Shown: positions 1-64,000 of the stretch, piece by piece | Layout: each line of letters begins with the position of its first letter | Numbering within the stretch: position 1 is the stretch's first letter | IMG/VR virus record: IMGVR_UViG_3300031565_014867 | Location: 1 to 64,000 of that record | Source: a virus | Strand: one strand, 5' to 3' | Length of the DNA: 64,000 nucleotides | Notes under the pieces: model-generated | Databases searched by the model: none | The model's input: only the letters and a program-made list of their open reading frames with translations | What the model was told of the DNA's origin: nothing | Program-made: the position numbers and the translations under genes

Positions 1-1947
1 ATGAGCACAAACGAATTGGATCAAGCGTGGGCGCAACTGAGTGACCTGCAGCGCACGGCAGCCGAATGGGGCGATGGTCCTATGTTAGTGCTTGCTGGCC
101 CAGGGTCCGGGAAGACCCGAGTGCTTACGTGTCGCATCGCACGCCTGCTGGACGCTACACGAGGCGAGAACTTCCGAGTTCTTGGCCTAACTTTCACGAA
201 CAAAGCTGCCGACGAGATGCGGACTCGTGTAATGCGACTTGTCCCTGGCGAAGAGAGCCGACTGTTTCTTGGCACCTTCCACTCGTTCTGCGCCGAGATT
301 CTACGCCAGCATGGATCACACTTGGGAATTCGCCCGGCCTTCAACATCTACTCGCAGACTTCAGACCTTGAAGCGGTCCTGAGTGATGCGGTCGAGAAAG
401 CGAAGAGGGAGTCAAGCGTCGTTTCGGATCTCGATAAGAAAACGCTTCCTGTCATTCAGCGTCTCAAGTCGTTTCTTGTGTTTCCGGATCAGTGCAAGGA
501 CATATTCGATGACCCTGAATTCGGTGAGCGAATGGCTGTCGTCTATCCCGAGTATGAGGCGCAACTCGGAAAGCACAATGCCTTGGATTTCGGCTCGCTC
601 ATCTTGCGGGCCTACGAGTTGTTCGACCGTTTCCCCGCATTTGCGAGGCGATACCGCACGGTATACCCGTACATTTGCGTGGACGAATTTCAAGATACAA
701 ACGATGCCCAGTACAACCTCCTCAAGGCATTGATGGGTGATTCCTACAACAACGTGTTCGTCGTTGCCGATGACGATCAGATTATTTACCAGTGGAACGG
801 GGCAAGTCACAAGCGGCTTGAGGAATTGGCTACTGATTTTGCTCCAACAGTAGTCCAACTTCCCGTCAACTATAGATGTCCCGCCGAGATTGTCGAACTT
901 GCGAATAATCTGATAAGCCACAATCTCCTTCGCACCGAGCAAAAGCAACCCTTGGTTTCACATCTAGGCAGCACGGGCCAGGGTACGGTGCGAGTGTTTC
1001 CTGTGCTTGAAGACGATACTCAGGAAGCTGCTAGTGTGGCTGAAGACATAAAGAGCCACCATCGTGACAACCTGGATTCAGTCGCCGTGCTTGGGCGCAA
1101 CCGAAGGCTTCTAGTCGGGGTAGAGACTGCACTTCGAGCTACAGGAATCCAAGCCGTAATTGCCCAACGCAAGGATGACTTTGAGAGTGCCCCACTGGTT
1201 TGGATGCATTCAATTCTGAAGTTGGCTAACGACAGGCAAGACCGCCAAGTGTTGGAAGCGGTGTGCGGAACCTTCAAGCAACTCACCAGCGTTGAGATTG
1301 ACGACAGTGAGGTCGCTGCACACGCCGACGCATCGAACCAAGGGCTGTTTCGGCGTTGGATCAAGCATGCAGAATCCGCCAACCTTGATGCTGCCACATC
1401 GAGCGTCATCGCCAGTGCCAGTCGGCAACTTGGTGGTGGCAGTGAGTTCTTGCGGTTCTGCGTCTCGGTCTTGGAATGGTGTGACGGTGCTTCCCAACAG
1501 CAGAGTGGGCAGGCACAGAATGCCAGCGAGGAATTATTTGCGCTCTACTCGGAAGAGCGTCAAGTCTGGACTGAACTTGTCCGTGAAATAGTCGGGACTG
1601 TCGGTCAGGACGTGAGCCTTGAAGCTTTCCTTCAGGAACTCGAAATGCGTTCGAAGGAGTCGATGCCTGCGCCGGGCATGGTGCGACTCTACACAATCCA
1701 TGGCTCGAAGGGCAAGGAGTTCGATCACGTGTATCTTGTGGGATTGGTGGAAGATGAACTCCCGTCTTTCCAGAGCATCAAGAAGGGTGACAGAAGTCCA
1801 GAGATGGAGGAAGAGCGCCGAAACTGCTTCGTCGCCATAACTCGGACAAGCCGCTCACTGACGTTGAGCTACGCCAAAACCTATCGTGGCTGGGGCAAAG
1901 AACTATCCCGGTTCTTGTACGAGATGGGTATCCTGCAACGCAAGTGA
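1..1947 (+). CDS. UvrD/Rep-family superfamily 1 DNA helicase
   Basis: 648-residue SF1A helicase, predicted to unwind DNA 3'-5' using ATP. Walker A AGPGSGKT is at residues 32-39, the Walker B segment VDEFQDT at 227-233, and the C-terminal motifs TIHGSKGKEFDHVYLVG and EEERRNCFVAITRT complete the core. It is shorter than housekeeping UvrD/PcrA (about 720 or more residues). Helicases of this size often sit beside OLD-type nucleases in defence operons such as Gabija. The window begins exactly at its ATG, so the upstream partner cannot be seen and the defence role is only a possibility. Base composition is lower in GC than the phage genes that follow. Confidence 0.93.
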   Translation: MSTNELDQAWAQLSDLQRTAAEWGDGPMLVLAGPGSGKTRVLTCRIARLLDATRGENFRVLGLTFTNKAADEMRTRVMRLVPGEESRLFLGTFHSFCAEILRQHGSHLGIRPAFNIYSQTSDLEAVLSDAVEKAKRESSVVSDLDKKTLPVIQRLKSFLVFPDQCKDIFDDPEFGERMAVVYPEYEAQLGKHNALDFGSLILRAYELFDRFPAFARRYRTVYPYICVDEFQDTNDAQYNLLKALMGDSYNNVFVVADDDQIIYQWNGASHKRLEELATDFAPTVVQLPVNYRCPAEIVELANNLISHNLLRTEQKQPLVSHLGSTGQGTVRVFPVLEDDTQEAASVAEDIKSHHRDNLDSVAVLGRNRRLLVGVETALRATGIQAVIAQRKDDFESAPLVWMHSILKLANDRQDRQVLEAVCGTFKQLTSVEIDDSEVAAHADASNQGLFRRWIKHAESANLDAATSSVIASASRQLGGGSEFLRFCVSVLEWCDGASQQQSGQAQNASEELFALYSEERQVWTELVREIVGTVGQDVSLEAFLQELEMRSKESMPAPGMVRLYTIHGSKGKEFDHVYLVGLVEDELPSFQSIKKGDRSPEMEEERRNCFVAITRTSRSLTLSYAKTYRGWGKELSRFLYEMGILQRK

Positions 1948-1987
1948 TTGGTGGGAAGTGTCTTCTCACGACTGACAGGATAATTCG

Positions 1988-2224
1988 ATGTGGATCTTCA
2001 CGAAATACGGCTTTTTCAGTGCCGTCTGTGCTCGCCAAGGTGGTGGTTGGCATGGGCAACCAGTTGACCCGGATCGTGTGATGGTGCGAGCCCGTGTGAG
2101 GGGGGGCACCTTCACACGCTGAAAGACCGCTTTGCCGACCAGCTAGTCCACGCCGAGATCATCGAAACGAAGACGACTGACTATCGCTACCGGCTCTCTG
2201 TAGAGAAGGAGCGTTGGATCGTCA
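1988..2224 (+). pseudogene. Frameshifted, truncated host gene (MWIFTKYG family) at the phage junction
   Basis: From the ATG at 1988 the frame reads MWIFTKYGFFSAVCARQ, then PVDPDRVMVRARVRG. This matches, from memory, a small protein of unknown function common in Planctomycetes. At a run of seven G (2100-2106) the frame is lost. The expected continuation resumes in another frame as LKDRFADQLVHAEIIE and TTDYRYRLSVEKERW. The family's C-terminal third is absent, because the sequence runs straight into the end of the leftward phage gene at 2222. The gene is therefore both frameshifted and cut at the phage boundary. The family identity was not verified. Confidence 0.6.
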
Positions 2225-3205
2225 GACTGGGGAACCGGGGTAGTAGGCACGGACCGTGTGGTATTCGACGGTGACGTTGAACTTCTTCCCCGCGCCTGCC
2301 AGAAGTGCCAGGCAGTCATTCGCGTCGTCGCAGTCCCCGGATCCCACGAAGTTCGCGGCGCACGCGAACTTGTGATTGCGGCAGAACATGGACTGCGGAT
2401 CGTACGTGTAGGTGTTCTTGAGGATCGGCAATCTGCCGGGAGACGACTCGAAACGATAGTCGTCACGATAGGTGAAGTACGAGCCGAAGCCGCAGCGATG
2501 GAACTCGACTCGAACCACGACGTAGGACCGGCACCAGACCCACTGCCGGTACGTGGTGCCGAAGAACTCCACGAACTGGATCACGGGATCGGACGTTCTC
2601 AGCGACGATGGGGTCAGCCATTGATACAATGGCTCGACGTTGTATCTCCCCGTGTGGGCGGAACTGGCATAACTCCACCCGATCCCGGCCGCCGTGTTGA
2701 GCGCCGCCACCTGGGCACTTACGGCCGCTTCCGAAGCCCCGTTTGTCAGAAGGTCGTCGAGGGCTTGCCACTGGGTGTAGGCAGTCTCCGCGGCTGCGTT
2801 GCCTTCCGTTTCGTAGACCAGGGGCAAATGTGTATTGTCCCACAACTCCGATGCGGTCGGGAATACGACCAGATCGTAGTCACGTTCTGTGTAGGATTGC
2901 TCAGTCCCAATCTGGCAGCAATTGCAGGGGGCCACGTTGGCAAGGTGCGCCTCGATCTCTTCAATCGATTGTGCCGGCCAGTAATCGGGAACCTCCGTGA
3001 AGCTGTCGTCGTCACACAGGACCTTGAGGAAGTCCTGCACGTCGACGATGTCCTGACGCCGCCACCTGTGAGGACTGGTCACCTCTTGCAAGGGATCGTC
3101 AGGCGCTTCACACCCATCGTCCAGGGCCTGTTGTCGCTTGTCATTCGCCTGCCGGATGAGGACATTCCAATCGGCCAGTCGAAATGGGCGATTCAGGTCG
3201 ACCAT
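2222..3205 (-). CDS. Distal tail protein, unknown function
   Basis: 327-residue protein, the last gene of the late operon, starting 2 nt after the 897-residue baseplate-like gene. No family recognised. It is soluble, rich in Trp, Tyr and Cys (CNCCQIGTEQ near residue 94; CRNHKFACAANF near 274), without a signal peptide or membrane segment. Its position after the hub-like gene is typical of tail tip or receptor-binding components, so a virion role is inferred from context only. Its stop codon abuts the broken host gene, so it probably marks the left end of the phage genome. Confidence 0.8.
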   Translation of the reverse strand: MVDLNRPFRLADWNVLIRQANDKRQQALDDGCEAPDDPLQEVTSPHRWRRQDIVDVQDFLKVLCDDDSFTEVPDYWPAQSIEEIEAHLANVAPCNCCQIGTEQSYTERDYDLVVFPTASELWDNTHLPLVYETEGNAAAETAYTQWQALDDLLTNGASEAAVSAQVAALNTAAGIGWSYASSAHTGRYNVEPLYQWLTPSSLRTSDPVIQFVEFFGTTYRQWVWCRSYVVVRVEFHRCGFGSYFTYRDDYRFESSPGRLPILKNTYTYDPQSMFCRNHKFACAANFVGSGDCDDANDCLALLAGAGKKFNVTVEYHTVRAYYPGSPV

Positions 3206-3207
3206 GG

Positions 3208-5901
3208 CTACTCGTCCTCTTCCTGCAGGAACGCCGTGCCGGCGCCGAACTGTTCCGTGTCTGCATCGTACTTGAAGTCGAAGGCACCCTGGACCTCACG
3301 ATCGTCGACATCGACGAGGGTGGCATCGGTGCCCATCTTGAGACGGCCGTCGCTGATCTCGGCGAAAAAGGTGGAGAACGTGGTGATGCTGTCTCCATCG
3401 CCGCCGGGGTCGCGGGAGTCGATGATCTTGGTCGTGGCGATGTCGATCAGCGTCGGTTCCATGACCTGGTAGAAGCCGGTGTTCTCGAAGGCGGGAGTGT
3501 CGATGCCGGGAAGGCGCTCGTCGTATACGATCGCCTCGCCCACGACCGGCTCCCCGGGGTCCTTGTCGCCTTGGTCGGACGGCTTCGGGTCGCCCCGGTC
3601 GGAGGTGGACCGCTTGGCGGCCTCGAAGCCGAAGGGATCAGGGTTGCCGTCGTACTCGACCCGGACGCCGCGCCGCAGGTCGTATCGGATGGGAAGTGCG
3701 CCCGTGGCCTCACGGCCGATCCCGGTGCCACCGTCGAACTCCTCTTCCTCTTCGATCGGCGTGGGGAACCTCAACTCTTGCGACACGTCCGCCGGGTAAG
3801 CGAAGTCGTAGGGTTCCATCTCGCCAGCCTTCACGGGCGTCCAACACTCGAAGTCGATCGAGCGGGTGTCGGAGTTGTAGTCGGCCTTCTCGACCAGCGA
3901 TAGTACGTTGGAGTTGGCAACGTAGGGCGCGTTGAAGTCGAGCGTCACGGCGTCGAAGGTTTCGAGATTAAGCTTGTGGAGCGGCGTGCTGAACCGGGCC
4001 TTCTTCCAGGTGTTCGAGCAGCGGATCAGCCAGAACGTTGCGCTCTTGAGCACCATGTCGAGCTTGTTGTAGATATAGAAGCTGAACTCCCGCTCTTTCG
4101 TGCCGTACTTCCTGACGTTGTGACGAAGGATGACCTTGTTGTCTTCCTCCTGGGCACCAGTGGCCCGCCATCGGGCGACGAGTTTCGTCACCAGGTCTTC
4201 GGTCATCGTGTGCTGCAGCTCCAACGTGCCGACCTCGATGTCCGATTCGGTGATTGTGTCAGTAGGCGTCGGTTCGGCCGGCAGGTAGCGGAGGTGGAAC
4301 GTGTTGTCCTTGAGCACAATGGCGCAACGGGCCTGGAAGGCGATCTCTTCGAGGGCTTGGAGAATTTGTTTGCGGTCGGTCAACGCAAAGTGGCTTGGGT
4401 AGTTGGCAAGGCGAGAGCGAACGGCATTGAACGAGGCGGCGTCCGTGTCGAAATCCGTGTTCTGCTGAATCAGGTACTCCATGATATCGACCGTGTTCGG
4501 GCCGACCGTGCCTTTGAACGTGATGTAGATTTGGTCGTCCCAGCTCAGATCGGTTCGTTTTGATAGAGCGTCGCTGAGCGTGACCATCGTGGCGATGACG
4601 GGGCCGTACTGCTCGGTGCTGACCGTGTAGAAATCCTCGGGCACGTCAATCAAAAAGCGACGGCCGGCGGATTGGATAAATGCCTTGACTCGCTTGACCG
4701 TGCCCGGCGTGATGCTGACAACGAACCGTTGCGGCTCGGACGTGGCGACGCGAACCTGGGCACCGGCGTCGGCGAAGAAGTAGCCGGCCGTGTCACCCGT
4801 GATGTTGCCGTTGGGCACGAAGCGATTGAATCCGAACGGGCCGCTGGGAAAGGTCGTGCCATCGGCCCTCGGCGTAACCAGCGGGTCGCCCTGTCTGGGA
4901 TGCTCGGCCGATTGCACCGAGAACTCGTCGGTTTCGCCGAGGAATGAACCGGCGAACTTCGCGCCGTTGATGTCCAGCGTGATCGTCCCGCGCGGGAACT
5001 CCTCGCCGCCGAAGACGCGAAACGTGGTGAACTGCGCCGTGGCGTTGTAGGTGCTCCATCCATCGCCGGTCCCAAAGCTGGCTACAATCGTCTTGGCTTG
5101 GTCGGTGAGAACGTTAAGGACTTCGTTCTTCTGCTGCTCGAAGCGGTCCTTGTTCGCCATGAATCCTTCGAGTTGCTTCTTGAGTTCCTCATCGCCCGAG
5201 GCCGCCGCCTCGCTGACGCTCCAAAAGCCATTGGCGTCGAGCCAGTCGCCGATCTGCTCATTGATGTAGGCCAGGATGCGGTTGATGGCAAACATGCGGT
5301 GCGGCAAAAGGAAGTCGATGACGCCGACGCCGGTGGCGAGCGTGCCGGTGGCCGGTTCATTGAGTGGTACCCCCTCAACGTGGACGCATGTTCCAAAACA
5401 CATCGGCCACGGCCGGCCGATCAGGTCCTCGGGGATGCTCTCAAACTGTCCTTCCTCGGGCGAGAAACCGATCTCGGCGTCTTCGATTTGCGAGATGATG
5501 TCCAGCGACACGGTGCGGTCGCCCTCGCTCCAGACCACCGGCGAACTGATCTTGCCACGGAATAAGAGGAACTTGTCGGACAGGTCCAGGCCGTCGAAGT
5601 ATTGGAAGACCCGCACATCGCGCTGGTGAACGTCGTGGCTGTCGAGGATGATCTTGATCGAGCCATCGCTGTCGTCGAGTGTCACGCTGAGTTGCTGGGA
5701 GTCGGCGTTGCCCGAGACGTTGATGACGTTATCGAGTGGTCCGACTTCGAGGATGCGGCCGGGGATCGGGCCAACCGTGCGATCGGCGTAGGAGAGCGGC
5801 GCGTCGCCGTCGATCCAATCGACTTCGATGATCGTGACAGGTTCGTTGCCGAGCCGCTCGGCGATCTGGTTGAGGGCGTCATTTGATAGATTGCGGGCCA
5901 T
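3208..5901 (-). CDS. Large baseplate/tail hub-like protein
   Basis: 897-residue protein starting MARNLSNDALNQIAERLG. It follows the 128-residue distal tail gene and precedes the last late gene, where siphophages encode the tail-associated hub protein. The N-terminal about 200 residues read as a beta-rich module (VEVDW-like strands, LSVTLDDSDGSIKI, FRGKISSPVVWSEGD) of the kind that sits on the tail tip. A central part resembles tail hubs that bind DNA-delivery machinery. The C-terminal about 150 residues are acidic, glycine-rich and low complexity. No peptidase motif was recognised. Its start shares a base with the upstream stop (TAATG), implying translational coupling. Function is inferred from position and size. 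Confidence 0.8.
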   Translation of the reverse strand: MARNLSNDALNQIAERLGNEPVTIIEVDWIDGDAPLSYADRTVGPIPGRILEVGPLDNVINVSGNADSQQLSVTLDDSDGSIKIILDSHDVHQRDVRVFQYFDGLDLSDKFLLFRGKISSPVVWSEGDRTVSLDIISQIEDAEIGFSPEEGQFESIPEDLIGRPWPMCFGTCVHVEGVPLNEPATGTLATGVGVIDFLLPHRMFAINRILAYINEQIGDWLDANGFWSVSEAAASGDEELKKQLEGFMANKDRFEQQKNEVLNVLTDQAKTIVASFGTGDGWSTYNATAQFTTFRVFGGEEFPRGTITLDINGAKFAGSFLGETDEFSVQSAEHPRQGDPLVTPRADGTTFPSGPFGFNRFVPNGNITGDTAGYFFADAGAQVRVATSEPQRFVVSITPGTVKRVKAFIQSAGRRFLIDVPEDFYTVSTEQYGPVIATMVTLSDALSKRTDLSWDDQIYITFKGTVGPNTVDIMEYLIQQNTDFDTDAASFNAVRSRLANYPSHFALTDRKQILQALEEIAFQARCAIVLKDNTFHLRYLPAEPTPTDTITESDIEVGTLELQHTMTEDLVTKLVARWRATGAQEEDNKVILRHNVRKYGTKEREFSFYIYNKLDMVLKSATFWLIRCSNTWKKARFSTPLHKLNLETFDAVTLDFNAPYVANSNVLSLVEKADYNSDTRSIDFECWTPVKAGEMEPYDFAYPADVSQELRFPTPIEEEEEFDGGTGIGREATGALPIRYDLRRGVRVEYDGNPDPFGFEAAKRSTSDRGDPKPSDQGDKDPGEPVVGEAIVYDERLPGIDTPAFENTGFYQVMEPTLIDIATTKIIDSRDPGGDGDSITTFSTFFAEISDGRLKMGTDATLVDVDDREVQGAFDFKYDADTEQFGAGTAFLQEEDE

Positions 5902-6287
5902 TACTGCTTCACCCCTTCAAACTCCAATTGGATCGTTTGCATCTCGCCGCCGGGCCAGCCGCCTGCCCGCTTCGGTGTGCTGAACTCGAATGGGTTGCTC
6001 GTGAAGTGGCCGACCCAGACCTCCCCAAAATGGTCGGTGAGCCGAACCCGTGCGGCGAAGTAGGATTGGATGAAGGCCCGCAGCTCAAGGGCCTTCATCC
6101 GGCTCAGGCCCAGTGGGAGTGTGAGCCGACGCCGGCCGGCCTTCGACTTGACGTAGGTGTAAAGCGTGCCGTCCATCGCCCGCCGGGTGGCGACTTCACA
6201 AGTCTCGGCCTCGCCGTCGCCAAACTGCGGATTTGGCAACAGCGTGACGGTCTGGATTGCCGGATAAGGGGCGGCAAGCTCGATCAT
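5901..6287 (-). CDS. Small distal tail protein
   Basis: 128-residue protein starting MIELAAPYPAIQTVTLLPNP. Its start overlaps the upstream repeat-rich tail gene by ATGA. The composition and the pattern RRLTLPLGLSRMKALELRAFIQ followed by WVGHFTSNPFEF recall small tail proteins that bind the tail tube or tip. The last about 130 residues of the upstream gene show a similar layout (RVTLRGPELDNKDRLRF-like, then WAGVIVSPDEPI and ALEFEG), so the two may be related domains. Tail-tip assembly is inferred from context. Confidence 0.78.
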   Translation of the reverse strand: MIELAAPYPAIQTVTLLPNPQFGDGEAETCEVATRRAMDGTLYTYVKSKAGRRRLTLPLGLSRMKALELRAFIQSYFAARVRLTDHFGEVWVGHFTSNPFEFSTPKRAGGWPGGEMQTIQLEFEGVKQ

Positions 6288-8614
6288 ACCGGGGTGCCTT
6301 CAAATTCGAGTGCCGTGCTGATGTTGTGCGGGCCGTTGCGGATGATCGGTTCGTCGGGCGAAACGATCACGCCGGCCCAATGCCGCTTTTCCCAGTCCCG
6401 CAGGCTGACTTCCTTGCCGAGCGTTGCAGTAATGAACGAGAGCAGCGATTGGGCTTCGTCCTCCTCCAGGCCGACGAACTCCAAGGTCAACTGTTGCACC
6501 TTTGGCCAGATTGGATCGGCAAAGACGACCAGCGTGCCGCCGCGGGTCTCGCGGTTGATTCGCTGGAAGCGGAGCCGGTCCTTGTTGTCCAATTCCGGGC
6601 CCCGGAGTGTGACGGTCATCGTGGGTACATCGACCGGCCAGTAGAGTTGGACGCCCTCGACACGCTCCAACGTCGGAACGGTGGTTGAAGGTGGGGCCGG
6701 TGCGTTGGGATCGTCCGTCGAGCCAACAAACGGCGTGTACGCTCGGTTTACGCAACCCTCGACGAGCACGAGGTTGACCGCTTGGTGCAGGCTGAGCGTC
6801 GTGCTGGCTGAGACGAACCGCTCGATTGTGCGCGATGCCTGCTGGTCCAGCGCGAGCGTACTGGTTGCCACCTTGCTCGCCGTGGCCGAGGCAGTATGCC
6901 TAAAGGTGAGTTGGCTGACGGCGTCGCCGGTCGGCGTCGGGTCGGTCCACTGCGTGAGCGCTAGGGCGCTCATGGCCGTGGCGCTGATCCCGTCGGCACG
7001 AACGTGAACGACCCCCGCTCTCTGGGCGAACGACAGGATGTTCCCGGTCGGCTCCGGATCGACGTAGATGTAGGCGCCGGCTGAAGCGAAGATGCCGTGC
7101 TCGACTTCGATCTCGTTAAACGTGAGCCGGTCGAGCGTGATTTCGGTAAAAAAGATCGGCGTAGTGGCCGCGACGTGGGTGACCTTGTTGCCGTGGGCTC
7201 CGCTGTCCAGGTCCAGACTGTTTGCGCCATCGAGGTGGATCGTAGAATTGCGCCCTTCGGCCCAATCCCACAGCCAAAGCTGGCTTTCGGCCGAAACCTC
7301 GATTGTGGGCACGGCGAGGCCGGTGGCCGAAGCGGCGAATGTGAGAGCATTGGACGCCGAGACCGCCTTGCTCAAGCTGCGTTCCGCTTGGCTGCCCAGC
7401 GACAGCGGACTGCTCGCCCCAATGGCGTGGACCAGTGTAACTGAAGCCTGGTCGGTTACGGTCAGCGTATTCGAGGCCGAGCATTCAATTGTGGAAGTGG
7501 CAAGACCGGTCGTCGAATCCGAGAATGCGAGGGTGCTGGACGCCGACACTACGGCGCTCAGATTGCGCACGGCTTGGTGGTTGAGGGAAAGCGGACTATT
7601 CGCTTCGCCAAGAATCACTGCCGCCCTCGTAGCCTGGACACCCAAACCCAGAGTGTTCTCCGCGGAGACTACGAAGGAGCCGACGCCGCTGGCTGCGTCT
7701 TCCAGCGCAAACGTACTGGTGGCGGAGGCATGGCGGACAACGGAACCGGTTGCTTGTTGAGAGAGTGTGAGATTGGAGTGGGCATTCCGGATGACCTCGC
7801 CGATTGCCTGACCCAGAAGCGACAGTGCGTCCGTGGCCTGAACGACAAAGGCCACGTTCGCTTCAGCCGCGCTGGCTAACCCCAACGCATTCGAGGCGGA
7901 GCAGACGGCCACCTTGCTCGCATCAGCCGCATCATCCAACGCAAGGACACTGTCGGCAGTGACTTGGCGGACGACTGTTTGGGCGGCCTGCTGTGAAAGG
8001 GTGAGAACCGACTGGGCGAGCTTGACCACGTCGCCGGCGGCCTGGCCCGCGAGCGATAGGGAGCCGTACGCATCGACGAAGTAGACAGTGCTGACCCCGG
8101 CGCCATCGGAAAGGCTCAGCGTGTTGGAGGCAGAGCGACCGATCGTTCGATGGACGGCGGCAGTGTCCGAAAGCGACAGTGTGTTCGCAGTCGACCGGCC
8201 GGCGACTGTGTTGTATGACGCCGATTGCGAAACCCCGAGGTCATTCCCCGCGCTTACGAACGTGCCTTCAGGCAAAGCGGCGAGGACCTCTACGCCCTGC
8301 CGGGTGACGATCAGTCCGGGCGCATTCTGCCCCAAAACCTCGATCCCTTGCCGGGTCACTTCCAAGCCGGGCGGCGGGGGCGGGTCGGAGGCCATGACCT
8401 CGACTGCCTGGCGAGTGACGCGCAGCTTTCGCTCGGGTGCCGGGTCGGACCCCATCACCTCGACCGCCTGGCGGGTGACGCGCAGCACGCGCTCGGGCGA
8501 CGGGTCGGACGCCACCACCTCGGCAACCTGGCAAGTGGTCCGCAGCAGTCGCTCAGCCGGCGGATCGGAGGCCACGACTTCGGCGACTTGCCGGGTTACG
8601 CGGAGATCGGCCAT
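6284..8614 (-). CDS. Repeat-rich tail fibre-like protein
   Basis: 776 residues in three parts. Residues 1-118 are six imperfect 18-20-residue units built on VTRQAVEVMGSDP. Residues about 120-640 are many 30-40-residue units of the type SASNTLSLSDQA. The last about 130 residues form a compact domain (WPVDVPTMTVTLRGPEL to ISTALEFEG) similar in layout to the next gene product. Repetition of short alternating hydrophobic strands suggests an extended beta structure, as in phage fibres. ATGA overlap with 5901-6287 and the tail-region position support a virion role. The host-binding idea is inference. Confidence 0.8.
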   Translation of the reverse strand: MADLRVTRQVAEVVASDPPAERLLRTTCQVAEVVASDPSPERVLRVTRQAVEVMGSDPAPERKLRVTRQAVEVMASDPPPPPGLEVTRQGIEVLGQNAPGLIVTRQGVEVLAALPEGTFVSAGNDLGVSQSASYNTVAGRSTANTLSLSDTAAVHRTIGRSASNTLSLSDGAGVSTVYFVDAYGSLSLAGQAAGDVVKLAQSVLTLSQQAAQTVVRQVTADSVLALDDAADASKVAVCSASNALGLASAAEANVAFVVQATDALSLLGQAIGEVIRNAHSNLTLSQQATGSVVRHASATSTFALEDAASGVGSFVVSAENTLGLGVQATRAAVILGEANSPLSLNHQAVRNLSAVVSASSTLAFSDSTTGLATSTIECSASNTLTVTDQASVTLVHAIGASSPLSLGSQAERSLSKAVSASNALTFAASATGLAVPTIEVSAESQLWLWDWAEGRNSTIHLDGANSLDLDSGAHGNKVTHVAATTPIFFTEITLDRLTFNEIEVEHGIFASAGAYIYVDPEPTGNILSFAQRAGVVHVRADGISATAMSALALTQWTDPTPTGDAVSQLTFRHTASATASKVATSTLALDQQASRTIERFVSASTTLSLHQAVNLVLVEGCVNRAYTPFVGSTDDPNAPAPPSTTVPTLERVEGVQLYWPVDVPTMTVTLRGPELDNKDRLRFQRINRETRGGTLVVFADPIWPKVQQLTLEFVGLEEDEAQSLLSFITATLGKEVSLRDWEKRHWAGVIVSPDEPIIRNGPHNISTALEFEGTPV
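8261..8614 (-). repeat. Six tandem ~57-bp coding repeats (VTRQ..EV units)
   Basis: The start of the 6284-8614 gene is built of six units about 54-66 nt long, encoding variants of LRVTRQAVEVMASDP. The first four end in SDP plus PPAER, PSPER, PAPER or PPPPP; the last two are shorter (QNAPG, LPEG). The DNA units are visibly similar, so recent expansion by slippage or recombination is likely. Confidence 0.8.
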
Positions 8615-8638
8615 GTGGAAACGTCCCTCTTACTGCGG

Positions 8639-9724
8639 TCAGGTTCCCACCTTGATGCCGAATTGCGTGCCGCCCACACCCGTAGCGGTCCACGCGGAGC
8701 CGGTATCCGGGTCCGTTTCCAGAATCCGCGTGGCCACTTCGTAACCATCCGTGGCGACGTTCGTTGCCTCTCCGTCGCTAGTTGTGGTGCCGGACTTGAC
8801 GGGTTGATAGAAGTCGATGTCTCCAGGGAACTCGTTCATCCGAACGTCCGTGTTGACCTGCAGTCCGAAGATCGGTTCCGTGGTGATCGTCGAGAGGTTG
8901 CCGAAATCGTAGAGATCGGTGTCATCTTCGGTGCCGCTCTCGACATGGGACGTGTCATCGTCCGTCGGAACGTCGTCGACCATCGCGTAGTTGTCGGTGC
9001 CGGAACCGGGCGTCCAATCACTGGCATCGCCATCAGCGCTGGGCAGAATGCCCTCGACGACAACCCGGCCCAAGAAATCGTTGTTGGTCGTCCCGTCGAT
9101 GTCGCAGATATAGATGTCGTCAAGGTGCTGATAGTACGACCCGAACTGGAATCGCACAAAACGCGAATCGCCGTCACTTCGCGTATCCACGTCCGAGTCG
9201 CTCAGCACGTTCACACTGTCGACGCGGACCTCGTAGGAACCGGCCGTATCGTGGCACACCACCTTCGCTTCGATGTAGTGCCACTTTTCGAGTGCCAGTG
9301 CAGGAGCCGAAGTCGTGGCCAGGTGGCTTCCGCCCCCGCCATGCGCGGAAAGCCGGCCGTCACTCTGAACTTTGAGCGAGAACTGAAAGTAGGTGGAACT
9401 GGCGAGCCGCCCGATAACGAGGATTTCCTTGTCGTCGGGAAAAGACGATTCAAACTTCACCGCCATCCCGACAATCCACGTATCGTTGGTTGGGATGTCG
9501 TCCGCGGGCACCACGTAATAGAAATACTGGTAGGTCCTCGGATAGGAGAACGCCCCTTGGAGCGAATAGCCGCCGGTGCGTCCGGTTGCCAGTTTGACCT
9601 CAGAGCAGTAGTTGGAAAGGGATACTCCGTGGAATTTCCCGTATTTCCGATTCAGGATGTCTTCGACGAGCGATCCGGTCGTCGTACCGAACGTCTCGAA
9701 ACCTTCCATCCATCGCAAAGACAT
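8639..9724 (-). CDS. Lectin-like tail protein, paralogue 3
   Basis: 361 residues starting MSLRWMEGFETFGTTTG; the longer frame upstream is not conserved with its paralogues, so ATG at 9724 was chosen. The middle (WHYIEAKVVCHDTAGSYEVR, then DDIYICD) has the strand pattern of concanavalin A/LamG-like sandwich domains. The C-terminal half carries SDWTPGSGTDNYAMVDD and ends FGIKVGT. It is the third of three tandem paralogues with 9744-10823 (closest) and 10837-11874. Such domains usually bind sugars or decorate virions; the role here is inferred from the tail context. Confidence 0.85.
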   Translation of the reverse strand: MSLRWMEGFETFGTTTGSLVEDILNRKYGKFHGVSLSNYCSEVKLATGRTGGYSLQGAFSYPRTYQYFYYVVPADDIPTNDTWIVGMAVKFESSFPDDKEILVIGRLASSTYFQFSLKVQSDGRLSAHGGGGSHLATTSAPALALEKWHYIEAKVVCHDTAGSYEVRVDSVNVLSDSDVDTRSDGDSRFVRFQFGSYYQHLDDIYICDIDGTTNNDFLGRVVVEGILPSADGDASDWTPGSGTDNYAMVDDVPTDDDTSHVESGTEDDTDLYDFGNLSTITTEPIFGLQVNTDVRMNEFPGDIDFYQPVKSGTTTSDGEATNVATDGYEVATRILETDPDTGSAWTATGVGGTQFGIKVGT

Positions 9725-9743
9725 GACTGCACCGCCTATCTGG

Positions 9744-10823
9744 TTACGTGCCCACCTTGATTCCGAACTGTGCGCCGTTGACGCCCGAGACGGTCCATGC
9801 GGAGGATGTGTCCGGGTCCATTTCCAAGACCCGTTGGACCGACGTGTAGGAGTCGTCGGCAATGTTCGTCGCGTCCCCGTCACTTGCCGTGGTGCCCGAT
9901 TTGACGGTCTGGTAGATGTCTAGGTCGCCGGGAAAGGCCGTCATCCGCGGCTCCGTCTTGAGCACAACGCCCAAGATGTCTTCGTCCGTAATCGTCGAAA
10001 GGTCGGTGTACCCATAAAGGTCCTCATCGCCCTCGGTGCCACTCTCGACGAAGGAAGTGTCGTTGTCGGTCGGGTTGTCGTCGACCATCGCGTAGTTGTC
10101 GGTGCCGGAGGCGGGCGTCCAATCGCTGCTGTCGCCATCGGCGTCGGGGAAGATGCCCTCGACCATGATTTGCCCCAAGAAGTTGTTGTTGACCGTGCCG
10201 TCCGTGTCGCAGATGTAGATGTCGTCGAGGTATTGATAATACTCGTCACAACGGAACCGGACGAATCGCGTGTCCGCCCCGGTGCGCGTGTCGACATTCG
10301 AGTCGCTCAACACAGCGACGCCGTCGACGCGGACTTCGTAGGAACCGGCCGTGTCATGGCATACGACCTTCACCTCGAAATAGTGCCACCGGTCCTTCTT
10401 GTAGACCGCGTTGACCGTCGTTGCGAGGTGCGTGTTTCCGGCCCCATACACGGCGACCTTCCCGTCGTCGAGCAGTTTCAGAGCGAAGTTCCAATAGCTC
10501 GTCGACGGGCTGGTATGGGCCAGGACAACGAGGGAGTTGTTGTCGGGAAAGGACGAATCGAACTTGACCGCCAGACCGATGATCCAAGTGTCATCAGTTG
10601 GCACGTCATCGGCAGCGACGGCGTAGTAGAAATACTGGTAGTTGCTGTTGAGCGCAACGGCAGAACGCCCGCCGTTGCGACCTGTCGCCAACTGCATCGA
10701 CGAAGCATAGTTGCTCAAGCCGATGCCGTGGAAGTTGCTGTATCTGCGATTTAGACCATCGTAGACCGTGTCGCCGATCGTCGTTCCGAATGTTTCAAAC
10801 CCCTCGGCCAGTCGCAGAGCCAT
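9744..10823 (-). CDS. Lectin-like tail protein, paralogue 2
   Basis: 359 residues starting MALRLAEGFETFGTTIG, preceded by a GGAGA Shine-Dalgarno site about 6-8 nt upstream. It is very similar to paralogue 3 along its whole length: WHYFEVKVVCHDTAGSYEVR, DDIYICDTDGTVNNNFLG, SDWTPASGTDNYAMVDD, ending QFGIKVGT. The fold is predicted to be a beta sandwich of the concanavalin/LamG type. The close match points to a fairly recent duplication. Only 19 nt separate it from paralogue 3. Confidence 0.86.
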   Translation of the reverse strand: MALRLAEGFETFGTTIGDTVYDGLNRRYSNFHGIGLSNYASSMQLATGRNGGRSAVALNSNYQYFYYAVAADDVPTDDTWIIGLAVKFDSSFPDNNSLVVLAHTSPSTSYWNFALKLLDDGKVAVYGAGNTHLATTVNAVYKKDRWHYFEVKVVCHDTAGSYEVRVDGVAVLSDSNVDTRTGADTRFVRFRCDEYYQYLDDIYICDTDGTVNNNFLGQIMVEGIFPDADGDSSDWTPASGTDNYAMVDDNPTDNDTSFVESGTEGDEDLYGYTDLSTITDEDILGVVLKTEPRMTAFPGDLDIYQTVKSGTTASDGDATNIADDSYTSVQRVLEMDPDTSSAWTVSGVNGAQFGIKVGT

Positions 10824-10836
10824 CACACCATCTCCC

Positions 10837-11874
10837 TTAGCTGGTCTTTTTGAAGCCAAACTCGGCGGCGTTGACGCCCGCGGGTTCCCAGGCGGCGGAC
10901 GTGTCCGGGTCTTGCTCGAACACAGTGGCAACCGTCCTGAAGTTCGTCTCGTCGGTCACAGTCTCCGCCGCGGACTCAGACTCCGTGGTGCCGGATCGGA
11001 CGACGTGCGCGAGGTCCTGGTTGGCGACGGTGAGCTTGCGTGCGTCCGTGTTCACCTGCACGCCGCGAATCTGGTCGGGGCTGCTGGTGAGGTTTTCGTA
11101 GCCGTAGGTGTCCTTGGCGTCTTGCGTGGTTGTCGACACGTTGTCCGTGCCGTCCAGGTCGCTCGGGTTCTCGTCCACCAGCGCGTAATTGTCGGTGCCG
11201 CTGCTTGGTGTCCAGTCGGACGAATTGCCATCGGAGGTGGGTAGCAGACCTTCGACAAACACGGGGCCGATGAAATCGTTGTTGACCGCCCCGTCGCCGT
11301 CACAGATATAGATGTCGTCGATGAACTGGCCGGTGGTATCTGCGGCGAACTCAATCAGACTCGCCGGCGTGCCTGTGTCGACCCCGCTGCCGCTGGCCGA
11401 CTCGATGCCATCGACTCGCAGTTCCCAGCTTCCGGTAACCGCATCGATCACGACCTTCAGTTCGATGTAGTGCCACGCATCATCCCAGAAGACCGTCTCC
11501 TCGCCGCCTGAATCGCCACTGGTGCCGAGCGTTGTCGACCCCTCTTTGACGAAGATTCTCCCGGAGGCGTCGGTCTCCAGATCCAGCGAGTTGAAAATCC
11601 GTAAGATGTCATCTCCGTTGCTTGTGTTCCCCTTCATCGCGAAGCCGACGATCCAGGTCGTCTTTGTATCGGGGAACTGCTTGCGAAACCCGAGACCCGA
11701 GTAGCCTTGGCATTCCAGGCTCTTGCCCAAGAAACGGCCTTCCGCCAGATACCCTGCAGAAGAGAACCACGACGTATCCCACTTCGCGGCAATACCGGCC
11801 TCCACGCCGGTCTGGGTGGCCGCGCCGGTGCCGGTTCCGTAGAGTTCAAAACCTTCGATCCAGCGTAGTGCCAT
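10837..11874 (-). CDS. Lectin-like tail protein, paralogue 1
   Basis: 345 residues starting MALRWIEGFELYGTGTG at 11874; a 10-residue longer start is possible but does not match the paralogues. It is the most divergent of the three tandem copies. It keeps the N-terminal block, WHYIELKVVIDAVTGSWELR, DDIYICDGDGAVNNDFIG and SDWTPSSGTDNYALVDE, but ends EFGFKKTS. Predicted concanavalin/LamG-like fold. It lies downstream of a strong 14-bp hairpin, which might reduce or separate expression from the upstream gene. Confidence 0.85.
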   Translation of the reverse strand: MALRWIEGFELYGTGTGAATQTGVEAGIAAKWDTSWFSSAGYLAEGRFLGKSLECQGYSGLGFRKQFPDTKTTWIVGFAMKGNTSNGDDILRIFNSLDLETDASGRIFVKEGSTTLGTSGDSGGEETVFWDDAWHYIELKVVIDAVTGSWELRVDGIESASGSGVDTGTPASLIEFAADTTGQFIDDIYICDGDGAVNNDFIGPVFVEGLLPTSDGNSSDWTPSSGTDNYALVDENPSDLDGTDNVSTTTQDAKDTYGYENLTSSPDQIRGVQVNTDARKLTVANQDLAHVVRSGTTESESAAETVTDETNFRTVATVFEQDPDTSAAWEPAGVNAAEFGFKKTS

Positions 11875-11902
11875 GTGGCGTCTCCTCTGCGCATTGGGTA
11901 AC

Positions 11903-11935
11903 ACCGATCGGGCGCGCTTCCCGCGCCCGATCGGT
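11903..11935 (-). terminator. Perfect 14-bp GC-rich intergenic hairpin
   Basis: Arms 11903-11916 (ACCGATCGGGCGCG) and 11922-11935 are perfectly complementary around a 5-nt loop. The hairpin lies between two late tail genes. No T-run follows on either strand, so it is not a classical intrinsic terminator; it may attenuate transcription or protect mRNA ends. Confidence 0.55.
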
Positions 11936-11955
11936 GGCGGTGCGGGCTTCGGTGC

Positions 11956-12519
11956 TTAGGCCGTGACCGTGTAGGTGGCCTTGAGTTGGTCGCCGTTCTG
12001 GACGTCCACGTCACCCGAGTCGAACAGGGCGGTGGCCCAGAGGGTCGAGCCGGCCGCGTGGTCGCCCTTGTTCTCCGGGGCCGTGCCGCCGCCGACCAGG
12101 AACAGGCCCTTGATCGTGCCCGTGGCCGTGATGTCGAACACGACGACCGTGCCGTTGGTGATCGTCTGGGATGCGGCGGCGTCGGGGTTCCACACCGGCC
12201 GGGTCGTGGCGCTGTCGCCGTTGCCGGGGTCGGTGTAGTCGGCGAACTCGTCCCAGCCGTTGCCCGCCTGGTCGATCTCGTCGTAGGTGTCGGCGGCTGC
12301 CAAGGCGGTGAAGTTGGCGTTGTCGATCAGCCCGAGATACCAGGTGGTGATCTGCGTGGCGGCATCGAACTGGGTGTTGAGGATCTGGTCCTTGCCCTCG
12401 TTGGTGATACCGTTGGGGAATTCATACACGCCGATCAGTCGGCCGTCCCGCCAGTGTTCGACCTGGAAGCGACCACGAGGGCTGAGGTTCGAGGCGGCCT
12501 GGGGCTTAGTGGGGCGCAC
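11956..12519 (-). CDS. Phage tail/fibre-like structural protein with amber codon near its original start
   Basis: The open frame from GTG 12519 gives 187 residues containing NLSPRGRFQVEHWRDG and ITTWYLGLIDNANFTALAA, features of a phage structural family I recognise by pattern only. An ATG at 12564 lies 7 nt after a GGAG site and is in frame (MKSHLNL), but codon 8 is TAG (12541-12543). The reading NKAGVEIV then joins directly to the GTG start, so the gene probably once began at 12564. The tape-measure gene uses TAG as its stop, so genome-wide amber recoding is unlikely. Translation now either restarts at GTG 12519 or needs suppression. Confidence 0.72.
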   Translation of the reverse strand: MRPTKPQAASNLSPRGRFQVEHWRDGRLIGVYEFPNGITNEGKDQILNTQFDAATQITTWYLGLIDNANFTALAAADTYDEIDQAGNGWDEFADYTDPGNGDSATTRPVWNPDAAASQTITNGTVVVFDITATGTIKGLFLVGGGTAPENKGDHAAGSTLWATALFDSGDVDVQNGDQLKATYTVTA

Positions 12520-12599
12520 GATCTCGACGCCCGCCTTGTTCTAGAGGTTGAGGTGACTTTTCATCGTCGATCTCCAGAGAAGAGAAGGGTGGGATGGGA

Positions 12600-15500
12600 C
12601 TACAGGGTGGACGTGCCGCGCCGCAGTTCGCGCCGGACGCCGGCGGCGATGGTTCGCGCGGTTTGACGGGCGGACTGACCGCCTTGAACGCTGACGTGGA
12701 TGTCGCCAATGTTCGTGACCGGCCCGCCCTCTTGGCGGTAGACCGGCCGAACACCGGCGTTGATCGCTACAAGCTCGGAGAAGAACCTGCGGGCCGACCG
12801 GGCGTTGACCACGAACTCGCCAGGAGAGAGCATGGCCGGAATGGTATCGGTGCCCTGCGGCAGAAAACCGCCCCCAGCCAGATGGCGGGCGACTTGGACC
12901 AGGCCGCCGGCCGACAGTTTTTGGACCAACCCGCCCTTGGCCGAGGTCACGGTCGCAGCGGTCGGGATGCTCGGCATATTGATCTGACCGCTTGCCCGCG
13001 CCATTCGCTCGAACGCATCGGCTGCGGCCAAGCTCGATTCGGCCAGGGATCGGGCCGGGCTGGTCGCGTTGCTCAGGTTGAATTGAACCTGGCTGGTGGA
13101 GGTGGCGGCCCGTTTGCTTTCCTGCTCGACCTGGTAAAGGAACCGCTCGACCTGGCGGAGTTGCTCTTCCCCGCCGCCCTCGGCGAACGGGTTGCCTTTG
13201 AGCTTTTCTCGAACTTCCAGGCTCTCTTGGAGGATCTGCAAGTTCCGCCCCAGAGCGTCATACTCGGCGCCGACGATGAAGCCCTTGTTCTCTTCGTAGA
13301 ACGCCCGGGCACGGTTGAACAAGTCGATGAACTTTTCGCGGGTCAGGTCCGAGCTGCTGTTGAGCCGGACCATCTCCTCGGTGAGCATCGTCAAGCCCTG
13401 TTGGGTATCGCTCAGCTCCTTGGTCCGCTCCGGGCTGTAAAGCCACCCGAGGAATTCTGTTTCGGTGAACCCGACCGGATCGAGCGGGTCGCTGACATTA
13501 CCGCGAATCCGCACGAAGTTTTGCCGCAATTGTTGCTCAGCAACTCTCGCTTCGGCCCGCTGCCGTAGCAGTTCGTTGCGCCGGTCGAATTGCTTCTGAA
13601 CCGCCTCGCCGATCCGGGCGACGTCGCCCGCGAACTTCTCGCCGCTGAGGGCTTCCAGATCGGGAAGGAACCGAAGCTTCACTTCGAGGTCACGGGTCGA
13701 TTCCTCGATCTGGGCGTTCAGACCGGCCAGCGCCTCGGGGGCGGCCCGAAGGGTTTTGATCTGGGTCGAGTCGAGTTGCCGGGACAGGTTGCGGCTGAGG
13801 TTGGTCAGATCGATGATCTGCCCAACGTCGAGGCTCTCGCTGGTAAGGGCGATCCGCCGGAACTCGCGGAACGCCTCCTGGTAGCTCGCAAGCCGCTTCG
13901 CCCGCTCGGCCGCCGGGAGTTCCTTGTCGTCCTCGAATAGACTGGCCGACTCTTGCAGCCGCACGGAGAGAACCTTGAGGCGGTCCAGGTTGCGATTCTC
14001 ACGGTCTGCCGCTCGCTGCGCCTCTTGGGCTCGGCGCTGTTGGCTCTGCCGCAGTTGCTCCTCGGCGACAAGCTGCTGCTGTAAGACACCTCGGACGGCT
14101 TCGGCTGCTTTGGCTTCGAGTTGCCGGTTCTTCGTCCGATCGGCGATGGCCTCGGCCTGTTTGGCGAAGGCCGCCGCGCGGTCGAACTGGGCCAGGGCAT
14201 CGCTCGTCTCTTCCGTGGTGGTGGCGCGGGCCAACAGCGCCGCAGCATACTCGGCGACCTTCTCTGCACGCTGGGTGTACCGCTCGAACTGCCGCGTGTC
14301 GCCCAGTCGCTTGTTGTTCCGCTCGAAGGCGTCGTCGGAGAGCCGATCCCGGACTGAGATGCTCCGCCGTTGCGACTCGGTGACGGCCGCGATCGCGTCC
14401 TCTTCCATCTGCTGGTAGCGGCGAACCCGGTCTTCCTGCACGCGGATGATCGCGTCGGCCGTGCTCTTCGTATCTTGGACAAGTCGTTCGTTCGCCTCGC
14501 GAGCGGCATCGACGTTCTGGAAGTGGAGCTTCCGCTGCTCGGCGATCTGCTGCTGGACAATCTGCTGGATCTTCTTCGACGCCTGCTCGGCCGCTTTGAC
14601 CCGCTCCTCCTCGTCGGCGCGGAACTTCCGCATGACTTCCCGCGACGCCTCGGTGCGGATCTTGTCGTACTGCCGACGCTGCTCGACGATCCAATTGCCG
14701 ATCCCCTCGCCGAGCGACTTGGCGATGCCGGCCGCCGCCAGCCCGGCCGCAAAGCCACCGATGGCCTTGTTGGCAAGCGACGCATCCTTCGCCAAGGTTC
14801 GGGCCTTCAGGCTCGCATAGGCCGCCTTCACAGCAAATGCAGTCAAGGCCAGCGCCCCCGCGCCCAACACGGGCACTAGGGCCTTACCGACGCCAATCAG
14901 CGTGTCCACGCCGCCGATCACACCGAAGAAATCGCGGGCCGTCTTCACCAGGGCCGTGCCCAGTTCGACGGTGAAGAAGTTCTTGAGCTTGTTCAGGTCT
15001 TTCGTGACTTGCTCAACGTCCGTCTCCATGATGGCCTGGAACTGGTCGTTCAGTTCCGTGAGGTCCGTCTTCTCCAGTTCCGCCAGGCTCCGCTCGAACG
15101 CATCGGCCCCGGTCCCGGTCAGTCGAAGCACTGCGTTGAGGCCCCGCACCCGCGGGAAGAGCTTGGCGATGGACGTGGTGGAGCCGTCGGTGGTCGAAAT
15201 CACCGCCTTCATCGCACCGACGAAGCCGAGTGCCGACACAGCTTGCTCGCCCGACTCGTACCCTAACTGACGCAGGGCCTTCTTCATCGCCGTGGTCGGT
15301 TTGACCAGCGCGGTCATCGCGCCACGAATCTGCGTGGCGGCCTCGGCCGTCTTTACGCCGCCGATCGTCACGGCTGCATACGATGCCTGCAATTCGTCGA
15401 GACTGATGCCAAGCTGCGCGGCCATCGGCGCGGTCCGGCCGAAACTGACGGCCAATTCGCTCGCTCGGGTACGGCCCAGCTCGATCGTCTTGAAGAACTT

Positions 15501-16475
15501 CGCTGCGACCGTTTCGGATTCCGACGCATCCTTGCCGAAGGCGTTGAGCGTACCGGTGAGCAAGTTGACCGAATCCTCGGTGCTCGCTACCGCAACCTTC
15601 GAGAACTTCAGCGAGGTGGTCAGCACGTCGACCTGGTTGGCCGTGCCCTGAATCTGGTTCGAGATGACCTGATACAGGCCCTCGCTCACATCGCCGAGCG
15701 GTTGGTTGAATTCGTCCGACAGGCCCCGCACCGTGGCGGCCAACTGATTGAGGTTCTTGACCGGCGAGATGGTGCGAATCTCGGCGATCTGCCGCTGGAA
15801 GTCGATCGAGTCGTTGTAAGCGTCGTTGATGGCGTTGCGGACCATGCTCAGCGCACGGACGATCATTTGCGTCGCCACGACGCGGGCCAGCGTCTCCCAA
15901 CTGATCGTCAGGGCCTTGGTGGAGCGGGTGCCCGTCTCGCCCAGCTTGCCGTAGGACTTCTCGACCCGCTGGAGCCCATCAGCGATCTTGTTCTCCGCGC
16001 CGGTGAAGCTCTGGCCGAGGTTGTTTTGGATGCGGCGGACGTCATCGAGTGACTTGCCCGACCGCTTGGCGTATTCGGCAACCTTGGTGGCCGCACTCTC
16101 GAAGGCCCGCTTGTGTTGGGTACGGGCGACAGCCGGTATCTCGCCGAACTTGGCCTTGACGTTTTCCAGATGGTTCAGGACCGAATCGGCTTCCGAGCGG
16201 GTCGACGCTGCTGTCCCCGAAGTGCCTGGAGTCGATCCTGTTGCTGCCCCGCGTGCCCGTGCAAGTCGGTCGAGACTGGCGAATGCCCGATCCGCCTCAC
16301 TCTTGATCCGCTTCAGCGCCCCGACCGTCTTGCCGGCCCGCTTGTTGAACAGATCGAGACCTTTGCCCGTCCCACCGACTGTTTTCTCGAACTTCGCCAA
16401 CACGCCGTCCAACTCGCGCAGCGTGTTGAGCGCTTGCGAGGCATCGAAGCCGAGTTTGGACGTGAGTTCTTCCAT
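12600..16475 (-). CDS. Tail tape measure protein
   Basis: 1291 residues, the longest late gene. In long-tailed phages this protein sets tail length and is ejected with DNA. It shows the TP901-type architecture: N-terminal coiled coil (ALNTLRELDGVLAKFEKTV), a central hydrophobic segment (near GALALTAFAVKAAYASL and IGGFAAGLAAAGIA), and a long charged helical region (KAEQASKKIQQIVQQQIAEQ and onward). It follows the tail chaperone pair by one gene, as expected. The C-terminus (INAGVRPVYRQEGG, NIGDIHVSVQGG) is typical of tape measure ends. The stop codon is TAG. Confidence 0.95.
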   Translation of the reverse strand: MEELTSKLGFDASQALNTLRELDGVLAKFEKTVGGTGKGLDLFNKRAGKTVGALKRIKSEADRAFASLDRLARARGAATGSTPGTSGTAASTRSEADSVLNHLENVKAKFGEIPAVARTQHKRAFESAATKVAEYAKRSGKSLDDVRRIQNNLGQSFTGAENKIADGLQRVEKSYGKLGETGTRSTKALTISWETLARVVATQMIVRALSMVRNAINDAYNDSIDFQRQIAEIRTISPVKNLNQLAATVRGLSDEFNQPLGDVSEGLYQVISNQIQGTANQVDVLTTSLKFSKVAVASTEDSVNLLTGTLNAFGKDASESETVAAKFFKTIELGRTRASELAVSFGRTAPMAAQLGISLDELQASYAAVTIGGVKTAEAATQIRGAMTALVKPTTAMKKALRQLGYESGEQAVSALGFVGAMKAVISTTDGSTTSIAKLFPRVRGLNAVLRLTGTGADAFERSLAELEKTDLTELNDQFQAIMETDVEQVTKDLNKLKNFFTVELGTALVKTARDFFGVIGGVDTLIGVGKALVPVLGAGALALTAFAVKAAYASLKARTLAKDASLANKAIGGFAAGLAAAGIAKSLGEGIGNWIVEQRRQYDKIRTEASREVMRKFRADEEERVKAAEQASKKIQQIVQQQIAEQRKLHFQNVDAAREANERLVQDTKSTADAIIRVQEDRVRRYQQMEEDAIAAVTESQRRSISVRDRLSDDAFERNNKRLGDTRQFERYTQRAEKVAEYAAALLARATTTEETSDALAQFDRAAAFAKQAEAIADRTKNRQLEAKAAEAVRGVLQQQLVAEEQLRQSQQRRAQEAQRAADRENRNLDRLKVLSVRLQESASLFEDDKELPAAERAKRLASYQEAFREFRRIALTSESLDVGQIIDLTNLSRNLSRQLDSTQIKTLRAAPEALAGLNAQIEESTRDLEVKLRFLPDLEALSGEKFAGDVARIGEAVQKQFDRRNELLRQRAEARVAEQQLRQNFVRIRGNVSDPLDPVGFTETEFLGWLYSPERTKELSDTQQGLTMLTEEMVRLNSSSDLTREKFIDLFNRARAFYEENKGFIVGAEYDALGRNLQILQESLEVREKLKGNPFAEGGGEEQLRQVERFLYQVEQESKRAATSTSQVQFNLSNATSPARSLAESSLAAADAFERMARASGQINMPSIPTAATVTSAKGGLVQKLSAGGLVQVARHLAGGGFLPQGTDTIPAMLSPGEFVVNARSARRFFSELVAINAGVRPVYRQEGGPVTNIGDIHVSVQGGQSARQTARTIAAGVRRELRRGTSTL

Positions 16476-16554
16476 TGCTGTCGAAGCCGACGCGACCCGT
16501 CAGCGCGGGTCTTGGCCGAACGGCCGTGGAGGTGGAATGCGTGGGGCCGGCCGA

Positions 16555-17067
16555 TCAAGAGACCTTGATGCGGACGGCCTTGATGTGGCGGCGGGGGTCG
16601 GGCAGCCGCACCTTTTGGGCGAACTGCCGAAACGCTTTGGCGCCGGCCTCTTGGAACTGGTAGGGGCCGGGCTGTTTCAGTCGGTAGAAGAGTCCGGGGT
16701 CGGGAGTGATATTGGCGTTGTTGAACTCGTTGTAGATGAGGTGTTCGAGCGTGGTCGCATAGTGGAAGTGGTACGTGCCCTTGCTTCGGTCGATCTCCAG
16801 GCCGCCGTCACCGGCACGCCGACCTTTACTGCGGCGGTCGGGGGCAACTCCGGCTGTCCCGGCCGTGAGCGAAAAGCCTACGGCCCGGGCCAGGTGGTAG
16901 AACGTCGAGACCGACGCTCCACTCCACACGGGGATCAGGGCGACGACCGTGGCGTCCAACCATTCATGGGCCGCCTCGGCAATCGCCTGGCTGAAGTCCT
17001 CGTGCAGGGCCGCCCGGTAGCCGGTCAGGTCGATGCGTGGTGCGCGGAGCGTTCCTTTGAACTTCAT
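16555..17067 (-). CDS. Small tail protein between chaperone and tape measure
   Basis: 170 residues starting MKFKGTLRAPRIDLTGYRAALHEDF. Basic protein with no signal or membrane segment. The pattern AIAEAAHEWLDATVVALIPVWSGASVSTF resembles tail completion/minor tail proteins of the HK97 gp10 type, but the match is by pattern only. It lies 12 nt after the end of the frameshifted chaperone frame and before the tape measure, an unusual slot for a neck protein. Confidence 0.75.
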   Translation of the reverse strand: MKFKGTLRAPRIDLTGYRAALHEDFSQAIAEAAHEWLDATVVALIPVWSGASVSTFYHLARAVGFSLTAGTAGVAPDRRSKGRRAGDGGLEIDRSKGTYHFHYATTLEHLIYNEFNNANITPDPGLFYRLKQPGPYQFQEAGAKAFRQFAQKVRLPDPRRHIKAVRIKVS

Positions 17068-17079
17068 GGTCAGCAGCCC

Positions 17080-17774
17080 TCACCCTCTCGGCGGCTCGGC
17101 GGCGCCCCTGGGCATCCGTGCCCCGGCCAGGTGAGCCTCCCGCTCCGCTTTGTCGTGATCCCGCACCTGGTCGTAGGCGAGAATCAACGCCTGGGTGTGG
17201 ACGCCGCAGTCCTCCCAGTTGGCCTTCACTCCTGGCGGCCGGACGCCGAGTCGCTCGCAGGCTCGCCAGACGGCGTACTCTCCGGTTCGGTACTTGGGCC
17301 AGAGGATGCGTCGCTGGCCGGCTGCTGACCACGTAGAAAAACCTGCCGCGCCTCTTCGAGCTTCGCTTCGTCCAGGCAGTTGGCTTCCCAGACGAGCCCA
17401 ACGACGCGGTTGATCTCTACCTGCGAGAAGCCCGCGTTGCGGAGGTCTTCGGTGTAGTTCGTCCACGTTTTGGGGTTGTCCGGGTCGACGGTGTCCCACT
17501 CGACCTCGGACGGTTCGAGCGACTTGACGACCATGTAGGCCACGCGGCGGCGGCCGTGGGCGATCATGGCGCTTCGCCAATTCGCATCGTCTTCGTTCGG
17601 TTCCTTGCCCGCCTTGGTCAGGCGAACAGGCGGCTTGGGCTCGGGACACAGCTTGTCGAACTCGTCCATGTCGGCCAGGCCACGGGCGCGAAACACGATC
17701 TGGTCTTCGCCGCGCGGCAGGACAAGGACCTCTTCGGCCGGCAGTGTGCCGGGGTCGATTCCACCGATCTTCAT
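17080..17774 (-). CDS. Predicted -1 frameshift product of the tail assembly chaperone (GT-like)
   Basis: The -1 frame relative to the 17226-17774 gene stays open to 17080 and encodes a protein-like sequence: QRRILWPKYRTGEYAVW, RACERLGVRPPGVKANW, ALILAYDQVRDHDKAER. It has no start of its own in that region. A run GTTTTTC on the minus strand (17342 to 17336) could let tRNA-Phe slip back one base. Lambda G/GT and most long-tailed phages make such a fusion just before the tape measure gene. The fusion would be about 230 residues; the slip site is inferred. Confidence 0.65.
17226..17774 (-). CDS. Tail assembly chaperone (gpG-like)
   Basis: 182 residues starting MKIGGIDPGTLPAEEVLVLP. It lies between the tail tube gene and the tape measure gene, the usual place for gpG-type chaperones, which coat the tape measure during tail assembly. 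The C-terminus after residue 145 is a low-complexity Ser/Pro/Glu tail (SDASSGPSTEPESTPSGE), as expected if the functional C-terminal domain is reached by frameshift. The ATG at 17774 was chosen because the upstream frame extension is out of character. Confidence 0.8.
   Translation of the reverse strand: MKIGGIDPGTLPAEEVLVLPRGEDQIVFRARGLADMDEFDKLCPEPKPPVRLTKAGKEPNEDDANWRSAMIAHGRRRVAYMVVKSLEPSEVEWDTVDPDNPKTWTNYTEDLRNAGFSQVEINRVVGLVWEANCLDEAKLEEARQVFLRGQQPASDASSGPSTEPESTPSGEPASDSASGRQE
17336..17342 (-). promoter_or_regulatory. Candidate -1 ribosomal slip site GTTTTTC
   Basis: On the minus strand the zero frame reads CAG GTT TTT CTA. TTT can re-pair one base upstream because five T occur in a row, after which the -1 frame continues TCT ACG TGG. 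It does not match the classic XXXYYYZ heptamer, so slippage would be of the single-tRNA kind. Confidence 0.45.
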
Positions 17775-17833
17775 AGGTAGGCTCCGATTGGAGGGATGTG
17801 ACAAGGGGAAGGAGAGGAGGAGGGATCGCGAGA

Positions 17834-18592
17834 CTACGATTGGCTCTCGCGGCTGATGGTCGGCTCGACGGCATTGCACCGGCCGCTGACCGAAACGGTT
17901 GCCTCGCCCAGGTCGAACTCCTTGCTGTCAGCGCGGAAGTCGGGGAAGATCGAGATTTCCATGTCGGCACCGCCGCAGGGCGGGATGTGCTCGACTTCGA
18001 CGTCCACGGCGAAGGGTTCACACGGGTCGGCCGAACTGCTTACCCACTCGGCGGCCCCGCCACGACCCTTGATGGCATCCATCGGCGTGATGGCCTCGCC
18101 CGTGCCGGTGGTGACAAACTCGTAGACGAAGTCGAGGTTCACGTCCATCGGCACCTGATTGCCTTCGCGCACGGTGTCCAACTGACCGCGATCCAGTTCG
18201 TACTCGTACTCCGAATTCTCGGTGTACGTCAGGTTTCCGTCGCCGACCTTCACGTCAATCTGCTGTGGCAGGAACGTAATCACGGCATCATCGACCGGGA
18301 TGCCGTCGGCGGTGGCCAGTGCCGGCGTGAACTCGATGTTCGTGGTCGTTGCGCTGCCATCGGCGGGCGTGCGGCCGGTGACGGTGTAGGTCACGTCGGT
18401 CGCGCCGACGACGGTGAATCGGGCTCCGATCGGAACCACGTCGGTCCCCAGCTTGCCGTTGACGACGATGGTGTCGATGTCAAAATCCGTGTCGCCGTCA
18501 GCAGGCGGCGTGGTCGATTCGTTGACGGCGGCCGTGCCGCTGAAGCCGTCAAGAATTCTGATTGTAGCGTGTCTCAACTCTATACGCGCCAT
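17834..18592 (-). CDS. Major tail tube-like protein
   Basis: 252 residues starting MARIELRHATIRILDGFSG; an upstream start six codons earlier is possible. The order strand-rich N-terminus, TENSEYEYELDRGQLDTVREGNQVPMD, then DFVYEF is characteristic of siphophage tail tube proteins. The position immediately before the chaperone pair fits. A cysteine pair (DPCEPFAV and HIPPCGG) and a short C-terminal extension are present. It would polymerise around the tape measure. Confidence 0.82.
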   Translation of the reverse strand: MARIELRHATIRILDGFSGTAAVNESTTPPADGDTDFDIDTIVVNGKLGTDVVPIGARFTVVGATDVTYTVTGRTPADGSATTTNIEFTPALATADGIPVDDAVITFLPQQIDVKVGDGNLTYTENSEYEYELDRGQLDTVREGNQVPMDVNLDFVYEFVTTGTGEAITPMDAIKGRGGAAEWVSSSADPCEPFAVDVEVEHIPPCGGADMEISIFPDFRADSKEFDLGEATVSVSGRCNAVEPTISRESQS

Positions 18593-18614
18593 TACTACAT
18601 CTCCTGTCAAGAAA

Positions 18615-19460
18615 CTAGAGGTAACAAGTTCCGTGTGGCCAATTGCCAGACTTAGCGTGTTGCTGAAGACGCCATCTAAGTGTGCTGTAATTCACACCCA
18701 AGGCTTCAGCAGCTTCTTTGACACAGCCATACTCGGCTCCATCCACAAGGACACGTTTTGCGCGGTGGGACTTTGTGCCCTTGCGTGATTCACTCATGCG
18801 ACGGCGGGCTTGAGGCGAAGCCTTCCGCCCCTTTGAAGCCAAACCGATTTGTCGGCCATGTTCCTTTCGATCAAAAGGCTCATAAGTAGCTTTGCCGCTC
18901 TCGACAAGTCGCCGCACTGTTTCACGGGACACTCCGAGACCTTCTGCTGCATCCTTCATGCAACCATATCGAACACCGTTCAGAACGGCGGATTTGGCAC
19001 ACGGATGGTCCGCGCCCCGCCCGTTCATCTCGCGAAGGCGAGTAAGCACTTCCGGGCTGCATTCTCTTCCTTTGCAGGCTTCACTGATCTTTCGGCGGGT
19101 TTCCTCAGAATGCGGGCCAAGCTCGCTTCCGCTGTGAGCTTCACTCATCCTCCGTTTGGTTCCATCCGACGCTTGCCACCCAAGCGATCCATCACCACCC
19201 AGCGTTAGGTTGTACCCAGATGGTGCGAAGGTGTCTAAAGCGAGGACTGTACGGTACTCCATCATCTTGGCCCATCGATCATCTCCCTCGTACCAAGGTT
19301 CAAATAGCAGGCTGTTGATTCCGTACTTCTGGATCGCTTGATAAACAAGTTGTGAACCATGCCCTGAGATGTGCTCTCGACAACGTCTCTCAAAGTCGAC
19401 AGTAGCACCGACATACTGCTCACCAGTGATGAGGTTCGTTATGACGTAGACCGTCGTCAT
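18615..19460 (-). CDS. GIY-YIG homing endonuclease
   Basis: 281 residues. The N-terminus VYVITNLITGEQYVGAT is a GIY-YIG variant, followed by R-x-x-x-H (RRCREHISGHG) and a catalytic-type Glu in EYRTVLALDT. The C-terminal half has NUMOD3-like repeats (SEAHSGSELGPHSEETRRK, SEACKGRE, SESRKGTK) and helix-turn-helix NUMOD1-like units (DAAEGLGVSRETVRRLV, EAAEALGVNYSTLRWRL). It sits between two tail genes, and its ATG overlaps the upstream stop by ATGA. Such endonucleases cut alleles lacking them; it is probably a mobile passenger. Confidence 0.92.
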   Translation of the reverse strand: MTTVYVITNLITGEQYVGATVDFERRCREHISGHGSQLVYQAIQKYGINSLLFEPWYEGDDRWAKMMEYRTVLALDTFAPSGYNLTLGGDGSLGWQASDGTKRRMSEAHSGSELGPHSEETRRKISEACKGRECSPEVLTRLREMNGRGADHPCAKSAVLNGVRYGCMKDAAEGLGVSRETVRRLVESGKATYEPFDRKEHGRQIGLASKGRKASPQARRRMSESRKGTKSHRAKRVLVDGAEYGCVKEAAEALGVNYSTLRWRLQQHAKSGNWPHGTCYL

Positions 19461-19957
19461 GTGGTCACCATGAGGTGCATTCTGTACCGGGCATCGACGG
19501 CGCTCTGGCGGAGCCGATCGTCGCGGCTGATCTGTCCGAAGTGAATCACGCGGATCGCATCCCGCTTGCCGGAGCGGAGCGTGAGGCAACCGAGTAGCGA
19601 CTGGTCGTCATCCGGCCCTTCTCCCCACTTCCGCACGGGGATCGGCCCGCCGGCCGCTTGAAGCAACACGCCGGCTTGCTGCACGATGTCGTAGGCGTTC
19701 TTGGTCTGGCCGCCCATCATGCTCGTCAGCAGCAGGTTCACGTCCACGTCGAGCCGAAAATAGCCCCGGCTGAGTTCCGTTACGGCCGGGCCGTTGATGC
19801 GGAATTCGACGTGATCGTTCGCCCGCATCTTCTCGGCCTCGCGTTCGTCGAGCCCTTCAATCAGGATGGGCAGTTCGATCCCGTCGGCCGCCTGCTTGAA
19901 GTAGTCGGCGGCCGAGGCGAATATCCATCGCGGCCAGTGCGGGTTGGGGATGCTCAT
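19457..19957 (-). CDS. Tail completion/terminator-like protein
   Basis: 166 residues starting MSIPNPHWPRWIFASAADYF. Located after the neck-type protein and before the tail tube, where tail terminators lie. It contains a beta-rich centre (VEFRINGPAVTELSRGYFRLDVDVN) and ends MHLMVTT. ATGA overlaps occur at both ends, so it is translationally coupled. The family was not recognised; the role is inferred from gene order. Confidence 0.75.
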   Translation of the reverse strand: MSIPNPHWPRWIFASAADYFKQAADGIELPILIEGLDEREAEKMRANDHVEFRINGPAVTELSRGYFRLDVDVNLLLTSMMGGQTKNAYDIVQQAGVLLQAAGGPIPVRKWGEGPDDDQSLLGCLTLRSGKRDAIRVIHFGQISRDDRLRQSAVDARYRMHLMVTT

Positions 19958-20457
19958 TGTCGACTGGCTCCCACCGCGAGGCTCAACAGGCTATCGGCCG
20001 TGACCAGGTGGACTTGTTCGGGCGCACGGCCCATCAGTTCCTTGCCGACGACGATCCATGCCGCACCGAACTCGAATTCCCAGATGGCCTTGATCTCGTA
20101 ACGACGGCCGTTGTAGACCAGCCAGTCGTCGCTGGTGAACACAAAGCCATCCGGCATATCACGGGCGTCGATGATGAATTTTCGTAAGCCGCTATCGAAG
20201 CTGCCACCATAGACGAACGCCTTGTTGGCCGAAATCTGCGAGATGCTCTGGATCACCTCGCGGCTGACCTTGACGGGCAAGACGACCGCCCGCCGGACGA
20301 CGAACACGTCCTTGTCGATCTGTTTGCGGCCGGTTCGCACGTCGGTCTCGGTGTCATTGAGACGATAGACGCTCACCGTTCCTCCGTACTGCCGTTTGAG
20401 CGAGTACAAGGTTCGCTGGATCATCCGATTGAGCGTGCGGTCGGCCGGGTACATCAA
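19954..20457 (-). CDS. Head-closure/neck-like protein
   Basis: 167 residues starting MMYPADRTLNRMIQRTLYSLKRQYGG. A basic N-terminus is followed by a beta-rich body with RRYEIKAIWEFEFGAAWIVVGKEL, similar in style to head-tail stoppers. It follows the coat and small membrane genes and overlaps the next gene by ATGA. A start at the second Met is equally possible. Role inferred from order. Confidence 0.72.
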   Translation of the reverse strand: MMYPADRTLNRMIQRTLYSLKRQYGGTVSVYRLNDTETDVRTGRKQIDKDVFVVRRAVVLPVKVSREVIQSISQISANKAFVYGGSFDSGLRKFIIDARDMPDGFVFTSDDWLVYNGRRYEIKAIWEFEFGAAWIVVGKELMGRAPEQVHLVTADSLLSLAVGASRQ

Positions 20458-20460
20458 CGT

Positions 20461-20682
20461 TTACCTGTCCAGGGCCCTTTCCAGCCGCTGCATAACGACC
20501 GTGTTCTGGGCGATCACGGTCGAGCAACGATCGACCAGTGGCAGCAAAACCTCCCGCTGCTCGTCTTCAAGGGTCTCGATCCGCGCGGCCAGCCGGTCCT
20601 CCCGGCGATAATCCCGCCACAGGAAGAAGATCACGGCAATCAACAGCGGCCCGAACTGCTTGAGCAGCCACATCAGGTCCAT
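20461..20682 (-). CDS. Small membrane protein with coiled coil (holin-like)
   Basis: 73 residues from the ATG at 20682 (MDLMWLLKQFGPLLIAVIFF); a GTG four codons upstream is an alternative. One transmembrane helix near residues 4-21 is followed by a charged coiled coil (DYRREDRLAARIETLEDEQR). This layout is seen in phage BhlA-type holins and in small phage membrane proteins of unknown role. It sits between the coat and neck genes. Confidence 0.65.
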   Translation of the reverse strand: MDLMWLLKQFGPLLIAVIFFLWRDYRREDRLAARIETLEDEQREVLLPLVDRCSTVIAQNTVVMQRLERALDR

Positions 20683-20816
20683 GAAGTTGTCCACGGTGCG
20701 TTCCTCGACAGCGTTGGAGACAAGACGGGCAGAGCAAGAAATGGGAAGGGACGCCCGGCGCGGAACACGACGAAAGCGTGCCGCACCGGGCAATCCCCCG
20801 AACGACAAGAAGGCGA

Positions 20817-22229
20817 TCAGCCCTGGAGCACCACGGCCAGGTCCGGGTCGAGGACCGCGACGCCGGCCAGGATGTCCATGTTGACGACCGTGCCCTGCTT
20901 GATGCTGTTGTATTGCATCGTGATACGCATGGCGATGTCGTTGTACGCTGCCACGGCGGCCATCACGCCCATCGACTGGTTGGGCAACGCCAGCGGCCGG
21001 GTGACCAGGGCCAGGGCGTCACGGTGCAACGCGAGGTTCATCGCGCCAGCCGGGCCGGGGAAGGCTAGGTCGTTGTCGGCCAGGGCGGTTTCGAGCGGGC
21101 GGTCGAGCCAGACGACCCGATCGGAGCCCGATGCCTCCGACTCGATCACCGTGTAGGTGTGGCGGCTGCCACCGGTGCCGAAGGAGACGAGCTGACCGAC
21201 CTGGAGCGACTGGGTGAAGCCGTCGACCGTGATGCCCTTGGTGTAGTCGGCCGGGTAGTCGCCCTTGACGCTCTGGGCCTTGTACACGGTGATGGCTGCG
21301 CCGGCCTCGGTGGCGAACTTGTTCGCCTCGTGGAGCGTTACGGCCGTCGTGTCGCCAGCGGCGGTCGTGGCCGCGGTCACGTAGGTAGGCTGGTCGTTGC
21401 CTTCGACCACGGCGTACTCACCCGCCTGCGCCTCATAGCCGGTGATGGCCACTGCCTGCGAGCCGGTCGCACCGATGCTCGCGGCATTGGTCACGGTTCC
21501 GGTCGCCACGTCGGACGTGCCTTCGGCGATGTCGTTGACGTTCTGGTCCATCCAGGTGTCGAAGCCGAGGATGCGGCCCAGCCGGGCGTTTTCCAGGGCC
21601 GTTCCGCCATCGCCCCGCTGATCGGCCGCGATGAACAACTCGTTCTTGAGCAGGGCCGTCTCGCTGGCCGAGCCGAGCACCAGGTTCCGCGCCGTCACCG
21701 GGGCCTTGTTGTCGTTGAGCACCTTGCGGGCTTCGAGCAGGTAGTCCTTCGAGTTGTCCTCGTCGAGGTTCAACAACCGCCCGACTCGCTTGGCCGGACC
21801 GCTGAGAAACCGGTGGACCTGACCGAGCACCGCGCGATCGACGCCGCGAGCGATGACTTGCATGGCCGGCAGCAAGTAGATCGCGACCAATTCCTGGAAC
21901 GACTTGCTCGCCTCGCCATCCTTGATGACGAACGAGTTGTAGATGTGCTGATCGAGCGGGACCTGCACGTTGGTCGAACGGGCGTCCTGGGTCTCGACGT
22001 CGTCGTCATCCGTCTTGCGGCGAATCTTGAAGCTGGCCGGCTGCCGGGTGTTGACCACGTCGCCGAACTCACGGACCTCGTCCTCGAAGTCACGGTGGAC
22101 CATCGCGGCGGCCACCATGTTCTCTTCGAGGATGGCCAGGCCCTCTTGCGCCCATCGCTCGGGAATGTAGGCGTCGTTGTCGTTGGCGTAGCAGGTGGGC
22201 TCCGCCGAGGAAAGGTAGAGAGGATTCAT
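20817..22229 (-). CDS. Major capsid protein, P22 coat-like
   Basis: 470 residues from ATG 22229 (MNPLYLSSAEPTCYANDND). The stretch YIPERWAQEGLAILEENM, MVHRDFEDEVREFGDVVNT and RQPASFKIRRKTDDDDV is typical of P22 gp5-like coat proteins with the HK97 fold, and QELVAIYLLPAMQVIARGVDR matches the spine-helix region. The C-terminus contains MNLALHRDALALVTRPLALP, a segment common in this family. It follows the scaffold gene. The first 20 residues resemble the scaffold's N-terminus. Confidence 0.92.
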   Translation of the reverse strand: MNPLYLSSAEPTCYANDNDAYIPERWAQEGLAILEENMVAAAMVHRDFEDEVREFGDVVNTRQPASFKIRRKTDDDDVETQDARSTNVQVPLDQHIYNSFVIKDGEASKSFQELVAIYLLPAMQVIARGVDRAVLGQVHRFLSGPAKRVGRLLNLDEDNSKDYLLEARKVLNDNKAPVTARNLVLGSASETALLKNELFIAADQRGDGGTALENARLGRILGFDTWMDQNVNDIAEGTSDVATGTVTNAASIGATGSQAVAITGYEAQAGEYAVVEGNDQPTYVTAATTAAGDTTAVTLHEANKFATEAGAAITVYKAQSVKGDYPADYTKGITVDGFTQSLQVGQLVSFGTGGSRHTYTVIESEASGSDRVVWLDRPLETALADNDLAFPGPAGAMNLALHRDALALVTRPLALPNQSMGVMAAVAAYNDIAMRITMQYNSIKQGTVVNMDILAGVAVLDPDLAVVLQG

Positions 22230-22306
22230 CGTGAGGAGTTCTCCGTTGTGGGGTGTTGCGGCGAGTGCCGCGAAAGGTGGGACAAACGAACCCCTGGAAG
22301 AAAAGG

Positions 22307-23167
22307 TCAACGGCCGCGCTTCGGTTTCAATCCGAGAAGCTCAGGGTTCTTCTCGCGGATTTCGCGGTACTGCGTGGGAGACAGCTTCCGCACGTCGATC
22401 TGGCCGTTCGCTCCCGGTGCAAGGCCACCGGTAGCCGAATTTCCGCCGATGCCACTGACGACACCGGATTTGAAGAGGTTGCCGTACAGGTCGGGCAATT
22501 CCTGCATCCGCTTGACCGCGTTCTCGGGCGTGCGCTGGGTCATCACCGACTCGCCCGTTTCGAGGTCGACGTCGGCGAAGTCGATCATCGGCTCGAACTC
22601 GCCGAGCCCGCGCCCCTTCTCGTCGGTCTTCTCGACCATCTTGGTCATGGGTCGCAATAGCGCGATGACCTGCGACGGGTTATACGCCTCGTGCGAGACG
22701 GCGGCGTCCTGGAGCGCCCGGGAGATCGTCGACTCCATGTAGCGGCGCTCCCAAACCTCGTACTGCTTCTCGGCCTCCGCCAGTCGCTCGCTGTATTCCT
22801 CTTCGAGCTTCTTGCGATCGTGCGCCGCCTGCTGCTCCTTGGTGCGATACTGGGCGCGGAGGTTTTCGAGCGACTCTTCCAGCTTGTTGCGTTCGTCCTT
22901 GCTGAGGCTCTCGTTTTCCAGGAGTTGCTGGTACGACTGCTCCAGCGATTCGTATTTCTCCTGGTGCTTGCGACGGTCACTCGCCAGGAACTTGTTAACC
23001 TCTTCCTGGGTGAACGTCCGATCGCCGCCTTGATCGCCCTGGTCGCCTTGACCGCCATCGCCTCCCTTTTGGTCGGCATTATCGGTTTGGCCACCTTCGC
23101 CACCGCCGTCGCCTTCGTTGTCGTAGCAGGTCGCCAGTGGGTCGGAGAGGTACAGGTCGCACAACAT
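22307..23167 (-). CDS. Scaffolding protein
   Basis: 286 residues from ATG 23167, chosen for the GGAAG site 7 nt upstream; a start six codons earlier overlaps the connector stop. It has an acidic glycine-rich N-terminus (GGDGGQGDQGDQGG), then a long coiled coil (residues about 55-150: ESLEQSYQQLLENESLSKDE and onward), then a short C-terminal coat-binding-type region ending PELLGLKPKRGR. Phage scaffold proteins guide coat assembly and are lost from the mature head. It lies directly before the coat gene. Its first residues, MLCDLYLSDPLATCYDN, resemble those of the coat. Confidence 0.9.
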   Translation of the reverse strand: MLCDLYLSDPLATCYDNEGDGGGEGGQTDNADQKGGDGGQGDQGDQGGDRTFTQEEVNKFLASDRRKHQEKYESLEQSYQQLLENESLSKDERNKLEESLENLRAQYRTKEQQAAHDRKKLEEEYSERLAEAEKQYEVWERRYMESTISRALQDAAVSHEAYNPSQVIALLRPMTKMVEKTDEKGRGLGEFEPMIDFADVDLETGESVMTQRTPENAVKRMQELPDLYGNLFKSGVVSGIGGNSATGGLAPGANGQIDVRKLSPTQYREIREKNPELLGLKPKRGR

Positions 23168-23184
23168 GGTCACACTTCCTTTCA

Positions 23185-24639
23185 TCAGGAAACCCTACTC
23201 AGTCGAATGGCGTCGTCGTCGCGAAGGAACGGTCGCAGGTATCGCCACGCCAGAGCGTTGGGCACACCGTTGACAATGTGTTCGATCGGGACATGGGCGC
23301 GGGAGTAGGTTGTCCGCACCGACGCATAGCCCTGGGAAACGATTCCCAGGTTCTCCAATTCCAGTTCGGGGTCCTTGCCGTCGAGCAAGGAATGGGCGAT
23401 CTCGTAACAGGCGATCCGTATCGCCTCGGGAACCTCCGTGTCGTCACCGCGCGGGAACTCCAGCACTTGCTCGGCCTCGGCCGCGCGGATCGTCTGATCG
23501 CTTGCCCCCGAGCCGAGTGCATGGACCGAGTGTTTTCGGCCCTTGAAGTTCAGCGTGTCGATCACGAGTGTCGCCGCACGCAACGCCCTGGGACGATCGA
23601 TCGGCCTGGCTTGCGACCATGCGTGCTCGTGCAACCGCATGGCGAAGTAGTCCGCCGCTTCCTGGACCGAACCGTAGGTCTCTTGCGAGATTCCTTTGGG
23701 CTTTTGAGGGTCCACGGGCTGCGGAGGGCTCGCCGGACCGATCTTCAACACCTCGGTGGCATCGAATGGAATCCCGTAGATCATGCCGCTCGGCGCGAGG
23801 ACAGCACCTTGCCATTTGTAGGTCCCGGCCAGATTCCCGAAGGTCGACACGGCGTCGATCACCGGATCGATCTTCAGCACCCCCGTGGCGTTGTAAGGAA
23901 CTGCGTAAATGCAGCCGTTGGAGGCTACAACGCCGGCGTTCCACTTGTGGGCACCGGGAAGGTCACCGAAGGTCGACGTGGTGTCGGAGTCCGGATTGAT
24001 CTTGAGCACCTGGGCAGCGTCTCTCGGAATCCCGTAGATGATCCCGTTCGGCGCCAGGACGCCGAAGGCCCATTTGTTTGTCTCGGTCCCCAGGCTGCCA
24101 AAGGTGGTCGCTGTGTCAGCGGCGGGATCGATCTTCAGAATCGCGGCGTGGTTCTTCGGAATCCCGTAGATACAGCCGTTGGGCGCCAGAACGCCGTCAA
24201 ACCACTTGTTTGTCCCGGTAAAGTTCCCGAAAGTGGTCGCCGTGTCGGTGGCAGGATCGATCTTCAGAACTTCGGTGCTGCTGAACGGAATCCCGTAAAT
24301 GCAACCGTTCGGTGCCAGAACGCCGCCGAGCCATTTGTTTGTTCCGGGCAGGCTGCCGAATGTGGATATGGTGTCGGTGGCAGGGTCAATCTTCAGGACC
24401 TTGGTGCTGCCGTACGGAATCCCGTAGATACAGCCATTGGGTGCCACAACGCCTGCAGTCCATTTGTGTGTTCCGATCAGTCCACCAAACAGGGACGCGG
24501 TATCGGTGGCCGGATCGATCTTCAACACCTGTGTGGCGTCGTACGGAATCCCGTAGATGCAGTCATTGGAAGCCAGCACGCCGCCGACCCACTTGTAGGT
24601 ACCCACGAAGTTCCCGAACGTGGAGAGGGTGTCAGTCAT
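23185..24639 (-). CDS. Seven-bladed propeller fused to a head-tail connector domain
   Basis: 484 residues. Residues 1-310 are seven repeats of about 43 residues, each with a core like KWLGGVLAPNGCIYGIP followed by VLKIDPATDT. Seven such units suggest a closed seven-bladed beta-propeller. A Pro-rich linker (PPQPVDPQKPKG) leads to a C-terminal about 155-residue domain (TYGSVQEAADYFAMRLHEHAW and DGKDPELELENLGIVSQG) of the DnaT-like/head-tail adaptor kind. It lies after the portal, overlapping it by 8 nt, and before the scaffold. The connector role fits the position; the propeller would probably project from the neck. I do not know another example. Confidence 0.85.
   Translation of the reverse strand: MTDTLSTFGNFVGTYKWVGGVLASNDCIYGIPYDATQVLKIDPATDTASLFGGLIGTHKWTAGVVAPNGCIYGIPYGSTKVLKIDPATDTISTFGSLPGTNKWLGGVLAPNGCIYGIPFSSTEVLKIDPATDTATTFGNFTGTNKWFDGVLAPNGCIYGIPKNHAAILKIDPAADTATTFGSLGTETNKWAFGVLAPNGIIYGIPRDAAQVLKINPDSDTTSTFGDLPGAHKWNAGVVASNGCIYAVPYNATGVLKIDPVIDAVSTFGNLAGTYKWQGAVLAPSGMIYGIPFDATEVLKIGPASPPQPVDPQKPKGISQETYGSVQEAADYFAMRLHEHAWSQARPIDRPRALRAATLVIDTLNFKGRKHSVHALGSGASDQTIRAAEAEQVLEFPRGDDTEVPEAIRIACYEIAHSLLDGKDPELELENLGIVSQGYASVRTTYSRAHVPIEHIVNGVPNALAWRYLRPFLRDDDAIRLSRVS
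23710..24639 (-). repeat. Seven tandem ~130-bp repeats encoding propeller blades
   Basis: Seven DNA units of about 129-138 nt encode the blades. Invariant segments such as ATCTTCAGCACC/ATCTTCAGAAC and CGGAATCCCGTAGAT recur in each on the plus strand. The high DNA similarity suggests recent amplification. Confidence 0.85.
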
Positions 24640-26428
24640 CGACCGGCTCCTTCCCTACACCGCGGGTGCGCTCGGTCGTCGTGTCGCGGAACGTGGTGTC
24701 CCGTGACTGGGCCTTCTCGTCACTGCCGGCACCGGCCGGATCGGTCGAAAGGTCTTTCACACCCCGCGCGGCCGGATCACTGTCGTCATCGTCGCTGCTC
24801 TGCGCCGCAGCGATGCGGAGGATGCGGGCCGTGTGGTCTTCGCGGGCGGTCAGGTGCTCATCGTCGTCGAAGCCGAGGGCGACCGACGCCGTCTTCTCGC
24901 CGACCAGCCCGGCGTTCTTCGCGTCGATGATGATCTTGGGATCGCTGGTCGTGTAGTGCGAAGCGTCGATTTCGCGGTGGATGCGCTCGATCCGTTCGAC
25001 GCTGACCTTGCCGGCCAACAGCACGGTGACGATGTTCTTGGCGATCTCACGCTTGACCGTTCGGCCCGGCATCTTGTGCATCAACTTGGCTAGCTTGTCG
25101 GCCTCGTCGATCCGCTCCTCGTCCGACTTCAGACTGTAGCGGTCGGGGTACTTGACCGTGGCGACTTGCCTGCGGGCCTGCCGTCGCTCTTCGTAGGCGG
25201 CCCAGAACTCGGCGACCCGCCGCTCGGCGCTTTCGAGCACCAGGCCGATGTACGAGAGGCCCGCTTCGAGCCCCTGGTTGTCCATCTGCTTCGACTCGGC
25301 CGACGCGCGGGTCGCGAGGTTCACCACCGCCAGGTTGACCAGCTTGCGAACGTCCTCCTCCAACTTGCTCTGGAGCTTCAAACTGGCTTCGAGCGGCTCC
25401 GAGGGTGGTGCGATGAACGCCGGCGCATCGGCCTTGATGTCGTACGCCCGGCCTTGCGTCGAGCCGACCTTGATGTCCGTATCGGCCGCGCCCTGACCGC
25501 CTTGGGTGGCCGTGCCGTCGGCGCTGGCGGCGACCTTCAAGTGACCGCCGACTGCCCGCAGGTCGCGTTGTTCAATGTAGAAGGGGAAGTTGGCTTTCAG
25601 CGCGTGGTTCACGTCACTGGAACCGAGGTTCAACAAGGCGATCTGGTGTTGGCAAACGTCCTTGATAAGGCTGTCGCCAATGTCGAGCATCACGAAGGGG
25701 ATGCGATCCAGTTCGAGCAACACGGGGCCGGCCGGATTGCCGTCGCGGTCGATCGGGTTGCCGTCCGTGTCGTAGAGTTGCAGGGCTACCTTGCCGGTTT
25801 CGGGATCGATCCACAACAGCCGATACCGCTGGAAGGTCTGCGTCGGCAGTCCCGTCCGCTCGTCGAGATCGAGACAAGAATCCCGCAACAGTAGCGATTG
25901 GAACTCGGACGGTTCCTCGGGCTTCGAGCAGGCCCATGACAGAATGTCTTCGACCTGGTAACTGTAGAGGTAGGGCCGGCGTCCAGTGGCGTCGGCCAGC
26001 GTACTGACCCCATCGACAACCGGATGGTCCACGTACACGCCCACGCGGCCCATCACCAGCAGATCGGTCAACACCTTCATGCCCAGGAAGGAAGTCATCG
26101 TCGCGCCCCGGCGATCGACACCGCCTTCCAGCCCGGCCACGGCCTGTTGGTATGCACCGCTGCCACCGGTCCGCAACACGTCGCTCATGCGTTGATAGAT
26201 CGAGTTGCGAATGTCGTTCACAGCCGCCTTGGCAAACGCCGGGATCGGCGTGACCGCCTTGCGGCTGTTGAAGTCGCCTTGCTCTTCCCGTGTACTGAAC
26301 TGTTCCAGGAACCGATCCCGAAACTCGTCGCCGCCGCGATACGTCAATCGCCACTTCTCCCAGTCCGACATGCAGGACAGGTAGTTCGGGTGCCGACTGT
26401 CGATGATGTTGTGCGAAGACCGTTTCAT
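24632..26428 (-). CDS. Portal protein (DUF4055-like)
   Basis: 598 residues starting MKRSSHNIIDSRHPNYLSCM. Portals form the dodecameric DNA channel at one head vertex. The sequence has the expected mixed alpha/beta body: FAKAAVNDIRNSIYQRM, GMKVLTDLLVMGRVGVYVD, PYLYSYQVEDILSW and RIPFVMLDIGDSL. A long helical wing follows (LQSKLEEDVRKLVNLAVVN). The C-terminus is acidic and disordered (SSDDDDSDPAARG). It follows the large terminase by 10 nt. The DUF4055 assignment is by pattern only. Confidence 0.88.
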   Translation of the reverse strand: MKRSSHNIIDSRHPNYLSCMSDWEKWRLTYRGGDEFRDRFLEQFSTREEQGDFNSRKAVTPIPAFAKAAVNDIRNSIYQRMSDVLRTGGSGAYQQAVAGLEGGVDRRGATMTSFLGMKVLTDLLVMGRVGVYVDHPVVDGVSTLADATGRRPYLYSYQVEDILSWACSKPEEPSEFQSLLLRDSCLDLDERTGLPTQTFQRYRLLWIDPETGKVALQLYDTDGNPIDRDGNPAGPVLLELDRIPFVMLDIGDSLIKDVCQHQIALLNLGSSDVNHALKANFPFYIEQRDLRAVGGHLKVAASADGTATQGGQGAADTDIKVGSTQGRAYDIKADAPAFIAPPSEPLEASLKLQSKLEEDVRKLVNLAVVNLATRASAESKQMDNQGLEAGLSYIGLVLESAERRVAEFWAAYEERRQARRQVATVKYPDRYSLKSDEERIDEADKLAKLMHKMPGRTVKREIAKNIVTVLLAGKVSVERIERIHREIDASHYTTSDPKIIIDAKNAGLVGEKTASVALGFDDDEHLTAREDHTARILRIAAAQSSDDDDSDPAARGVKDLSTDPAGAGSDEKAQSRDTTFRDTTTERTRGVGKEPVDD

Positions 26429-26438
26429 ATTGGGCTCG

Positions 26439-28142
26439 TCACAGGAACGATTTGATGTCCTGGTTGGTCTCTCGTGCCGCTACCAGCGGCAGAGCGATCT
26501 CGGCATAGGTTCGGGCGTGGGCGAAGTGGTCAGGGCCGGTCGAAACGAACGTCGCCACCACGTTGCCGCCGCTCTTGGCTTGCTGATCCTTCTTGGTGTC
26601 TTTCTTCTCGCGCTCGTAGGTCCGGACCGGCGCTTTCAAGTGCTCTTGGTATTCATGCGACACGTCGCGCGGCAGGATGATCCGCCGTGGTTGGCGAAAC
26701 CGGCCGAGCGACGCACTGAGCCAGTTGGTTCGATCGACCGTGGCAAGCGGTGCTCCGTCTTCGTCGTCGGTGATCGAGATTTCCTTGGCCGTCACACCTC
26801 GCCGATAGCGGCACAGCCACACGTAGCCGGGAAACCGCTTGGCAAACCGTCGCGCTTCCATCGGCCACGGATCGGCGTCGATCACGCAGGCGAGAACTTG
26901 CCACTCCCGCATCAGTTCGTCGAGCCGCTGGTCCCATTCGTCCTCGTAGAACTTGCCTTCCCACAGGACCTTGGCCGTGGCCACCGCATTCAGGTCGTGC
27001 GTGTACTGGTCGTAGAACCACTCGCAGACCTCGACGTAGCTCCACTTGCCCTGGTCGACGCCCATCGTGATAATCCGCTCGCCGCCGATCTCCGGTCGGG
27101 CATCGTCTTTGGTGTGGTTGCGAACGCACGCCTGCAAATCCTCGTCGGTGACTTTGGCCCCGTCGCCAATGAACGGAAGGCCGAGCTTCGAGTTGTGGAA
27201 TTCCTTATTGGCAAGCTCGTCGCCGAAGCCACGAAAATAGGCCACGACCAATTCGCCGGGCGTGACCGTGAAACTGTACAGTTGGTTGACATGAAACCCG
27301 CGAATGTCCGGGTTTGCGTTCTTCGCCGTCGCGTTCCACGTTCCCGTGCCTAGCCAATCGGGTTTCGTCTCGTGAACGAGCTTGTTCTTGCATTCCTTGC
27401 ACTTGAGAAACGATTCGTGACATCGCACGTCCGCAACATGCTCGCCGATGATCTCGATGCAATCGGGCCACACGAACTCGGTCCACCGAGAACAGCAGGG
27501 GCACTTGAAGACGAAGTGCTCCTGCGTGCTTGTCATGTACAGCTTGTGGATGCCGTAGTTCGGGATCGTCGGCGTCGAGATTCCCCAGACGTGCTTGTGG
27601 ACCTGGCCCGAAAGCCGCTCCAAGGCAAGCCATATCTGCTTCTGATCCATCTCGTCGATTTCGTCCAGGAACAACTCCGAGACGGGAATCGACTTGAGAT
27701 TGCTGTCGCCACGCGAGCCACGAATGTAGAGGGTGTTGGTCCCGGCCTGTTTCAGGTTGACCGTATTCGTATCCGTGAAAATCTCGGCCAGCTTCGGACT
27801 CAAGGCCAACGCCGTGGCGAACCGTGCCTTGCTGAAATCGCTCGCATTCAGCGAAGTCGGCAAGACATAGAGGACATCGCGCCGTAGTCTGTCCAACACG
27901 TAGAGCGCCCGGTTGATCGCAACTTCCGTTACGCCTGCCTGCGCCGACTTCATCGCGTAGTTGAACGACGCATTGCTGTCGTGCATCTCGCGGACCCACG
28001 GGTGGTAGGTCCACGAATAGGGGCCAGGGAACGGTTCGCCCATCACGCGACGATTCGCCGCCCAACGCGAACAACTCGTCAACGACCGGTCGGTCAGGCC
28101 GTCCGCGATGGACCGTTTCAATTCGTCGATCAAGTTGCTCAT
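26439..28142 (-). CDS. terL: Terminase large subunit, GpA family
   Basis: 567 residues, the ATPase-nuclease that packages DNA into the head. The Walker A-like KSAQAGVTE lies at residues 65-73 (as in lambda gpA) and Walker B LFLDEIDEMD at 157-166. A zinc-binding segment (FKCPCCSRW, then FLKCKECKN) lies between ATPase and nuclease parts. The nuclease domain starts at IITMGVDQGKW (near 362), with VIDADPWPMEARRF following. It sits upstream of the portal as usual. Confidence 0.95.
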   Translation of the reverse strand: MSNLIDELKRSIADGLTDRSLTSCSRWAANRRVMGEPFPGPYSWTYHPWVREMHDSNASFNYAMKSAQAGVTEVAINRALYVLDRLRRDVLYVLPTSLNASDFSKARFATALALSPKLAEIFTDTNTVNLKQAGTNTLYIRGSRGDSNLKSIPVSELFLDEIDEMDQKQIWLALERLSGQVHKHVWGISTPTIPNYGIHKLYMTSTQEHFVFKCPCCSRWTEFVWPDCIEIIGEHVADVRCHESFLKCKECKNKLVHETKPDWLGTGTWNATAKNANPDIRGFHVNQLYSFTVTPGELVVAYFRGFGDELANKEFHNSKLGLPFIGDGAKVTDEDLQACVRNHTKDDARPEIGGERIITMGVDQGKWSYVEVCEWFYDQYTHDLNAVATAKVLWEGKFYEDEWDQRLDELMREWQVLACVIDADPWPMEARRFAKRFPGYVWLCRYRRGVTAKEISITDDEDGAPLATVDRTNWLSASLGRFRQPRRIILPRDVSHEYQEHLKAPVRTYEREKKDTKKDQQAKSGGNVVATFVSTGPDHFAHARTYAEIALPLVAARETNQDIKSFL

Positions 28143-28250
28143 TCACCGGCCCCTTGTCGGGAAATCGCACACCCGAGAGGGAAACGACCAGCAGCAAGGC
28201 AGCGATCGACGCTTGGAAGGCTGTTGCGTTCATTCGGGCGCTCTCGTGGC

Positions 28251-28598
28251 TTACGGTTGGGGAACTTCAGGCTTGGGAGCATCCGCCTTCTTCTCAGCGG
28301 GCTTCTCGATCGGCTTGTCAGCGGGCTTGGGCTTCGGCGGATCGTTCTTCGCTGGGGCTTCGCTTGTGGCCTTCAAGACGATCGGCTCGATCCGCATGTC
28401 CGGCTCGCCGCAGGCGTTACACAGTTGGGCCGTGACTCCGACCTGGTGCTCGCGCATCCCCTTCGGGATCGCCACTTCCAACGTCGAATGGGAATCGTCC
28501 AGCGTCGTCGTGGTCTCGCCCTTCGGCGTCTTCACCGTCACGCGGACCAGTGGATGCGTCTGACTCGACGGCAGATTCACTGTCAACACGTTCTGCAT
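28251..28598 (-). CDS. Small protein with Pro/Lys-rich tail
   Basis: 115 residues starting MQNVLTVNLPSSQTHPLVRV. The N-terminal about 75 residues look beta-rich (VRVTVKTPKGETTTTLDD, LEVAIPKGMREHQVGV) with a CNAC pair. The rest is PKPKPADKPIEKPAEKKADA, a disordered charged tail. It sits between the next gene and the large terminase, and the first 180 nt overlap the end of the preceding frame. No family recognised; a head accessory role is possible. Confidence 0.65.
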   Translation of the reverse strand: MQNVLTVNLPSSQTHPLVRVTVKTPKGETTTTLDDSHSTLEVAIPKGMREHQVGVTAQLCNACGEPDMRIEPIVLKATSEAPAKNDPPKPKPADKPIEKPAEKKADAPKPEVPQP

Positions 28599-28914
28599 GG
28601 TCTTGTTCCTCGGTGGATTGGATGATCTGGTCCAGGTCGTCCCGCAGCATATTGAGTTGCGGAATCGAACAGCCGGGGATGCCGGTCATCGCGTAGGTTT
28701 CCAGCATCCGAAGGTGGGCACCAACTGCCGTACACGCCCGAGCCCAAAGCCCCGCCCCTTGGTCATGCGTGAACTGGTCGGGCGTCACGACCGGGGCCGC
28801 TGCGGAGGACGCTTTCTTCGTCTGCCCGCAACCCGGGCACGGCTCTTTCGTTCGAGCCACGTTCGTCCCCGGCTTGGGGCCGCGTTGGTTCATCGGATCG
28901 TTGCGAACGGCCAT
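28417..28914 (-). CDS. Small unknown protein overlapping the next gene by 182 nt
   Basis: 165 residues starting MAVRNDPMNQRGPKPGTNVA. The first 106 residues (to DQIIQSTEEQ) are protein-like: a CPGCGQTKK pair, then a helical segment ARACTAVGAHLRMLETYAM. The last 59 residues (RDGEDAEGRDHDDAG-like) are read entirely from the next gene in another frame and look like a by-product of that gene. The true end may have been lost, or the overlap is tolerated. No function recognised. Confidence 0.6.
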   Translation of the reverse strand: MAVRNDPMNQRGPKPGTNVARTKEPCPGCGQTKKASSAAAPVVTPDQFTHDQGAGLWARACTAVGAHLRMLETYAMTGIPGCSIPQLNMLRDDLDQIIQSTEEQDHAERVDSESAVESDASTGPRDGEDAEGRDHDDAGRFPFDVGSGDPEGDARAPGRSHGPTV

Positions 28915-28929
28915 TGGGGCCTCCGTGAG

Positions 28930-29304
28930 TTAGAACAGGCGAAGGATGAAGCGGAGGATTTTGATGAGCAGAAGGATGCTCTCAGTCCGCTCCACTTCCT
29001 CACCGTCTTTCAGGACGATGTAGGTCGGCAGTCGCCGGACCCGGTACTTCCGCACCAAGTCGGGCCGGGCGTCGTAGTCGATCTCGATCACCTCGACGCC
29101 TTGTCGCCGCAGGTCGGCCAGTTTGGGTTTGTCCTGCTGGCACGCCTGGCACCAGTCGACCGTGAAGGCCAAGACCTGGTGCGTGGTCTGTGGCGTGGGG
29201 GTCGGACGCGAGCGGTCCGGTGTCTTCAGTGAGGGGGAAGGCGTTTGCACTTCGCACCCACAGAAGAGCACCAGGACCGTCGCAGTGAGAAGAAACCGAC
29301 GCAT
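28930..29304 (-). CDS. Thioredoxin-like lipoprotein
   Basis: 124 residues. A signal sequence with a lipobox-like end (TATVLVLFCGC) and a Pro/Ser-rich spacer precede a thioredoxin-fold domain with the active-site pair WCQACQQ near residues 51-57 and the cis-Pro loop RRLPTYIVLKDGEEV. It is predicted to sit in the cell envelope and to reduce or form disulfides. The C-terminus is hydrophobic (ILLLIKILRFILRLF), perhaps a second membrane anchor. Its ATG overlaps the upstream stop (TGATG). A redox lipoprotein in a late phage operon is unusual. Confidence 0.82.
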   Translation of the reverse strand: MRRFLLTATVLVLFCGCEVQTPSPSLKTPDRSRPTPTPQTTHQVLAFTVDWCQACQQDKPKLADLRRQGVEVIEIDYDARPDLVRKYRVRRLPTYIVLKDGEEVERTESILLLIKILRFILRLF

Positions 29305-29720
29305 CAGACCACCGCCGGCGTCAAGGGGGAGGGACTCGCGGGCTGCGGCGTGGCGGGCTTGTCGAACTCCGCCAACTTGGCGGCAACGTAGGTCCGGCCT
29401 TCCTTGCTTCGGAGCTTCGCTTCCAAGACACGCTCGAAGACGTGCTGGAATTCCTTGACGACGTGCTCCTCGCCGCTGAGGAACAACCGCGACAGATCGC
29501 CGATCTTGTGGGCCATGCCCGAATAATCCCCGACGCTGTAGTCGACCAGGAATTCGGGCGTCTTCTCCAGACCGTAGCTTTTCAGCACGGCGGCCAACTT
29601 GGCGGCACCGCGCCGACGATCCTCAATCTCCGTGTCCTTCTGGAAGAGCCACTTCGCGCCGAGGAAAGTCACGAGCGGGAGCAAGACCAGGATGGCGATG
29701 CTGGAAGGGGTGAGTACCAT
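29304..29720 (-). CDS. Small membrane-anchored protein
   Basis: 138 residues from ATG 29720, chosen for the GAGGT site 8 nt upstream. The N-terminal membrane helix SIAILVLLPLVTFLGAKWLF is followed by a charged helical body (RRGAAKLAAVLKSYGLEKTP) and a Pro-rich end. The layout, one membrane helix plus a cytoplasmic helical part, resembles phage lysis regulators or holins, but no family was recognised. It lies in the four-gene envelope cluster upstream of the terminase. Confidence 0.68.
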   Translation of the reverse strand: MVLTPSSIAILVLLPLVTFLGAKWLFQKDTEIEDRRRGAAKLAAVLKSYGLEKTPEFLVDYSVGDYSGMAHKIGDLSRLFLSGEEHVVKEFQHVFERVLEAKLRSKEGRTYVAAKLAEFDKPATPQPASPSPLTPAVV

Positions 29721-29785
29721 TTGTGTACCTCGTTGTGAAAAGGTGGTTGTCGAAGAGAACGGGACTAGACGAGACGTTGCCGAGC

Positions 29786-30457
29786 CTACTTGCTGCCCGA
29801 GGGGTAGTAGGTCTCTTTCCACTTGGCGACCAGGCCGGCACCCGCGCCGAGCACGCCCAGGCCAACGAGCGCCCACCAGGGCGGCAGGCCCGACGTCGGT
29901 TCGGGGGCCACGTCGGGCGGTCCCGTATGGTCCAACGGCTGCGGGGCCGGGTCCGGCTGAGGCTGGGGCTCCGGCTGGGGTTGCGGTTGAGGCTGCGGGC
30001 AACACCGGCGTCGGCGGAACAGTTCAGTTCGGATCGCCTGATCCAAGGCGTCGGCCGACATGGGGATATCCTGGCCGCACACTTGGTATTGCACTTTCCC
30101 ATCGGCCGACTGAATCCGGACGCACGGCACTTGTCGCGTGCTCTTCGCATAGCGGTCGCGGAAAATCGCCGTGGTCGTGGCGATCGGATGGAAATGTGTC
30201 TGGGCCTTCAGGTGTTTCAGGCTCGGGTGCGAATCGAACCAACCCTTGACGGTCTGATACCTCGCATCGCACGGGTTGCCGACCACGCTGATGTGCCACT
30301 TGCCCTGATCGGCGGGCAGGTCGATCACACGCTCTTCGGCGTGCAGAACGCCGTAGGCCGCATCGGCCTTCAACTCGTCAGCGGAATCGTCCGCCCAACA
30401 AGGGCAGGCTGTGGCGACAATCGCCAACAGCATCAGGGAACACAAAACTCGGATCAT
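29786..30457 (-). CDS. Secreted, membrane-anchored protein with Pro/Gln linker
   Basis: 223 residues from ATG 30457 (MIRVLCSLMLLAIVATACPC), which begins with a signal sequence. An extracytoplasmic domain (residues about 25-140, with GKWHISVVGNPCDARY and STRQVPCVRIQSADGKV) is followed by an almost perfect PQPQPQPEPQPQPD linker and a C-terminal membrane segment (WWALVGLGVLGAGAGLVAKW). Such a protein could span the periplasm. It overlaps the next gene by ATGA. A spanin-like role is possible but not shown. Confidence 0.72.
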   Translation of the reverse strand: MIRVLCSLMLLAIVATACPCWADDSADELKADAAYGVLHAEERVIDLPADQGKWHISVVGNPCDARYQTVKGWFDSHPSLKHLKAQTHFHPIATTTAIFRDRYAKSTRQVPCVRIQSADGKVQYQVCGQDIPMSADALDQAIRTELFRRRRCCPQPQPQPQPEPQPQPDPAPQPLDHTGPPDVAPEPTSGLPPWWALVGLGVLGAGAGLVAKWKETYYPSGSK

Positions 30458-31053
30458 CGGTCCCTCCAATACGGTAAGGGTGGAGCGGGAGAATACACGG
30501 GCGTTGTCGCCCACGAATTGCTGTTGAACCATTCAGCGAGGAACGTCTTGCGCGGAACCCACTTGATCTGGCGGGGATCGTTGTTGTCGAGGATGCCGGC
30601 CCACTGGTCGTCGAAGTGGACCAGACAAACCATGTGCCGGCCGCCGAGAACCGTCACGCCGCAGCCTCGCCGGGTTGAGCACGCCCATTCAAGAAAACCC
30701 ACGTCATCGCCGCCGACCGTGTACGCGAAGCGGACGCCTTCTCGCTCCATCTTGTCGGCCAGACCGGCCGCCCATTCACCGTTGCCGTAGGTCCGCCGCC
30801 AGTAGTCGGCCATCGCGTTGCGGCCCTGCCATCGGAACAGCGAGATCATCGAGGCGTGGACGCACGAGCCCTCACCCTCGTTGCCTCGCCAGTTGGCCTG
30901 ACGCAAGGCGACCGGCAGGTTGACGGTCGGGTATTCGATCGGCGTGGTCGGGGCCGGGCGATTGTCTACCGGCTCGTTGTCGAGACGGAGTTCGATACCG
31001 TCGCAACCCGCGACCGCGGCCAAGAGCAATGCGATGACGGACAGTCGCTTCAT
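30454..31053 (-). CDS. Papain-like cysteine peptidase lipoprotein
   Basis: 199 residues from ATG 31053 (MKRLSVIALLLAAVAGCDG), a lipobox with Cys near residue 17. The body has the Cys-His-Asn pattern of C39/papain-like peptidases: GSCVHASMISLF (catalytic Cys), GGRHMVCLVHFDD (His) and GILDNNDP (Asn). It would act outside the membrane, perhaps in lysis or host-wall modification. ATGA overlaps on both sides place it in a tight set with the YiiX-like gene. The substrate is unknown. Confidence 0.85.
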   Translation of the reverse strand: MKRLSVIALLLAAVAGCDGIELRLDNEPVDNRPAPTTPIEYPTVNLPVALRQANWRGNEGEGSCVHASMISLFRWQGRNAMADYWRRTYGNGEWAAGLADKMEREGVRFAYTVGGDDVGFLEWACSTRRGCGVTVLGGRHMVCLVHFDDQWAGILDNNDPRQIKWVPRKTFLAEWFNSNSWATTPVYSPAPPLPYWRDR

Positions 31054-31646
31054 TTGAGCCTCCAGGGTTTCAGCAGGATTCCTCGTCGCCGCTCCGTCCG
31101 AACCAATCGGTTTGGGCTCCAACGGCCAGCGTGGTCGGTGCGGAAAACGCCGACACGGGCGTGCGCCGCTGCGCAATACTCGGAGCAAAACAAACTCGAA
31201 AGGTCTTGCCGGCGGAGTTTCGATTCGAGCCACGACCATCCGATCCCGCCTGCTCGGAAAGCGCCAATCGCGTCATAGTCCTTGCCGATGTACTCCAGCA
31301 GGAACGCACTGAGCCGCTTGCTCTCAAACGGATACAGCGGTCGGTAGAGCGGGTAATGCCACACCTTGCCGCCATACGCTTGCACACACTCGTCGAGCCG
31401 GTGAGCCTGTGTGCCCCAGACCGGCTTTCTTTGAATCGCGCACGACAGTTCTGAGAGCGATGTCGATTCAAACAGCAGCAGTTCGCCGTCGTGCTCGCCG
31501 ACGATGCCGACGTGGCTCAAACTCCAGAACGGGATGCCATACGTCGCCAGGTTGATCCCGACGCTCAGCCAGCTATCGCCGCTGAAACCGATGATCTCAC
31601 CGGCTTTCGGCGTGGGCCGAGGCTTCTTGGATAGAGAGAGGATCAT
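31050..31646 (-). CDS. YiiX/NlpC-P60-like hydrolase
   Basis: 198 residues from ATG 31646 (MILSLSKKPRPTPKAGEIIGF). The segments LSHVGIVGEHDGELLLFES, then VWHYPLYRPL, then GKDYDAIGAF and SSLFCSEYCAAAHA match the permuted papain/NlpC-P60 (YiiX-like) pattern: His in LSHVG and Cys in LFCSEY. These enzymes cut amide or ester bonds, often in cell wall or lipids. It overlaps the next lipoprotein peptidase by ATGA. No signal peptide. A role in lysis or entry is inferred. Confidence 0.8.
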   Translation of the reverse strand: MILSLSKKPRPTPKAGEIIGFSGDSWLSVGINLATYGIPFWSLSHVGIVGEHDGELLLFESTSLSELSCAIQRKPVWGTQAHRLDECVQAYGGKVWHYPLYRPLYPFESKRLSAFLLEYIGKDYDAIGAFRAGGIGWSWLESKLRRQDLSSLFCSEYCAAAHARVGVFRTDHAGRWSPNRLVRTERRRGILLKPWRLK

Positions 31647-31837
31647 GGGCGCGTGTCCGAACGGACGCTTGGTGGGCGAATAACCCGCCGGGGCCGAGCT
31701 GCGCTTCGGCAAGTCCGGCGGGGAATGGATGGAGCCCGACAAACGGATTCGCTGCCGGACTACCCGATCGGCGCGTTTGATGGCCGCACCGGGTTTTGTA
31801 AGAAGGTGGGAGGAGGGCAGAAAAAGCTAGGTGGGAG

Positions 31838-31865
31838 GCCCGATGGGCTGGTAGGTCCATCGGGC
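31838..31865 (-). terminator. Possible leftward terminator or attenuator hairpin
   Basis: Arms GCCCGATGG (31838-31846) and CCATCGGGC (31857-31865) pair perfectly over a 10-nt loop. On the minus strand a T5 run follows about 12 nt later. The gap after the terminase small subunit gene (31647-31905) holds no other recognisable feature. Confidence 0.35.
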
Positions 31866-31905
31866 AAACCCGGCTTTGGCGAGGTGAGCCGTGCCGGGGG
31901 AGTCG

Positions 31906-32451
31906 TCAGTCAGTGTCAGCCGACGTGGTGCCGGCTGCGACGATCGCCTCAACGATTCGATGGTTGATGCGATCGACGATCGCCTCGTAGTCGTCGATTC
32001 CTTCGAGTTCTTCAACGATGACTTGGGAAATGGACTGGCCCAGCGCCAGCACGGTCGGCTTCGAGAGGAGGGCACCGAGGTTCTGCTCGATGGAGTGCGC
32101 CGACTTGACAAGCCGCTCCACGGTCAGCAGGGCCGTATTGATCGGCCCGAAGGCCGCAATCAGGTCGCCGTCGTTCTTGACCTTGTTGAACCGTTCCTCG
32201 ATCAACATCCGGGCCAACGCGATCTCGTCCCTGAGCGACTTGATCTGCTCGTGCTCCGACAACTGGGCCAGTCGCATCCGATGCTGCGCCTTCGTCAGAA
32301 GGTACAGTCGCTTATCCTGCACCGCTTCCTTGTCCCGGCCCCCGTGGACGCGGCACCGATCGCAGCCGGGCTCGGCCACGTTCAAGCACTGCCCTTCGGG
32401 AGCAGCGCCCGTGCATCGTCTCGGGTCAGCCGGGTCTTTGACGCGGTGCAT
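31906..32451 (-). CDS. Putative terminase small subunit
   Basis: 181 residues from ATG 32451 (MHRVKDPADPRRCTGAAPEG); the longer frame runs into the promoter element and was rejected. The N-terminal cysteine-rich segment (RRCTGAAPEGQCLNV, then CDRCRVHGG) is followed by helices (RMLIEERFNKVKNDGDLIAA). The CRVHGG motif recurs in phage small-terminase-like proteins. It is the first gene of the late operon, 31 nt after a 46-bp promoter-like element, which supports a packaging role. DNA binding is inferred. Confidence 0.65.
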   Translation of the reverse strand: MHRVKDPADPRRCTGAAPEGQCLNVAEPGCDRCRVHGGRDKEAVQDKRLYLLTKAQHRMRLAQLSEHEQIKSLRDEIALARMLIEERFNKVKNDGDLIAAFGPINTALLTVERLVKSAHSIEQNLGALLSKPTVLALGQSISQVIVEELEGIDDYEAIVDRINHRIVEAIVAAGTTSADTD

Positions 32452-32482
32452 ATTGTGTCTCGTTTGGTTCCGAACGAAAGCC

Positions 32483-32528
32483 TCTACTAAAGTAAAGTGA
32501 TTTGAAGGGGGGTTTGTTTCAAGAATCT
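32483..32528 (-). promoter_or_regulatory. Late-operon promoter/operator element, copy 1 of 3
   Basis: 46-bp element, read leftward, with GAAACA at its start, a C-run (CCCCCC), an AT-rich block ACTTTACTTTAGTAGA at its end, and about 31 nt to the terminase start. Closely similar copies are at 56943-56988 and 57096-57141. It probably sets late transcription; sigma factor or repressor not identified. Confidence 0.8.
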
Positions 32529-32644
32529 GAAGATTATCGCTGATTCGCGGCGATTCGCGGAGACTCCACGGAGAAGCACGCAAGAAGAGAAACTGCCGCG
32601 TCGGAAGTCCAACGCGGCAGCGCGATGAAGGTGCGAACTACGAG

Positions 32645-33358
32645 CTACGAAGCCCGAAGCAGAACACGGCGGACGGCTGCCCGCGTGAACGGTTTCTTTG
32701 CCGTGGTGCGGTGGCCTTGCTCGTTGAGCCACTCGGCGATCTGTTGGAACGACTCGCCGGACACGCGCCGATCGCGGATCGCCGGCACGAGGAAGTCGTA
32801 GGCTTCTCGTGCTCGCTTGGATCGCTTCTCGGCGGCCACCTGTGTTGCCTTCGCTTGCCCTTTCGCCCGAAGGTGTTCCCGATCCTGCCAATGATCGCAA
32901 CGGGCTGAACCGAGCCGCACGCCACGGGCTTTGGCCGCTTTCAAGGCTGCCTTGGTCCGCGCACTGATGCGTTGGGCTTCGTCTTCGGCGACGGCTGCCA
33001 GGATGTGGATGGTCAGTCGATTGGCGTTTGGGTTGTCGCAGGCGACGAAGTCGACGCCGCTGTTCATCAGCCCGGCTGTAAAATGGACGTTGCGTGCCAG
33101 CCGATCCAACTTGGCAATAACGAGCGTGGCCCCCGAGAGCTTGGCGTGGGCGATCGCCTTGGCCAGTTCGGGTCGATCCGCGCGCTTGCCGGTTTCGACC
33201 TCGGTGTACTCGGCGAGAATCTCGCCATCGTTCCGACTGGCGAAACTCCATACTTCCGCTTGTTGGGCTTCCAGGCCGAGTCCGCTGCGGCCTTGCTTCC
33301 TGGTACTGACCCGGTAGTACGGGATGATCTCCTGTTTGCTCTTCTGTTGCGTTACCAT
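32645..33358 (-). CDS. Serine recombinase (resolvase/invertase size)
   Basis: 237 residues from ATG 33358, chosen for the GAGG site 5 nt upstream (a longer frame starts at TTG). The catalytic domain begins YYRVSTRKQGRSGLG with Ser18; ATLVIAKLDRLAR and VAEDEAQRISARTKAALK continue the family pattern. The C-terminal about 90 residues carry a DNA-binding helix-turn-helix-like part (FQQIAEWLNEQGHRTT). It is smaller than large serine integrases. It may integrate the phage, invert a segment or resolve multimers. It lies between the late promoter and the inserted cassette. Confidence 0.93.
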   Translation of the reverse strand: MVTQQKSKQEIIPYYRVSTRKQGRSGLGLEAQQAEVWSFASRNDGEILAEYTEVETGKRADRPELAKAIAHAKLSGATLVIAKLDRLARNVHFTAGLMNSGVDFVACDNPNANRLTIHILAAVAEDEAQRISARTKAALKAAKARGVRLGSARCDHWQDREHLRAKGQAKATQVAAEKRSKRAREAYDFLVPAIRDRRVSGESFQQIAEWLNEQGHRTTAKKPFTRAAVRRVLLRAS

Positions 33359-33504
33359 TTGTTCCTCGCGATGCGTCGTCAAGATGGTCCGTTTCCTTCA
33401 GCTTGCTCGATCCTCGGCTGAAGTCAAGTCGACATTATCAGGGCGAACGCTCGCTCAGAACTGCGCACCGCCTCACTGGTTCCCGAAGACGAGAGAATTC
33501 GGCG

Positions 33505-33714
33505 ATGACGGAGCAGGACACTGAGTCATGCAGCCAGATTGGGGGGGGCTTGAGGCCGCAAGGTCGCGAGATTGAGGACGGTGGTGAGTGGACCTGGTGG
33601 TCTCGCCCAGACAATGCCGCGGATGTACGAGAGCGCCGGCATCGGTTATCATTTCGGGGTCCAAATGTCGTTGCTTCGTTTCAAGGAATTGCACCCCAGC
33701 TTGGGGGGCCATAG
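33505..33714 (+). CDS. Possible small protein upstream of the cassette
   Basis: 69-residue frame starting MTEQDTESCSQIGGG and ending 18 nt before the GHKL-PRTase gene. Only a weak ribosome site (GAGAG) precedes it. No family recognised; the minus strand also has a frame here. It could be a leader gene or a chance frame. The 33359-33730 stretch otherwise holds only the promoter region of the cassette. Confidence 0.25.
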   Translation: MTEQDTESCSQIGGGLRPQGREIEDGGEWTWWSRPDNAADVRERRHRLSFRGPNVVASFQGIAPQLGGP

Positions 33715-33732
33715 GTTCATGGGCGCATTCCG

Positions 33733-36700
33733 ATGAGTGCCGACACGTTTCCCTTCGAGATCCATTCCAACCTTGAACTGGGTGCCCTTCCTCCGCAATT
33801 GCGGGCGCTTAGCCGGTTCGTCGCCGAACGCTCAGAGACTGCCCACCCTTGGGGAAACCTTCATGTTACCTGGTCCAGTGACTGGTCAGATCTGACCCTT
33901 CTTGCGTACTTCGGGCAAGTGCTGCGACTATGCCAGAGGCGATTCGCCCAGGTCAACCTTCAACTGGATGGCCCGATGGTCAAGAAGATCCCGTTCTTGT
34001 GGAAGTGTGGGTTCTTTGACTGCGTGCGGGCCAACCGCGTCGGGAGCATTCTGGAATGCTTCCCGGATCCTTGGCGCCATCGCCCAGACACCGACCTCGT
34101 CCGCGCCAACTACACGCCTCTCGTCATGTTGGATGTCGCTCCAGTTGGCCAAGGTGACACCAAGCCCCAGTTCAGAGACCGTCAGGTGACCGACTGCATT
34201 AACGATTGGGACGTCGGTCTCCGTTCCACCGCATCTTTTCCTGTGGTGCGCAACGCCGATGCTATCCACTCGCGAGAGTATCTTTACTTGTTATTGTGGG
34301 AACTCCTGAATAATGCATACATCCACTCCGAAACTCATCATGTCACGCTCGCGGGGCAGATATTTTTGTCGCAAGAACACATCGCCGCCTTGAAGAACCT
34401 TGCCGATGATATCAGCAACGATTATCTGCTCCAATCCGCGGGCTCAGTCCCTTCGCTTCTCGACGCGTTGGCAGTGCAGCACAGAATCGAAGTACAACAC
34501 ACCCAGTTGACGGCTCGCCGTACCTGGTTGAAAAACCACAGAGATCGGTCTTTCCTGTTGCTTAGTTGCACCGATTCCGGAATGGGTATCCCGCAATCTC
34601 TGAAAAGGTCGGAGGTCGTCGCAGAGCAAGAAACCGATGGTCACGCGCTGGCGCGTGCCTTCAGTCCGTGGACATCGACGCGACGGAATGATCCTACTTT
34701 GTATGACGTTCACGGGTTGTCGCAGATCCTCCGACTCGTGGAAGAGTACGACGGATATTTGTTCCTGCAAAGTGGTGCCGCGTACCTAGAGTTCACGCGC
34801 ACTACGCCGTTGTCCGATGGACAACGACTCCCCGAAGAGAGGGTCCTAGACGGCTCGCTATTTCAAATCCTTCTACCTCTGAGCGCGGAGCCTGCCAGTC
34901 GGCCGGTTCGCAAGTGGATGGCGCCCGGCCACTCGCCGGGATCCCCGGAGCCCGCCGATCCCGAACACAGAAGTGTCTTCGTGGTCGGCGAACTACGGCG
35001 TGCCGGAATCGACGTTCCCGTACGAGAGGAGGACTGGACGCGAGCGGCCGACGTGGTGATCCGTTGTGCTGATGCGATCACTACCGATCCCCTATTTCTC
35101 GATCTTGTCCGGATGCCACACGATCACCAGTTCCTGAGTTTCCTTTTGCGAAGCGTCCGCCGCACCAGACTCTCGCACGGCGTTGTAGTGGTCAACGCGT
35201 CGCGTGAGTTTCTAGCGATTGCCAAGAACATGCAGAGGATCGATCTGGGTGACATCGCGGATGAACAAGTGAAGAGTTGCGCCGAACTAGATCGAGACTT
35301 GGCCCTGGCACTCAGCCGAGGAGAGATCGGGTGCTTGCCGCTGTTGCTGCCTTTCTTGGCACTCGCTGACGACGGAAGTCCCGCGGGTGTTCTGTGGCTT
35401 GGACTAGGTTGCTACGCACCGACACGGCGACGGGCAGTGGAAATCGCCTTGAACTATCTCCTGGGCTCGGAGGGAGCTGAGTTCAGTTGGAAAGAACTGT
35501 TTGAAATCGCTACTGCCCACGATCCAGTAGAAGGTCTTACCGAACAGGAATTTGGCTTACTCTTTGACGCTATCGTTCGCTGCAATCGGTCATTACTCGC
35601 CCCGGTTGCTGGCGGATGTCGCTCGGTGTTGACATCTTACGATGTGGAGTACGTTTCACTGGCCTCACTCCGAAAGGAAGTGGAAAACCTGATACCGCGG
35701 ATGGAACACCAAAAGGCTCGCGACCAGCAGGACTTCCTCTATAGTCTCGCCTGGCACCCGCCCGAGCGGCGTTTCCGTAAGCGCTACTATCGTACTTGGC
35801 CTGTGCTCGCGGATGAGCACTATCGTCACATCTGCGCGCGATTGCTCGTGCAACAAGCCTATGAGACTCTGGGAGACGTGGTTGCGGCGGCCCGCGCCGT
35901 CGTTTGCGCCACGCCCTCGGCAGGGCTGCTGGGACGAGAGGTCGCTGCGATTCTCGGTACGGCCTTCTACGAAGTCCCGAGCATTTATGAGATCGATCAT
36001 CGGGATTGGATCCCACGGCTCAACGGACCCGCGATTGTGGTCGACGACGTTCTCGACACTGGTACACTTACACAGCAGTTGGTGCAGTACCTACAAAAGG
36101 TCGGGGCACACTGTCCCTGTGTCCTCACACTCCTGGAAAACGCGGAAACAGCGCAAGAAAGGCCCAGCCTGCCCCTCGTTCTGAAGGGGAGTGCCATCGA
36201 CCTCGGTATTCCGACGACGGAAGAAGTGGCAAGGGCTATCGAGTCTCAAGGCTACTTTGAGGTCGATCCGCACACACTCGACCCGCTTCCTCCCAGAACC
36301 TCGGCTCGTGATTCCCTGTCCAGGGAAACGCGCCGGCGCCTCGAAACGCTGGCGCATGAAAAGGCCATCTTCAGCGGGCATATCGTGCATGGAGACCACC
36401 ACTACAACATGTACTTCAGCCTGCGCGATGCTCTCGCGTCACCGACAGCGCGCGATGAAATCCTGACATGGGTGCTCGACGAGATCCGCGCGTTTGCCCG
36501 ACAAGCACAGAAGCAAGGGGCTCACGCGATTACGCTCGTATATCCGTACTACTCGCCCGTCTACAGACTAGTCTCGCGAATACTCGCTCGTTGGTACCAA
36601 GAAGCCGCAGTTGGCGTCGAACTTCGCTGCCTGGTGGCCAAGCCATGCCAATTGAGTGGAACTCGCATCGGGTATCAACTGGCCGATGTAACAAACCGCG

Positions 36701-38541
36701 GGACGCGCGACCTAGAACATGCCGTGTTCTTGGATGACGGCATTGCCTCCGGTGGCACCATGTCGGCGGTCCTGGACGAATTGGTTTCGCGCAACGCACG
36801 CGCCGTCGTGGCTCTAATACTATTTGACCGAATCGGCCTTCAGCCGCGACGCCATCTGCGCAGTATCCGCTCATACCGTACGCCAAACGGCCGCTCCCTG
36901 TCGTTTTCGTTTCGCACTCTTGTTTCGATAAACGTGCGGTCGCACTATGTCAACAACTGCCCTGAGTGCCTGTTGGCTCGGGACATACTCGGACATGCTC
37001 GTTTGCACCCGGGCTTCCTTTCTACTGGAACGGCGACTCTCGAATCTCTCCTGGCGAGGACCATTGTGAGTTCTGAAAGTGTCCATATAGCCTCCCGGCT
37101 CGGGGCTGAGGATGTTCTTTCCGTACTCAGTTTCCGGCACGCGGTTCTCTCGGACATGCCAAGCCCCCAAGAGATCGAAAGGAGCTTGGCTGGCCGTGCA
37201 GGCGCTCCCCGGCTAGAGTGCCTCGCGACCGTGTTGTCCGATCCCAAGCTGTTCCGGCAGATCACGGATCACGAGGCCTGTGAGCGATGGATGACCGAGG
37301 ACATCGCCGACCCATCTGTGGCTCCTGACTTCCGTGCCCGCTTTGTCCTTCACTTGGGCGCATGTGCTGACAGGAGCTTCGCGCGGGGATACGTTACGGA
37401 AGGTCTTCCTCAAGCCTACATTCGTTTGGCTGGCCGGCCGGAAGCCAAGTGTGACGGCTCGCTCAACCGTTACTTCAATGCGCACCCGATCGAATTCCTT
37501 GCGGTGGCGGCGGCCCTCTACTCGCTTGCTGACCGAGTTGGCCGCGACAAAGAGGCACCAGTAGCATGTCTACAAGGATGGAAGACAGCGCTAGGTTCTG
37601 GCTCGGAGATGAATACCGAGGCCAATCTCTATACGTTCCATTTGGAAACCCTATTTGATCCAGAATCTGAACTCCCCGTGAAAGAGGCGGAGCACTTGGT
37701 CGCGAACTTTGCCGGCAGTTTCTCGCACCACGGTGACAGCTTCGCCGTGCGCATGTCGCGTTGCCGATTGGCAGTGAATACCCATCTCGCTGGCGTTGCC
37801 TGCGAGCAGATGCCACCGGAAATGTTCAGCGTTCTAACCGATATGGTCAGACGCACGCAGGACCACTTCAAGGTCTGGCCGTTCGGAAAGGACGAACGAG
37901 ACGAGATAAGGGAGGCTGAGGCGCGATGGCAGGAGGATCGCGATGGCACCATCTTGGCAACGGTCATCAGCCGCCATTTTCTCTCGGAAATGCCTGCCAC
38001 ACGCCCGGCAACAATTGACCGACTCCTCGCCCACCTTGCACCACGCTTGGGTTACATCCTTGGTAAGGCCATCGCCGATTACCGTACCCGCACACGGGCA
38101 CCTGTTAATGTGCATAATGAGTTCGAATCCAACACATCAGAAGACAGCCGCGTACTCGGCACCTCCTTCTATTTGTGGAGGGTGTTGTCGAACCTGCTCG
38201 ATAATGCACAGGAAGCGTGGAACAGGCGCCGCGGAGAGGAGAGCGGCGCCCCGACGCCCGACTTGGCAGTGCGGATACTTGTGCGCCCCGTGCCGCCCCA
38301 CCGGCTCGCCATTGAAGTCCGAGACAACGTCCCCTGCGAAGATCAAGACGTTGAGGGGTTCTTTGTGCCTGGCAGTGCATTGGCCACGCACCGGTCTGAG
38401 ATCGTGAACTGGGGTGGGGCTTTACGGGGAGACAAACTTCCCAACGGTTGGAAACGTATTGTGGTAGAACTGAGAACGCTCGACGTTGAGCGCCCATTGC
38501 AGGACCCTGAAGATGAGAATCCCCAAGCTGCTTCTATGTGA
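33733..38541 (+). CDS. GHKL - phosphoribosyltransferase - phosphoribosyltransferase - GHKL protein
   Basis: 1602 residues. In order: a GHKL ATPase region near residues 185-370 (WELLNNAYIHS as N-box at about 189, CTDSGMGIP as G1 at about 279, then YDVHGLSQILRLVEEYDG); a phosphoribosyltransferase PRPP loop VVDDVLDTGTL near 769; a second PRPP loop FLDDGIASGGT near 998; a CPEC knuckle near 1075; and a C-terminal kinase-like GHKL region (NLLDNAQEAW near 1487, weaker G1 EVRDNVP near 1528). No clear phospho-acceptor His was found. It is co-translated with the receiver-HD protein. In-frame TAG at 33712 fixes the start region. The combination is unfamiliar; a signalling or anti-phage role is inference. 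Confidence 0.85.
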   Translation: MSADTFPFEIHSNLELGALPPQLRALSRFVAERSETAHPWGNLHVTWSSDWSDLTLLAYFGQVLRLCQRRFAQVNLQLDGPMVKKIPFLWKCGFFDCVRANRVGSILECFPDPWRHRPDTDLVRANYTPLVMLDVAPVGQGDTKPQFRDRQVTDCINDWDVGLRSTASFPVVRNADAIHSREYLYLLLWELLNNAYIHSETHHVTLAGQIFLSQEHIAALKNLADDISNDYLLQSAGSVPSLLDALAVQHRIEVQHTQLTARRTWLKNHRDRSFLLLSCTDSGMGIPQSLKRSEVVAEQETDGHALARAFSPWTSTRRNDPTLYDVHGLSQILRLVEEYDGYLFLQSGAAYLEFTRTTPLSDGQRLPEERVLDGSLFQILLPLSAEPASRPVRKWMAPGHSPGSPEPADPEHRSVFVVGELRRAGIDVPVREEDWTRAADVVIRCADAITTDPLFLDLVRMPHDHQFLSFLLRSVRRTRLSHGVVVVNASREFLAIAKNMQRIDLGDIADEQVKSCAELDRDLALALSRGEIGCLPLLLPFLALADDGSPAGVLWLGLGCYAPTRRRAVEIALNYLLGSEGAEFSWKELFEIATAHDPVEGLTEQEFGLLFDAIVRCNRSLLAPVAGGCRSVLTSYDVEYVSLASLRKEVENLIPRMEHQKARDQQDFLYSLAWHPPERRFRKRYYRTWPVLADEHYRHICARLLVQQAYETLGDVVAAARAVVCATPSAGLLGREVAAILGTAFYEVPSIYEIDHRDWIPRLNGPAIVVDDVLDTGTLTQQLVQYLQKVGAHCPCVLTLLENAETAQERPSLPLVLKGSAIDLGIPTTEEVARAIESQGYFEVDPHTLDPLPPRTSARDSLSRETRRRLETLAHEKAIFSGHIVHGDHHYNMYFSLRDALASPTARDEILTWVLDEIRAFARQAQKQGAHAITLVYPYYSPVYRLVSRILARWYQEAAVGVELRCLVAKPCQLSGTRIGYQLADVTNRGTRDLEHAVFLDDGIASGGTMSAVLDELVSRNARAVVALILFDRIGLQPRRHLRSIRSYRTPNGRSLSFSFRTLVSINVRSHYVNNCPECLLARDILGHARLHPGFLSTGTATLESLLARTIVSSESVHIASRLGAEDVLSVLSFRHAVLSDMPSPQEIERSLAGRAGAPRLECLATVLSDPKLFRQITDHEACERWMTEDIADPSVAPDFRARFVLHLGACADRSFARGYVTEGLPQAYIRLAGRPEAKCDGSLNRYFNAHPIEFLAVAAALYSLADRVGRDKEAPVACLQGWKTALGSGSEMNTEANLYTFHLETLFDPESELPVKEAEHLVANFAGSFSHHGDSFAVRMSRCRLAVNTHLAGVACEQMPPEMFSVLTDMVRRTQDHFKVWPFGKDERDEIREAEARWQEDRDGTILATVISRHFLSEMPATRPATIDRLLAHLAPRLGYILGKAIADYRTRTRAPVNVHNEFESNTSEDSRVLGTSFYLWRVLSNLLDNAQEAWNRRRGEESGAPTPDLAVRILVRPVPPHRLAIEVRDNVPCEDQDVEGFFVPGSALATHRSEIVNWGGALRGDKLPNGWKRIVVELRTLDVERPLQDPEDENPQAASM

Positions 38542-40156
38542 GGACGATATCTGGGAACGTGAAAACCTTCCAGGGATCATCGAGTCCTCTTGGAAGGACA
38601 TGTTTGCCGGTGAACAAGTCGAGGTCCACGGTTGCTCCGATGTTGCCCGCGAGGACCGGCCACGTCCCCCGATTATTCCCCTTGACAAAGTCGGACAATA
38701 CGATGCTCTTCTGCTCGATATTTGGTGGGGAAAACCCAGTTCCGGGTCACCTCATGGCGTCGAGATTGCCGAGACAGTACGTCGGCGCTATCCGGAAATG
38801 CCAATTATCGTGTTCTCACGACACGTCTCGCTTGAAGACTTTCAATCTCTGATACCTCACGGCATCGCAGGATATCTGACCAAAACCGATCCCACGGCCC
38901 AAACCTGGTGTGCCGAAATCCACCGCGTCTTGGAAACCACTGGCCGCGAACGTTCCGGTCACCCTCTGTATCAACTCCTCAGGCATCTGCTAGCTGAAAC
39001 CCCCAACGCCTGGTGTCGGAATGAGGTCGACCAAGCTGCCTCTGAAGTCTGGCGTCATGAGAACCCTTATCAGAAATGGGAACAGTTTTGGGGAGTGTGG
39101 GTGCCGTATTTGGGGCAAAAACGCATCAACATCCCCTGCGACGACATCGCTCGGTTCTTTGCCAAGGAAGAACTCCTAACGATCTCTGTAGGCGAAGCCT
39201 TGCGCGGACATCTGGAACATGTCTTGCATGTGTATTTCACCGGGTACATTATAAGCCATGTCGCACCGGGGTTTCGCGATCATGTACTGAACGCCGTTCG
39301 CTATCTTCTAAAGGAAGATTATCGCGAGGACCAGACGGAAGCCTATTGGGACATGTTCCAAGCAAGTTGGCTCGTCGCCGCCACGCTGCACGACGCCGCC
39401 TATCCGCTAGAGATTCTCCCTGACGTCGTGCATGAAGCATCCCAGATTCAAGACATGTTTCCCTTTGCGCAACTCACTCCCACCGTTCCGTCTGTGGCTC
39501 CTTCGGGCGTAGCGTGGAACAGTACGGAGGGGCGAGCGGCACGGGATGCGTTTCGTTTTGTTCTTGACCGCCTCTACGACAATACGAGTGCCCTCCGCTT
39601 TGTGCAAGCGAACGCATTGTTCTCCGACGGGAAGGTACAGCGGTTCAACCATGGTGTCGCTTCTGGCGCATGCTTCATGAAGGAAGCTCAAAAATGGGGT
39701 GACCTTCCCAATTCGCTGCCATTGGTGTTCCTTCAATGGGCCGCCACAGCCATGGCCCTCCATGCCTTGAAACATGCTGCGGAGCCAAACGGCGTGTGCA
39801 TTGCTCTCCAGCGAGATCCTTTGTCGTTCCTGTTGGCTTTGTGTGACGAGTTGCAGGTGTGGAATCGCAGTCGTCCCGATGAGACACCAACGTCATCAGA
39901 TTTCCGTCGCGTCGATTTGCACGCAATGGAATTTGACGGCAACAAGCTCTCTGCCACCATTGAATACGATTTGTTTCCACTGGTTGATACACATCGACAG
40001 AAGAAGGCTGTAAATGCGATCACAAGCCGTCTCAGCAAAGACCAGCGTTTAATGAAGATCTATCTTAAGCCGGAACCACTAGGAGTAGAGATTCTGAGCC
40101 GGATACGGGATCCATTCACCGAACTGCCGCCGATCCTGCTGGGCGATGCTGATTGA
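38513..40156 (+). CDS. Receiver (REC) - HD domain protein
   Basis: 547 residues from ATG 38513, overlapping the previous gene by 29 nt, so translation is probably coupled. Residues 1-130 read as a receiver domain: LLLCEDD (acidic pair at 11-12), YDALLLDIWWG (phospho-acceptor Asp near 69), IIVFSRH and GYLTKTD (Lys near 125). The C-terminal region is HD-like: GFRDHVLNAVRYLL near 252, AATLHDAAYPLE with His293-Asp294, and LLALCDELQVW near 445, a pattern shared by HD phosphohydrolases. An output cutting or hydrolysing nucleotides, switched by phosphorylation, is the natural hypothesis. Confidence 0.82.
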   Translation: MRIPKLLLCEDDIWERENLPGIIESSWKDMFAGEQVEVHGCSDVAREDRPRPPIIPLDKVGQYDALLLDIWWGKPSSGSPHGVEIAETVRRRYPEMPIIVFSRHVSLEDFQSLIPHGIAGYLTKTDPTAQTWCAEIHRVLETTGRERSGHPLYQLLRHLLAETPNAWCRNEVDQAASEVWRHENPYQKWEQFWGVWVPYLGQKRINIPCDDIARFFAKEELLTISVGEALRGHLEHVLHVYFTGYIISHVAPGFRDHVLNAVRYLLKEDYREDQTEAYWDMFQASWLVAATLHDAAYPLEILPDVVHEASQIQDMFPFAQLTPTVPSVAPSGVAWNSTEGRAARDAFRFVLDRLYDNTSALRFVQANALFSDGKVQRFNHGVASGACFMKEAQKWGDLPNSLPLVFLQWAATAMALHALKHAAEPNGVCIALQRDPLSFLLALCDELQVWNRSRPDETPTSSDFRRVDLHAMEFDGNKLSATIEYDLFPLVDTHRQKKAVNAITSRLSKDQRLMKIYLKPEPLGVEILSRIRDPFTELPPILLGDAD

Positions 40157-41044
40157 ACACTTCGCAGCTTGGGCGACTTGTTCCCCATCCCTCCAATTCT
40201 CGTGCTTGTCACCGGGTCAAACGTTGCGTGACGGAGCCAATTGCGACGCAACTGGTGCTAGTGGCCCCGTGTCCAACACTCCGACCGCTGCCTCCGCAGG
40301 ATATTGGCACTTCTCTGCCGCGTATGCTGGAAGTCTGCTCTCATCCCGAGCGCTGTACTTTTCGACCGCCCGGCGCTGCGCTTTCGGACCGCCGTTCATA
40401 ATTTGCCGCGTCAATGGTTGGAACGGCCAAGCGCAGGCAGTCGAAAGGGCAGGGAACGGCGTGCCAACCCTACATTCGTTTCAATCGGCAAATTTGACCC
40501 CGCCCCCTTCGCCCCGCACGACCGGACTACCCGGCCCGGTACAACCCGAATGCCATCCACCCAACGGCTGGGTTTTCGTTGGGTTTGGGCGGGTTCTGCC
40601 GGCTGGTTGGCCGCAATATCGGCATGGGTCGACACCGTTGACGTCCGACAAGGGTGTCGACACAACGGGGCGAGAATCACGGCTTTCGGGGCAACCTGAT
40701 TGCCGTAAGTGATTGCATAGAAATGTGTTATGTCGTCTAGTGGCGGGGTCCAGCGCGGGTATCGGGCCGAATCGGGGCGAGAATTCCGAGAAAATGACGC
40801 GGCCGGGCCGGTTGGGGTGGTTGTCGGAAGTGTGCGGCCGGATCGGACCGGATTCGGTGTGGGTGGGTTGTGTCGGCTCCCCCAGTTATGTCTATTCGAG
40901 CGATTCGGCGGGGAAAACCTGGAACATGGCGCGCGCACCTAACCGCGCGAGAGAAAACGGAAACTCAGTCGTTGTAACTGGCGTTGTGACAACGGGTTGC
41001 GGCGCGCACATTGGATGGTTGGTCTTGTCTTGCCGCGTCGGGGA

Positions 41045-41159
41045 GAATGATTACTTCTCTGGTTTGCCCTATTTACTCATATATTTATTGTGTGTGTACA
41101 CAGTATGTAGAAGTGTTTGCATAAAGCGATAATAGGTGAAACTAGAGAAGTAATCATTC
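41045..41159. repeat. 21-bp inverted repeat flanking an AT-rich 73-bp core
   Basis: Arm 1 (41045-41065) starts GAATGATTACTTCTCT; arm 2 (41139-41159) is its reverse complement with one mismatch. The core 41066-41138 is AT-rich in a GC-rich region and holds TGTGTACACA, a 10-bp palindrome. This resembles an origin-like or operator-like site; function not shown. Confidence 0.7.
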
Positions 41160-41292
41160 CGCCTACACTCGCCACCTATCGCAACCTGCCCGAACCGCCA
41201 GTCCCGCCCCAGAGCCACGACGTCGCCCGACGTCGCGTTTCGCATCCCGCCCCCGTCTCGGAACGCCCCGATTTGCCAACGGCCCTTTACGG

Positions 41293-41314
41293 GCCGACGT
41301 CGGCCGACGTCGGC
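41293..41314. repeat. 22-bp perfect palindrome (two overlapping GCCGACGTCGGC)
   Basis: Two copies of the 12-bp palindrome GCCGACGTCGGC overlap by 2 bp to form one perfect 22-bp palindrome. It lies just beyond the terminator of the leftward operon. It could be a protein-binding site or part of a DNA structure. Confidence 0.65.
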
Positions 41315-41322
41315 TGCGCATG

Positions 41323-41347
41323 AAGAAAGCCGCCCGTTGGACGGCTT
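41323..41347 (-). terminator. Intrinsic terminator of the leftward early operon
   Basis: On the minus strand AAGCCG pairs with CGGCTT over a 9-nt loop (41327-41347) and is followed by TCTTC. It sits 40 nt past the last gene (41388) of the leftward operon, a fitting place for transcription to stop. Confidence 0.6.
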
Positions 41348-41387
41348 GCCGCGTTCATCCCGCCCGCGTCTTGCCGCAATGCCGCGT

Positions 41388-41714
41388 CTATCCTGCCCGC
41401 ATTGCCGCGTACACTCGGCCGGCTTCAAACGAGCGTTCCCGGTGCATTGCCGCCGTAGCCCGGTGGACCACGCGCGGCCGGTAGCCGATCCGCTCCAATT
41501 CCCGGACAAGGGGCGCGCCTTCCGCGCTGGTTGCCGGTCGGCTTGCCCGGACGCAACGCCAGTAGTCGGCCCCGCTATGTTGGCCTACGTGCGCGTAGGC
41601 GTCGCAATACCGGCCGTGTTCGTCACTTGGCAACGTAGGGAAGAGCGCGAAGACTCCGCCCCCGTCCCGCCAAACCCGCAACACAACGGGGATAGCTTGC
41701 TGGTTGTCTGTCAT
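41388..41714 (-). CDS. Small accessory protein, unknown
   Basis: 108 residues (MTDNQQAIPVVLRVWRDGGG); a start five codons upstream is possible. Contains VGQHSGADYWRCVRASRP, a pattern I associate with small phage or plasmid proteins of unknown function. The last gene of the leftward early operon. No catalytic motif was seen. Confidence 0.75.
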   Translation of the reverse strand: MTDNQQAIPVVLRVWRDGGGVFALFPTLPSDEHGRYCDAYAHVGQHSGADYWRCVRASRPATSAEGAPLVRELERIGYRPRVVHRATAAMHRERSFEAGRVYAAMRAG

Positions 41715-41817
41715 GGTCAATCGTCCCATCGGTTCAAGGTATCCGGCGCCAACCCGGCGCTATCACGGCGCGCCGCCTGCGCCATGGCGGCGCCATCCGG
41801 GCGCGCCGGTTTCGGTG

Positions 41818-43017
41818 TCAGTCTCGGGGTTCAACAGACGACAACGTGTAGACGTCGAACCAGACGGTTTCGCAGTCAAGGCAGTACATACGTTGCGTGC
41901 AATAGTCGCCACCGAAGTCGACGGAATCCCCTTCGGTTTGGTGTGACTCACAGTTGGGGCAGAAGCCCCCTCCCATTTCGACGTACCGCTTTGCGTGGGG
42001 CAAGGTCGAATCCTGCGCCGATTCCTGCGCGGGTTCGCGTGACGCTATGCCCAGTTCAACCAGTCTCTCGAAAGCCGCCTTGTCGGACGGATACCGCCCG
42101 CAGGAATCGCAACGTTCAACCTTCGCGCCTTCCGCCAGTCGGCCGTTCTCGACACGCGCCAGAATTCCGGGAACACCCGAACGGAAGCGGCCGGGTTGTT
42201 CGCACTCACACACCGGGGCAGCCCCGTTAGCCAGCCCGAGAAAGGTTGCGCCAATCGTTGGGTTTCCGTATTCGTCCAGAATCCCTGGGGTCGACATTGC
42301 CGTGTCAAGCAGACGGTCGAAGGCATAGCCCAATGCGTCGGGATCGGTGACGTCCCGATCGAAGTAGACTGGAAAACTGAGCACGCATTCTCCCGTTGCC
42401 ATTGGCTGTTCGCACTCAGACACCGGCGCAACCTGTTGCTCGAATGCCAACGCCAATATCATTACGTTGTCGAGTTGGGAGGCATCATCGGCGGCCTCTT
42501 CGTAGCTGGTGTAGACGGTGGTGGTTGCCAAGTCTTCAGTGTCGTGATCGTAGAGTATGTAGCGGCGCGTTTCCGTGGCCCCGTGTTCGGCCACTTGCGG
42601 CGGGAACATTTCGCGGAGTCGCGCGACGGTCAGCGGTGGCGTTTCAAAGTACGTTCCATCGTCGCCGTGTTTTGCGGCCGCGCGCCAATGGATCGAATCG
42701 GCGGTGACAACTACCGTTGCGGCCGATACCGATTGTAGACAACCATCGGGCCACCGGTGGTTGTCGGGTGCTTGCACCCACTCGCCATCCGAGTCAATCA
42801 GTTCGCTGGTTTCATCGTTCAGCGCGCCAAGCACCGAACCGTATTCGACGGCCGAGTCAAACAACTCGACCGCGTAGAACGTATCATGCGCTCCCTTGAA
42901 TTCTGCCGCCTTGTCGGCAACGCGAAGCAACCACGCCGCGTAGTCGGGCGTTATGTCGACGGTTGCGTACTCGAAAGCGAAACCGTCCCCGTTGGTCAGA
43001 CTGCAGGCTAGACGCAT
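41818..43017 (-). CDS. Large accessory protein with C-terminal zinc ribbons
   Basis: 399 residues from ATG 43017 (MRLACSLTNGDGFAFEY), which follows the previous stop at once. The body is acidic and without recognised motifs. CECEQP-type pairs occur near residues 207 and 276. The C-terminal 110 residues hold two zinc-ribbon-like segments: RCDSCGRYP, then GFCPNCESHQTEGD with YCLDCETVW. These suggest nucleic acid or protein binding. No family recognised. It belongs to the phage's small-gene cluster beside ArdA. Confidence 0.75.
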   Translation of the reverse strand: MRLACSLTNGDGFAFEYATVDITPDYAAWLLRVADKAAEFKGAHDTFYAVELFDSAVEYGSVLGALNDETSELIDSDGEWVQAPDNHRWPDGCLQSVSAATVVVTADSIHWRAAAKHGDDGTYFETPPLTVARLREMFPPQVAEHGATETRRYILYDHDTEDLATTTVYTSYEEAADDASQLDNVMILALAFEQQVAPVSECEQPMATGECVLSFPVYFDRDVTDPDALGYAFDRLLDTAMSTPGILDEYGNPTIGATFLGLANGAAPVCECEQPGRFRSGVPGILARVENGRLAEGAKVERCDSCGRYPSDKAAFERLVELGIASREPAQESAQDSTLPHAKRYVEMGGGFCPNCESHQTEGDSVDFGGDYCTQRMYCLDCETVWFDVYTLSSVEPRD

Positions 43018-43018
43018 C

Positions 43019-43732
43019 TTAGGCTTTCCTTTCCGCAATGTCCCTGATGCAAGTTTCAACGTCGCCGATCCCCAGTTGGTCGACCAGCCAAGCTACTTGT
43101 TCGTCCAAGCCCGCGTTGTCGATCGATGCCGCCAGATTGCCCGCCGCATCGTGTACCATTTCGTCCAGGTCTTCCGGCTGAAGCCCCAGTTTGCTTGCCG
43201 TATCGACAAGCCGCGCAATGTCCTTCTGTAGCCCGTGTCGTTTCTCTTGTTGCTCCACGAATAGCCAAGCATTGAAATACTCGATATTCGTAGCGGTAAC
43301 GAACACGGCCCCGCCCCCGAATTCGCCTACGCGCGGCTTGGAGCAAGTACCCGCGTAGGTGAGTGACCAACACGCATCGGGCCGAAACGCGCGTAGAAAC
43401 TTCTGGACAAGATGCGCCACCCGATCCACGCAACCGTGTTCCTCGGAGTGAATCCACAAGTGTCGGCCCCGGTCTTCGTCGACGCCTTCGGAAAACGAGT
43501 AGCCGAAGCCGACGTCCTCGCCGAAGTCGGGGTCATAATCTTCCATGTCGCGGTATGCGCGGCAGCCGATCCACGTTGCGTCCCCGGTGTCCCCATTGTC
43601 GGGCAACGTGTCTTCCGTGTACTCTGCGCCGTCGATGACGTGGACCAATTCCAGTTGGTTCTGCAGCCAGTCGACTTCCGCGTCGGTCAGATGCGTTAGC
43701 GTTTCCGAGAATTCCAAGTAGTGATCGGCCAT
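43019..43732 (-). CDS. Acidic accessory protein, unknown
   Basis: 237 residues starting MADHYLEFSETLTHLTDAEV. Strongly acidic N-terminal half; contains LWIHSEEHGCVDRVAHLVQKFLR and, later, GGGAVFVTATNIEYFNAW. The phrase order recalls unknown proteins of phages and plasmids. The C-terminus is a helical acidic tail (DNAGLDEQVAWLVDQLG). A leader with CAACGGGAGACAACC precedes it. No catalytic motif was seen. Confidence 0.75.
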   Translation of the reverse strand: MADHYLEFSETLTHLTDAEVDWLQNQLELVHVIDGAEYTEDTLPDNGDTGDATWIGCRAYRDMEDYDPDFGEDVGFGYSFSEGVDEDRGRHLWIHSEEHGCVDRVAHLVQKFLRAFRPDACWSLTYAGTCSKPRVGEFGGGAVFVTATNIEYFNAWLFVEQQEKRHGLQKDIARLVDTASKLGLQPEDLDEMVHDAAGNLAASIDNAGLDEQVAWLVDQLGIGDVETCIRDIAERKA

Positions 43733-43768
43733 TGGGGTTGTCTCCCGTTGTGTTGTGGTTTGTTGTTC

Positions 43769-44314
43769 TCAGTCGGTTACAATCTCGAAAGGTTCAAGCG
43801 GGGTGACCACGGGGGGCAGTTGTGCGCGTAGTTGCCCGTGCGCGTCCCGTAGCATCGATGCGGCTTTGTCGGTCGATCCGTTCTCCAATTGCTCAAGCGC
43901 GCCGGTCAGCAATTCGTCGACCGGCCGCAACACGGAAGCGTCGACGACCGGTTCGCCATCCGCGTCGGTCGGGATACAAACGGGGTCCTGCCCCGCGCGG
44001 AATTCGACAATCTCGCCGTTGTATACGGCCCCGCCATCGTCGCGCCGGGTGAAGGGGATATCGTGTTCCTGCAGGAATCCTTCCAGGCTATCGAATCGGC
44101 CCCATGATGCTTGCTCGTCGCAAAGGTAGAGAACCGCCGCGCCTTCACAGTCAACGCGGGCCTGCAGCAATTCCTCGGCAGTCTTCGGGGCGAATCGCCC
44201 CGCGCCCCAATCCAGGGCCACCCCCTCGGCGTCAATCTCGCCGCATAGCCCGTCGACCAGTTGTGCGGGAACCTTGCCGCCGATCCAGATTTGCGCCGCC
44301 ATACGTTCGGACAT
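43769..44314 (-). CDS. Accessory protein, unknown
   Basis: 181 residues from MSERMAAQIWIGGKVPAQLV at 44314; the eight upstream codons were rejected because a GGGAG site sits properly before this ATG. Acidic protein containing VALDWGAGRFAPKTAEELLQ and FLQEHDIPFTRRDDG. No family recognised. Part of the early accessory operon. Confidence 0.72.
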   Translation of the reverse strand: MSERMAAQIWIGGKVPAQLVDGLCGEIDAEGVALDWGAGRFAPKTAEELLQARVDCEGAAVLYLCDEQASWGRFDSLEGFLQEHDIPFTRRDDGGAVYNGEIVEFRAGQDPVCIPTDADGEPVVDASVLRPVDELLTGALEQLENGSTDKAASMLRDAHGQLRAQLPPVVTPLEPFEIVTD

Positions 44315-44334
44315 AGTGCTATTCTCCCATCGGT

Positions 44335-44544
44335 TCAAGTAATCAGTTCAAAGGTGAGACTTGCCAACCCGTCGCCCTGGACGGTATACGCTCCGTCCGG
44401 GTGCGCGGTCATGCTGTAGCGTCGCCCCAATACGTTCAAGATGTAGCCGGCTTGTTTGTACGCTTCGCGCCGCGGGTCGCGCGCTTCCACCGTGTTCCCG
44501 CGCTTCGTTTGATAGATAGCCGCAAACGCAATTCCCGTTGTCAT
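44335..44544 (-). CDS. Small accessory protein, unknown
   Basis: 69 residues starting MTTGIAFAAIYQTKRGNTVE. A GGGGAG site precedes the start. Contains RREAYKQAGYILNVLGRRY and ends ASLTFELIT. No motif recognised. Confidence 0.65.
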   Translation of the reverse strand: MTTGIAFAAIYQTKRGNTVEARDPRREAYKQAGYILNVLGRRYSMTAHPDGAYTVQGDGLASLTFELIT

Positions 44545-44560
44545 GGCGCGCCCCTCCCCG

Positions 44561-45088
44561 TTAGCAGTTACGGAAGACGTAAAGCCGGCCCGAATCGCCC
44601 GTTACGCTGTAGTTGTCGCCCATGAAAACGTCCCGCGCGAATGCGTCGTAATCGATGTAGTTCTGGACGTGTTCGGGGACGTCGTGCAAGTAGCATTCGT
44701 CAAACAACTCTTCAGCGTAGGCCCGTTCCGAATCGTATTCCCCGCAATACGCTTCCTGGAACCCGTCCGCCGTTGCGTGGTCGATTCCGACGTTATCCGC
44801 GTAGGCTGCGAACGCTTCCCCGTGTTCTTCAATCAGTGCGCCCACTTCGGCAACCCGGTCGATGTCTTCCCATTCCGAAAGGCGAATACCGCCGAAGTTT
44901 TCGTAATCGTGAATCGCCCACTCCTCGGCAATCGGTTGCCGAGACTTGGCAAGCATGTTTTCGATTGCTTCGCGTATTTCGTCGGCGTCGGTTGCGTCGA
45001 TCCATTCCCCGTGGAGAATGCCCGCGTTGTAGGACGCCAAACAGGCAACGTAGATTCTGGGGGTGTCGGTGTCGGTTGTGGTTGTCAT
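44561..45088 (-). CDS. ardA: ArdA antirestriction protein
   Basis: 175 residues from ATG 45088. ArdA mimics DNA with its acidic surface and blocks type I restriction-modification enzymes. It shows the family's usual features: RIYVACLASYNAGILHGEWI at the N-terminus, EEWAIHDYENFGG, FAAYADNVGIDHATADGF, then FDECYLHDVPEHVQNYID and DAFARDVFMGD near the end. Strongly acidic and of normal length. It lies among small early genes, suiting early expression on entry into a restricting host. Confidence 0.95.
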   Translation of the reverse strand: MTTTTDTDTPRIYVACLASYNAGILHGEWIDATDADEIREAIENMLAKSRQPIAEEWAIHDYENFGGIRLSEWEDIDRVAEVGALIEEHGEAFAAYADNVGIDHATADGFQEAYCGEYDSERAYAEELFDECYLHDVPEHVQNYIDYDAFARDVFMGDNYSVTGDSGRLYVFRNC

Positions 45089-45092
45089 GGTG

Positions 45093-45278
45093 TCAGTTCC
45101 CGTTGTGTTGTGTCGTATCTGCGGTAGTGAATTCTGTATCCGGTGGACATAGGCAAATGTCGCCGTCAACAAACGCCACCCGCTGCAATGCCCCGTTCAC
45201 TGCGGTAGACGATTGGACTACCTTTCGGCCGCGGGCGGTTTCTACGGTCATGCCCTTGCGTAGGTCGGTTGCTATCAT
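45093..45278 (-). CDS. Small accessory protein, unknown
   Basis: 61 residues starting MIATDLRKGMTVETARGRKV, with a GGAG site 5-7 nt before the ATG. The pattern KGMTVETARGRKVV suggests a small SH3-like barrel. No family recognised. Confidence 0.62.
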   Translation of the reverse strand: MIATDLRKGMTVETARGRKVVQSSTAVNGALQRVAFVDGDICLCPPDTEFTTADTTQHNGN

Positions 45279-45290
45279 GGTGTCTCCTTC

Positions 45291-46139
45291 CTACCCGCAA
45301 GGCCACGGGGCAAGATGCAACAAACCGCCGCAATAGGGGCAATGCCCGTTGTGGTCATCGTCTACCCAAACCACGCCCGCGCACGGTTCGGGCCGTTCGG
45401 GTAGGTCGATCGGCAAGCTACGCTGCGCGGGGTCGGGCCGTTCGGGATAGTCGGGCCGTTCGTCGGTTGCCGGGTAGTCTTCCAGGTTTGTGCGGTCCCG
45501 ACCGCAACACCCATCGGGATACCAATTGCAGCTATCGTCGGTGTCCCAATGCTTGCCGCAATCGTCGCAATAGATCGACGCGCGGGCATTGTCGAGAATC
45601 GACGTCCCATCGTAGTCGGCTACGTCAAACGCAACGGGCGTTGTGTATCCGCCCCGCGCGTCGCAACCCCCGTGAATCTGCAGCATGACGTGGACCCCAT
45701 CGTCATCGGTCCAGTAGACGTACTGCAGAATCTGGGAAAGCAAGTCTTCCCCGTTGTACGTGTTGACGGTCAGCGGTTCGCCTTCCCCGTAGATCCCGCT
45801 TGCACCGTCCAGGGTTTCGACAAACGCCCGCGCCGACGGTAGGTCAAGGCGCAGCGCTTCCCGCTCGACGTATTCGCGGTAGCGCTCGTCTAGTTCCGGG
45901 TTGTATTCCAGCCGATCCTTCAGGAAGTGGTAGACGTTGACGGTAGGGAGAATGTCCGATTCCCCGTCCCGTTGCCAGAATTCGAGCCGGCCTTCAGGCT
46001 GCGCTTCAAAGTCTGCGCCCTGATTGGCTTCCCAATTGCGGCCGTAGTGGTCGCCCGAATCCAGGAAGCTACGGCCCGTGTTCTCTTGGAGCATTTCGGC
46101 CAGTTTGTCGGCGGTTGTGTCGGTTACGGTTGCGGTCAT
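45291..46139 (-). CDS. Accessory protein with cysteine clusters, unknown
   Basis: 282 residues from MTATVTDTTADKLAEMLQEN at 46139. The body is acidic; the middle holds DDDGVHVMLQIHGGCDARGG. C-terminal parts hold IYCDDCGKHWD, CCGRDR, and HCPYCGGLL, suggesting zinc binding. It is preceded by a GGAG site and an AC-rich leader. No function recognised. Confidence 0.72.
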   Translation of the reverse strand: MTATVTDTTADKLAEMLQENTGRSFLDSGDHYGRNWEANQGADFEAQPEGRLEFWQRDGESDILPTVNVYHFLKDRLEYNPELDERYREYVEREALRLDLPSARAFVETLDGASGIYGEGEPLTVNTYNGEDLLSQILQYVYWTDDDGVHVMLQIHGGCDARGGYTTPVAFDVADYDGTSILDNARASIYCDDCGKHWDTDDSCNWYPDGCCGRDRTNLEDYPATDERPDYPERPDPAQRSLPIDLPERPEPCAGVVWVDDDHNGHCPYCGGLLHLAPWPCG

Positions 46140-46195
46140 GTTTTTTATCTCCGGTTGGCGGTTGTGGTCGGTTGCGTTGTGTTCGCGGGTGTCGA

Positions 46196-46618
46196 TCAAA
46201 GGGGGCGGCAATGCGGGGGCAAGAGGTTTTCGTCAAGGCAGGCATGGTTGCGGCAATCGGTTCGCCCGCAAGCATCGCAGCGCGTCGCCCCGGCTTCGTT
46301 CCATCGAATCGAAACGTGGTAATGCGCTTCGCCCGTTTCATCGCAGCCGAATTCGGCCGCTACGCTTGGCGTTGTGGGAATTGCCTTCAGCCCCTCTTGC
46401 GCCATGATTCGCGCTTCCATACCTTCCGTATCCCACCCGTCCGTTGCGACTTGCTCTAGGCAATCGTCGATAGCTTCGGCCGGGTTGTCGCCGATGCCCG
46501 TTGCGACATTGGCGAACCGTGTAAAGGCAACCCCGCAACCCTGGAAGTATTGGGAATGCTCTATCCCGTGGTCGATCAATTCAAACTCGCCGATACGCTT
46601 TGCCGTGTTGCTGGCCAT
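46196..46618 (-). CDS. Accessory protein with C-terminal CDACGRTDC motif
   Basis: 140 residues starting MASNTAKRIGEFELIDHGIE. Residues 19-70 resemble small phage proteins of unknown role (HSQYFQGCGVAFTRFANVA). The C-terminus holds RCDACGRTDCRNHACLDE, which may bind zinc. It follows the duplicated leader at 46672-46837, so it begins a transcription unit or a promoted sub-operon. Confidence 0.72.
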   Translation of the reverse strand: MASNTAKRIGEFELIDHGIEHSQYFQGCGVAFTRFANVATGIGDNPAEAIDDCLEQVATDGWDTEGMEARIMAQEGLKAIPTTPSVAAEFGCDETGEAHYHVSIRWNEAGATRCDACGRTDCRNHACLDENLLPPHCRPL

Positions 46619-46671
46619 GTTCGTTGTCTCCCGTTGCGTTGTGGTTCGTTGTGGTTTCGTCGGCCGGGTAT

Positions 46672-46837
46672 CTGAAGCCTTTCCTTCAGACAGCCTTCAG
46701 TCAAACTTGCAAACATCGACTACGATTGCCGCGCAATTGCGCGGCAATGTCGCAATACGCAAGGGGCCGATTGCCCCAACCCGACGCTCCGGCCGAACCA
46801 CACCAAAGTCCTAACGCGCCCTAACTATGTGCTTAAC
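46672..46837 (-). promoter_or_regulatory. Duplicated leader/promoter region with CTGAAG boxes, copy 1
   Basis: Read leftward: an exact 21-bp block (46817-46837, GTTAAGCACATAGTTAGGG), about 110 nt of less similar sequence, then TTGACT and a cluster CTGAAGG...CTGAAGGAAAGGCTTCAG (46672-46706). The same order stands upstream of the 50520-51122 gene. The CTGAAG/CTTCAG boxes look like operator sites. The remaining gap to 47020 holds no gene. Confidence 0.6.
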
Positions 46838-47020
46838 TTCCGGTGAGACTTCTACGGCCGACAACCGCAGGCAAACCAGCGGCGACGCCAACCGTGTAAC
46901 AGCCGCTGGCGCGACTACGCTTATGGCAACCGCCACTCGCTTCGTTCTTTCGGTCTGTGCTGAATCATCCCCAACGCCTTCTTCACGCACGCCAGAATCC
47001 AGACGCGCCCCAAGCACACG

Positions 47021-47296
47021 TCAGTAGGGCAACCGGCCGTAGTGCTTCTGGATTGCCGTCTGCATATACGGTTCCAACACCAGGAACTCGCATACGAAAA
47101 GGATGTACGAATGGTCGTGAATGGGGCTCTTCGGAACCGCTAGGTTGACCTGCACGCGCACGCCGCGGTTCTTCCGGGCGAAGTCCATTGCATACTGGAC
47201 CGCCGTATCGAAGTCGGTCGGGTGAAACTCGGAGATACGTGGCTCGCCGGGGAAGTTGAGAATGATTTGAAGCTGCAAGTCTGGTTTGTTGGGCAT
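47021..47296 (-). CDS. Small accessory protein, unknown
   Basis: 91 residues from MPNKPDLQLQIILNFPGEPR at 47296; the longer frame upstream runs through a structured repeat and is rejected. Contains FDTAVQYAMDFARKNRGVR and ends QKHYGRLPY. No family recognised. Confidence 0.65.
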   Translation of the reverse strand: MPNKPDLQLQIILNFPGEPRISEFHPTDFDTAVQYAMDFARKNRGVRVQVNLAVPKSPIHDHSYILFVCEFLVLEPYMQTAIQKHYGRLPY

Positions 47297-47471
47297 AGTA
47301 GGTTTCCTGATGTTTGCCCGCGCGTGGCGCGACTGTTCGGCCGGTTTCGGATCGAACGGCCGCCCGGGCGAGTGTAAGTAGGACTGACCAGGCCGGCGCG
47401 AACCGGCCAGAAGCGTGAAGAGCATCGGATGAGAACACAGTGCGGTGAGTGTTGCCGCCGTGTCGAAGTGG

Positions 47472-47574
47472 TGTAGTTTGCGTAAGCGCCTGAAGGGGTC
47501 CAAGCGCGAATGGAGCGCCGCCTTGGGGCGGTCCGTTATGACCCTCCCCTTACGGCCGCAAGCGCGAAGCGCCG
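47472..47574 (-). repeat. Structured intergenic element, copy 1
   Basis: About 100 nt, similar to 51967-52060. On the minus strand it holds GGGGAGGGTC...GACCGCCCC, a stem with loop ATAACG and one mismatch, followed by runs of GCGCTT. It lies right after the stop of 47595-47963. A small RNA or terminator/processing site is possible. No gene is seen in 47297-47594. Confidence 0.6.
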
Positions 47575-47594
47575 TCGGCCGTCGCCAAGCGCTA

Positions 47595-47963
47595 TCAATA
47601 CTCGCTCGGGAGCATCAATGTCCCGTTGCAGACATAGAACTTGATTTGCGCCAGCGGGAAGTCAGTGAAGGGAATCTCTTGTGTGATGACGGCCGGTAGG
47701 CCCGAATCGCCGCGCATCGTAAGGACTGCGCTCTTGTCTTCGGCCACGACCAGTTCCCAAAGCTGGAAGTCCACCAGGTCGGGCCGTGACGCGATTCGCT
47801 TGTCCGGCTGGTAGGACGCCACGGCGTCGATCAGCCAGTAGGCCCCACCGTGCTCCGCCATGTGCCGAACACCCTCGGTGTAGACCAGCCGCTTGGTCCA
47901 ATGCTGAAAGAACTCGCTACTGCCGCAGAACTGGATCAGGTCGGATTCTCGAAGCGTCGTCAT
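47595..47963 (-). CDS. DUF6876-like protein
   Basis: 122 residues from MTTLRESDLIQFCGSSEFFQ at 47963. Pattern HWTKRLVYTEGVRHMAEHGG, AYWLIDAVASYQ, FQLWELVV and ITQEIPFTDFPLAQIKFYV matches, by memory, a small domain of unknown function widespread in bacteria and phages. Ends NGTLMLPSEY. Its activity is not known. Confidence 0.8.
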   Translation of the reverse strand: MTTLRESDLIQFCGSSEFFQHWTKRLVYTEGVRHMAEHGGAYWLIDAVASYQPDKRIASRPDLVDFQLWELVVAEDKSAVLTMRGDSGLPAVITQEIPFTDFPLAQIKFYVCNGTLMLPSEY

Positions 47964-48068
47964 GGTGTCGTTCTCCAATGCCAAATGATCGTCGTTGTGA
48001 TTCCGTTTTCAATTCGTTGTCAGTCGACTTTCGGTACGGTGTCCTAGTGAAACGCCATAGGCCGTTGG

Positions 48069-48284
48069 CTAGTCAAGGTTTCGTCTCCGCTTCATTTCGT
48101 CGGTGGTGACAATATCGCCGGAGGGAACCATCCGGTGCATCCCGTTTCCCACCGGGTCAGAACCGATGTCACCGGACACCGGGAGGAGTGGTTCGCGGAT
48201 GACACTACCATCTGCGGCGATGTCATACGCACCCAGAACACGCAAGGGCTTGCCAGTGTCTTTCGCTATCAATCGCTTTGTCAT
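48069..48284 (-). CDS. Small accessory protein, unknown
   Basis: 71 residues starting MTKRLIAKDTGKPLRVLGAY. Contains GDIGSDPVGNGMHRMVPSGD. No motif recognised; preceded by a 15-nt gap to the next upstream gene. Confidence 0.6.
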   Translation of the reverse strand: MTKRLIAKDTGKPLRVLGAYDIAADGSVIREPLLPVSGDIGSDPVGNGMHRMVPSGDIVTTDEMKRRRNLD

Positions 48285-48299
48285 GCCCAGTGCCTCCGA

Positions 48300-48740
48300 T
48301 CAAGCCGGTTGTTCAAGCTGGCCCCATACCACGTCCCAAAGGCGTCCGTCACAGATATACGGCGTGTCGATCAGGTCAGCGCCGAGTTCCTTGCCCAGCC
48401 GCTGAAGGGTTTCTTCGTCGGCCGGTTCGTCCCACAAGCCGATGCCGTGGCCGAGACTGTTCATAAACAGCCGGTACAGGCGAAGCGAAACGTCGGTGCC
48501 GTCGTCGAGCCAACCGGCCCGCTTGAAAACCTCGACGACGGGCACGCCCCAGTGTTCGCCAATGGCCTTGAGGTACTCGTTCGCAATCGGAAGCAGTTCT
48601 TCTTCAGGGCCGTAGTCGGTGATGGAGCACAACTCCGCGCCGGCCGGAGGGCCGTCGCCCCGTTCCTCCATTTCAGACCAGTACAGGTCGGTGTAGGGAA
48701 CGTGAATCGCTTCCAAGAGGATTTGTTTGTCGAATTGCAT
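48300..48740 (-). CDS. Accessory protein, unknown
   Basis: 146 residues starting MQFDKQILLEAIHVPYTDLY. Helical in style, acidic, with GLWDEPADEETLQRLGKELG. No family recognised. The leftward operon context suggests an early phage protein. Confidence 0.7.
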   Translation of the reverse strand: MQFDKQILLEAIHVPYTDLYWSEMEERGDGPPAGAELCSITDYGPEEELLPIANEYLKAIGEHWGVPVVEVFKRAGWLDDGTDVSLRLYRLFMNSLGHGIGLWDEPADEETLQRLGKELGADLIDTPYICDGRLWDVVWGQLEQPA

Positions 48741-48788
48741 CGGGCTGTTCCGTAGTGAGAAGACAAAGGAGAAGAGGGGCGTAGCCGG

Positions 48789-49457
48789 TCAGTCGGTCCA
48801 AGAGAAGAGGGTTCGATTGCGCCGGAAGCGGTCGCGTTTCTGCTGTCGCGTATCCGCCGGGTCCGGCGTCGGCTTGCCCGTGACGACGCAGCCGGCCTGT
48901 TCCAGTTGGTGGGCAATGTTCTCGGCACACTCGCGGCGCACTTCGTCGTGGGCGTAGTCGAAGTCGTCAATCCCGCCCACGCCGTCAGAGAAGCCTTTGT
49001 ATTCGCCCCCGCAGCACCACCACTCCCATCCGTGTTCGTACCACTTGCGGAGTTGGTCAAGCCGCTTGCGGAGCGACAGCGCCACCATTTCCCGGGCAAC
49101 CTGCTTGCTTGCGCCGTTGTCGCGATACCAGCGGTACAGGTCGTCGTCCCATCCGGCGGTGATGACGATGCGCTCGCGGTGGCCGTCGCTGTAGCAGTAG
49201 CCACGGCGCTGGTCGGCTGTATCCCGCCCTTCGTCAAGCCGCGAAACCCGTTCGACCGTATGCACGTATCCGTCGCACCAGTCCCACGGCGTTTCGCCAT
49301 TCATGGTGATATCAGGGAAGACTTCCACGGCCGCCAGAATGTCGTCGAAGTCGACGTAGACGGATTCCACGTCCGTAGTGACCGTGGTATGTACCAGCAC
49401 GTCGCCCGTGCGGATCGTCGTGGTTGCGGTCTTGCTTTGTTTCAGTTGCGTTGTCAT
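48789..49457 (-). CDS. Accessory protein, unknown (MTTQL family)
   Basis: 222 residues starting MTTQLKQSKTATTTIRTGDV. Contains TPWDWCDGYVHTVERVSRLD and WEWWCCGGEYKGFSDG. The first residues MTTQLKQ resemble those of the next upstream gene (MTTQLEQ), so the starts may share ancestry. No family recognised; a Trp/Cys-rich centre could bind a ligand. Confidence 0.7.
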   Translation of the reverse strand: MTTQLKQSKTATTTIRTGDVLVHTTVTTDVESVYVDFDDILAAVEVFPDITMNGETPWDWCDGYVHTVERVSRLDEGRDTADQRRGYCYSDGHRERIVITAGWDDDLYRWYRDNGASKQVAREMVALSLRKRLDQLRKWYEHGWEWWCCGGEYKGFSDGVGGIDDFDYAHDEVRRECAENIAHQLEQAGCVVTGKPTPDPADTRQQKRDRFRRNRTLFSWTD

Positions 49458-49477
49458 GGTTGTTATGCTCCTGTTGA

Positions 49478-50122
49478 TTAGTATTCACTCTGACAATGCG
49501 CTTCTCTCACTTCCTCGATCGCGTCGTCCGCCATCACACTTGTCAACTCGTTTACTGGCATCCCGCCATTACCCTCTTGCGGAAGAAAGCCCTCACGAAA
49601 AGGCGTGTCGAGAATTCGGTCAATCTCGGGCACGCCAAAGTAGCTCACGTCCTCTGTCTGTGTGTCTCCCTCTCGAATCGCCTCCCATAGCTCCTCGTCT
49701 TCGGTGTCTGTGAGTTCGCGGCTTGTCTCCCATTGGCTTCCGAGAAAGTGAAGCTCATAAGTGGCCTCGAAGCTACAAAGGTGGAAGTGTTGGCGACGAT
49801 CAAACACGTAGACACCATACAGCCGACTCGTGCGTTCCAAGATCATTGGATCAACCCAATGTTCCCGTTCGTCGAGTTTGACAATCCACAAGTCGGGGAG
49901 AAGTTCTACGCGCTCGTTTTCTTCCAAGCCCTCATGCCTCCCGTAGCGACGATAGATACGGGGCTCCCGGTTGTTCTCCCATTCGTCTTGCGTGTAAAGC
50001 CAACCGCTGTTGTTCTCGCTGTCGAGGTGAAGCAATGTCCGGTTATCTTCAGCAATGAGAACAGCGGTAGGTTTGAAAGGTGCCCTTGAGTCGCTCATGG
50101 TTTGTTCCAGTTGTGTCGTCAT
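49478..50122 (-). CDS. Accessory protein, unknown (MTTQL family)
   Basis: 214 residues starting MTTQLEQTMSDSRAPFKPTA, with GGGAG before the ATG. Acidic; contains WVDPMILERTSRLYGVYVFD and FREGFLPQEGNGGMPVNE. Only the first seven residues resemble the neighbouring gene. No family recognised. Confidence 0.7.
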   Translation of the reverse strand: MTTQLEQTMSDSRAPFKPTAVLIAEDNRTLLHLDSENNSGWLYTQDEWENNREPRIYRRYGRHEGLEENERVELLPDLWIVKLDEREHWVDPMILERTSRLYGVYVFDRRQHFHLCSFEATYELHFLGSQWETSRELTDTEDEELWEAIREGDTQTEDVSYFGVPEIDRILDTPFREGFLPQEGNGGMPVNELTSVMADDAIEEVREAHCQSEY

Positions 50123-50126
50123 GGTG

Positions 50127-50498
50127 CTATGCTCCCACTTTCAGGTCATAGTCGCGGTAGTAGTCAGCCCACAATTCGGCCACTTCCCCGCCTTCTCGAA
50201 TCGCTTCACACACATACTCGACGCCATCGGTGGTCAACTCGTTTTCGAGCCAAGCGCCGACTTTGTGGCTGTCGTCGAATTCAATGGCGTTGACACACTG
50301 CGGCCCCGCCCCGCAATGTTGCGGGCAATCGGCTTCTCCGCCCCCGTCCGGGTACGGCCCTTTCGGGAATTCCTCGGAATCGTAGCTCCGTTCGTCGTCC
50401 GGATCGGCCGGCGCGAGCCCTTCGCGGGTTATTCGCTCGCGGATTGCTTCCCCGCACTGTTCGCAGTAGATGTCAGCAGCGTAGATGTAGACCAACAT
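50127..50498 (-). CDS. Accessory protein with N-terminal CEQC motif
   Basis: 123 residues starting MLVYIYAADIYCEQCGEAIR. The N-terminal CEQCG pair and later ADCPQHCGAGPQCVN suggest a zinc ribbon. The second half is acidic (VGAWLENELTTDGVEYVCEA). A GGAG site lies before the start. It is similar in style to small phage proteins of unknown function. Confidence 0.72.
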   Translation of the reverse strand: MLVYIYAADIYCEQCGEAIRERITREGLAPADPDDERSYDSEEFPKGPYPDGGGEADCPQHCGAGPQCVNAIEFDDSHKVGAWLENELTTDGVEYVCEAIREGGEVAELWADYYRDYDLKVGA

Positions 50499-50519
50499 GG
50501 CGATTGCTCCTGTTGAACC

Positions 50520-51122
50520 CTATTGAGCGGGGATGAACCGGCCGTGTTCTTCGTCCCAATCCCATCGGTCATAGTCCAGGGGACTGATTCCTTCGGGCGG
50601 GAAGCCGGGGGCGTGATACGTGACGGGGAACGGCATTCCCTTACCGCTGGCGATACCCTCTTGCCCTTCCACGTAGAGGTTGTCGGTGTCGTACCATACG
50701 CCTTGCCCCGACATACTTGGTTGGCCGATGCAGCCGCCTTCAACGAAGTTCCCTTTCAGTGTCAGCCACAATTCGCTCTCGGGAATGCCGAGTCGCCGGG
50801 CAGCTTCTTCGGCCTTGGCGGACATTTCGGCCGTCAGTTCCATCCCGTCGCTTAGGGGCTCGCCGTAGTCGTCACCTTCAACGTCGACGTCGATTGCGAT
50901 GATGCTGCCGTGCTCTTCAGACTCGGCCAGTATGTCGATAGCGTCAGATACGTTGTCGGCTTCGACGATGTAGTGTGGGCCGCCCGTATTGGAGATACAG
51001 ACGGACAGATGCCACGTCTTACCGAACCAGTCGCCGGCGTTGACGACGGGCGCTTCGTAGTCTCTTCCGTCAACAGTCCACTTGGCCGTAACCTTCGGCT
51101 CGCTTGTGTCGTTGCTAGTCAT
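50520..51122 (-). CDS. Accessory protein, unknown
   Basis: 200 residues starting MTSNDTSEPKVTAKWTVDGR. An N-terminal beta-rich region (HLSVCISNTGGPHYIVEADN) and a central helix (MSAKAEEAARRLGIPESELW). Strongly acidic. It follows the second copy of the duplicated leader at 51165-51331, so it heads a transcription unit. No family recognised. Confidence 0.72.
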   Translation of the reverse strand: MTSNDTSEPKVTAKWTVDGRDYEAPVVNAGDWFGKTWHLSVCISNTGGPHYIVEADNVSDAIDILAESEEHGSIIAIDVDVEGDDYGEPLSDGMELTAEMSAKAEEAARRLGIPESELWLTLKGNFVEGGCIGQPSMSGQGVWYDTDNLYVEGQEGIASGKGMPFPVTYHAPGFPPEGISPLDYDRWDWDEEHGRFIPAQ

Positions 51123-51164
51123 GGTTGTTTCTCTTCGATCAAAGTGCGTTGCGTTCGTCTTGTA

Positions 51165-51331
51165 CCTGAAGCATTTCCTTCAGTCGGCCTGAAGTCAAAC
51201 AGGAACCATGCGAAGCAAAACAGCGCGCAAGTGCGCAAGTATTCGGATGCAATTGCTACACACCTAGCCGTGTCCAACGCCATCCCAACCGGACCGGCGC
51301 CGGGCATGTTCGCCCTAACTATGTGCTTAAC
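51165..51331 (-). promoter_or_regulatory. Duplicated leader/promoter region with CTGAAG boxes, copy 2
   Basis: Same order as at 46672-46837: the identical 21-bp block (51311-51331), then a diverged stretch, then TTGACT and the CTGAAG/CTTCAG boxes (51165-51200). The inverted pair here is CTGAAGGAAATGCTTCAG. It stands upstream of the 50520-51122 gene. Confidence 0.6.
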
Positions 51332-51335
51332 CGAT

Positions 51336-51966
51336 GGCGCTGAAGTACGGCATGAAACCATGCCGGTAGCAACACGCGCTTAACCGTATGGTTTCCGCTA
51401 GTGTTCGCATGTCGCAGGCACGTTGCGATCGAGTGACTGCACCATGCCACGCGAACCAGGGGCCCCGATGCCTTCTGTTCACTCATTGCGATACATCCCC
51501 TGCTTGTCGCTCCATGCTGCGTGCGGTTTTTCTTCACGGTTCATTCGTTCTCCGAGCGAGCAGTCTCCTCCCAAGTTCCGTGTTCACGCAGCATCTCGTG
51601 ACGCCAGCGCGAACACAGCAGCTTTCGATACAGTGGATTACTCAACGACAAGGCAGGTGTGTGTGTCTTGGCTCTCAAACGACGGCCATCGACGGGCGAG
51701 TGCGCGGCCGCCGGTGGTCATCGTGGCATTCGGAGCCGAAGCAGCCACGTTCTGTTCCTTCGGAGGCCAGGATTGCGCGCACCGTGAGCGCAACAGGGCA
51801 CCGGTTCGACGGCGACCATGCGACTGCGTGGCGCAGCCAGGTCAACGTCGGGTCAACACGGCAGGAAGATCACAGATGCAAGCGACAAGGATGCAGGTAG
51901 GTGGGCACGATCCATTTGGGCAGTTGCGGTCCGGCCGCCCCTTCGGGTCGATCGTGTTGTGGCAGG
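51336..51966. other. Gene-poor stretch in the early operon
   Basis: About 630 nt without a gene I can support. Frames exist on both strands but lack ribosome sites and look composition-driven. It may contain an unrecognised RNA or promoter for the leader to its left. Confidence 0.4.
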
Positions 51967-52060
51967 TGTAGTTATTCGTAAGCGCCAAATGGGGTCCAAG
52001 CGCGAATCAAGCGCGCCCTCGGGGTGGTCTGTTCTGACCCACCCCGAAGCGCTAAGCGCC
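51967..52060 (-). repeat. Structured intergenic element, copy 2
   Basis: On the minus strand CGGGGTGGGTC and GACCACCCCG pair (one bulge) with loop AGAACA; copy 1 has ATAACG in the same loop. GCGCTT repeats flank it. It lies immediately after the stop of the exonuclease gene at 52080. The stems match in both copies while some bases differ, hinting at selection for structure. Confidence 0.6.
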
Positions 52061-52079
52061 GAGTGGCGGCAGTGTTTCG

Positions 52080-52700
52080 TCAGAACAAGTCCATTGTCAC
52101 CATTGCACGGTACACCGCTGCTTCGGCCAGGGCATCACTCAGCGCATCGTGGGGATTCTCATTGGTGACGCGGAACCTGCGGCAGAGGGAGCCGAGGCCG
52201 ACCTTGTTGAAAGGCAGCTTCTCGCCGGCGAAGGCGGCACGGTCGTTCATCGAGAGAGCTAGCAGGAAAGCATCACGGGCGTGGGAATGGAAGAGCGTCT
52301 GTTTCTCGTCGATGCCCAGCCAGGCCGTGAGAAATGCAGACTCGAAGGCCCAGTTGTGGGCCAGGGGCACCAGCGTCTTGCCGGCCGGCAGATCGAGCCG
52401 CTCCCACCATTCTCGCAGCAGATCGGCCACCTTGCCGGGATGCGGGGCATGGAGGATCAAGTCTTCGAGATTCAGACCGTGGACCTGGGAGGCTTCACGC
52501 TCGGCCCGCTCCGGGTGGAGCGGACGGACGTTGTGATAGAACGGGCGGACGCCATGCAATGGTCGGATGTCGGAATCAAGCGGCACGACGGCGATCTGCA
52601 GAATCTCATGGTAGCCGGGCCGACGCCCGGTCGTTTCAAGATCGACCGACGCCAGCAGGTTGCCGTTGAGCGCAACAAGGCCCGAGTAGATGTTAGGCAT
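52080..52700 (-). CDS. DEDDh-type 3'-5' exonuclease
   Basis: 206 residues from MPNIYSGLVALNGNLLASVD at 52700. Motifs of the DnaQ-like family: SVDLETTG (Asp19, Glu21), AHNWAFESAFL (ExoII-type) and NPHDALSDALAEAAVY (ExoIII with His and Asp). It would trim nucleic acid 3' ends. It overlaps the upstream dNMP kinase by 8 nt. DNA metabolism of the phage is the likely setting. Confidence 0.9.
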   Translation of the reverse strand: MPNIYSGLVALNGNLLASVDLETTGRRPGYHEILQIAVVPLDSDIRPLHGVRPFYHNVRPLHPERAEREASQVHGLNLEDLILHAPHPGKVADLLREWWERLDLPAGKTLVPLAHNWAFESAFLTAWLGIDEKQTLFHSHARDAFLLALSMNDRAAFAGEKLPFNKVGLGSLCRRFRVTNENPHDALSDALAEAAVYRAMVTMDLF

Positions 52701-53364
52701 CAGTGGCAACCTCCACCTTGAGGTTTTCGGCACGGTCCTCTGGAGTCTGCTCGGGCCGGGGGCCACCACCGACCAGCCAGCAGGCGCAGCGGTCGGCCCA
52801 GACGCGAAGCCGACCGATGGATTTGCTGCTGCCGGCGTCGCCGCCGATCACGTAGTCCCATCCGTCGTAGCCCAAAAGCGCCCGGTCGGCGACGTCGGGG
52901 CCGGGACCGTAACCTGGGCGGACGATCTTCACCAGCACACCGCCCGACTTACGGATCGCCTCGGCTTCGTTGGGGAAGCGCACGTCGGGGATGACCAGTA
53001 CGTCGAGGTCGTGCCGGCCTTTCAAGAGGTAGTCCAGCCACGTCGGTTCGTAGACGTTCTCGCGGATCGCCTTGGTTCCCATGTCGATCCAGATTTGTCG
53101 AGGACTCTTGCCGATCTCGGGCAGGACGACTTCGCGGTAGTGTTCGCCATCGCATGTCTCGTAGAACTCCGGCTCGCGCAGTCCTGCCCAACCATAGAGA
53201 TCGTGGCAGACCTGCTTGAGCTTGTACGCGAATGACCGTTTGCCAATAGCGAAATGCGGGTCACGTTCGCGGCACGCCTCGACGAGAAAGTTGGCGAATG
53301 TATCCTTGCCAACGCGTTTGTATGCCCCCAAGCCGATGATAAGCGTTGCTGTTGTTGTGTTCAT
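52693..53364 (-). CDS. Deoxynucleoside monophosphate kinase-like protein
   Basis: 223 residues. The P-loop GLGAYKRVGKDTFANF lies at residues 11-26, as in phage T4 gene 1-type kinases. KLKQVCHDLYGWAGL, PRQIWIDMGTKAIRE and VIPDVRFPNEAEAI follow the family's order. It would phosphorylate dNMPs to feed phage DNA synthesis. The ATG at 53364 overlaps the HNH gene's stop (ATGA). Confidence 0.88.
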   Translation of the reverse strand: MNTTTATLIIGLGAYKRVGKDTFANFLVEACRERDPHFAIGKRSFAYKLKQVCHDLYGWAGLREPEFYETCDGEHYREVVLPEIGKSPRQIWIDMGTKAIRENVYEPTWLDYLLKGRHDLDVLVIPDVRFPNEAEAIRKSGGVLVKIVRPGYGPGPDVADRALLGYDGWDYVIGGDAGSSKSIGRLRVWADRCACWLVGGGPRPEQTPEDRAENLKVEVATDA

Positions 53365-53876
53365 ACCGCAGTCCTCCCAGTAAGATAAGACCAGTTTCTG
53401 CCTTTGAGAATTGCCCCTATGGATGCTTTGCTCACGCCGTACTTGCGGGCGATGTCGATCCAGCGCATCTTGCCTTCGTGGCCCAGTATTTCGAGCACTT
53501 GCTTTTCTGTGAGCTTTGCCAGATGGTGCCGGGTTCCTCTGCACCGGCGACCTTTCTCGTGGCAATCCACCATGTTGTCGTGATGCGTTCCGAGGAACAG
53601 GTGATGGGGATTCATGCACCTTGGGTTGTCGCACGTATGGCAGACAAGCAAGTCACCAGGTTGCTTTCCGTAATGATCGAGGTACGCGATTCGAGTTGCC
53701 GTGAATTGGACATTGTTGATCCACACCAGCGGGTAACCAGAACCACCGATTCGACCTTGCCAAGGCCAACAATCGTGCTTGGGCCCTTTCTTGACTTTGG
53801 CCCACAAGTTGTCCCGCTGTTTCTGCGAAAGACATGGTGGAAGTGGCAGCACGTTGTGCGTTGTTGGTGTGGACAT
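53361..53876 (-). CDS. HNH homing endonuclease
   Basis: 171 residues starting MSTPTTHNVLPLPPCLSQKQ. The HNH core is CHTCDNPRCMNPHHLFLG, preceded by CWPWQGRIGGSGYP, which often precedes HNH in phage enzymes. A C-terminal helix-turn-helix (RWIDIARKYGVSKASIGAIL) probably recognises DNA. It lies between primase and kinase genes and overlaps the latter by ATGA. Likely a selfish insertion. Confidence 0.92.
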   Translation of the reverse strand: MSTPTTHNVLPLPPCLSQKQRDNLWAKVKKGPKHDCWPWQGRIGGSGYPLVWINNVQFTATRIAYLDHYGKQPGDLLVCHTCDNPRCMNPHHLFLGTHHDNMVDCHEKGRRCRGTRHHLAKLTEKQVLEILGHEGKMRWIDIARKYGVSKASIGAILKGRNWSYLTGRTAV

Positions 53877-53979
53877 GAGATTACCTCTTGAACAAGAGTC
53901 AACGTCGCCAAGGTGGGACCGGTGTGCGCCGGTGGACGACAGGGTGAGAAGTGAGTAAAGGAAAGGACCAGAGGAAGAC

Positions 53980-56844
53980 TCAATCGCCTTCAAGCCGCAG
54001 CTTGCCGTCGATGCGGACGTATCGCTTGGCGTCTGCCGGCAACGTCCCTGGCTTCTCCCAGGCGAGGTTGCCGATGAACTTCTTGTTGTCCGTCCCTGCA
54101 CCAACCGGGAATCGCGTGGGCATCGCGCGGGAAGTCTTGATCTTGCCCCATTGATGACAGTCCTCGGCCGGAAGCCACTTATGGAATGCTCCGTGGAACT
54201 CGGCAAGCAGCACCTTCGAGCCGGGGACCTCATGGCAGTGCTCGGCCAGGAACTCCTCCAACGCATTGCGCGAGAACTGCTCGGCCTCTTGCTTGTGTCC
54301 GGTCGCCACGATAGGGATGCGCAGCCGACCCACGACAGGCGGCAGGTGCAGGTCCACTAACGTCCGCATGAAATGCGATGCCTCTTCTTCGAGCTTGCCC
54401 AGCAGAACCTTCTTAGGGATTTCTTCCACCAGGTCTGGAACGTAGATCATCGTGATACGGGTATCGCCGGGAAAGATCGGGCAGGCATCTTGTCGGTTGG
54501 CACACTGTATCCAGTGCGTCGTGTTGGGTTGCGAGTAACTGTCGGTCCGCATCTTGCGAATCGAAATCGTTCTGCCCGTGACCCATTCCTTGATCCGATT
54601 GTGCGCCGAGGCCCCGGCCACGCTGATGTTCTTTTCCTCGACGACGCAGAGCACGGCGTTTGCCAGTTCACCGTTGAAGTCGTTCTTGTTCGTCAAGGAC
54701 CGGTCCGCGAAAACGACTCCCGAAGTCATCAACAGACTGATTGCTTCGTGCAGGATCGACTTGCCGCTGTTCTCCGGGCCAAAGAGAAAGAGGTATGGCA
54801 GCGGCTCGAACGGATCACGCAGCAGGCAGGCGGTCCACGCCAATAGGTAGTCAGCGCCCGACTTGATGTTGGCTCGCTCGGCCCACGGCAGTTTGCGCAA
54901 CGATGGTGTGAGGTCTTGACCGATGTGCTGGAGAATCTTGTCCCAATGCGGATGTTGGGGAACCTGGTCGTCAACCAGTTCGACCGGTTGATACCGATAC
55001 TGGGCCGCTTCAAGGTTCCAGCGCCGATTGCCGGGGTACTCGGGTTGGAACGGCAGGTTGACCAACTCCCATGCTTTCAAGATGGCTCCACCCATGATGA
55101 TGTCGGCCTCGGCCTTCTTGCAGCCGAGGGCCATCAGAGCCGACCTCACGTCATCCTTCGGCTGGCGAATCCAACGGCCGTTCTGCACCCTCCCCATCCA
55201 GCCCGCCCGCTCACCGGCCGGAGTGTAGAGACATCGAAGGGCATTGTCATGCTCCGCAGCATCGAGGTCTTCCTTCCTCTGTTCGGTGTGTACGTTGCAC
55301 ACCCGCTCCCACCAACCACGTCCTTTTGCCCAACCCTCGCCCGGCTTCTGGTCGACTATAGGGTCAGGATCGCCCAAAATCTCCATTTCGACACCGTCGA
55401 GAATTACCAAGACGCGATCGTCGTCGGTCCTCTTGACTTCTGCCCCCTGCTTGCGCCACTTTTCGAGGGGGTCGGCAGCGCGATTCCTTCCAGTTCCATT
55501 ACCCTCTCGGTGCTTTATCAGCACAACGAGTTGACCATTCTTGTTCTTCTTGAGCTTGGCTTCACGGTCCAGCCACTTCTCGTCGAGTTCGATTTTCTGG
55601 CCGAGGGCCTCCGCCGCTTTGAGTGCGTCCCTGGCACGGTCGAACTGAAATGTGCCATCGGACAATTCCGCACCGCCGGCGACCCTTGCTGCCAAGGCCA
55701 GGTCGGGCAGACGATTGAAGTAGCAGCACGTCCACCCCTCGCCATCCTGTTCCCACGTCTCAGCCTCCGCGATGCCGGGCGAAAAGCGAAAGACGCGCCA
55801 CGCGCCGTCGAGCATCGGGAACATGAAGCAGTTCGGCGTGGCCCGGTCGTTACCTTCCGAGATCGTCCTAAAGATACCCCTCAGTCCCAGTTCGCGCCGT
55901 TTGTCGGGGTCATCGATCAAGTTGGCCAGGACCTTTGTGTGAGTTTGCAGCAGGTGGTGGTCGGTGGTCCATACTGTGGAGAACCTGCTCGTGGTCAATT
56001 CGTCGATAAGGGCTTTGTGCTTGTCATCCAGCAGTACGGTGGTGCGTGACGAAGCTAATGCCTCAAACGGGTCGAGATGCTCGTCGGCCACGGCCTGGAC
56101 GCGAACCTTGGCACGACGACGGGTGACGACTTCCACATGGTCTCGCCAATTGGCCGGCAGGTCGGTCACCGACAGTCCCTTCTCGGCGGCTGCGAGCAGT
56201 TCCAATCCCCGGTTTTCCGGGGTCATCTTCCGTGCCCAAATCCAAAGCAGTCCGCCGCAGCAGTCGATCTGGCTGGCAAAGTCGAAACCTGTTTCGTTCG
56301 ACATCATCCCGAGGATCGCCCGCGCCAGTGCGGCGTGCTCCGTATGGTTGTTCGTCGGGATGCCCTCTTCGTCGAAGTAGACATAGAGATGAAGGCCGTT
56401 GCCGCCGGTGCTCCGGCGGGCCTCGACGTAAGGCAGGTCTTCGGCCGCTTTGCGAATCTCGGCGAGTTGCTCGTAGGTCACGCCAATCCCAGCCGCGTGC
56501 CCAGTAATACTGTCGAAGTCGAAGCCCACCCAACGCGATCGCCGGGCTTGCCAGTCCCAGCCCGTGCAGCCGATCGCATCGGCGTGCAGGTCCAACGGCC
56601 ACGTCATTTCATAGTCGCGGAACTCGGGATCAGCGTGGGCGTTCTTCGGAATACGGATGTTCCACCACTCGTCGACACCATCCGTGTACGTGTTTCGTTT
56701 GCCAGTGACCGGCTCGCCCTTGCCGGCGGCCACGTTGATCTGCGTTTCCATTGCCGGCGTCCAGCGGTCCAGCAGATCGGGACCGTTGTGCGAAGCACGC
56801 CGCGCGCGGAAGAACGATCGCAGCGATTCGGTGACCGTGGGCAT
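53980..56844 (-). CDS. Primase-helicase (AEP-like primase plus SF3 helicase)
   Basis: 954 residues from ATG 56844, 5 nt after a GGAGG site. The N-terminal part has AEP-like features: WVGFDFDSITGH near 107 and EARRSTGGNGLHLYVYFD near 145. The C-terminal part is a D5/SF3-like helicase with Walker A LFLFGPENSGKS near 688, followed by VLCVVEEKNISVAG and PGDTRITMIYVPDL. It is predicted to prime and unwind at the phage origin. It heads the leftward early operon, with a 46-bp promoter-like element 98 nt upstream. Confidence 0.92.
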   Translation of the reverse strand: MPTVTESLRSFFRARRASHNGPDLLDRWTPAMETQINVAAGKGEPVTGKRNTYTDGVDEWWNIRIPKNAHADPEFRDYEMTWPLDLHADAIGCTGWDWQARRSRWVGFDFDSITGHAAGIGVTYEQLAEIRKAAEDLPYVEARRSTGGNGLHLYVYFDEEGIPTNNHTEHAALARAILGMMSNETGFDFASQIDCCGGLLWIWARKMTPENRGLELLAAAEKGLSVTDLPANWRDHVEVVTRRRAKVRVQAVADEHLDPFEALASSRTTVLLDDKHKALIDELTTSRFSTVWTTDHHLLQTHTKVLANLIDDPDKRRELGLRGIFRTISEGNDRATPNCFMFPMLDGAWRVFRFSPGIAEAETWEQDGEGWTCCYFNRLPDLALAARVAGGAELSDGTFQFDRARDALKAAEALGQKIELDEKWLDREAKLKKNKNGQLVVLIKHREGNGTGRNRAADPLEKWRKQGAEVKRTDDDRVLVILDGVEMEILGDPDPIVDQKPGEGWAKGRGWWERVCNVHTEQRKEDLDAAEHDNALRCLYTPAGERAGWMGRVQNGRWIRQPKDDVRSALMALGCKKAEADIIMGGAILKAWELVNLPFQPEYPGNRRWNLEAAQYRYQPVELVDDQVPQHPHWDKILQHIGQDLTPSLRKLPWAERANIKSGADYLLAWTACLLRDPFEPLPYLFLFGPENSGKSILHEAISLLMTSGVVFADRSLTNKNDFNGELANAVLCVVEEKNISVAGASAHNRIKEWVTGRTISIRKMRTDSYSQPNTTHWIQCANRQDACPIFPGDTRITMIYVPDLVEEIPKKVLLGKLEEEASHFMRTLVDLHLPPVVGRLRIPIVATGHKQEAEQFSRNALEEFLAEHCHEVPGSKVLLAEFHGAFHKWLPAEDCHQWGKIKTSRAMPTRFPVGAGTDNKKFIGNLAWEKPGTLPADAKRYVRIDGKLRLEGD

Positions 56845-56942
56845 AATGCCCTCCACAAGACATGGGGAGTGAGGTGGGGCGGGACGAGGAGCGGGACGAG
56901 GAGCGGGCGTACCTTGCGAACGAAGGCACGACTTCCTAGATG

Positions 56943-56988
56943 TCTACTAAAGTAAAGTAATTCCGAGGGGGGTCTGTTTCGAGAATCT
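56943..56988 (-). promoter_or_regulatory. Promoter/operator element, copy 2 of 3
   Basis: Leftward copy of the 46-bp element, 98 nt from the primase start. Read leftward it has GAAACAGA, the C-run, and ACTTTACTTTAGTAGA. It stands head to head with copy 3 across a 107-nt gap (56989-57095) that holds no gene. Confidence 0.8.
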
Positions 56989-57095
56989 CCAGAATTCTTG
57001 GAATCTCCCGACACCAGTGCGATTACGCCGCGTCAGTGGGCCGTTTATGCGGGCTCGTGCCGCGTCGAATAGCAACGTCTTTGGTGCTTTCTTGT

Positions 57096-57141
57096 AATAT
57101 CTCGAAACAGCCCCCCGTCAAAATCACTTTACTTTAGTAGA
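57096..57141 (+). promoter_or_regulatory. Promoter/operator element, copy 3 of 3
   Basis: Rightward copy, 21 nt before the parB-like ATG. It carries GAAACAGC, C-run, and ends ACTTTACTTTAGTAGA. A -35/-10 reading of GAAACA, 18 nt, TTTACT is possible. Divergent copies 2 and 3 could switch both operons together. Confidence 0.8.
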
Positions 57142-57162
57142 TACGCTTCGGAAGGGAGCAAC

Positions 57163-58062
57163 ATGCAGGACAAAGCGGCGGACATTCCGATCGACCAAAT
57201 CACCGAGCCGAGAACCGTGCTGCGCCTTGTGGATAAGGACTCGGTGGAGTACCTCGAAATGCGCGACTCGATTGCCGCCGAGGGCTTTTGGAACTCGATC
57301 TCGGTCCGTCCGGCGAAGGACGACGGCAAGTACGAGATCATCGACGGTCTATACCGCTATACCTGCGCACGCGAGTTGAGTCTGCAGTCGATCCCCTGCA
57401 TCATCAAGTACAAACTCTCGGATGATGCGGTGCTTGCCGCACAGATTCAAGCAAATGCCATTCGGCCGGAGACGAAGCCGGTGGAGTTCGCCCGGCAAAT
57501 GAAGCGGATGTTGACCCGTCGTCCCGAGATGACGTTCGACGAATTGGCCCACCTGATCCACAAGTCGCCAAGCTGGGTGCGGAAGACCCTTGGGTTGCTC
57601 CGGCTCGTCCGCAAATCGCGGAAGATGGTCGATCGGGGTGAAATTGCGATCCAATCTGCCTACATGCTGGCCAAGATTCCGCATCACCTTCAAGCGGGCT
57701 ACCTCGACCCGGCTCGGACACTGCCAAGCCGGGAGTTTCGAGCGCTGGCGGCCAGTGTCATCAAACAGTACACCGAGGCGGTTAAGCAAGGGAGGATGAA
57801 AGCGTTTTGGTGTGGCGAGTTCCGGCCGCAGGCCCACCTCCGTTCGTTACGCGACATCCAATCGGAAACGCAACGGCAGGAAGTGGGCGCGTTGCTCGTC
57901 ACGGCAGAGCAATGCAAAACGCCCGTGGACGGATTCTACGCCGCCTTGCGCTGGGCCATGCACTTGGATCGTCAGAGCGTCGAGGACCAAGAGCGATCCG
58001 CCCTCGCCCGTTTACGACAATCACTGCCCGAAGAAAGTGAGGTGCAACATGTGACCGACTAG
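57163..58062 (+). CDS. ParB-like DNA-binding protein
   Basis: 299 residues. The N-terminal ParB/sulfiredoxin-like domain contains EGFWNSISVRPAKDDGK and EIIDGLYRYTCARELSLQSI, the latter the ParB box region. A helix-turn-helix follows (TFDELAHLIHKSPSWVRKTL). Such proteins partition replicons or regulate transcription. There is no ParA nearby. It is the first gene of the rightward operon, close to promoter copy 3, so it may regulate that switch. GGAGC serves as ribosome site. Confidence 0.9.
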   Translation: MQDKAADIPIDQITEPRTVLRLVDKDSVEYLEMRDSIAAEGFWNSISVRPAKDDGKYEIIDGLYRYTCARELSLQSIPCIIKYKLSDDAVLAAQIQANAIRPETKPVEFARQMKRMLTRRPEMTFDELAHLIHKSPSWVRKTLGLLRLVRKSRKMVDRGEIAIQSAYMLAKIPHHLQAGYLDPARTLPSREFRALAASVIKQYTEAVKQGRMKAFWCGEFRPQAHLRSLRDIQSETQRQEVGALLVTAEQCKTPVDGFYAALRWAMHLDRQSVEDQERSALARLRQSLPEESEVQHVTD

Positions 58063-58133
58063 CCGCTGCCCGCCCGCCAACTCCTCCCTCCTCATCTTTT
58101 CCCACCCCATCCTCTCTTCTTTAGGACCATGCT

Positions 58134-58862
58134 ATGTCCACATCTACCGATCTGGTTCCCGTCGACATGACCCAGTTGCCTTCCACGCAGGTCGGCAGCG
58201 ACGAAACCTTCAACGAGTTGGCCAAGAGCGGCGACTTCCTCGGCCGTTTGCAACTCTTCACCAAGGGCAAGGCGATCGACAAGGGCCTGATCCGGCCCGG
58301 CCATTACGGCATCCCCGAGTCGGGTGACGAGATCGTCGATCTGGGCGACACGATCGATGTCGTCCCGCTGGCACGTCGGCCGAAGGCGATCGACATGAAC
58401 GACAAGGAAGCCATCATCGTCTGCCACGACCACGAGTCGGACGAGTTCAAGCGGATCGCGGCGCAGTCGCTCGAAAAGGAGTCGCACTGCATGTACGGCC
58501 CCAGCTTCCTCGTCTTCGAGCGGTCCAGCGGCCGGCTGCTGGAGTTCTTCTGTGGCTCGAAGAGCACACGTGGCGAAGCGAAGAAGATATACCCGTACCT
58601 GCCGCTCACCGAGGCCGACATCGCGGCCCGCGAGCTGTCCGGCGCGGAGCCGCACGGCCCGTTGCCGCTCACACTCAAGAGCCGGTTGGTTGAGAAGGGC
58701 ACGTATTCGTGGCACGTTCCGGTCGTGGTGAAGTGCTCGACGCCGTTCACGAACCTGCCGTCGATGGCGGCCATCGTGCGGGAGATCGAGAAGTTCGTCA
58801 ACGTCAAGGACGACGGCGTGGAGAAGGTCTCCGAGGAACAGGCGAATCGACGCGCCCGCTGA
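58134..58862 (+). CDS. Early phage protein, unknown
   Basis: 242 residues starting MSTSTDLVPVDMTQLPSTQV. Contains GRLQLFTKGKAIDKGLIRPG, HCMYGPSFLVFERSSGRLLEF and LPLTLKSRLVEKGTYSWHVP. It recalls proteins next to phage recombination or replication genes, but no family was identified. Soluble, mixed charge. A 71-nt gap, with AGGACC close before the ATG, separates it from the parB-like gene. Confidence 0.78.
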   Translation: MSTSTDLVPVDMTQLPSTQVGSDETFNELAKSGDFLGRLQLFTKGKAIDKGLIRPGHYGIPESGDEIVDLGDTIDVVPLARRPKAIDMNDKEAIIVCHDHESDEFKRIAAQSLEKESHCMYGPSFLVFERSSGRLLEFFCGSKSTRGEAKKIYPYLPLTEADIAARELSGAEPHGPLPLTLKSRLVEKGTYSWHVPVVVKCSTPFTNLPSMAAIVREIEKFVNVKDDGVEKVSEEQANRRAR

Positions 58863-58921
58863 TCGGATGCGTCGGGACCGGACTTCTCTGCATTTCCCAC
58901 ACGCTTTCCTGGAGCCACGCT

Positions 58922-59128
58922 ATGAAAGCCGTTACCGCTACGTTTCTGTCAGTCATACTGGTCGTCTCTTTCGGCTGTGAATTCTCGCAGTCGCCAGCCG
59001 TTCACCCCACATCTCCGCTGCAACGTAGCGACAACATGGATGTGAATCCCGACGAAACGGATTCTCCATTCCAACTGCTCGAAGGCTACCAGGTTCGTCC
59101 GGCCCGGAAGCGAGACCAGACGGCGTAG
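58922..59128 (+). CDS. Small lipoprotein
   Basis: 68 residues starting MKAVTATFLSVILVVSFGCE. Signal sequence with lipobox VSFGC, Cys19. The mature part is acidic and short (NMDVNPDETDSPFQLLEGYQ). It could be a superinfection or envelope modifier, but no family was recognised. A GGAG site precedes the ATG. Confidence 0.65.
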   Translation: MKAVTATFLSVILVVSFGCEFSQSPAVHPTSPLQRSDNMDVNPDETDSPFQLLEGYQVRPARKRDQTA

Positions 59129-59135
59129 TCGCTGA

Positions 59136-59204
59136 TGCTGGGAGTTTCTCAGCAGACCCCGTTGCCGAATGGGGCACGCGCGGGTTCGATTCCCGCACGG
59201 GGTC
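59136..59204 (+). other. tRNA-like hairpin cluster without anticodon arm
   Basis: 59136-59154 form an 8-bp hairpin (TGCTGGGA/TCTCAGCA, loop GTT). Next, ACCCCGT (59156-59162) pairs with ACGGGGT (59197-59203) like an acceptor stem. Inside lie a D-arm-like hairpin TGCC/GGCA and a T-arm-like GCGGG-TTCGATT-CCCGC. There is no anticodon arm. A T-run follows. It may be a tRNA remnant or a terminator; which is unclear. Confidence 0.5.
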
Positions 59205-59260
59205 TTTTCCTACCCTCCCCCTATCCCACCTATCGCGTTCTGCGAACAACCGAGTTTTCC

Positions 59261-59788
59261 ATGCAACCCGACGCCGTGCTGATTCAGCGGCCGGCAGTCG
59301 ACTTCACGACGTTTTTGGGCCTGAGCCACCAGATGCTCGGCTACAGCCCGGCGCGTGCGGTCGACGCCTGCCCTCGTGAACTGACCGATGCCGAACGATT
59401 CCTTTCGTGTCTTGCCGCGCTGCGTGATCCGGATGCACCGGTCGGGCTGACTCCCAATCTCCTGGCGCACGTCTCATTCAGCGTGTTCGTTGCAGCCGAC
59501 GAACGGGACTTGCTCGACGTTCTCGAAGCGGCGTCGGGTATGTCGTTCGTCACGACGGAGACGCTCGCCCGCGGCGTTCAGGTAGCTGTCATCACCGGCA
59601 CGCTCGGCCAATGGCGCGATGCGGTCCGGTCCGGCACGAAGCAGACGGCCGAACCGACCGTTCGGGCCTGCTACTGCAAGATTCTCGTCCTGTTCGAGCA
59701 GGCCGGTCTCGGCCACGTCTGGGCCGACTGCGAAAAGCGTCCCGCCCCGAACCAACTCTTCTACCTCGAAGACAAGAGAAATCGATGA
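59261..59788 (+). CDS. Accessory protein, unknown
   Basis: 175 residues from ATG 59261 (MQPDAVLIQRPAVDFTTFLG); the longer upstream frame passes through the tRNA-like hairpin and is rejected. Contains ACPRELTDAERFLSCLAALR and ARGVQVAVITGTLGQWRDAV. Stop overlaps the helicase start (ATGA), so they are coupled. No family recognised; perhaps a helicase partner. Confidence 0.78.
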   Translation: MQPDAVLIQRPAVDFTTFLGLSHQMLGYSPARAVDACPRELTDAERFLSCLAALRDPDAPVGLTPNLLAHVSFSVFVAADERDLLDVLEAASGMSFVTTETLARGVQVAVITGTLGQWRDAVRSGTKQTAEPTVRACYCKILVLFEQAGLGHVWADCEKRPAPNQLFYLEDKRNR

Positions 59789-61767
59789 TCGCCACGCCCC
59801 AAGACATCTCCACCAAGCTCGTTACGGAAACGGCCAAGGGCACTCTCATCAAGGTTCCCGTGACACTTCGCTACGTCGCCGGTCGGATCGAGTTCGTCAA
59901 GTCGCCGTTCGCGCTCAAGTCAGAGATCAAGGCGATGGCCGGTTCGCGGTGGCACGGCTACATCGAAGGGGACAAGCGGAAGATATGGTCGGTGGCGGAC
60001 TGTCCACGCAACCGGTTTCAACTCGGCTATCTCCAGGGTGAGAACGTCTACGAGTGGTTCGATCGTGAGCTTGTACGGCACCAGTACCGGCGTCCGCTCA
60101 TGCCGCATCAACGCGATATGGCCAACGCCGGACTGACGTATCACTTTCAAATCTGGGCAGCGGAAATGGGCACCGGCAAGACCCTCTCAGCCCAAGAAGT
60201 GATGGAACGCTCAGGGGCGGACTGCTGGTACTGGATCGGTCCCAAAACAAGTCTGCCCAACATCCGGCGCGAGTTCCGCAAGTGGAGCATGGACCCGATG
60301 GTCCGCGTCGAGATGATGACCTACGAGGCGCTCGTCCGCAAGGTCGACGACTGGAAGTCCGACGACGAGTTGCCGCGCGGCGTGATCTTCGACGAGTCGA
60401 GCAAACTCAAGACGCCCACTTCGCAACGCTCGAAGGCCGCCCAACGCCTGGCCGACATGATCCGTGCCGAGTATGGCTTCGACGGCTATGTGATCCTCAT
60501 GTCTGGCACGCCGTCACCCAAATCACCCATCGACTGGTGGTCGCAAGCCGAGATCGCCTGGCCCGGATTCCTGCGCGAAGGTTCGGTCAAGGCTCTGGAA
60601 CAACGGCTGGCGTTCATGGCCGATAAGCAGTTCGACGCAGGGGTCTTCAAGAAACGGGTTGGCTGGAAGGACGACGACTCCAAGTGTGATGTCTGCGGTG
60701 AGACCGAGCTTGAGGGGCCGCACGAACTTGACGGCATCACCGATCCCGACGACTACCACCGGTTCGAGCCGAGCAAAAACGAAGTCGCGTTCATGTACGA
60801 GCGACTCTCGGGGCTCGTCATTATCAAGCACAAGAAAGACTGTCTCAGTCTGCCCGAGAAAAGCTATCGCAAGATCGTCTGCAAACCGACTACCAGCACC
60901 TTGCGGGTCGCCCAGGCCATCGCCTCGTCTGCGCCGAACGCCGTGACTGGCATGACACTCTTGCGGGAATTGAGCGATGGCTTCCAGTACCGCGAGGTCA
61001 AGGACGGCAAGACGAAGTGCCCACACTGTCCCGAGAGTTGTGGCACGGTCCACGAATGGTTCGATCCCGACGACGACGATCGCACGTTCCGCGCCATCGA
61101 CATGCTCGACGAGGCGCTTGTCGCTCGACTGGAGAAGCGGGAAGTGGCCTGCCCGCGGTGCGGCGGATCGGGCGAGGTCGACAAGATGAAGCGGATCGTC
61201 CGCGAGGTGCCATGCCCGAAAACCAAGGCTCTCAAGGCCCTGCTCGAAGAGAACGAAGAGGTCGGCCGTATCGTGATCTTCGCCGGCTTCACCGGGTCGG
61301 TCGATCGCGTGACCGGCATCTGCCACAAAGAGGGCTGGGATGTCGTTCGCTGCGACGGTCGTGGCTTCCAGGTCACCAAACACGACGGCCAGGTCATTAC
61401 TGACGTGGACCCGCTCGACTACTGGGCCGACGCGGAGAACAACCCGCGAGTCGCCTTCGTCGCCCATCCCGAATCGGGTGGCATGTCGCTCACGCTGGTC
61501 GAGGCCCGCACAGCGGTCTACTGGTCAAACAGCTTCAAACCCGAGTACCGCGCCCAGTCCGAGGACCGCATTCACCGCAAGGGGATGGACGAGAACCTTG
61601 GCTGCACGATCGTCGACCTGGTCCACCTGCCGACCGATGAACGTGTGCTCGAAGTCATCCGTGAAAACAGACGCCTCGAAAAGATGACGATGGGCGACTT
61701 CAGCGACGCCCTGACTGAAGACGCAGCCGACGAGTCGGAGGCGATGGAGGTGGTTGATGCTTGTTGA
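59785..61767 (+). CDS. SF2/SNF2-like DNA helicase with zinc knuckles
   Basis: 660 residues from ATG 59785. Walker A AEMGTGKTLSAQE near residue 128, Walker B-type IFDESSKLKTP near 202, motif III LMSGTPSPKSP, and C-terminal helicase motifs including QSEDRIHRKGMDE. Three cysteine pairs (CDVCGE, CPHCPESCG, CPRCGG) interrupt the core, suggesting inserted zinc-binding modules. It would remodel or unwind DNA for replication or recombination. It overlaps both neighbours, so it belongs to a coupled set. Confidence 0.9.
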   Translation: MIATPQDISTKLVTETAKGTLIKVPVTLRYVAGRIEFVKSPFALKSEIKAMAGSRWHGYIEGDKRKIWSVADCPRNRFQLGYLQGENVYEWFDRELVRHQYRRPLMPHQRDMANAGLTYHFQIWAAEMGTGKTLSAQEVMERSGADCWYWIGPKTSLPNIRREFRKWSMDPMVRVEMMTYEALVRKVDDWKSDDELPRGVIFDESSKLKTPTSQRSKAAQRLADMIRAEYGFDGYVILMSGTPSPKSPIDWWSQAEIAWPGFLREGSVKALEQRLAFMADKQFDAGVFKKRVGWKDDDSKCDVCGETELEGPHELDGITDPDDYHRFEPSKNEVAFMYERLSGLVIIKHKKDCLSLPEKSYRKIVCKPTTSTLRVAQAIASSAPNAVTGMTLLRELSDGFQYREVKDGKTKCPHCPESCGTVHEWFDPDDDDRTFRAIDMLDEALVARLEKREVACPRCGGSGEVDKMKRIVREVPCPKTKALKALLEENEEVGRIVIFAGFTGSVDRVTGICHKEGWDVVRCDGRGFQVTKHDGQVITDVDPLDYWADAENNPRVAFVAHPESGGMSLTLVEARTAVYWSNSFKPEYRAQSEDRIHRKGMDENLGCTIVDLVHLPTDERVLEVIRENRRLEKMTMGDFSDALTEDAADESEAMEVVDAC

Positions 61768-62584
61768 CCGAATCCTCCACGGCGACTGCCTCGACATCAT
61801 GCCGACGATCCCCGACGCGAGCGTCGACATGGTGCTGGCCGATCTGCCCTACGGTGTGACGCAGAACCAGTGGGATCAAGTCATCCCGTTCAACCGGCTG
61901 TGGGACGAGTACCGCCGCGTGACGAAGTCCAATGCGGCGATCGTGCTCACGGCCACCCAACCGTTTGCCGCGCAGTTGATCGCCTCGAACCGGAAGATGT
62001 TCCGCTATGACCTGATTTGGCGGAAGAACAAATCGACCGGATTCTTGAACGCCAACCGGATGCCGCTTCGGCAGCACGAATCGATCCTCGTTTTCTATCG
62101 CCGACTGCCGGTCTACCATCCGCAGAAGTCGCACGGCCACGCCCCGGTCCATTCGTTCACAAAGCACACGAGCGACGGGACCAACTACGGGCAGACGAAG
62201 CGAGGCGTGCAAGGCGGCGGCCAGACCGATCGACATCCTACTTCGGTGATCGACATTCCCGTGGTCAACAACGACTCGAACGGGAAGAGTCATCCCAACC
62301 AGAAGCCGGTCGCGCTTTTCGAGTACCTGATTCGGACATTCACCGCTGAAAACGCCATCGTCCTCGACAACTGTATCGGCAGCGGCACGACCGCCATCGC
62401 CTGCCTCAACACGGGCAGACACTTCATCGGCATCGAGCAGGACGCCGAGTTCTGCAGGCTCGCGAATGAACGAGTCGCCCAGCATCAACCCTCCGAACTG
62501 CAAATCACATGCCCGACCAAACCCCAACGCCACCGCAAATGCCCTCGATTCCCGATCGGGCATGGAACCTTGCCAAAGCCTTGA
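61757..62584 (+). CDS. DNA methyltransferase (amino-methylating, beta-class order)
   Basis: 275 residues from ATG 61757, 6 nt after GGAGG. Motif IV is DLPYG at 29-33 (a DPPY variant), and motif I region DNCIGSGTTAIACLNTG is near the C-terminus, giving IV-before-I order. Such enzymes methylate adenine N6 or cytosine N4. It probably protects phage DNA from host restriction, complementing ArdA. Target sequence unknown. Confidence 0.92.
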   Translation: MLVDRILHGDCLDIMPTIPDASVDMVLADLPYGVTQNQWDQVIPFNRLWDEYRRVTKSNAAIVLTATQPFAAQLIASNRKMFRYDLIWRKNKSTGFLNANRMPLRQHESILVFYRRLPVYHPQKSHGHAPVHSFTKHTSDGTNYGQTKRGVQGGGQTDRHPTSVIDIPVVNNDSNGKSHPNQKPVALFEYLIRTFTAENAIVLDNCIGSGTTAIACLNTGRHFIGIEQDAEFCRLANERVAQHQPSELQITCPTKPQRHRKCPRFPIGHGTLPKP

Positions 62585-62766
62585 CGGCCTTCGCCGCTGA
62601 TGGTTGCCGGACCGTGCCCAGAACGACCTACCGTATCCGCCTTCAGACCTGCGCGTCGTGCCCACGACGAAATGACAACTGGTGCCTGGAGTGCGGTTGC
62701 TTCTTGCCCGTCAAGGCCAAGGGGCGGGCTTGGCAATGTCCGCTCGACAAGTGGCCCGCAGCTTGA
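62509..62766 (+). CDS. Small zinc-ribbon protein
   Basis: 85 residues starting MPDQTPTPPQMPSIPDRAWN; an alternative start is 62539. The C-terminal half holds LQTCASCPRRNDNWCLECGC, then FLPVKAKGRAWQCP: CxxC and CxC pairs typical of zinc ribbons. It overlaps the methyltransferase gene by 76 nt. Such small ribbons occur next to phage terminase or methyltransferase genes; role unknown. Confidence 0.8.
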   Translation: MPDQTPTPPQMPSIPDRAWNLAKALTAFAADGCRTVPRTTYRIRLQTCASCPRRNDNWCLECGCFLPVKAKGRAWQCPLDKWPAA

Positions 62767-62806
62767 GCGGTCCACACATTGAACACGACCTACGTGGAGA
62801 TACCCC

Positions 62807-64000
62807 ATGCCTCGATTGAAAACGGAGAAGGTCCGGCGCATCAAGGCCGACTTGTGCAAACCCGGTGCAACGCAGCCCCAGGTGGCGAAAAAGCATCGGG
62901 TCAGTCGGTCGGCCGTCTCCGACATCGCTACCGAACGTACTCACAAGGACGTCCCCTGGCCTGATGGTGGTCCGCCGAAAAAGCGATCCGGCGGACAGCG
63001 GAAGCCGATCACCGACTACGATCCGACCAACGCCCGCATCCTGGAACTCGAAGCCGACATCGCGCACCTCACCGAAGAGCGCAATCGGGAACGACGCAAA
63101 GCCAAAGCCGGGGCTCGGGATCGGGGCTTGTTCAACGCGATGGCCGACGTACTGTCCGAGAAGATCGTTGCCGTCAAGCCGCTGCCCAAGGTGCGCCGGG
63201 ATGTTGGTAAAAAGGGCAAGGTCATCGAAGAGCACTGCGTGATGCACATTTCCGACGGCCATCACGACCAGATCGTCCGGCCCGAGGAGTGTGGCGGCCT
63301 TGAGCAGTATGACTTCCCCATCTCCTGTTGTCGGGCGGAGCGGTACGTCGATCGGGTCATCCACTGGACTCAACAGACGCTCCATCCACAGTTCTGCTTC
63401 ACGCATCTATGGGTACTCGCCTATGGGGATCACACATCGGGCGAGATTCACGGTCACACGCAACGGTCCTACTTTCGCAACCAATTCAAGAACGTCATGG
63501 CGATCGGCAAGCTGCACGCCCTGATGTATCGCGACCTGGCCCCGCACTTCGACCAGGTCAACGTCGTCTACGTGCCGGGCAACCACGGTCGGCGATCGAA
63601 GAAGAAAGACTATCATGGGGCGCACGACAACTGGGATTACCTCATTGCCGAGTTGGCCCGCCTCTACTGCGCCGACGTCGCCAACGTCGAATTCGTGATT
63701 CCCGATGCCTTTAGTGTGAATCTCGACATCGGCGGCGTCGGCTTCAATATCTCACACGGCGACGATGTGCGCGGATCGTTGGGAATCCCGTACTACGGCT
63801 TGCAGCGTCGCCAGCGGAGCCTCACGGCGTTGGGACACACGCAGGACGGTCCCCGCACTCGTTACTTCTGCTGCGGCCATTTTCACAAGCCCGGCATCGT
63901 CGGCGACATGGACGGCGAAATGTTGGTGAACGGCCCGTGGGTGGCGACCGACGCCTACTCCTTCAATGCCTTCGCCGGCTACACCGAGCCAAGCCAATGG
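62807..64000 (+). CDS. Metallophosphoesterase with N-terminal HTH (partial)
   Basis: The frame from ATG 62807 is open for 398 codons to the window's end, so the gene is truncated by the window. It starts MPRLKTEKVRRIKADLCKPG with a helix-turn-helix-like KKHRVSRSAVSDIATER. The phosphoesterase core has MHISDGHHD, AYGDHTSGEIHG, YVPGNHGRR, NISHGDDVRG and CCGHFHKPG, the five blocks of calcineurin-like enzymes. It could cut phosphoester bonds in nucleic acid or nucleotides. Confidence 0.88.
   Translation, partial: MPRLKTEKVRRIKADLCKPGATQPQVAKKHRVSRSAVSDIATERTHKDVPWPDGGPPKKRSGGQRKPITDYDPTNARILELEADIAHLTEERNRERRKAKAGARDRGLFNAMADVLSEKIVAVKPLPKVRRDVGKKGKVIEEHCVMHISDGHHDQIVRPEECGGLEQYDFPISCCRAERYVDRVIHWTQQTLHPQFCFTHLWVLAYGDHTSGEIHGHTQRSYFRNQFKNVMAIGKLHALMYRDLAPHFDQVNVVYVPGNHGRRSKKKDYHGAHDNWDYLIAELARLYCADVANVEFVIPDAFSVNLDIGGVGFNISHGDDVRGSLGIPYYGLQRRQRSLTALGHTQDGPRTRYFCCGHFHKPGIVGDMDGEMLVNGPWVATDAYSFNAFAGYTEPSQW

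Follow-up and report, generated by a model that had tools for sequence, protein, structure and literature searches.

A phage gene that joins a seven-bladed propeller to an Ad1 head-tail adaptor, and a putative neck collar

One gene of the phage described here joins a seven-bladed propeller to a head-tail adaptor domain (Ad1). On sequence comparison, 21 positions of this propeller diversify in relatives where it is a free protein and are frozen in the clade where it is fused. We consider it on balance probable that every adaptor subunit, of which about 12 are expected, bears a propeller, which would give the neck a collar with a fixed putative binding face. The gene lies in a stretch of 64,000 nucleotides, positions 1 to 64,000 of virus record IMGVR_UViG_3300031565_014867, which we call the window. 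The fusion protein has one match only in the whole 81,782-bp (81.8-kb) record, so every adaptor subunit should carry the propeller.

The fusion gene and its predicted fold

The gene at 23185-24639 (minus strand) is a single frame of 484 residues, the ends of the open reading frame coinciding exactly with these positions. It encodes seven tandem units of 43 residues (one has 44), followed by a proline-rich linker and the adaptor domain (Table 1). The blades match DUF6923 (PF21959, E 1.2e-16, 61.7 bits against a curated cut-off of 27) and phrog_34644 (E 3.2e-19), which are the same blade family by sequence and are both listed as of unknown function; no paper naming DUF6923 was found in the open-licence literature. 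The C-terminal part matches DnaT_2 (PF20557, E 1.2e-6, 28.9 bits against a cut-off of 27) and phrog_477, 'head-tail adaptor Ad1' (E 9.8e-13). By Pfam and PHROGs the gene order is terminase, portal, fusion gene, scaffold and P22-like coat, which confirms the position between portal and scaffold given by the initial annotation. The ATG of the fusion gene lies within the end of the portal gene, the overlap with the portal stop being 8 bases, and an AAGGAG motif is seen upstream by eye.

Table 1. Features of the fusion gene and neighbouring structural genes in the window
Feature	Position	Strand	Evidence
Fusion gene: seven-bladed propeller, linker and Ad1 head-tail adaptor, 484 aa	23185..24639	-	ORF, repeats, domain matches, model
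N-terminal strand, residues 1-8, supplying the outer strand of blade 7 (velcro closure)	24616..24639	-	model strand 3-8; closure inferred from 7x4 strand count
Blade 1, residues 9-51	24487..24615	-	repeats and model
Blade 2, residues 52-94	24358..24486	-	repeats and model
Blade 3, residues 95-137	24229..24357	-	repeats and model
Blade 4, residues 138-180	24100..24228	-	repeats and model
Blade 5, residues 181-224, one residue longer	23968..24099	-	repeats and model
Blade 6, residues 225-267	23839..23967	-	repeats and model
Blade 7, residues 268-302, three strands; fourth from residues 3-8	23734..23838	-	repeats and model
Pro-rich linker, residues 303-320; low confidence in model; without conserved internal start codon	23680..23733	-	
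Ad1 / DnaT_2 adaptor domain, residues 321-484	23188..23679	-	Pfam, PHROGs, model
Portal protein, overlaps fusion gene by 8 bases	24632..26428	-	phrog_145
Scaffold protein	22307..23185	-	phrog_206, E 2.3e-6
Major capsid protein, P22 coat-like	20817..22310	-	PF11651 and phrog_283
Tape-measure protein	12600..16475	-	

The fusion is a true one, its frame being kept in 13 loci, in 8 of which the linker stretch is without any ATG, GTG, TTG or CTG codon. A GTG is present in the linker of the window's gene and in 5 of the 13 relatives. An internal translation start yielding free Ad1 is rejected, since the start codon in the linker is not conserved.

The fusion protein was modelled with AlphaFold2 from a 61-row alignment. 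The propeller is predicted as 28 consecutive strands, seven times four (pLDDT about 97), with the strand at residues 3-8 completing blade 7; the ring is closed in the model, which matches closed propellers over residues 1-310. The closest solved fold is virginiamycin B lyase, found as 2qc5 by Foldseek (E 3.9e-19) and as 2z2o by VIA (Z 32.8 over 299 residues, rmsd 2.7). This protein is an enzyme with 10-12% identity to the propeller, and the likeness is one of fold alone, which shows no function. Structure prediction had been proposed in the initial annotation as a check on whether the repeats close into a propeller, and they do; its description of a seven-bladed propeller fused to a connector is upheld by the open reading frame, the domain matches and the closed model.

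The Ad1 domain was modelled alone from a 78-row alignment. The model is helical, with pLDDT above 90 across most of the core. Foldseek gave nothing below E 0.001 for it. When it was re-aligned to 231 chains with VIA, seven reached Z 2 or more, and the top four rows are virion head-tail entries with weak scores: a Mu neck subunit (Z 7.1), the phiXacJX1 connector (5.5), the Milano neck (5.4) and an HFTV1 portal-entry chain (4.4). A P22 gp1-gp5-gp4 chain scores 2.0.

In the available passages on T7 gp12, the SU10 nozzle and the crAss001 muzzle, the propellers are also seven-bladed and lie at or near the adaptor, as in the window. The initial remark that propellers are unusual in phage necks holds, as far as found, for long-tailed phages, but it does not extend to these tail nozzles. 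By this likeness the propeller could be a nozzle that gates DNA, a reading that is scarcely credible and that we reject. The window phage has a tape-measure gene and therefore a long tail; the array of strands is uninterrupted, whereas the SU10 nozzle propeller is described as interrupted by inserted domains; and the free relatives of the propeller are separate proteins, one of them among probable tail-tip genes.

The blades were initially described as near-identical in DNA, and this was taken to mean that the domain had spread recently. Neither statement survived comparison. Any two blades of the fusion gene agree at 62-76% of their DNA and 50-74% of their protein positions, and their synonymous sites differ by 0.36-0.73 per site (mean 0.55). 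The window blades are 0.85 identical to same-numbered blades of other fusion phages and 0.61 identical to other blades, so the array is older than the clade; with the synonymous differences, this contrast rejects a recent amplification of blades. In free propellers the blades within one protein are 0.66 alike, against 0.55 for the window blade of the same position, so long-term exchange between blades is possible. The set used here and for the entropies below comprises 48 propellers, 8 of them fused and 40 free, the latter drawn from 60 listed free frames with seven blades.

Other genes of the window may be noted briefly. A GIY-YIG homing endonuclease frame (18615-19589, minus strand; phrog_314, E 3.9e-43) lies within the structural gene block, and L025:10301-10924 and L101:9606-10292 resemble it by eye. 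Tandem paralogues of phrog_2448, a family of unknown function, are found downstream of the tape measure (9744-10931 and 10837-11904, minus strand). The frame at 32645-33382 (minus strand) has a YRVSTRKQ motif and is presumably a serine recombinase, a hint that the phage is temperate. No terminase match in 50,697 phage records reaches 60% identity (about 23-26% among the matches listed), and Ad1 has one weak match in the comparison with known phages; these distant matches rule out naming the host through known phages.

Fused, split and free propellers

The scan for relatives covered viral contigs and gave 27 loci. The counts leave out L001, L029, L166 and repeat copies of the same contigs, and two named phage records (L030, L031) are left out of the tallies of blade number, linker starts and the KPLV segment. 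The fusion is present in 13 of the 27 loci (L002-L014), L002 being nearly identical to the window. In L015 and L016 the propeller and the adaptor are separate genes, 9 bp apart, and L017 has propellers only. The search for connectors without the propeller in sister phages, also suggested initially, found such adaptors in the other 11 loci, three of which (L024-L026) have another N-terminal part. There are 12 further contigs with both genes, in which the propeller is separate and upstream of the adaptor. A gene split in relatives had been counted in advance against the fusion. Such splits do occur, and with the fusion retained in 13 loci they make it a derived state without disproving it.

Two of the fusion loci have unusual repeats. 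L013 is cut at the contig end and has a blade rearrangement at that edge, and L014 has three blades only; both forms may be assembly errors of repeats. For L014 an assembly error is also suggested by its portal match, which starts late in an unusually long frame, and its capsid match, which spans two frames. Taken at face value, the three-bladed form would suit a propeller that is a functionless relic, passive cargo of the gene fusion. This is very improbable, as comparison of 11 fused genes in 55 pairs gives a dN/dS of 0.131 in the propeller (linker 0.086, Ad1 0.063), which is strong purifying selection.

Free propeller genes are common in phages. The propeller scan gave 143 loci, of which 80 were kept and 78 are distinct. 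By profile, exactly seven blades are present in 76 of 94 blade-bearing frames, many of the others being cut by contig ends. The adaptor profile matches 13 of 50 propeller records. Among 17 contigs with a free propeller and Ad1, the propeller is upstream of Ad1 in 14 and elsewhere in L061, L066 and L070; in those 14 it sits between portal and Ad1 wherever the portal is visible. Collagen-like and glycosyltransferase genes intervene between the free propeller and Ad1.

A glycosyltransferase-like gene in this interval is found at L043:7818-8978 (Pfam Glycos_transf_1), and, by likeness, at L057:4608-5768, L041:1500-2660 and L053:8949-10136. Collagen-like genes, which lie next to propeller genes or in the stretch from portal to adaptor, are found at L052:8702-9685 (Pfam Collagen) and, by eye, at L027:1982-2830 and L017:1338-2660. 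In the same portal-to-adaptor region L025:4833-5597 encodes a 254-residue protein of RRAQVSFAELEVPNGP-type repeats.

A Vibrio phage has a related propeller gene flanked by a long gene with a coil and a gene of the pectin-lyase fold, and this propeller gene is probably at the tail tip. Among 84,980 bacterial and archaeal genomes scanned there are nine propeller loci, of which five were inspected; some are prophage-like and others look like cellular genes. L168 (contig titled as an unclassified bacterium) and L169 (titled as Leptospirales) have propellers of the same family that are apparently outside prophages and by eye are possible lipoproteins.

Free propellers may end in the peptide LSR-x-F-NKF. 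It is nearly restricted to propeller proteins, which account for 50 of the 56 C-terminal matches among 7801 frames and for those on 5 of 5 contigs in a pattern scan, and the fused propeller is without the peptide. A role as a virion docking tag is weakened by similar endings in propellers on contigs titled Leptospirales and unclassified bacterium, so the peptide more likely belongs to the free propeller proper. For the 'KPLV' segment at the N-terminus of free propellers, a strict pattern matches 9 of 81 frames, fewer than inspection by eye had led us to expect, and we base no conclusion on it.

The propeller is one of several parts that are found at the N-terminus of Ad1. There are 80 Ad1 loci, of which 13 are the propeller fusions; of the 67 that remain, 18 show by eye a different N-terminal addition on one or more of their Ad1 genes. 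These additions are two kinds of beta-rich domain, RVTRQxxEVLG-type repeats and SLSLGQ-type repeats; none of four that were sampled scored above the Pfam cut-off. From this variety in sister phages the N-terminus of Ad1 appears to be a permissive site, used repeatedly for adding parts, with at least four kinds by eye besides the propeller.

The window itself encodes, at 6284-8614 (minus strand), a 776-residue protein that neither Pfam nor PHROGs matches and that opens with RVTRQxxEVxxSDP-type repeats; the N-terminal addition of Ad1 in L110, L121, L126, L148 and others is a repeat similar to these. Two Ad1 genes or frames are found in one phage in L041, L126, L131, L151 and L154-L157, the second often with N-terminal repeats. 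L154:4603-7215 holds portal and Ad1 in a single 871-residue frame, which is a possible portal-adaptor fusion or a sequencing error.

The variable face and its selection

Each blade has three positions that are hypervariable across the 48 propellers, which makes 21 per propeller, and the frame that carries them is invariant. Numbered from the blade tryptophan they are -2, two before the W of a conserved KW; +1, one after this W; and +16, one after a conserved IYGIP. Their mean entropies are 3.27, 3.49 and 3.07 bits, and the framework W, G, G and Y that flank them have 0.0-0.8 bits. At position +16 the residues F, Y, W, H and R make up 67%, against a background of 12%. Many sugar-binding sites are rich in aromatic residues, histidine and arginine.

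In the standard strand order of a propeller the top face is made up of the DA and BC loops, with the N- and C-terminus at the bottom. The top loops have 2.36 bits and the bottom loops 1.38, a difference in which seven of seven blades agree (Mann-Whitney p 1e-8, on positions that are not independent). As the termini are on the bottom face, the variable top face would point away from the adaptor.

Free propellers agree at 0.09-0.15 of the 21 positions throughout the range from 40% to over 80% identity in the rest of the sequence. Pairs that are 75-85% identical elsewhere share 0-7 of the 21, and the tandem propeller genes of L043 are 83% identical outside these positions and share 2 of 21 inside. 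Pairs that are 95-100% identical share 17-21 of 21 (in one truncated pair, 19 of 19), so replacement at these positions must take some time. No reverse transcriptase was found in the window's record, which is possibly incomplete, and RVT_1 is present in 1 of 29 records examined; retroelement-driven hypermutation is rejected on the latter count as a general cause of the variability.

At the 21 positions omega is 1.60 (0.79-2.33) in 13 free pairs, which are not independent, since several share near-identical members (about nine distinct comparisons), and two of which are paralogues within one phage. In 46 fused pairs, all from one clade, it is 0.19 (0.00-0.44). At the other positions omega is 0.24 in free and 0.14 in fused propellers. 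The pairs have a synonymous difference of 0.15-0.56 per site, the correction being rough at the upper end. The 21 positions were chosen by entropy on partly the same sequences, and the same three positions came out when, as a control, the choice was made on 29 rows outside all test pairs. The low dN/dS and the low omega place the fused propeller, its face included, under purifying selection.

The pattern in the free relatives, the tandem copies of L043 among them, is that of a receptor binder in an arms race, and a collar of this kind would set the host range and change with the host. For the fused propeller we disfavour such a role as improbable: its 21 positions evolve barely faster than the rest (omega 0.19 against 0.14), and residues at +16 are kept across the eight aligned fused proteins, for example the K and R of blades 4 and 5. 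The frozen face speaks against a role in changing host range, and a structural partner would fit it equally well.

For the family as a whole we tentatively suggest, at a confidence just short of even, that it is an antibody-like phage scaffold: an invariant seven-bladed propeller with 21 freely replaced positions on one face, which would serve as a free virion binder, often in tandem with different specificities. In the fusion clade it would have been welded to the adaptor and its specificity frozen, to give a permanent collar. If so, it is a scaffold provided by nature, constant in its frame and free to change at 21 positions, and its specificities could be read from phage genomes. Fused and free propellers are then one module exposed to two regimes of selection, and the contrast between them would directly test the role of a neck-borne domain.

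The proposed collar and known systems

In the available passages on R4C (PMC10276861), RcGTA (PMC7296036) and T7, twelve subunits are the rule for adaptors, and we infer by analogy a collar of about 12 subunits, its neck position and its orientation. About 12 subunits would ring the portal, giving about 12 propellers per virion, each on its 18-residue proline-rich linker. The RcGTA adaptor is given as 143 A (PMC7296036) and the SU10 propeller as about 50 A wide; by our estimate 12 propellers set edge-on would fit round a neck of RcGTA size, and this placement would turn the top face outward. The propeller would derive from a free, fast-diversifying phage surface protein encoded beside the adaptor gene, and the fusion would have fixed one specificity in the clade.

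A frozen face implies a constant ligand. The first choice for this predicted ligand is a common glycan of the host surface or the environment, because the family looks like a diversified binder with aromatic-rich positions and sister phages do without the propeller. The phage's own capsid is the second choice, because of the R4C and RcGTA precedents. That the propeller displays a binding surface at the neck, as the initial annotation supposed, is plausible and is our best reading, resting on the fold, the likeness to adaptors and the variable face.

The second choice of ligand corresponds to a structural clamp, in which the propeller, much as the RcGTA and R4C attachment domains do, binds the capsid round the portal vertex and links a 12-fold neck with a 5-fold capsid. 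The available parts of both papers (PMC10276861, PMC7296036) describe adaptors whose N-terminal beta domain lies outside the capsid and touches it, and the beta-sandwich of the Milano neck (PMC10491603) is a further precedent. The frozen face of the fused clade suits a constant partner, and since the record has yielded no second Ad1, each virion should contain the part. We nevertheless regard the clamp as rather unlikely, as Ad1 is without a propeller in 11 of the 27 loci, which have the same kind of portal, scaffold and capsid and so do not need it, and the wider propeller family is a diversifying binder.

The binding collar that we prefer can be set beside several known systems (further sources are PMC9509320, PMC10172136, PMC6702177 and PMC10743442). 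R4C (PMC10276861) and RcGTA g6 (PMC7296036) have a dodecameric adaptor with an extra outer beta-rich attachment domain, which in R4C is N-terminal as in the window fusion. In the passages available the R4C and RcGTA additions are small, Ig-like or five-stranded, and touch the capsid, and the authors of the R4C study deem adsorption unlikely for its N-terminal Ig-like domain, which is too close to the head (PMC10276861). The window addition differs in being a 300-residue seven-bladed propeller of a diversified family on a proline-rich linker.

Milano neck 1 (PMC10491603) has a helical core with an optional beta domain, and is among the weak matches to the Ad1 model given above; unlike the window fusion, its classes 1-3 have no propeller named in the part of the paper available. 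The podophage nozzle propellers (T7 gp12, SU10 nozzle, crAss001 muzzle) belong to a separate hexameric protein that lines the tail channel and is not fused to the adaptor, unlike the window propeller. No report of a propeller-adaptor combination was found in the open-licence literature. Phage propellers are already known, and so are adaptors that carry an extra domain at the N-terminus; what is new is that a phage propeller family has a variable face of 21 positions and that this face is frozen in the neck fusion.

Follow-up and report, generated by a model that had tools for sequence, protein, structure and literature searches.

What reads a short element that recurs at the heads of three operons in a single phage genome? 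The window analysed here spans 64,000 nucleotides (positions 1 to 64,000) of an 81,782-bp provirus-like IMG/VR record. A preliminary description had placed three copies of an element of about 46 bp ahead of the late, primase and parB operons, and had attributed them to one regulator, a phage sigma factor or a phage RNA polymerase. The copies lie exactly where they were claimed:

32483..32528, minus strand: copy 1, putative late promoter (-35-like GAAACA at 32520-32515, -10-like TTTACT at 32496-32491, start-like TAG just downstream)
56943..56988, minus strand: copy 2, putative primase-operon promoter (GAAACA at 56980-56975, TTTACT at 56956-56951)
57096..57141, plus strand: copy 3, putative parB-operon promoter (GAAACA at 57104-57109, TTTACT at 57128-57133)

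The boxes were assigned from a conservation profile over 26 phages (see below). Each copy contains the GAAACA, the C6 run and the ACTTTACTTTAGTAGA block that had been described, and the distances of 31, 98 and 21 nt to the start codons are borne out by ATG codons at 32451 (minus), 56844 (minus) and 57163 (plus). Gene matches at all three sites agree with the claimed orientation into the late, primase and parB operons. Copies 2 and 3 do diverge, with inverted arms that are 88% complementary over 42 nt. Pairwise identity of the copies is 84-88% (84% over 51 nt for copies 1 and 2), and each copy has 16 nt from GAAACA to ACTTTA. With up to three mismatches allowed, the window contains three instances of the 16-bp block ACTTTACTTTAGTAGA, where 100 shuffles predict 0.02; at up to two mismatches, the whole 81,782-bp record yields the same three sites and no fourth copy. 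As to dyad symmetry, only a short TACTTTAGTA palindrome was spotted by eye in the window copies.

The genes that follow the copies are listed below.

31906..32451, minus strand: late-head gene, first after copy 1 (181 aa; N-terminal region with a Cys/His motif; phrog_3678, E 2e-4)
2222..31646, minus strand: late block headed by copy 1 (individual genes in the next five lines)
26439-28142, minus strand: terminase, late block
24632-26428, minus strand: portal, late block
23185-24639, minus strand: head-tail adaptor-like, late block
20817-22229, minus strand: major head, late block
12600-16475, minus strand: tape measure, late block
53980..56844, minus strand: primase-like gene, first after copy 2 (phrog_1156, E 2e-17; Pfam DUF5906)
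57163..58062, plus strand: ParB-like gene, first after copy 3 (gene-family matches)

The late block is presumably transcribed as a single unit, and the primase operon extends to about 41.8 kb. Several other features were observed around these operons. A serine recombinase gene (32645-33358) lies directly upstream of copy 1. The stretch from 33733 to 40156, which separates the putative late promoter from the primase operon, encodes two large proteins on the opposite strand; one (1602 aa) has matches of phosphoribosyltransferase and HATPase type, the other (547 aa) is response-regulator-like, and the stretch is possibly an accessory or defence module. An inverted repeat of 29 nt (90% complementary, arms 57 nt apart) separates two gene blocks at 41045-41159. 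Within the primase operon a 40-nt leader is repeated (85%) at 43727-43766 and 46613-46652, just 5' of two genes, and another dispersed repeat occurs at 47481-47549 and 51977-52045. The structural genes at 8376-11328 and 23701-24606 contain tandem gene-sized repeats (about 1.1 kb) as well as 60-bp and 129-nt repeats.

At its right end the record contains an integrase gene, in addition to the serine recombinase mentioned above, and a tRNA gene:

L004:18065-19783: integrase gene, adjoining tRNA-Pro
L004:19651-19727: tRNA-Pro gene, end of record

This end is likely the attachment site. No word of 14 nt or more in the last 300 nt of the record recurs in the opening 8 kb of the window. The nearest ParB relatives in the genome collection are found in a Pirellulales MAG (80%) and a second Planctomycetota MAG (69%), and judging from this sequence relationship the host is therefore probably a planctomycete.

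Conservation of the element in related phages had been proposed as a check, its absence to count as a refutation, and the outcome is divided: the sequence itself is private and is not kept in most relatives, whereas its position, its two-block anatomy and the agreement between copies are. An exact-pattern scan of viral_contigs gave a single match, by chance, in the coding region of an unrelated phage, and position was therefore used instead of sequence conservation. Relatives were collected through ParB and primase homology; they are uncultivated phages, two of them located in Planctomycetota MAGs. Between primase and parB they have an inverted pair, each phage with its own sequence. The inverted-pair score is at least 15.0 in 50 of the 52 parB upstream regions, against a maximum of 14.0 in 94 null regions. 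The two regions below this maximum are L046 (12.8), where the pair is visible by eye, and G051 (7.6), where the search for a divergent copy, extending 900 nt from parB, found none. Near-duplicate loci do not count among the 52, nor do L051, L060 and L066, the three of the 35 ParB/primase-derived loci in which no pair was found. Absences reported by our first inverted-repeat filter were disregarded, as it overlooked tight palindromic pairs. In the Pirellulales relative both copies carry identical changes relative to the window element, which indicates that the copies change in concert.

The third copy is kept as well. When whole records were scanned with each phage's own element (at most 5 mismatches of 24), exactly one further copy was found in G000, G006, G009, G010, G011, G016, G022, G025 and G027, where simulated sequences predict 0-0.025 per record. 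In all nine it lies 10-58 nt 5' of the late-head gene (31906-32451 or its orthologue), which is the first gene of the late block. The core of the element is present exactly three times in G003 and G026, the late-head site included. The remaining records of this first set yielded neither a late-head orthologue nor a third copy. G011 also has a second late-head paralogue (77166-77849) with its own diverged fourth copy of the element.

An out-of-sample set of 42 loci was fetched by a sigma profile, independently of the element; ParB is present in 22 of the 24 virus records searched from this set. Nine records, eight from viruses and one the MAG G030, have ParB together with a confidently identified late-head gene and served as the test set; in each the copy at the late-head gene matches the copy at parB. 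Six are found automatically by a 22-mer rule with 1-6 mismatches of 22 (G032, G036, G037, G040, G043 and G050). The other three escaped this rule and are weaker cases: G042 and G051 were found through shared words, and the G030 copy was found by eye, with agreement in both boxes but 8 mismatches of 22, a level reached equally well elsewhere in the locus. Altogether the element precedes the late-head gene in 20 of the 20 records where both ParB and late-head genes were located, a count that excludes G052 (partial late-head match, without ParB) and G029 (without late-head gene).

The anatomy of the element was derived by aligning 26 phages on the start-like TAG, with registers set by hand. Within a phage, identity between copies is 0.77-0.92 at -31..-25 and 0.73-1.00 at -15..+5, against 0.31-0.58 in the spacer at -23..-17. 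Between phages, identity at -12..-8 is just 0.28-0.39. Copies of one phage thus agree in a -35-like box and in a block covering the -10 place and the start, with a free spacer in between, and the boxes differ from phage to phage. The most frequent -35 box is GAAA-like, and T is most frequent at either end of the -10 place; TATAAT occupies the -10 place in one phage (G014). Box spacing is about 17-20 nt, a value that depends on the hand-set register. With that register, profile and positions together describe a putative two-box promoter with sigma-type spacing ahead of phage operons.

A candidate reader of such promoters is present in the record, outside the window:

L004:6202-7401 (record 68201-69400), plus strand, the same as parB: sigma-family protein of 399 aa

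The gene lies 11.0 kb downstream of parB, and the C-terminal part of its protein matches the sigma PHROG phrog_351 (E 5e-11), as do 33 of 34 homologues to this PHROG. A profile of nine homologues (A6) matches known sigma structures, the best sigma-F, SigA, RpoS and RpoD chains giving 5e-10 (sigma-F) to 2e-6. Profile A6 and the PHROG matches thereby identify homology to sigma region 2. The C-terminal helix-turn-helix of region 4 is weak by sequence (Pfam Sigma70_r4 in 3/9 and r4_2 in 4/9 members, E up to 1, best 6.6e-5), and its helices are present in an AlphaFold2 model of a homologue (pLDDT 81.7), for which the best Foldseek matches are sigma factors. A divergent second sigma group (G006, G021, G022 and G027) joins by profile (hhalign 98.1%). 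Some weaker candidates were dropped: phrog_351 matches in G025, G027 and G028:23380 are helix-turn-helix motifs of an exonuclease-like gene, a G000 match at 18648 sits in a gene that we take from its sequence to be GIY-YIG-like, and other weak second matches in G003 and G014 were discarded too.

Sigma genes were found in 14 of the 20 first-set records, including 12 of the 12 that are at least 69 kb long. The fragments G004, G008, G018, G020 and G025 (20-67 kb) yielded the element pair and no sigma gene; G005 (51 kb) yielded neither. In 36 of 37 records the sigma gene shares the strand of parB and follows it at a distance of 11-35 kb, the exception being G026, which has a different sigma on the strand opposite to parB. 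Among the 50,697 phage records of the collection no match to the sigma was found.

Element and sigma also diverge together. Given ParB and the papain-like protein encoded next to sigma (see below), the distance between -10 blocks is correlated with the distance between sigma proteins (partial r 0.534, p 0.0003; 26 phages). The papain-like protein shows no such relationship given the others (r -0.015), and for ParB a weak correlation persists (r 0.227, p 0.022). No significant partial correlation is seen for the spacer in the 26 phages, and in the -35 box sigma and ParB are indistinguishable (0.21 and 0.24). A similar picture is obtained from a run on 31 phages without the papain-like protein as third protein, in which the 'downstream' segment falls within the conserved block and hence is no control. 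Divergence of the element therefore tracks that of sigma more than that of ParB or the papain-like protein.

Of the agents named in the preliminary description, a phage sigma factor is best supported: its gene is in the record, the same three-site layout occurs in relatives, and element and sigma co-diverge. We consider it very probable that the element is a sigma-type promoter and that the three sites form the regulon of a phage-encoded sigma factor. The phage's own sigma-70-family protein would bind and reprogram the host core RNA polymerase, and transcription would start at exactly three places, namely the leftward primase operon, the rightward parB operon and the late operon. The parB operon would include the sigma gene, so that one of the three sigma-read promoters would drive sigma itself and make the circuit self-amplifying. 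A first supply of sigma, perhaps from a host-read early promoter, would start it. Because only three sites would depend on the sigma, protein and sites could drift together, each relative ending up with its own signal. The data are as expected if a sigma made by the virus and its recognition signal evolve jointly.

Some observations count against this reading. A sigma gene behind its own promoter requires a first source, and one consensus, searched around copies 2 and 3, gave no host-type promoter there; ParB keeps its weak correlation and equals sigma for the -35 box; and the five fragments with a pair and no sigma gene, together with G005, G051 and G026, depart from the layout. In another reading, the three sites might be host-sigma promoters with a common operator bound by a phage repressor or activator, which would place all three operons under a lysogeny or early regulator. 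Early operons do initially need a host-read promoter, and G014 has its TATAAT at the -10 place. Lysogeny is likely too, given the integrase and tRNA-Pro at the end of the record and one relative that lies within a 444-kb contig of a Planctomycetota MAG. Yet the -10 block varies almost freely among phages, which is unexpected under a shared host sigma, and element divergence is linked more closely to sigma than to either ParB or the papain-like protein. Two boxes about 17-20 nt apart with agreement up to the start describe a promoter geometry rather than a single operator, and a search with one consensus found no host-type promoter in 56850-57180, around copies 2 and 3. We regard this explanation as unlikely.

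Still less probable, in our view, is a binding site for another phage protein (the adjacent ParB-like protein, a second ParB-like protein or the recombinase) with a role in partition, replication or recombination. Two copies flank the start of parB and a weak residual correlation with ParB persists (r 0.23), but the strict orientation into genes at short range, even tens of kb from parB, speaks against it, as does the two-block anatomy. Moreover, the third copy is always 5' of the late-head gene and the link with sigma is stronger. A promoter for a T7-type single-subunit phage RNA polymerase seems the most improbable of all. The block does end in a TATAGG-like sequence in several relatives, e.g. 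CTATAGGG in G026, which we take to be T7-like. Nonetheless, the element consists of two separated boxes with a free spacer instead of one contiguous block of about 20 bp, and it is a sigma gene that is present. RNA_pol (PF00940) was found in 0 of 27 records, a weak argument since control genomes are silent too.

The sigma gene has a nearly constant neighbour. In 44 of 44 sigma loci the end of a papain-like gene abuts the sigma gene or falls shortly ahead of it (e.g. L148:2547-3041), and in this record the two are fused (L004:6202-7401). In the first set the papain-like gene likewise precedes sigma in 12 records, is fused to it in G000 and is absent in G026; the fusion in G000 could be an assembly error, as the near relative L144 has a separate papain-like gene. 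The model of the protein (pLDDT 89.5) retrieves staphopain (E 1.7e-4), PCAT1 (2.9e-4) and the ComA peptidase domain with Foldseek, and C12, H119 and D130 are invariant in 28 rows. In its fold and conserved Cys, His and Asp it is thus like C39 or staphopain-like cysteine peptidases, from which it differs in being free-standing or fused beside a sigma gene. It has no PHROG match and no match among the 50,697 phage records of the collection. Tentatively, and with rather more doubt than belief, we propose a two-protein switch: the papain-like protein, made just before sigma or fused to it, might cleave or hold sigma and thereby time the three promoters, and fast divergence of sigma and sites might have led to mutually exclusive sigma/promoter codes in most sub-lineages. 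The literature searched, which includes few subscription journals, yielded no description of the element, nor of any sigma accompanied by a papain-like protein.

The clade would provide dozens of sigma/promoter pairs that are natural, related and altered in step; they would make a clean data set for joint change of specificity, and would supply candidate orthogonal sigma/promoter pairs for Planctomycetota. They also offer a reading of gene regulation for a phage clade without a close cultured member in the collection searched, and draw attention to a protease-like, so far unstudied companion of a sigma factor.

How does this compare with known systems? T7-type promoters are present in few, highly conserved copies that drive long operons. 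The same is described for promoters of Xp10-type single-subunit RNA polymerases (PMC4331800), and the element is alike in this respect. The two-box anatomy speaks against either type, and no such polymerase was found (0/27, control silent). The sigma gp36 of E. coli phage phiEco32 steers the host polymerase towards middle and late promoters, as proposed here; it lacks region 4, has a helper (gp79) and reads a single-box promoter (tAATGTAtA) (PMC4331800 and PMC8948821), whereas two boxes are found here. Closest in kind is Salmonella phage 7-11, whose sigma SaPh711_gp47 has eight late promoters (PMC8948821). It has a region-4-like C terminus and bipartite promoters (GTAAtg-16-aCTA) at operon heads, and between 7-11 and phiEco32 promoter positions are kept while sequences differ (PMC8948821), all as proposed for our phages. 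Differences from phage 7-11 are that the element shows no resemblance by eye to its promoters, that each genome has three sites rather than eight with replication operons included, that a papain-like gene precedes the sigma gene or is fused with it, and that the hosts differ. Summarizing, a phage-sigma regulon is known in kind from phage 7-11; here a probable example is met in a fast-diverging family, with a papain-like gene almost always ahead of the sigma gene, and what is new is the breadth of one family, the minimal regulon that includes replication operons, and the papain-like partner.

Follow-up and report, generated by a model that had tools for sequence, protein, structure and literature searches.

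Several anti-phage systems employ enzyme families that recur in the locus described here. Clover consists of an HD dGTPase effector, CloA, and a nucleotidyltransferase partner, CloB (PMC12265719). A DprA-PRTase defence system occupies cargo hotspots of P2-like phages (PMC9122126), and type III retrons use PRTase effectors (PMC12548924). HATPase and REC domains also appear among predicted defence proteins, as listed in Fig. 6F of the DefensePredictor study (PMC13092281).

We analysed 64,000 nucleotides of an IMG/VR virus record (IMGVR_UViG_3300031565_014867; the window), which carry two overlapping genes, for a putative GHKL-PRTase-PRTase-GHKL sensor and for a receiver (REC) domain fused to an HD phosphohydrolase-like domain. 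As in Clover and the anti-phage dGTPases, where an HD phosphohydrolase effector is controlled by a partner (PMC12265719), the HD domain of the window is proposed to be under control; in contrast to Clover, that control would run through a fused receiver and a GHKL/PRTase sensor. No CloB-type partner was found, domain and profile searches of the sensor giving no nucleotidyltransferase domain. Like the DprA-PRTase system (PMC9122126) and type III retrons (PMC12548924), which are phage-borne or mobile defences, the pair has PRTase domains, but in those systems the PRTase is taken to act as the effector, whereas here two PRTases lie within the sensor. Neither DprA nor a reverse transcriptase was found in the island by domain and PADLOC searches. 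Going by the legend of Fig. 6F, the DefensePredictor system has REC, and probably HATPase, in common with the window pair (PMC13092281). Two-component systems share a probable HATPase_c-like domain in the first protein, an intact REC in the second and coupled genes. Unlike them, the window sensor is soluble-looking and has no recognisable DHp/H-box, contains tandem PRTases and a second GHKL region, and its partner's output is an HD enzyme (a nuclease in the distant relative described below) instead of a transcription factor.

The two genes

The coordinates of the locus are collected in Table 1. The first-pass annotation had described two overlapping plus-strand genes, the first encoding 1602 residues, and both open reading frames were recovered as described. 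An upstream TTG start would extend the effector frame to 556 aa. The sensor starts with a stretch of unknown fold and continues with a GHKL-like region, a linker, two PRTase domains in a row, an alpha-rich segment and the other GHKL-like region. Translational coupling of the two genes is suggested by their overlap. We dropped the possibility that these are chance frames on account of the 1602 codons, the domain matches and a collinear homologue.

Table 1. Features of the two-gene island and its bordering recombinase (positions in the window).
Feature	Position	Strand	Remarks
Serine recombinase, resolvase/invertase type	32645..33382	-	PF00239 E 1.7e-25; borders the cargo site, outside the system
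Sensor gene	33733..38541	+	1602 aa, ATG start
N-terminal GHKL ATPase-like region	34279..34812	+	PHROG 3364 E 6e-8; HATPase_c alone E 0.02
PRTase domain 1	35800..36312	+	PRPP loop VVDDVLDTGT at 36037-36072
PRTase domain 2	36355..37002	+	PRPP loop FLDDGIASGGT at 36727-36759; NNCPxC at 36952-36969
C-terminal GHKL/HATPase_c-like region	38173..38472	+	HATPase_c alone E 0.011; NLLDNA box at 38191-38208
Overlap of sensor and effector genes	38513..38541	+	29 nt
Effector gene	38513..40156	+	547 aa from ATG; REC, helical linker, HD
Receiver (REC) domain	38513..38947	+	PF00072 E 3e-6
HD phosphohydrolase-like domain	39158..39868	+	complete metal-site set

The proposed sensor protein

Both PRPP-loop signatures noted at first pass fall within PRTase domains. 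PF00156 matched the whole sensor in two stretches (E 2.1e-6), the halves separately reaching only E 0.036 and 5e-4. The assignment is secure because the distant homologue also matches PF00156 (E 1.7e-9) and aligns over both PRTases in BLASTP (E 1e-12). Each loop has two acidic residues followed by TG/SG-T (D771-D772 and D1001-D1002), the pattern of type I PRTases. The nearest relatives of PRTase 1 in profile searches were PyrE/HGPRT-type enzymes; PRTase 2 terminates in an NNCPxC motif common to the homologue. In the homologue's PRTase 1 loop TD replaces DD, with the loss of one acidic residue, a change that speaks for ligand sensing no less than for catalysis. Membership of the PRTase-CE family (PF24390) was rejected, at 12.3-14.6 bits over about 40 residues against a cut-off of 27 bits, as was a Ter-type PRTase system, both proteins being without Ter domains. 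An AlphaFold model of the tandem PRTases made without an alignment (pLDDT 40, weak HGPRT/PyrR matches only) was too poor for use.

The two GHKL regions are probable, each assignment being individually weak. HATPase_c matched the whole sensor with E 1.2e-5 and 26.2 bits, slightly below the curated cut-off of 26.4. The N-terminal region has an N-box (WELLNNA, residues 189-195), a G1 motif (DSGMGI, 281-286) and a G2-like motif (HGLS, 327-330). The distant homologue keeps the G1 and GLS motifs, and the local alignment score to it over this region was 59, the best among 500 shuffles being 51. In the C-terminal region the G1 motif is degenerate and lacks the full DxGxG. The earlier claim of two GHKL regions stands as a probable one.

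No HisKA-type Pfam match was found in the sensor. H1378 precedes the Asn of the C-terminal N-box by 113 residues, a distance usual for histidine kinases, in surroundings unlike any recognisable H-box.

The proposed effector protein

The fusion of a receiver to an HD-like phosphohydrolase, also noted at first pass, was borne out. The receiver pocket is complete, with the acidic pair D11/D12, the phospho-acceptor D69, S102 and K124. Foldseek aligned the domain to many solved receiver domains with a probability of about 1.0, yet with E-values >0.001.

The HD metal site comprises R231, H233/H236, H293-D294, H380, H417 and D445, residues identical to the near-invariant ones in about 115 HD-type proteins recovered by a motif scan. 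Pfam left the HD domain of the REC-HD protein itself unmatched; PF01966 matches relatives within the same HD clade (best E 1.3e-8), whose signature is PLxxLLxxCDELQxWxR. The predicted alpha-helical HD core was modelled at pLDDT 80-91, and a profile search for solved structures like the HD domain returned nothing convincing. The clade is widespread and occurs in other fusions, with RyR, with a REC-like domain and apparently with NACHT. HD-RyR proteins of Clostridia and Methanobrevibacter and an HD-NACHT-FGE-like protein (L209) have identical metal-site residues and differ in their regulatory or sensor domains; an acidobacterial REC-like-HD protein (L117) belongs to the same clade with identical metal-site residues. 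No GHKL-PRTase partner was seen beside any of these, the contig of L117 stopping just upstream.

A distant operon with a different output

Searching for homologues that keep the pairing yielded one very distant operon, G258:C84, in a Planctomycetota genome assembly (about 22% identity). It encodes, in order, a GHKL-PRTase-PRTase protein (L212), an IS66-type insertion, a 246-aa ORF, and a protein joining REC to a DpnII/MboI-like nuclease. The window sensor and L212 are collinear (BLASTP E 1e-12 and 3e-5), with the PRPP loops and NNCPxC kept. The REC-nuclease matches PF18742 (DpnII-MboI REase, E 7.5e-31), PF00072 (E 3.2e-5) and the PADLOC model Aga_Helical-REase (3e-29); D11, D12, D69 and K124 of the window receiver are identical in it, and the position of S102 is conserved as S/T. 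Thus the output differs between the two operons, HD in the phage and nuclease in the planctomycete, while the order of the sensor and its pairing with a receiver are kept, which supports the first-pass label of a candidate new signalling or defence system.

In contrast to the window pair, the planctomycete operon is interrupted by the insertion, and a C-terminal GHKL is not demonstrable in it. The 246-aa ORF, read as a second GHKL, fails to align to the C-terminus of the window sensor; it has a His 98 residues ahead of a putative N-box. Other planctomycete DpnII/MboI REases (G150, G224 and G100) were rejected as members of the system, having other N-termini and no adjoining sensor gene.

Across about 1,300 genomes together with plasmids, phages and IMG/VR, no second relative was found. 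An alignment profile (A2) was run against 398 Pseudomonadota, 297 Acidobacteriota, 201 Chloroflexota and 392 Planctomycetota (a repeat, same-sized draw). The relative was present in one of the 392 planctomycetes, and apart from it the profile matched only stand-alone, pyrE/HGPRT-like frames of 110-580 aa, mostly about 200 aa, in the PRTase 1 region. Searches by tblastn of plasmids and phages with the window sensor (P0001) and L212 gave nothing, the REC-HD protein (P0002) gave only short matches there in the REC range (best E 0.02), and scans of genome contigs with P0001 and of IMG/VR with P0001, P0002, A2, L212 and the HD motif gave no homologue. Pfam, NCBIfam, PADLOC and PHROGs hold no whole-protein model for either protein, and neither had a significant match in PADLOC-DB 2.0.0 (DpdF, E 0.053 over 40 aa only); no named defence system was matched.

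Proposed function

We favour, with moderate confidence, a two-gene conflict module carried as phage cargo, most likely anti-phage or anti-mobile-element and of the abortive-infection type. The pair, taken with its distant relative and the DNA-cutting output there, suggests an alarm-and-kill module of a kind not described before, probably directed against rival viruses. The sensor would detect infection or a disturbed nucleotide or PRPP pool, its PRTases serving as ligand sensors, enzymes or both and its GHKL domains binding ATP. Once triggered, it would switch the receiver of its partner, via phosphotransfer to D69 or direct contact, and the receiver would free the fused output domain: in the phage pair an HD metal-dependent phosphohydrolase that most likely destroys nucleotides, in the planctomycete version the nuclease. 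Because exchangeable outputs are typical of defence and conflict systems, we interpret the domain fused to REC as an effector under switch control; different outputs on one sensor/REC chassis would fit that pattern. Since a DpnII/MboI-type nuclease replaces HD in the relative, this domain looks like a general output rather than a hydrolase devoted to whatever product the sensor makes.

It is possible, and we propose it tentatively, that the pair represents a new defence-signalling class, in which a soluble GHKL-PRTase-PRTase-GHKL receptor monitors the PRPP or nucleotide state and triggers exchangeable suicide effectors via REC, a phosphorelay wiring abortive infection. If so, two-component signalling and abortive infection, fields that rarely meet, would be linked; REC would be a plug by which one receptor could set off various killing enzymes, and the role of tandem PRTases would be that of infection sensors, not effectors.

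A host-derived accessory pair that regulates without taking part in defence, for instance a stress response in which an HD enzyme controlled by a receiver adjusts nucleotide pools, would account for the ordinary signalling parts (REC-HD and GHKL) and for the lack of any defence annotation. We consider it unlikely, given the rare and patchy distribution, the mobile setting and the relative's nuclease output. Quite unlikely is a role in phage counter-defence or host takeover, in which the infecting phage would express the pair to alter the nucleotide pools of its host or to destroy the host's nucleotide immune signals. Phages carry nucleotide-signal hydrolases, the pair lies in a phage record adjoining the early region, and its PRTase and HD chemistries are both nucleotide-directed; however, the relative is in a planctomycete assembly, its restriction-type nuclease where the phage pair has HD is hard to reconcile with the clearing of signals, and the pair is missing from the related phages sampled, many of them fragmentary. 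Synthesis of a phosphoribosylated nucleotide signal by the sensor, with REC-HD hydrolysing a nucleotide in response or turning the signal off, as first proposed, agrees with the intact PRPP loops and HD site and with the RyR fusions of the HD clade (RyR domains have been proposed by others as nucleotide-ligand binders), but it is unsupported and very unlikely, as the distant operon has the nuclease instead of HD and its PRTase 1 is short of one loop acidic residue.

Phage setting of the island

The island lies beside the early region of the phage record. Its GC content is 0.54-0.59, against 0.58-0.65 in the left flank and 0.58-0.62 in the right. The island runs rightward, opposite to its left-hand neighbours and to the genes at 41.4-56.9 kb. 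The picture of a lower-GC, rightward island by a serine recombinase in a leftward phage thus held, except that some genes at 57-62 kb are rightward. Lower GC, opposite orientation and the recombinase neighbour agree with the moron-like accessory setting assigned at first pass.

In a related phage (G001), whose early genes have the inverse orientation to those of the window and whose cargo site is not in strict synteny with it, a type IIG MmeI-like restriction-modification gene lies in the region beside the homologous recombinase.

Conserved sensor–receiver pairing in a planctomycete operon

The large protein, used as a query against 392 Planctomycetota genomes, gave one match, on an 8.1-kb contig (G258:C84) whose tabulated genes lie on one strand. 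BLASTP against this distant homologue gave collinear matches over both PRTases (E 1e-12) and over GHKL plus linker (E 3e-5). The homologue keeps the NNCPxC motif and both PRPP loops, reading TD rather than DD in the loop of PRTase 1. The GHKL region alone scored above all 500 shuffles, as did the REC region, by a narrow margin. The pairing of the sensor with a REC partner, which the first-pass annotation had advised looking for in homologues, recurs. The 246-aa frame did not score above all 500 shuffles, so its GHKL nature is a motif-based guess; it may be the remainder of a GHKL-containing protein.

Features of the phage island, the planctomycete operon and related loci
Feature	Position	Strand	Size	Description
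Large gene	33733-38541	+	1602 aa	Proposed sensor
Small gene	38513-40156	+	547 aa	Proposed effector
Inverted repeat	41045-41159			29-nt arms, 57-nt AT-rich spacer
G258:C84 gene 1			1050 aa, ended by contig edge	GHKL-PRTase-PRTase
G258:C84 transposition genes	L213:2563-4801			IS66-family transposase and DruA-family (PF14236) gene, inserted into operon
G258:C84 246-aa frame	After transposition genes		246 aa	Possible GHKL, by motifs
G258:C84 last gene	1-nt gap after 246-aa frame		295 aa	REC, then DpnII/MboI REase (PF18742, E 7.5e-31)
Type IIG MmeI-like restriction-methyltransferase gene of phage G001	L083:9246-11357			Near serine recombinase
Acidobacteriota locus (JAUPLE010000848.1)	L117:1-2917			REC-like + HD
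HD–NACHT-like protein	L209:4020-8000			HD at N-terminus

Domains of the two proteins

Searched whole against Pfam, the large protein matched HATPase_c at E 1.2e-5, which is 0.2 bits short of the cut-off, and PRTase in two stretches at E 2.1e-6. When it was cut into pieces, every single domain was weak, at 0.036 and 5e-4 for PRTase and at 0.02 and 0.011 for HATPase_c. The N-terminal GHKL has N-box, DSGMGI and HGLS motifs and matches PHROG 3364 at 6e-8; the C-terminal one has NLLDNA and a degenerate G1. The AlphaFold model of the PRTases was too poor for use. Of the GHKL-PRTase-PRTase-GHKL order originally put forward, the two predicted PRTases stand firmly, because the distant homologue supports them. 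The two GHKLs are probable, a lower grade, since their single-domain scores are weak and the C-terminal G1 is degenerate.

The small protein was rightly described as a receiver fused to an HD-like domain. Its REC (PF00072, E 3e-6; receiver folds among the Foldseek matches) has pocket residues D11, D12, D69, S102 and K124. A degenerate DNA pattern built from the motif PLxxLLxxxDELQxW gave at least 120 matches in GTDB genomes; 116 of the 120 listed had open frames of at least 300 aa, all but a few false positives being HD proteins. Aligned with this clade, R231, H233, H236, H293, D294, H380, H417, D445, E446, Q448, W450 and R452 are nearly invariant, and Pfam recognises HD in 12 of the 46 aligned members (best 1.3e-8), for which reasons the predicted HD active site is complete. 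AlphaFold confidence for the small protein was moderate (mean pLDDT 60; HD core, 80–91).

An exchangeable effector

Judged from sequence, sensor and REC partner occur together in two very distant loci, with different enzymes joined to REC: an HD domain in the phage locus and a nuclease in the bacterial one. This nuclease domain (PADLOC Aga_Helical-REase, E 3e-29) is of a kind serving as effector in other systems. Such an arrangement is typical of modular conflict systems, in which sensing stays constant and the killing part can be exchanged. Replacement of HD by a nuclease argues against an HD dedicated to degrading the sensor's own product, and hence against the chemistry initially suggested, in which the HD protein hydrolyses a nucleotide in response to a phosphoribosyl product of the sensor.

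The two-gene system is real and unusual, and we class it broadly among systems that combine a sensor with an interchangeable effector. An abortive-infection type module is its most likely identity, at somewhat better than even confidence; that phosphorelay- and PRTase-wired defence forms a class of its own is a more tentative proposal. Defence precedents exist for HD (dGTPases; PMC12265719) and for PRTases (phage hotspots and retrons; PMC9122126, PMC12548924). A literature search covering few subscription papers found none describing the pair's domain combination.

No second relative was found in the 392 Planctomycetota, 398 Pseudomonadota, 297 Acidobacteriota and 201 Chloroflexota genomes, or in plasmid, phage and IMG/VR searches. 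Such searches have limited reach at ~20% identity, so the sensor family may be larger.

Genomic setting and related loci

The two overlapping plus-strand genes (29-nt overlap) form, as first noted, a lower-GC island (0.54–0.59 vs 0.58–0.65 left and 0.58–0.62 right) beside a serine recombinase (PF00239, E 1.7e-25; other strand, ~350 bp from the island start). They run opposite to the terminase-side genes and those at 41.4–56.9 kb. Families for large terminase, portal and tape-measure confirm the phage setting; the window covers bases 1–64,000 of the IMG/VR virus record, which is 81,782 bases long. Between island and early operon lies the inverted repeat (90% complementary), which may serve as an origin or as a site of regulation or recombination.

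The large protein was absent from all 14 terminase-related IMG/VR records searched, several of them fragments. In the related phage G001, the region adjoining the homologous recombinase carries the MmeI-like restriction-modification gene (PADLOC E 1.2e-274), possibly truncated at its C-terminus. With the terminase as reference, early-region homologues in G001 (L013/L083) point the opposite way from those in the window; we therefore regard the recombinase side only as a cargo-prone neighbourhood, short of a proven orthologous site. The inversion lies close to the invertase-like recombinase.

HD proteins of this clade, ~700 aa long, are very common in the Clostridia/Methanobrevibacter loci (L092–L211), and we are aware of no function reported for them; RyR (PF02026, E 4e-19) is fused to the HD in one, L108. 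In L209 an HD of the clade, at the start of a long protein, is apparently joined to NACHT-like and then FGE/SUMF1-like regions, both judged by eye. The Acidobacteriota MAG protein, also of the clade, shares the layout of the phage effector; its gene overlaps a REC-only gene, the next protein has a weak HEPN-Swt1 match (E 0.05), and the locus is possibly a further REC-wired conflict cassette.
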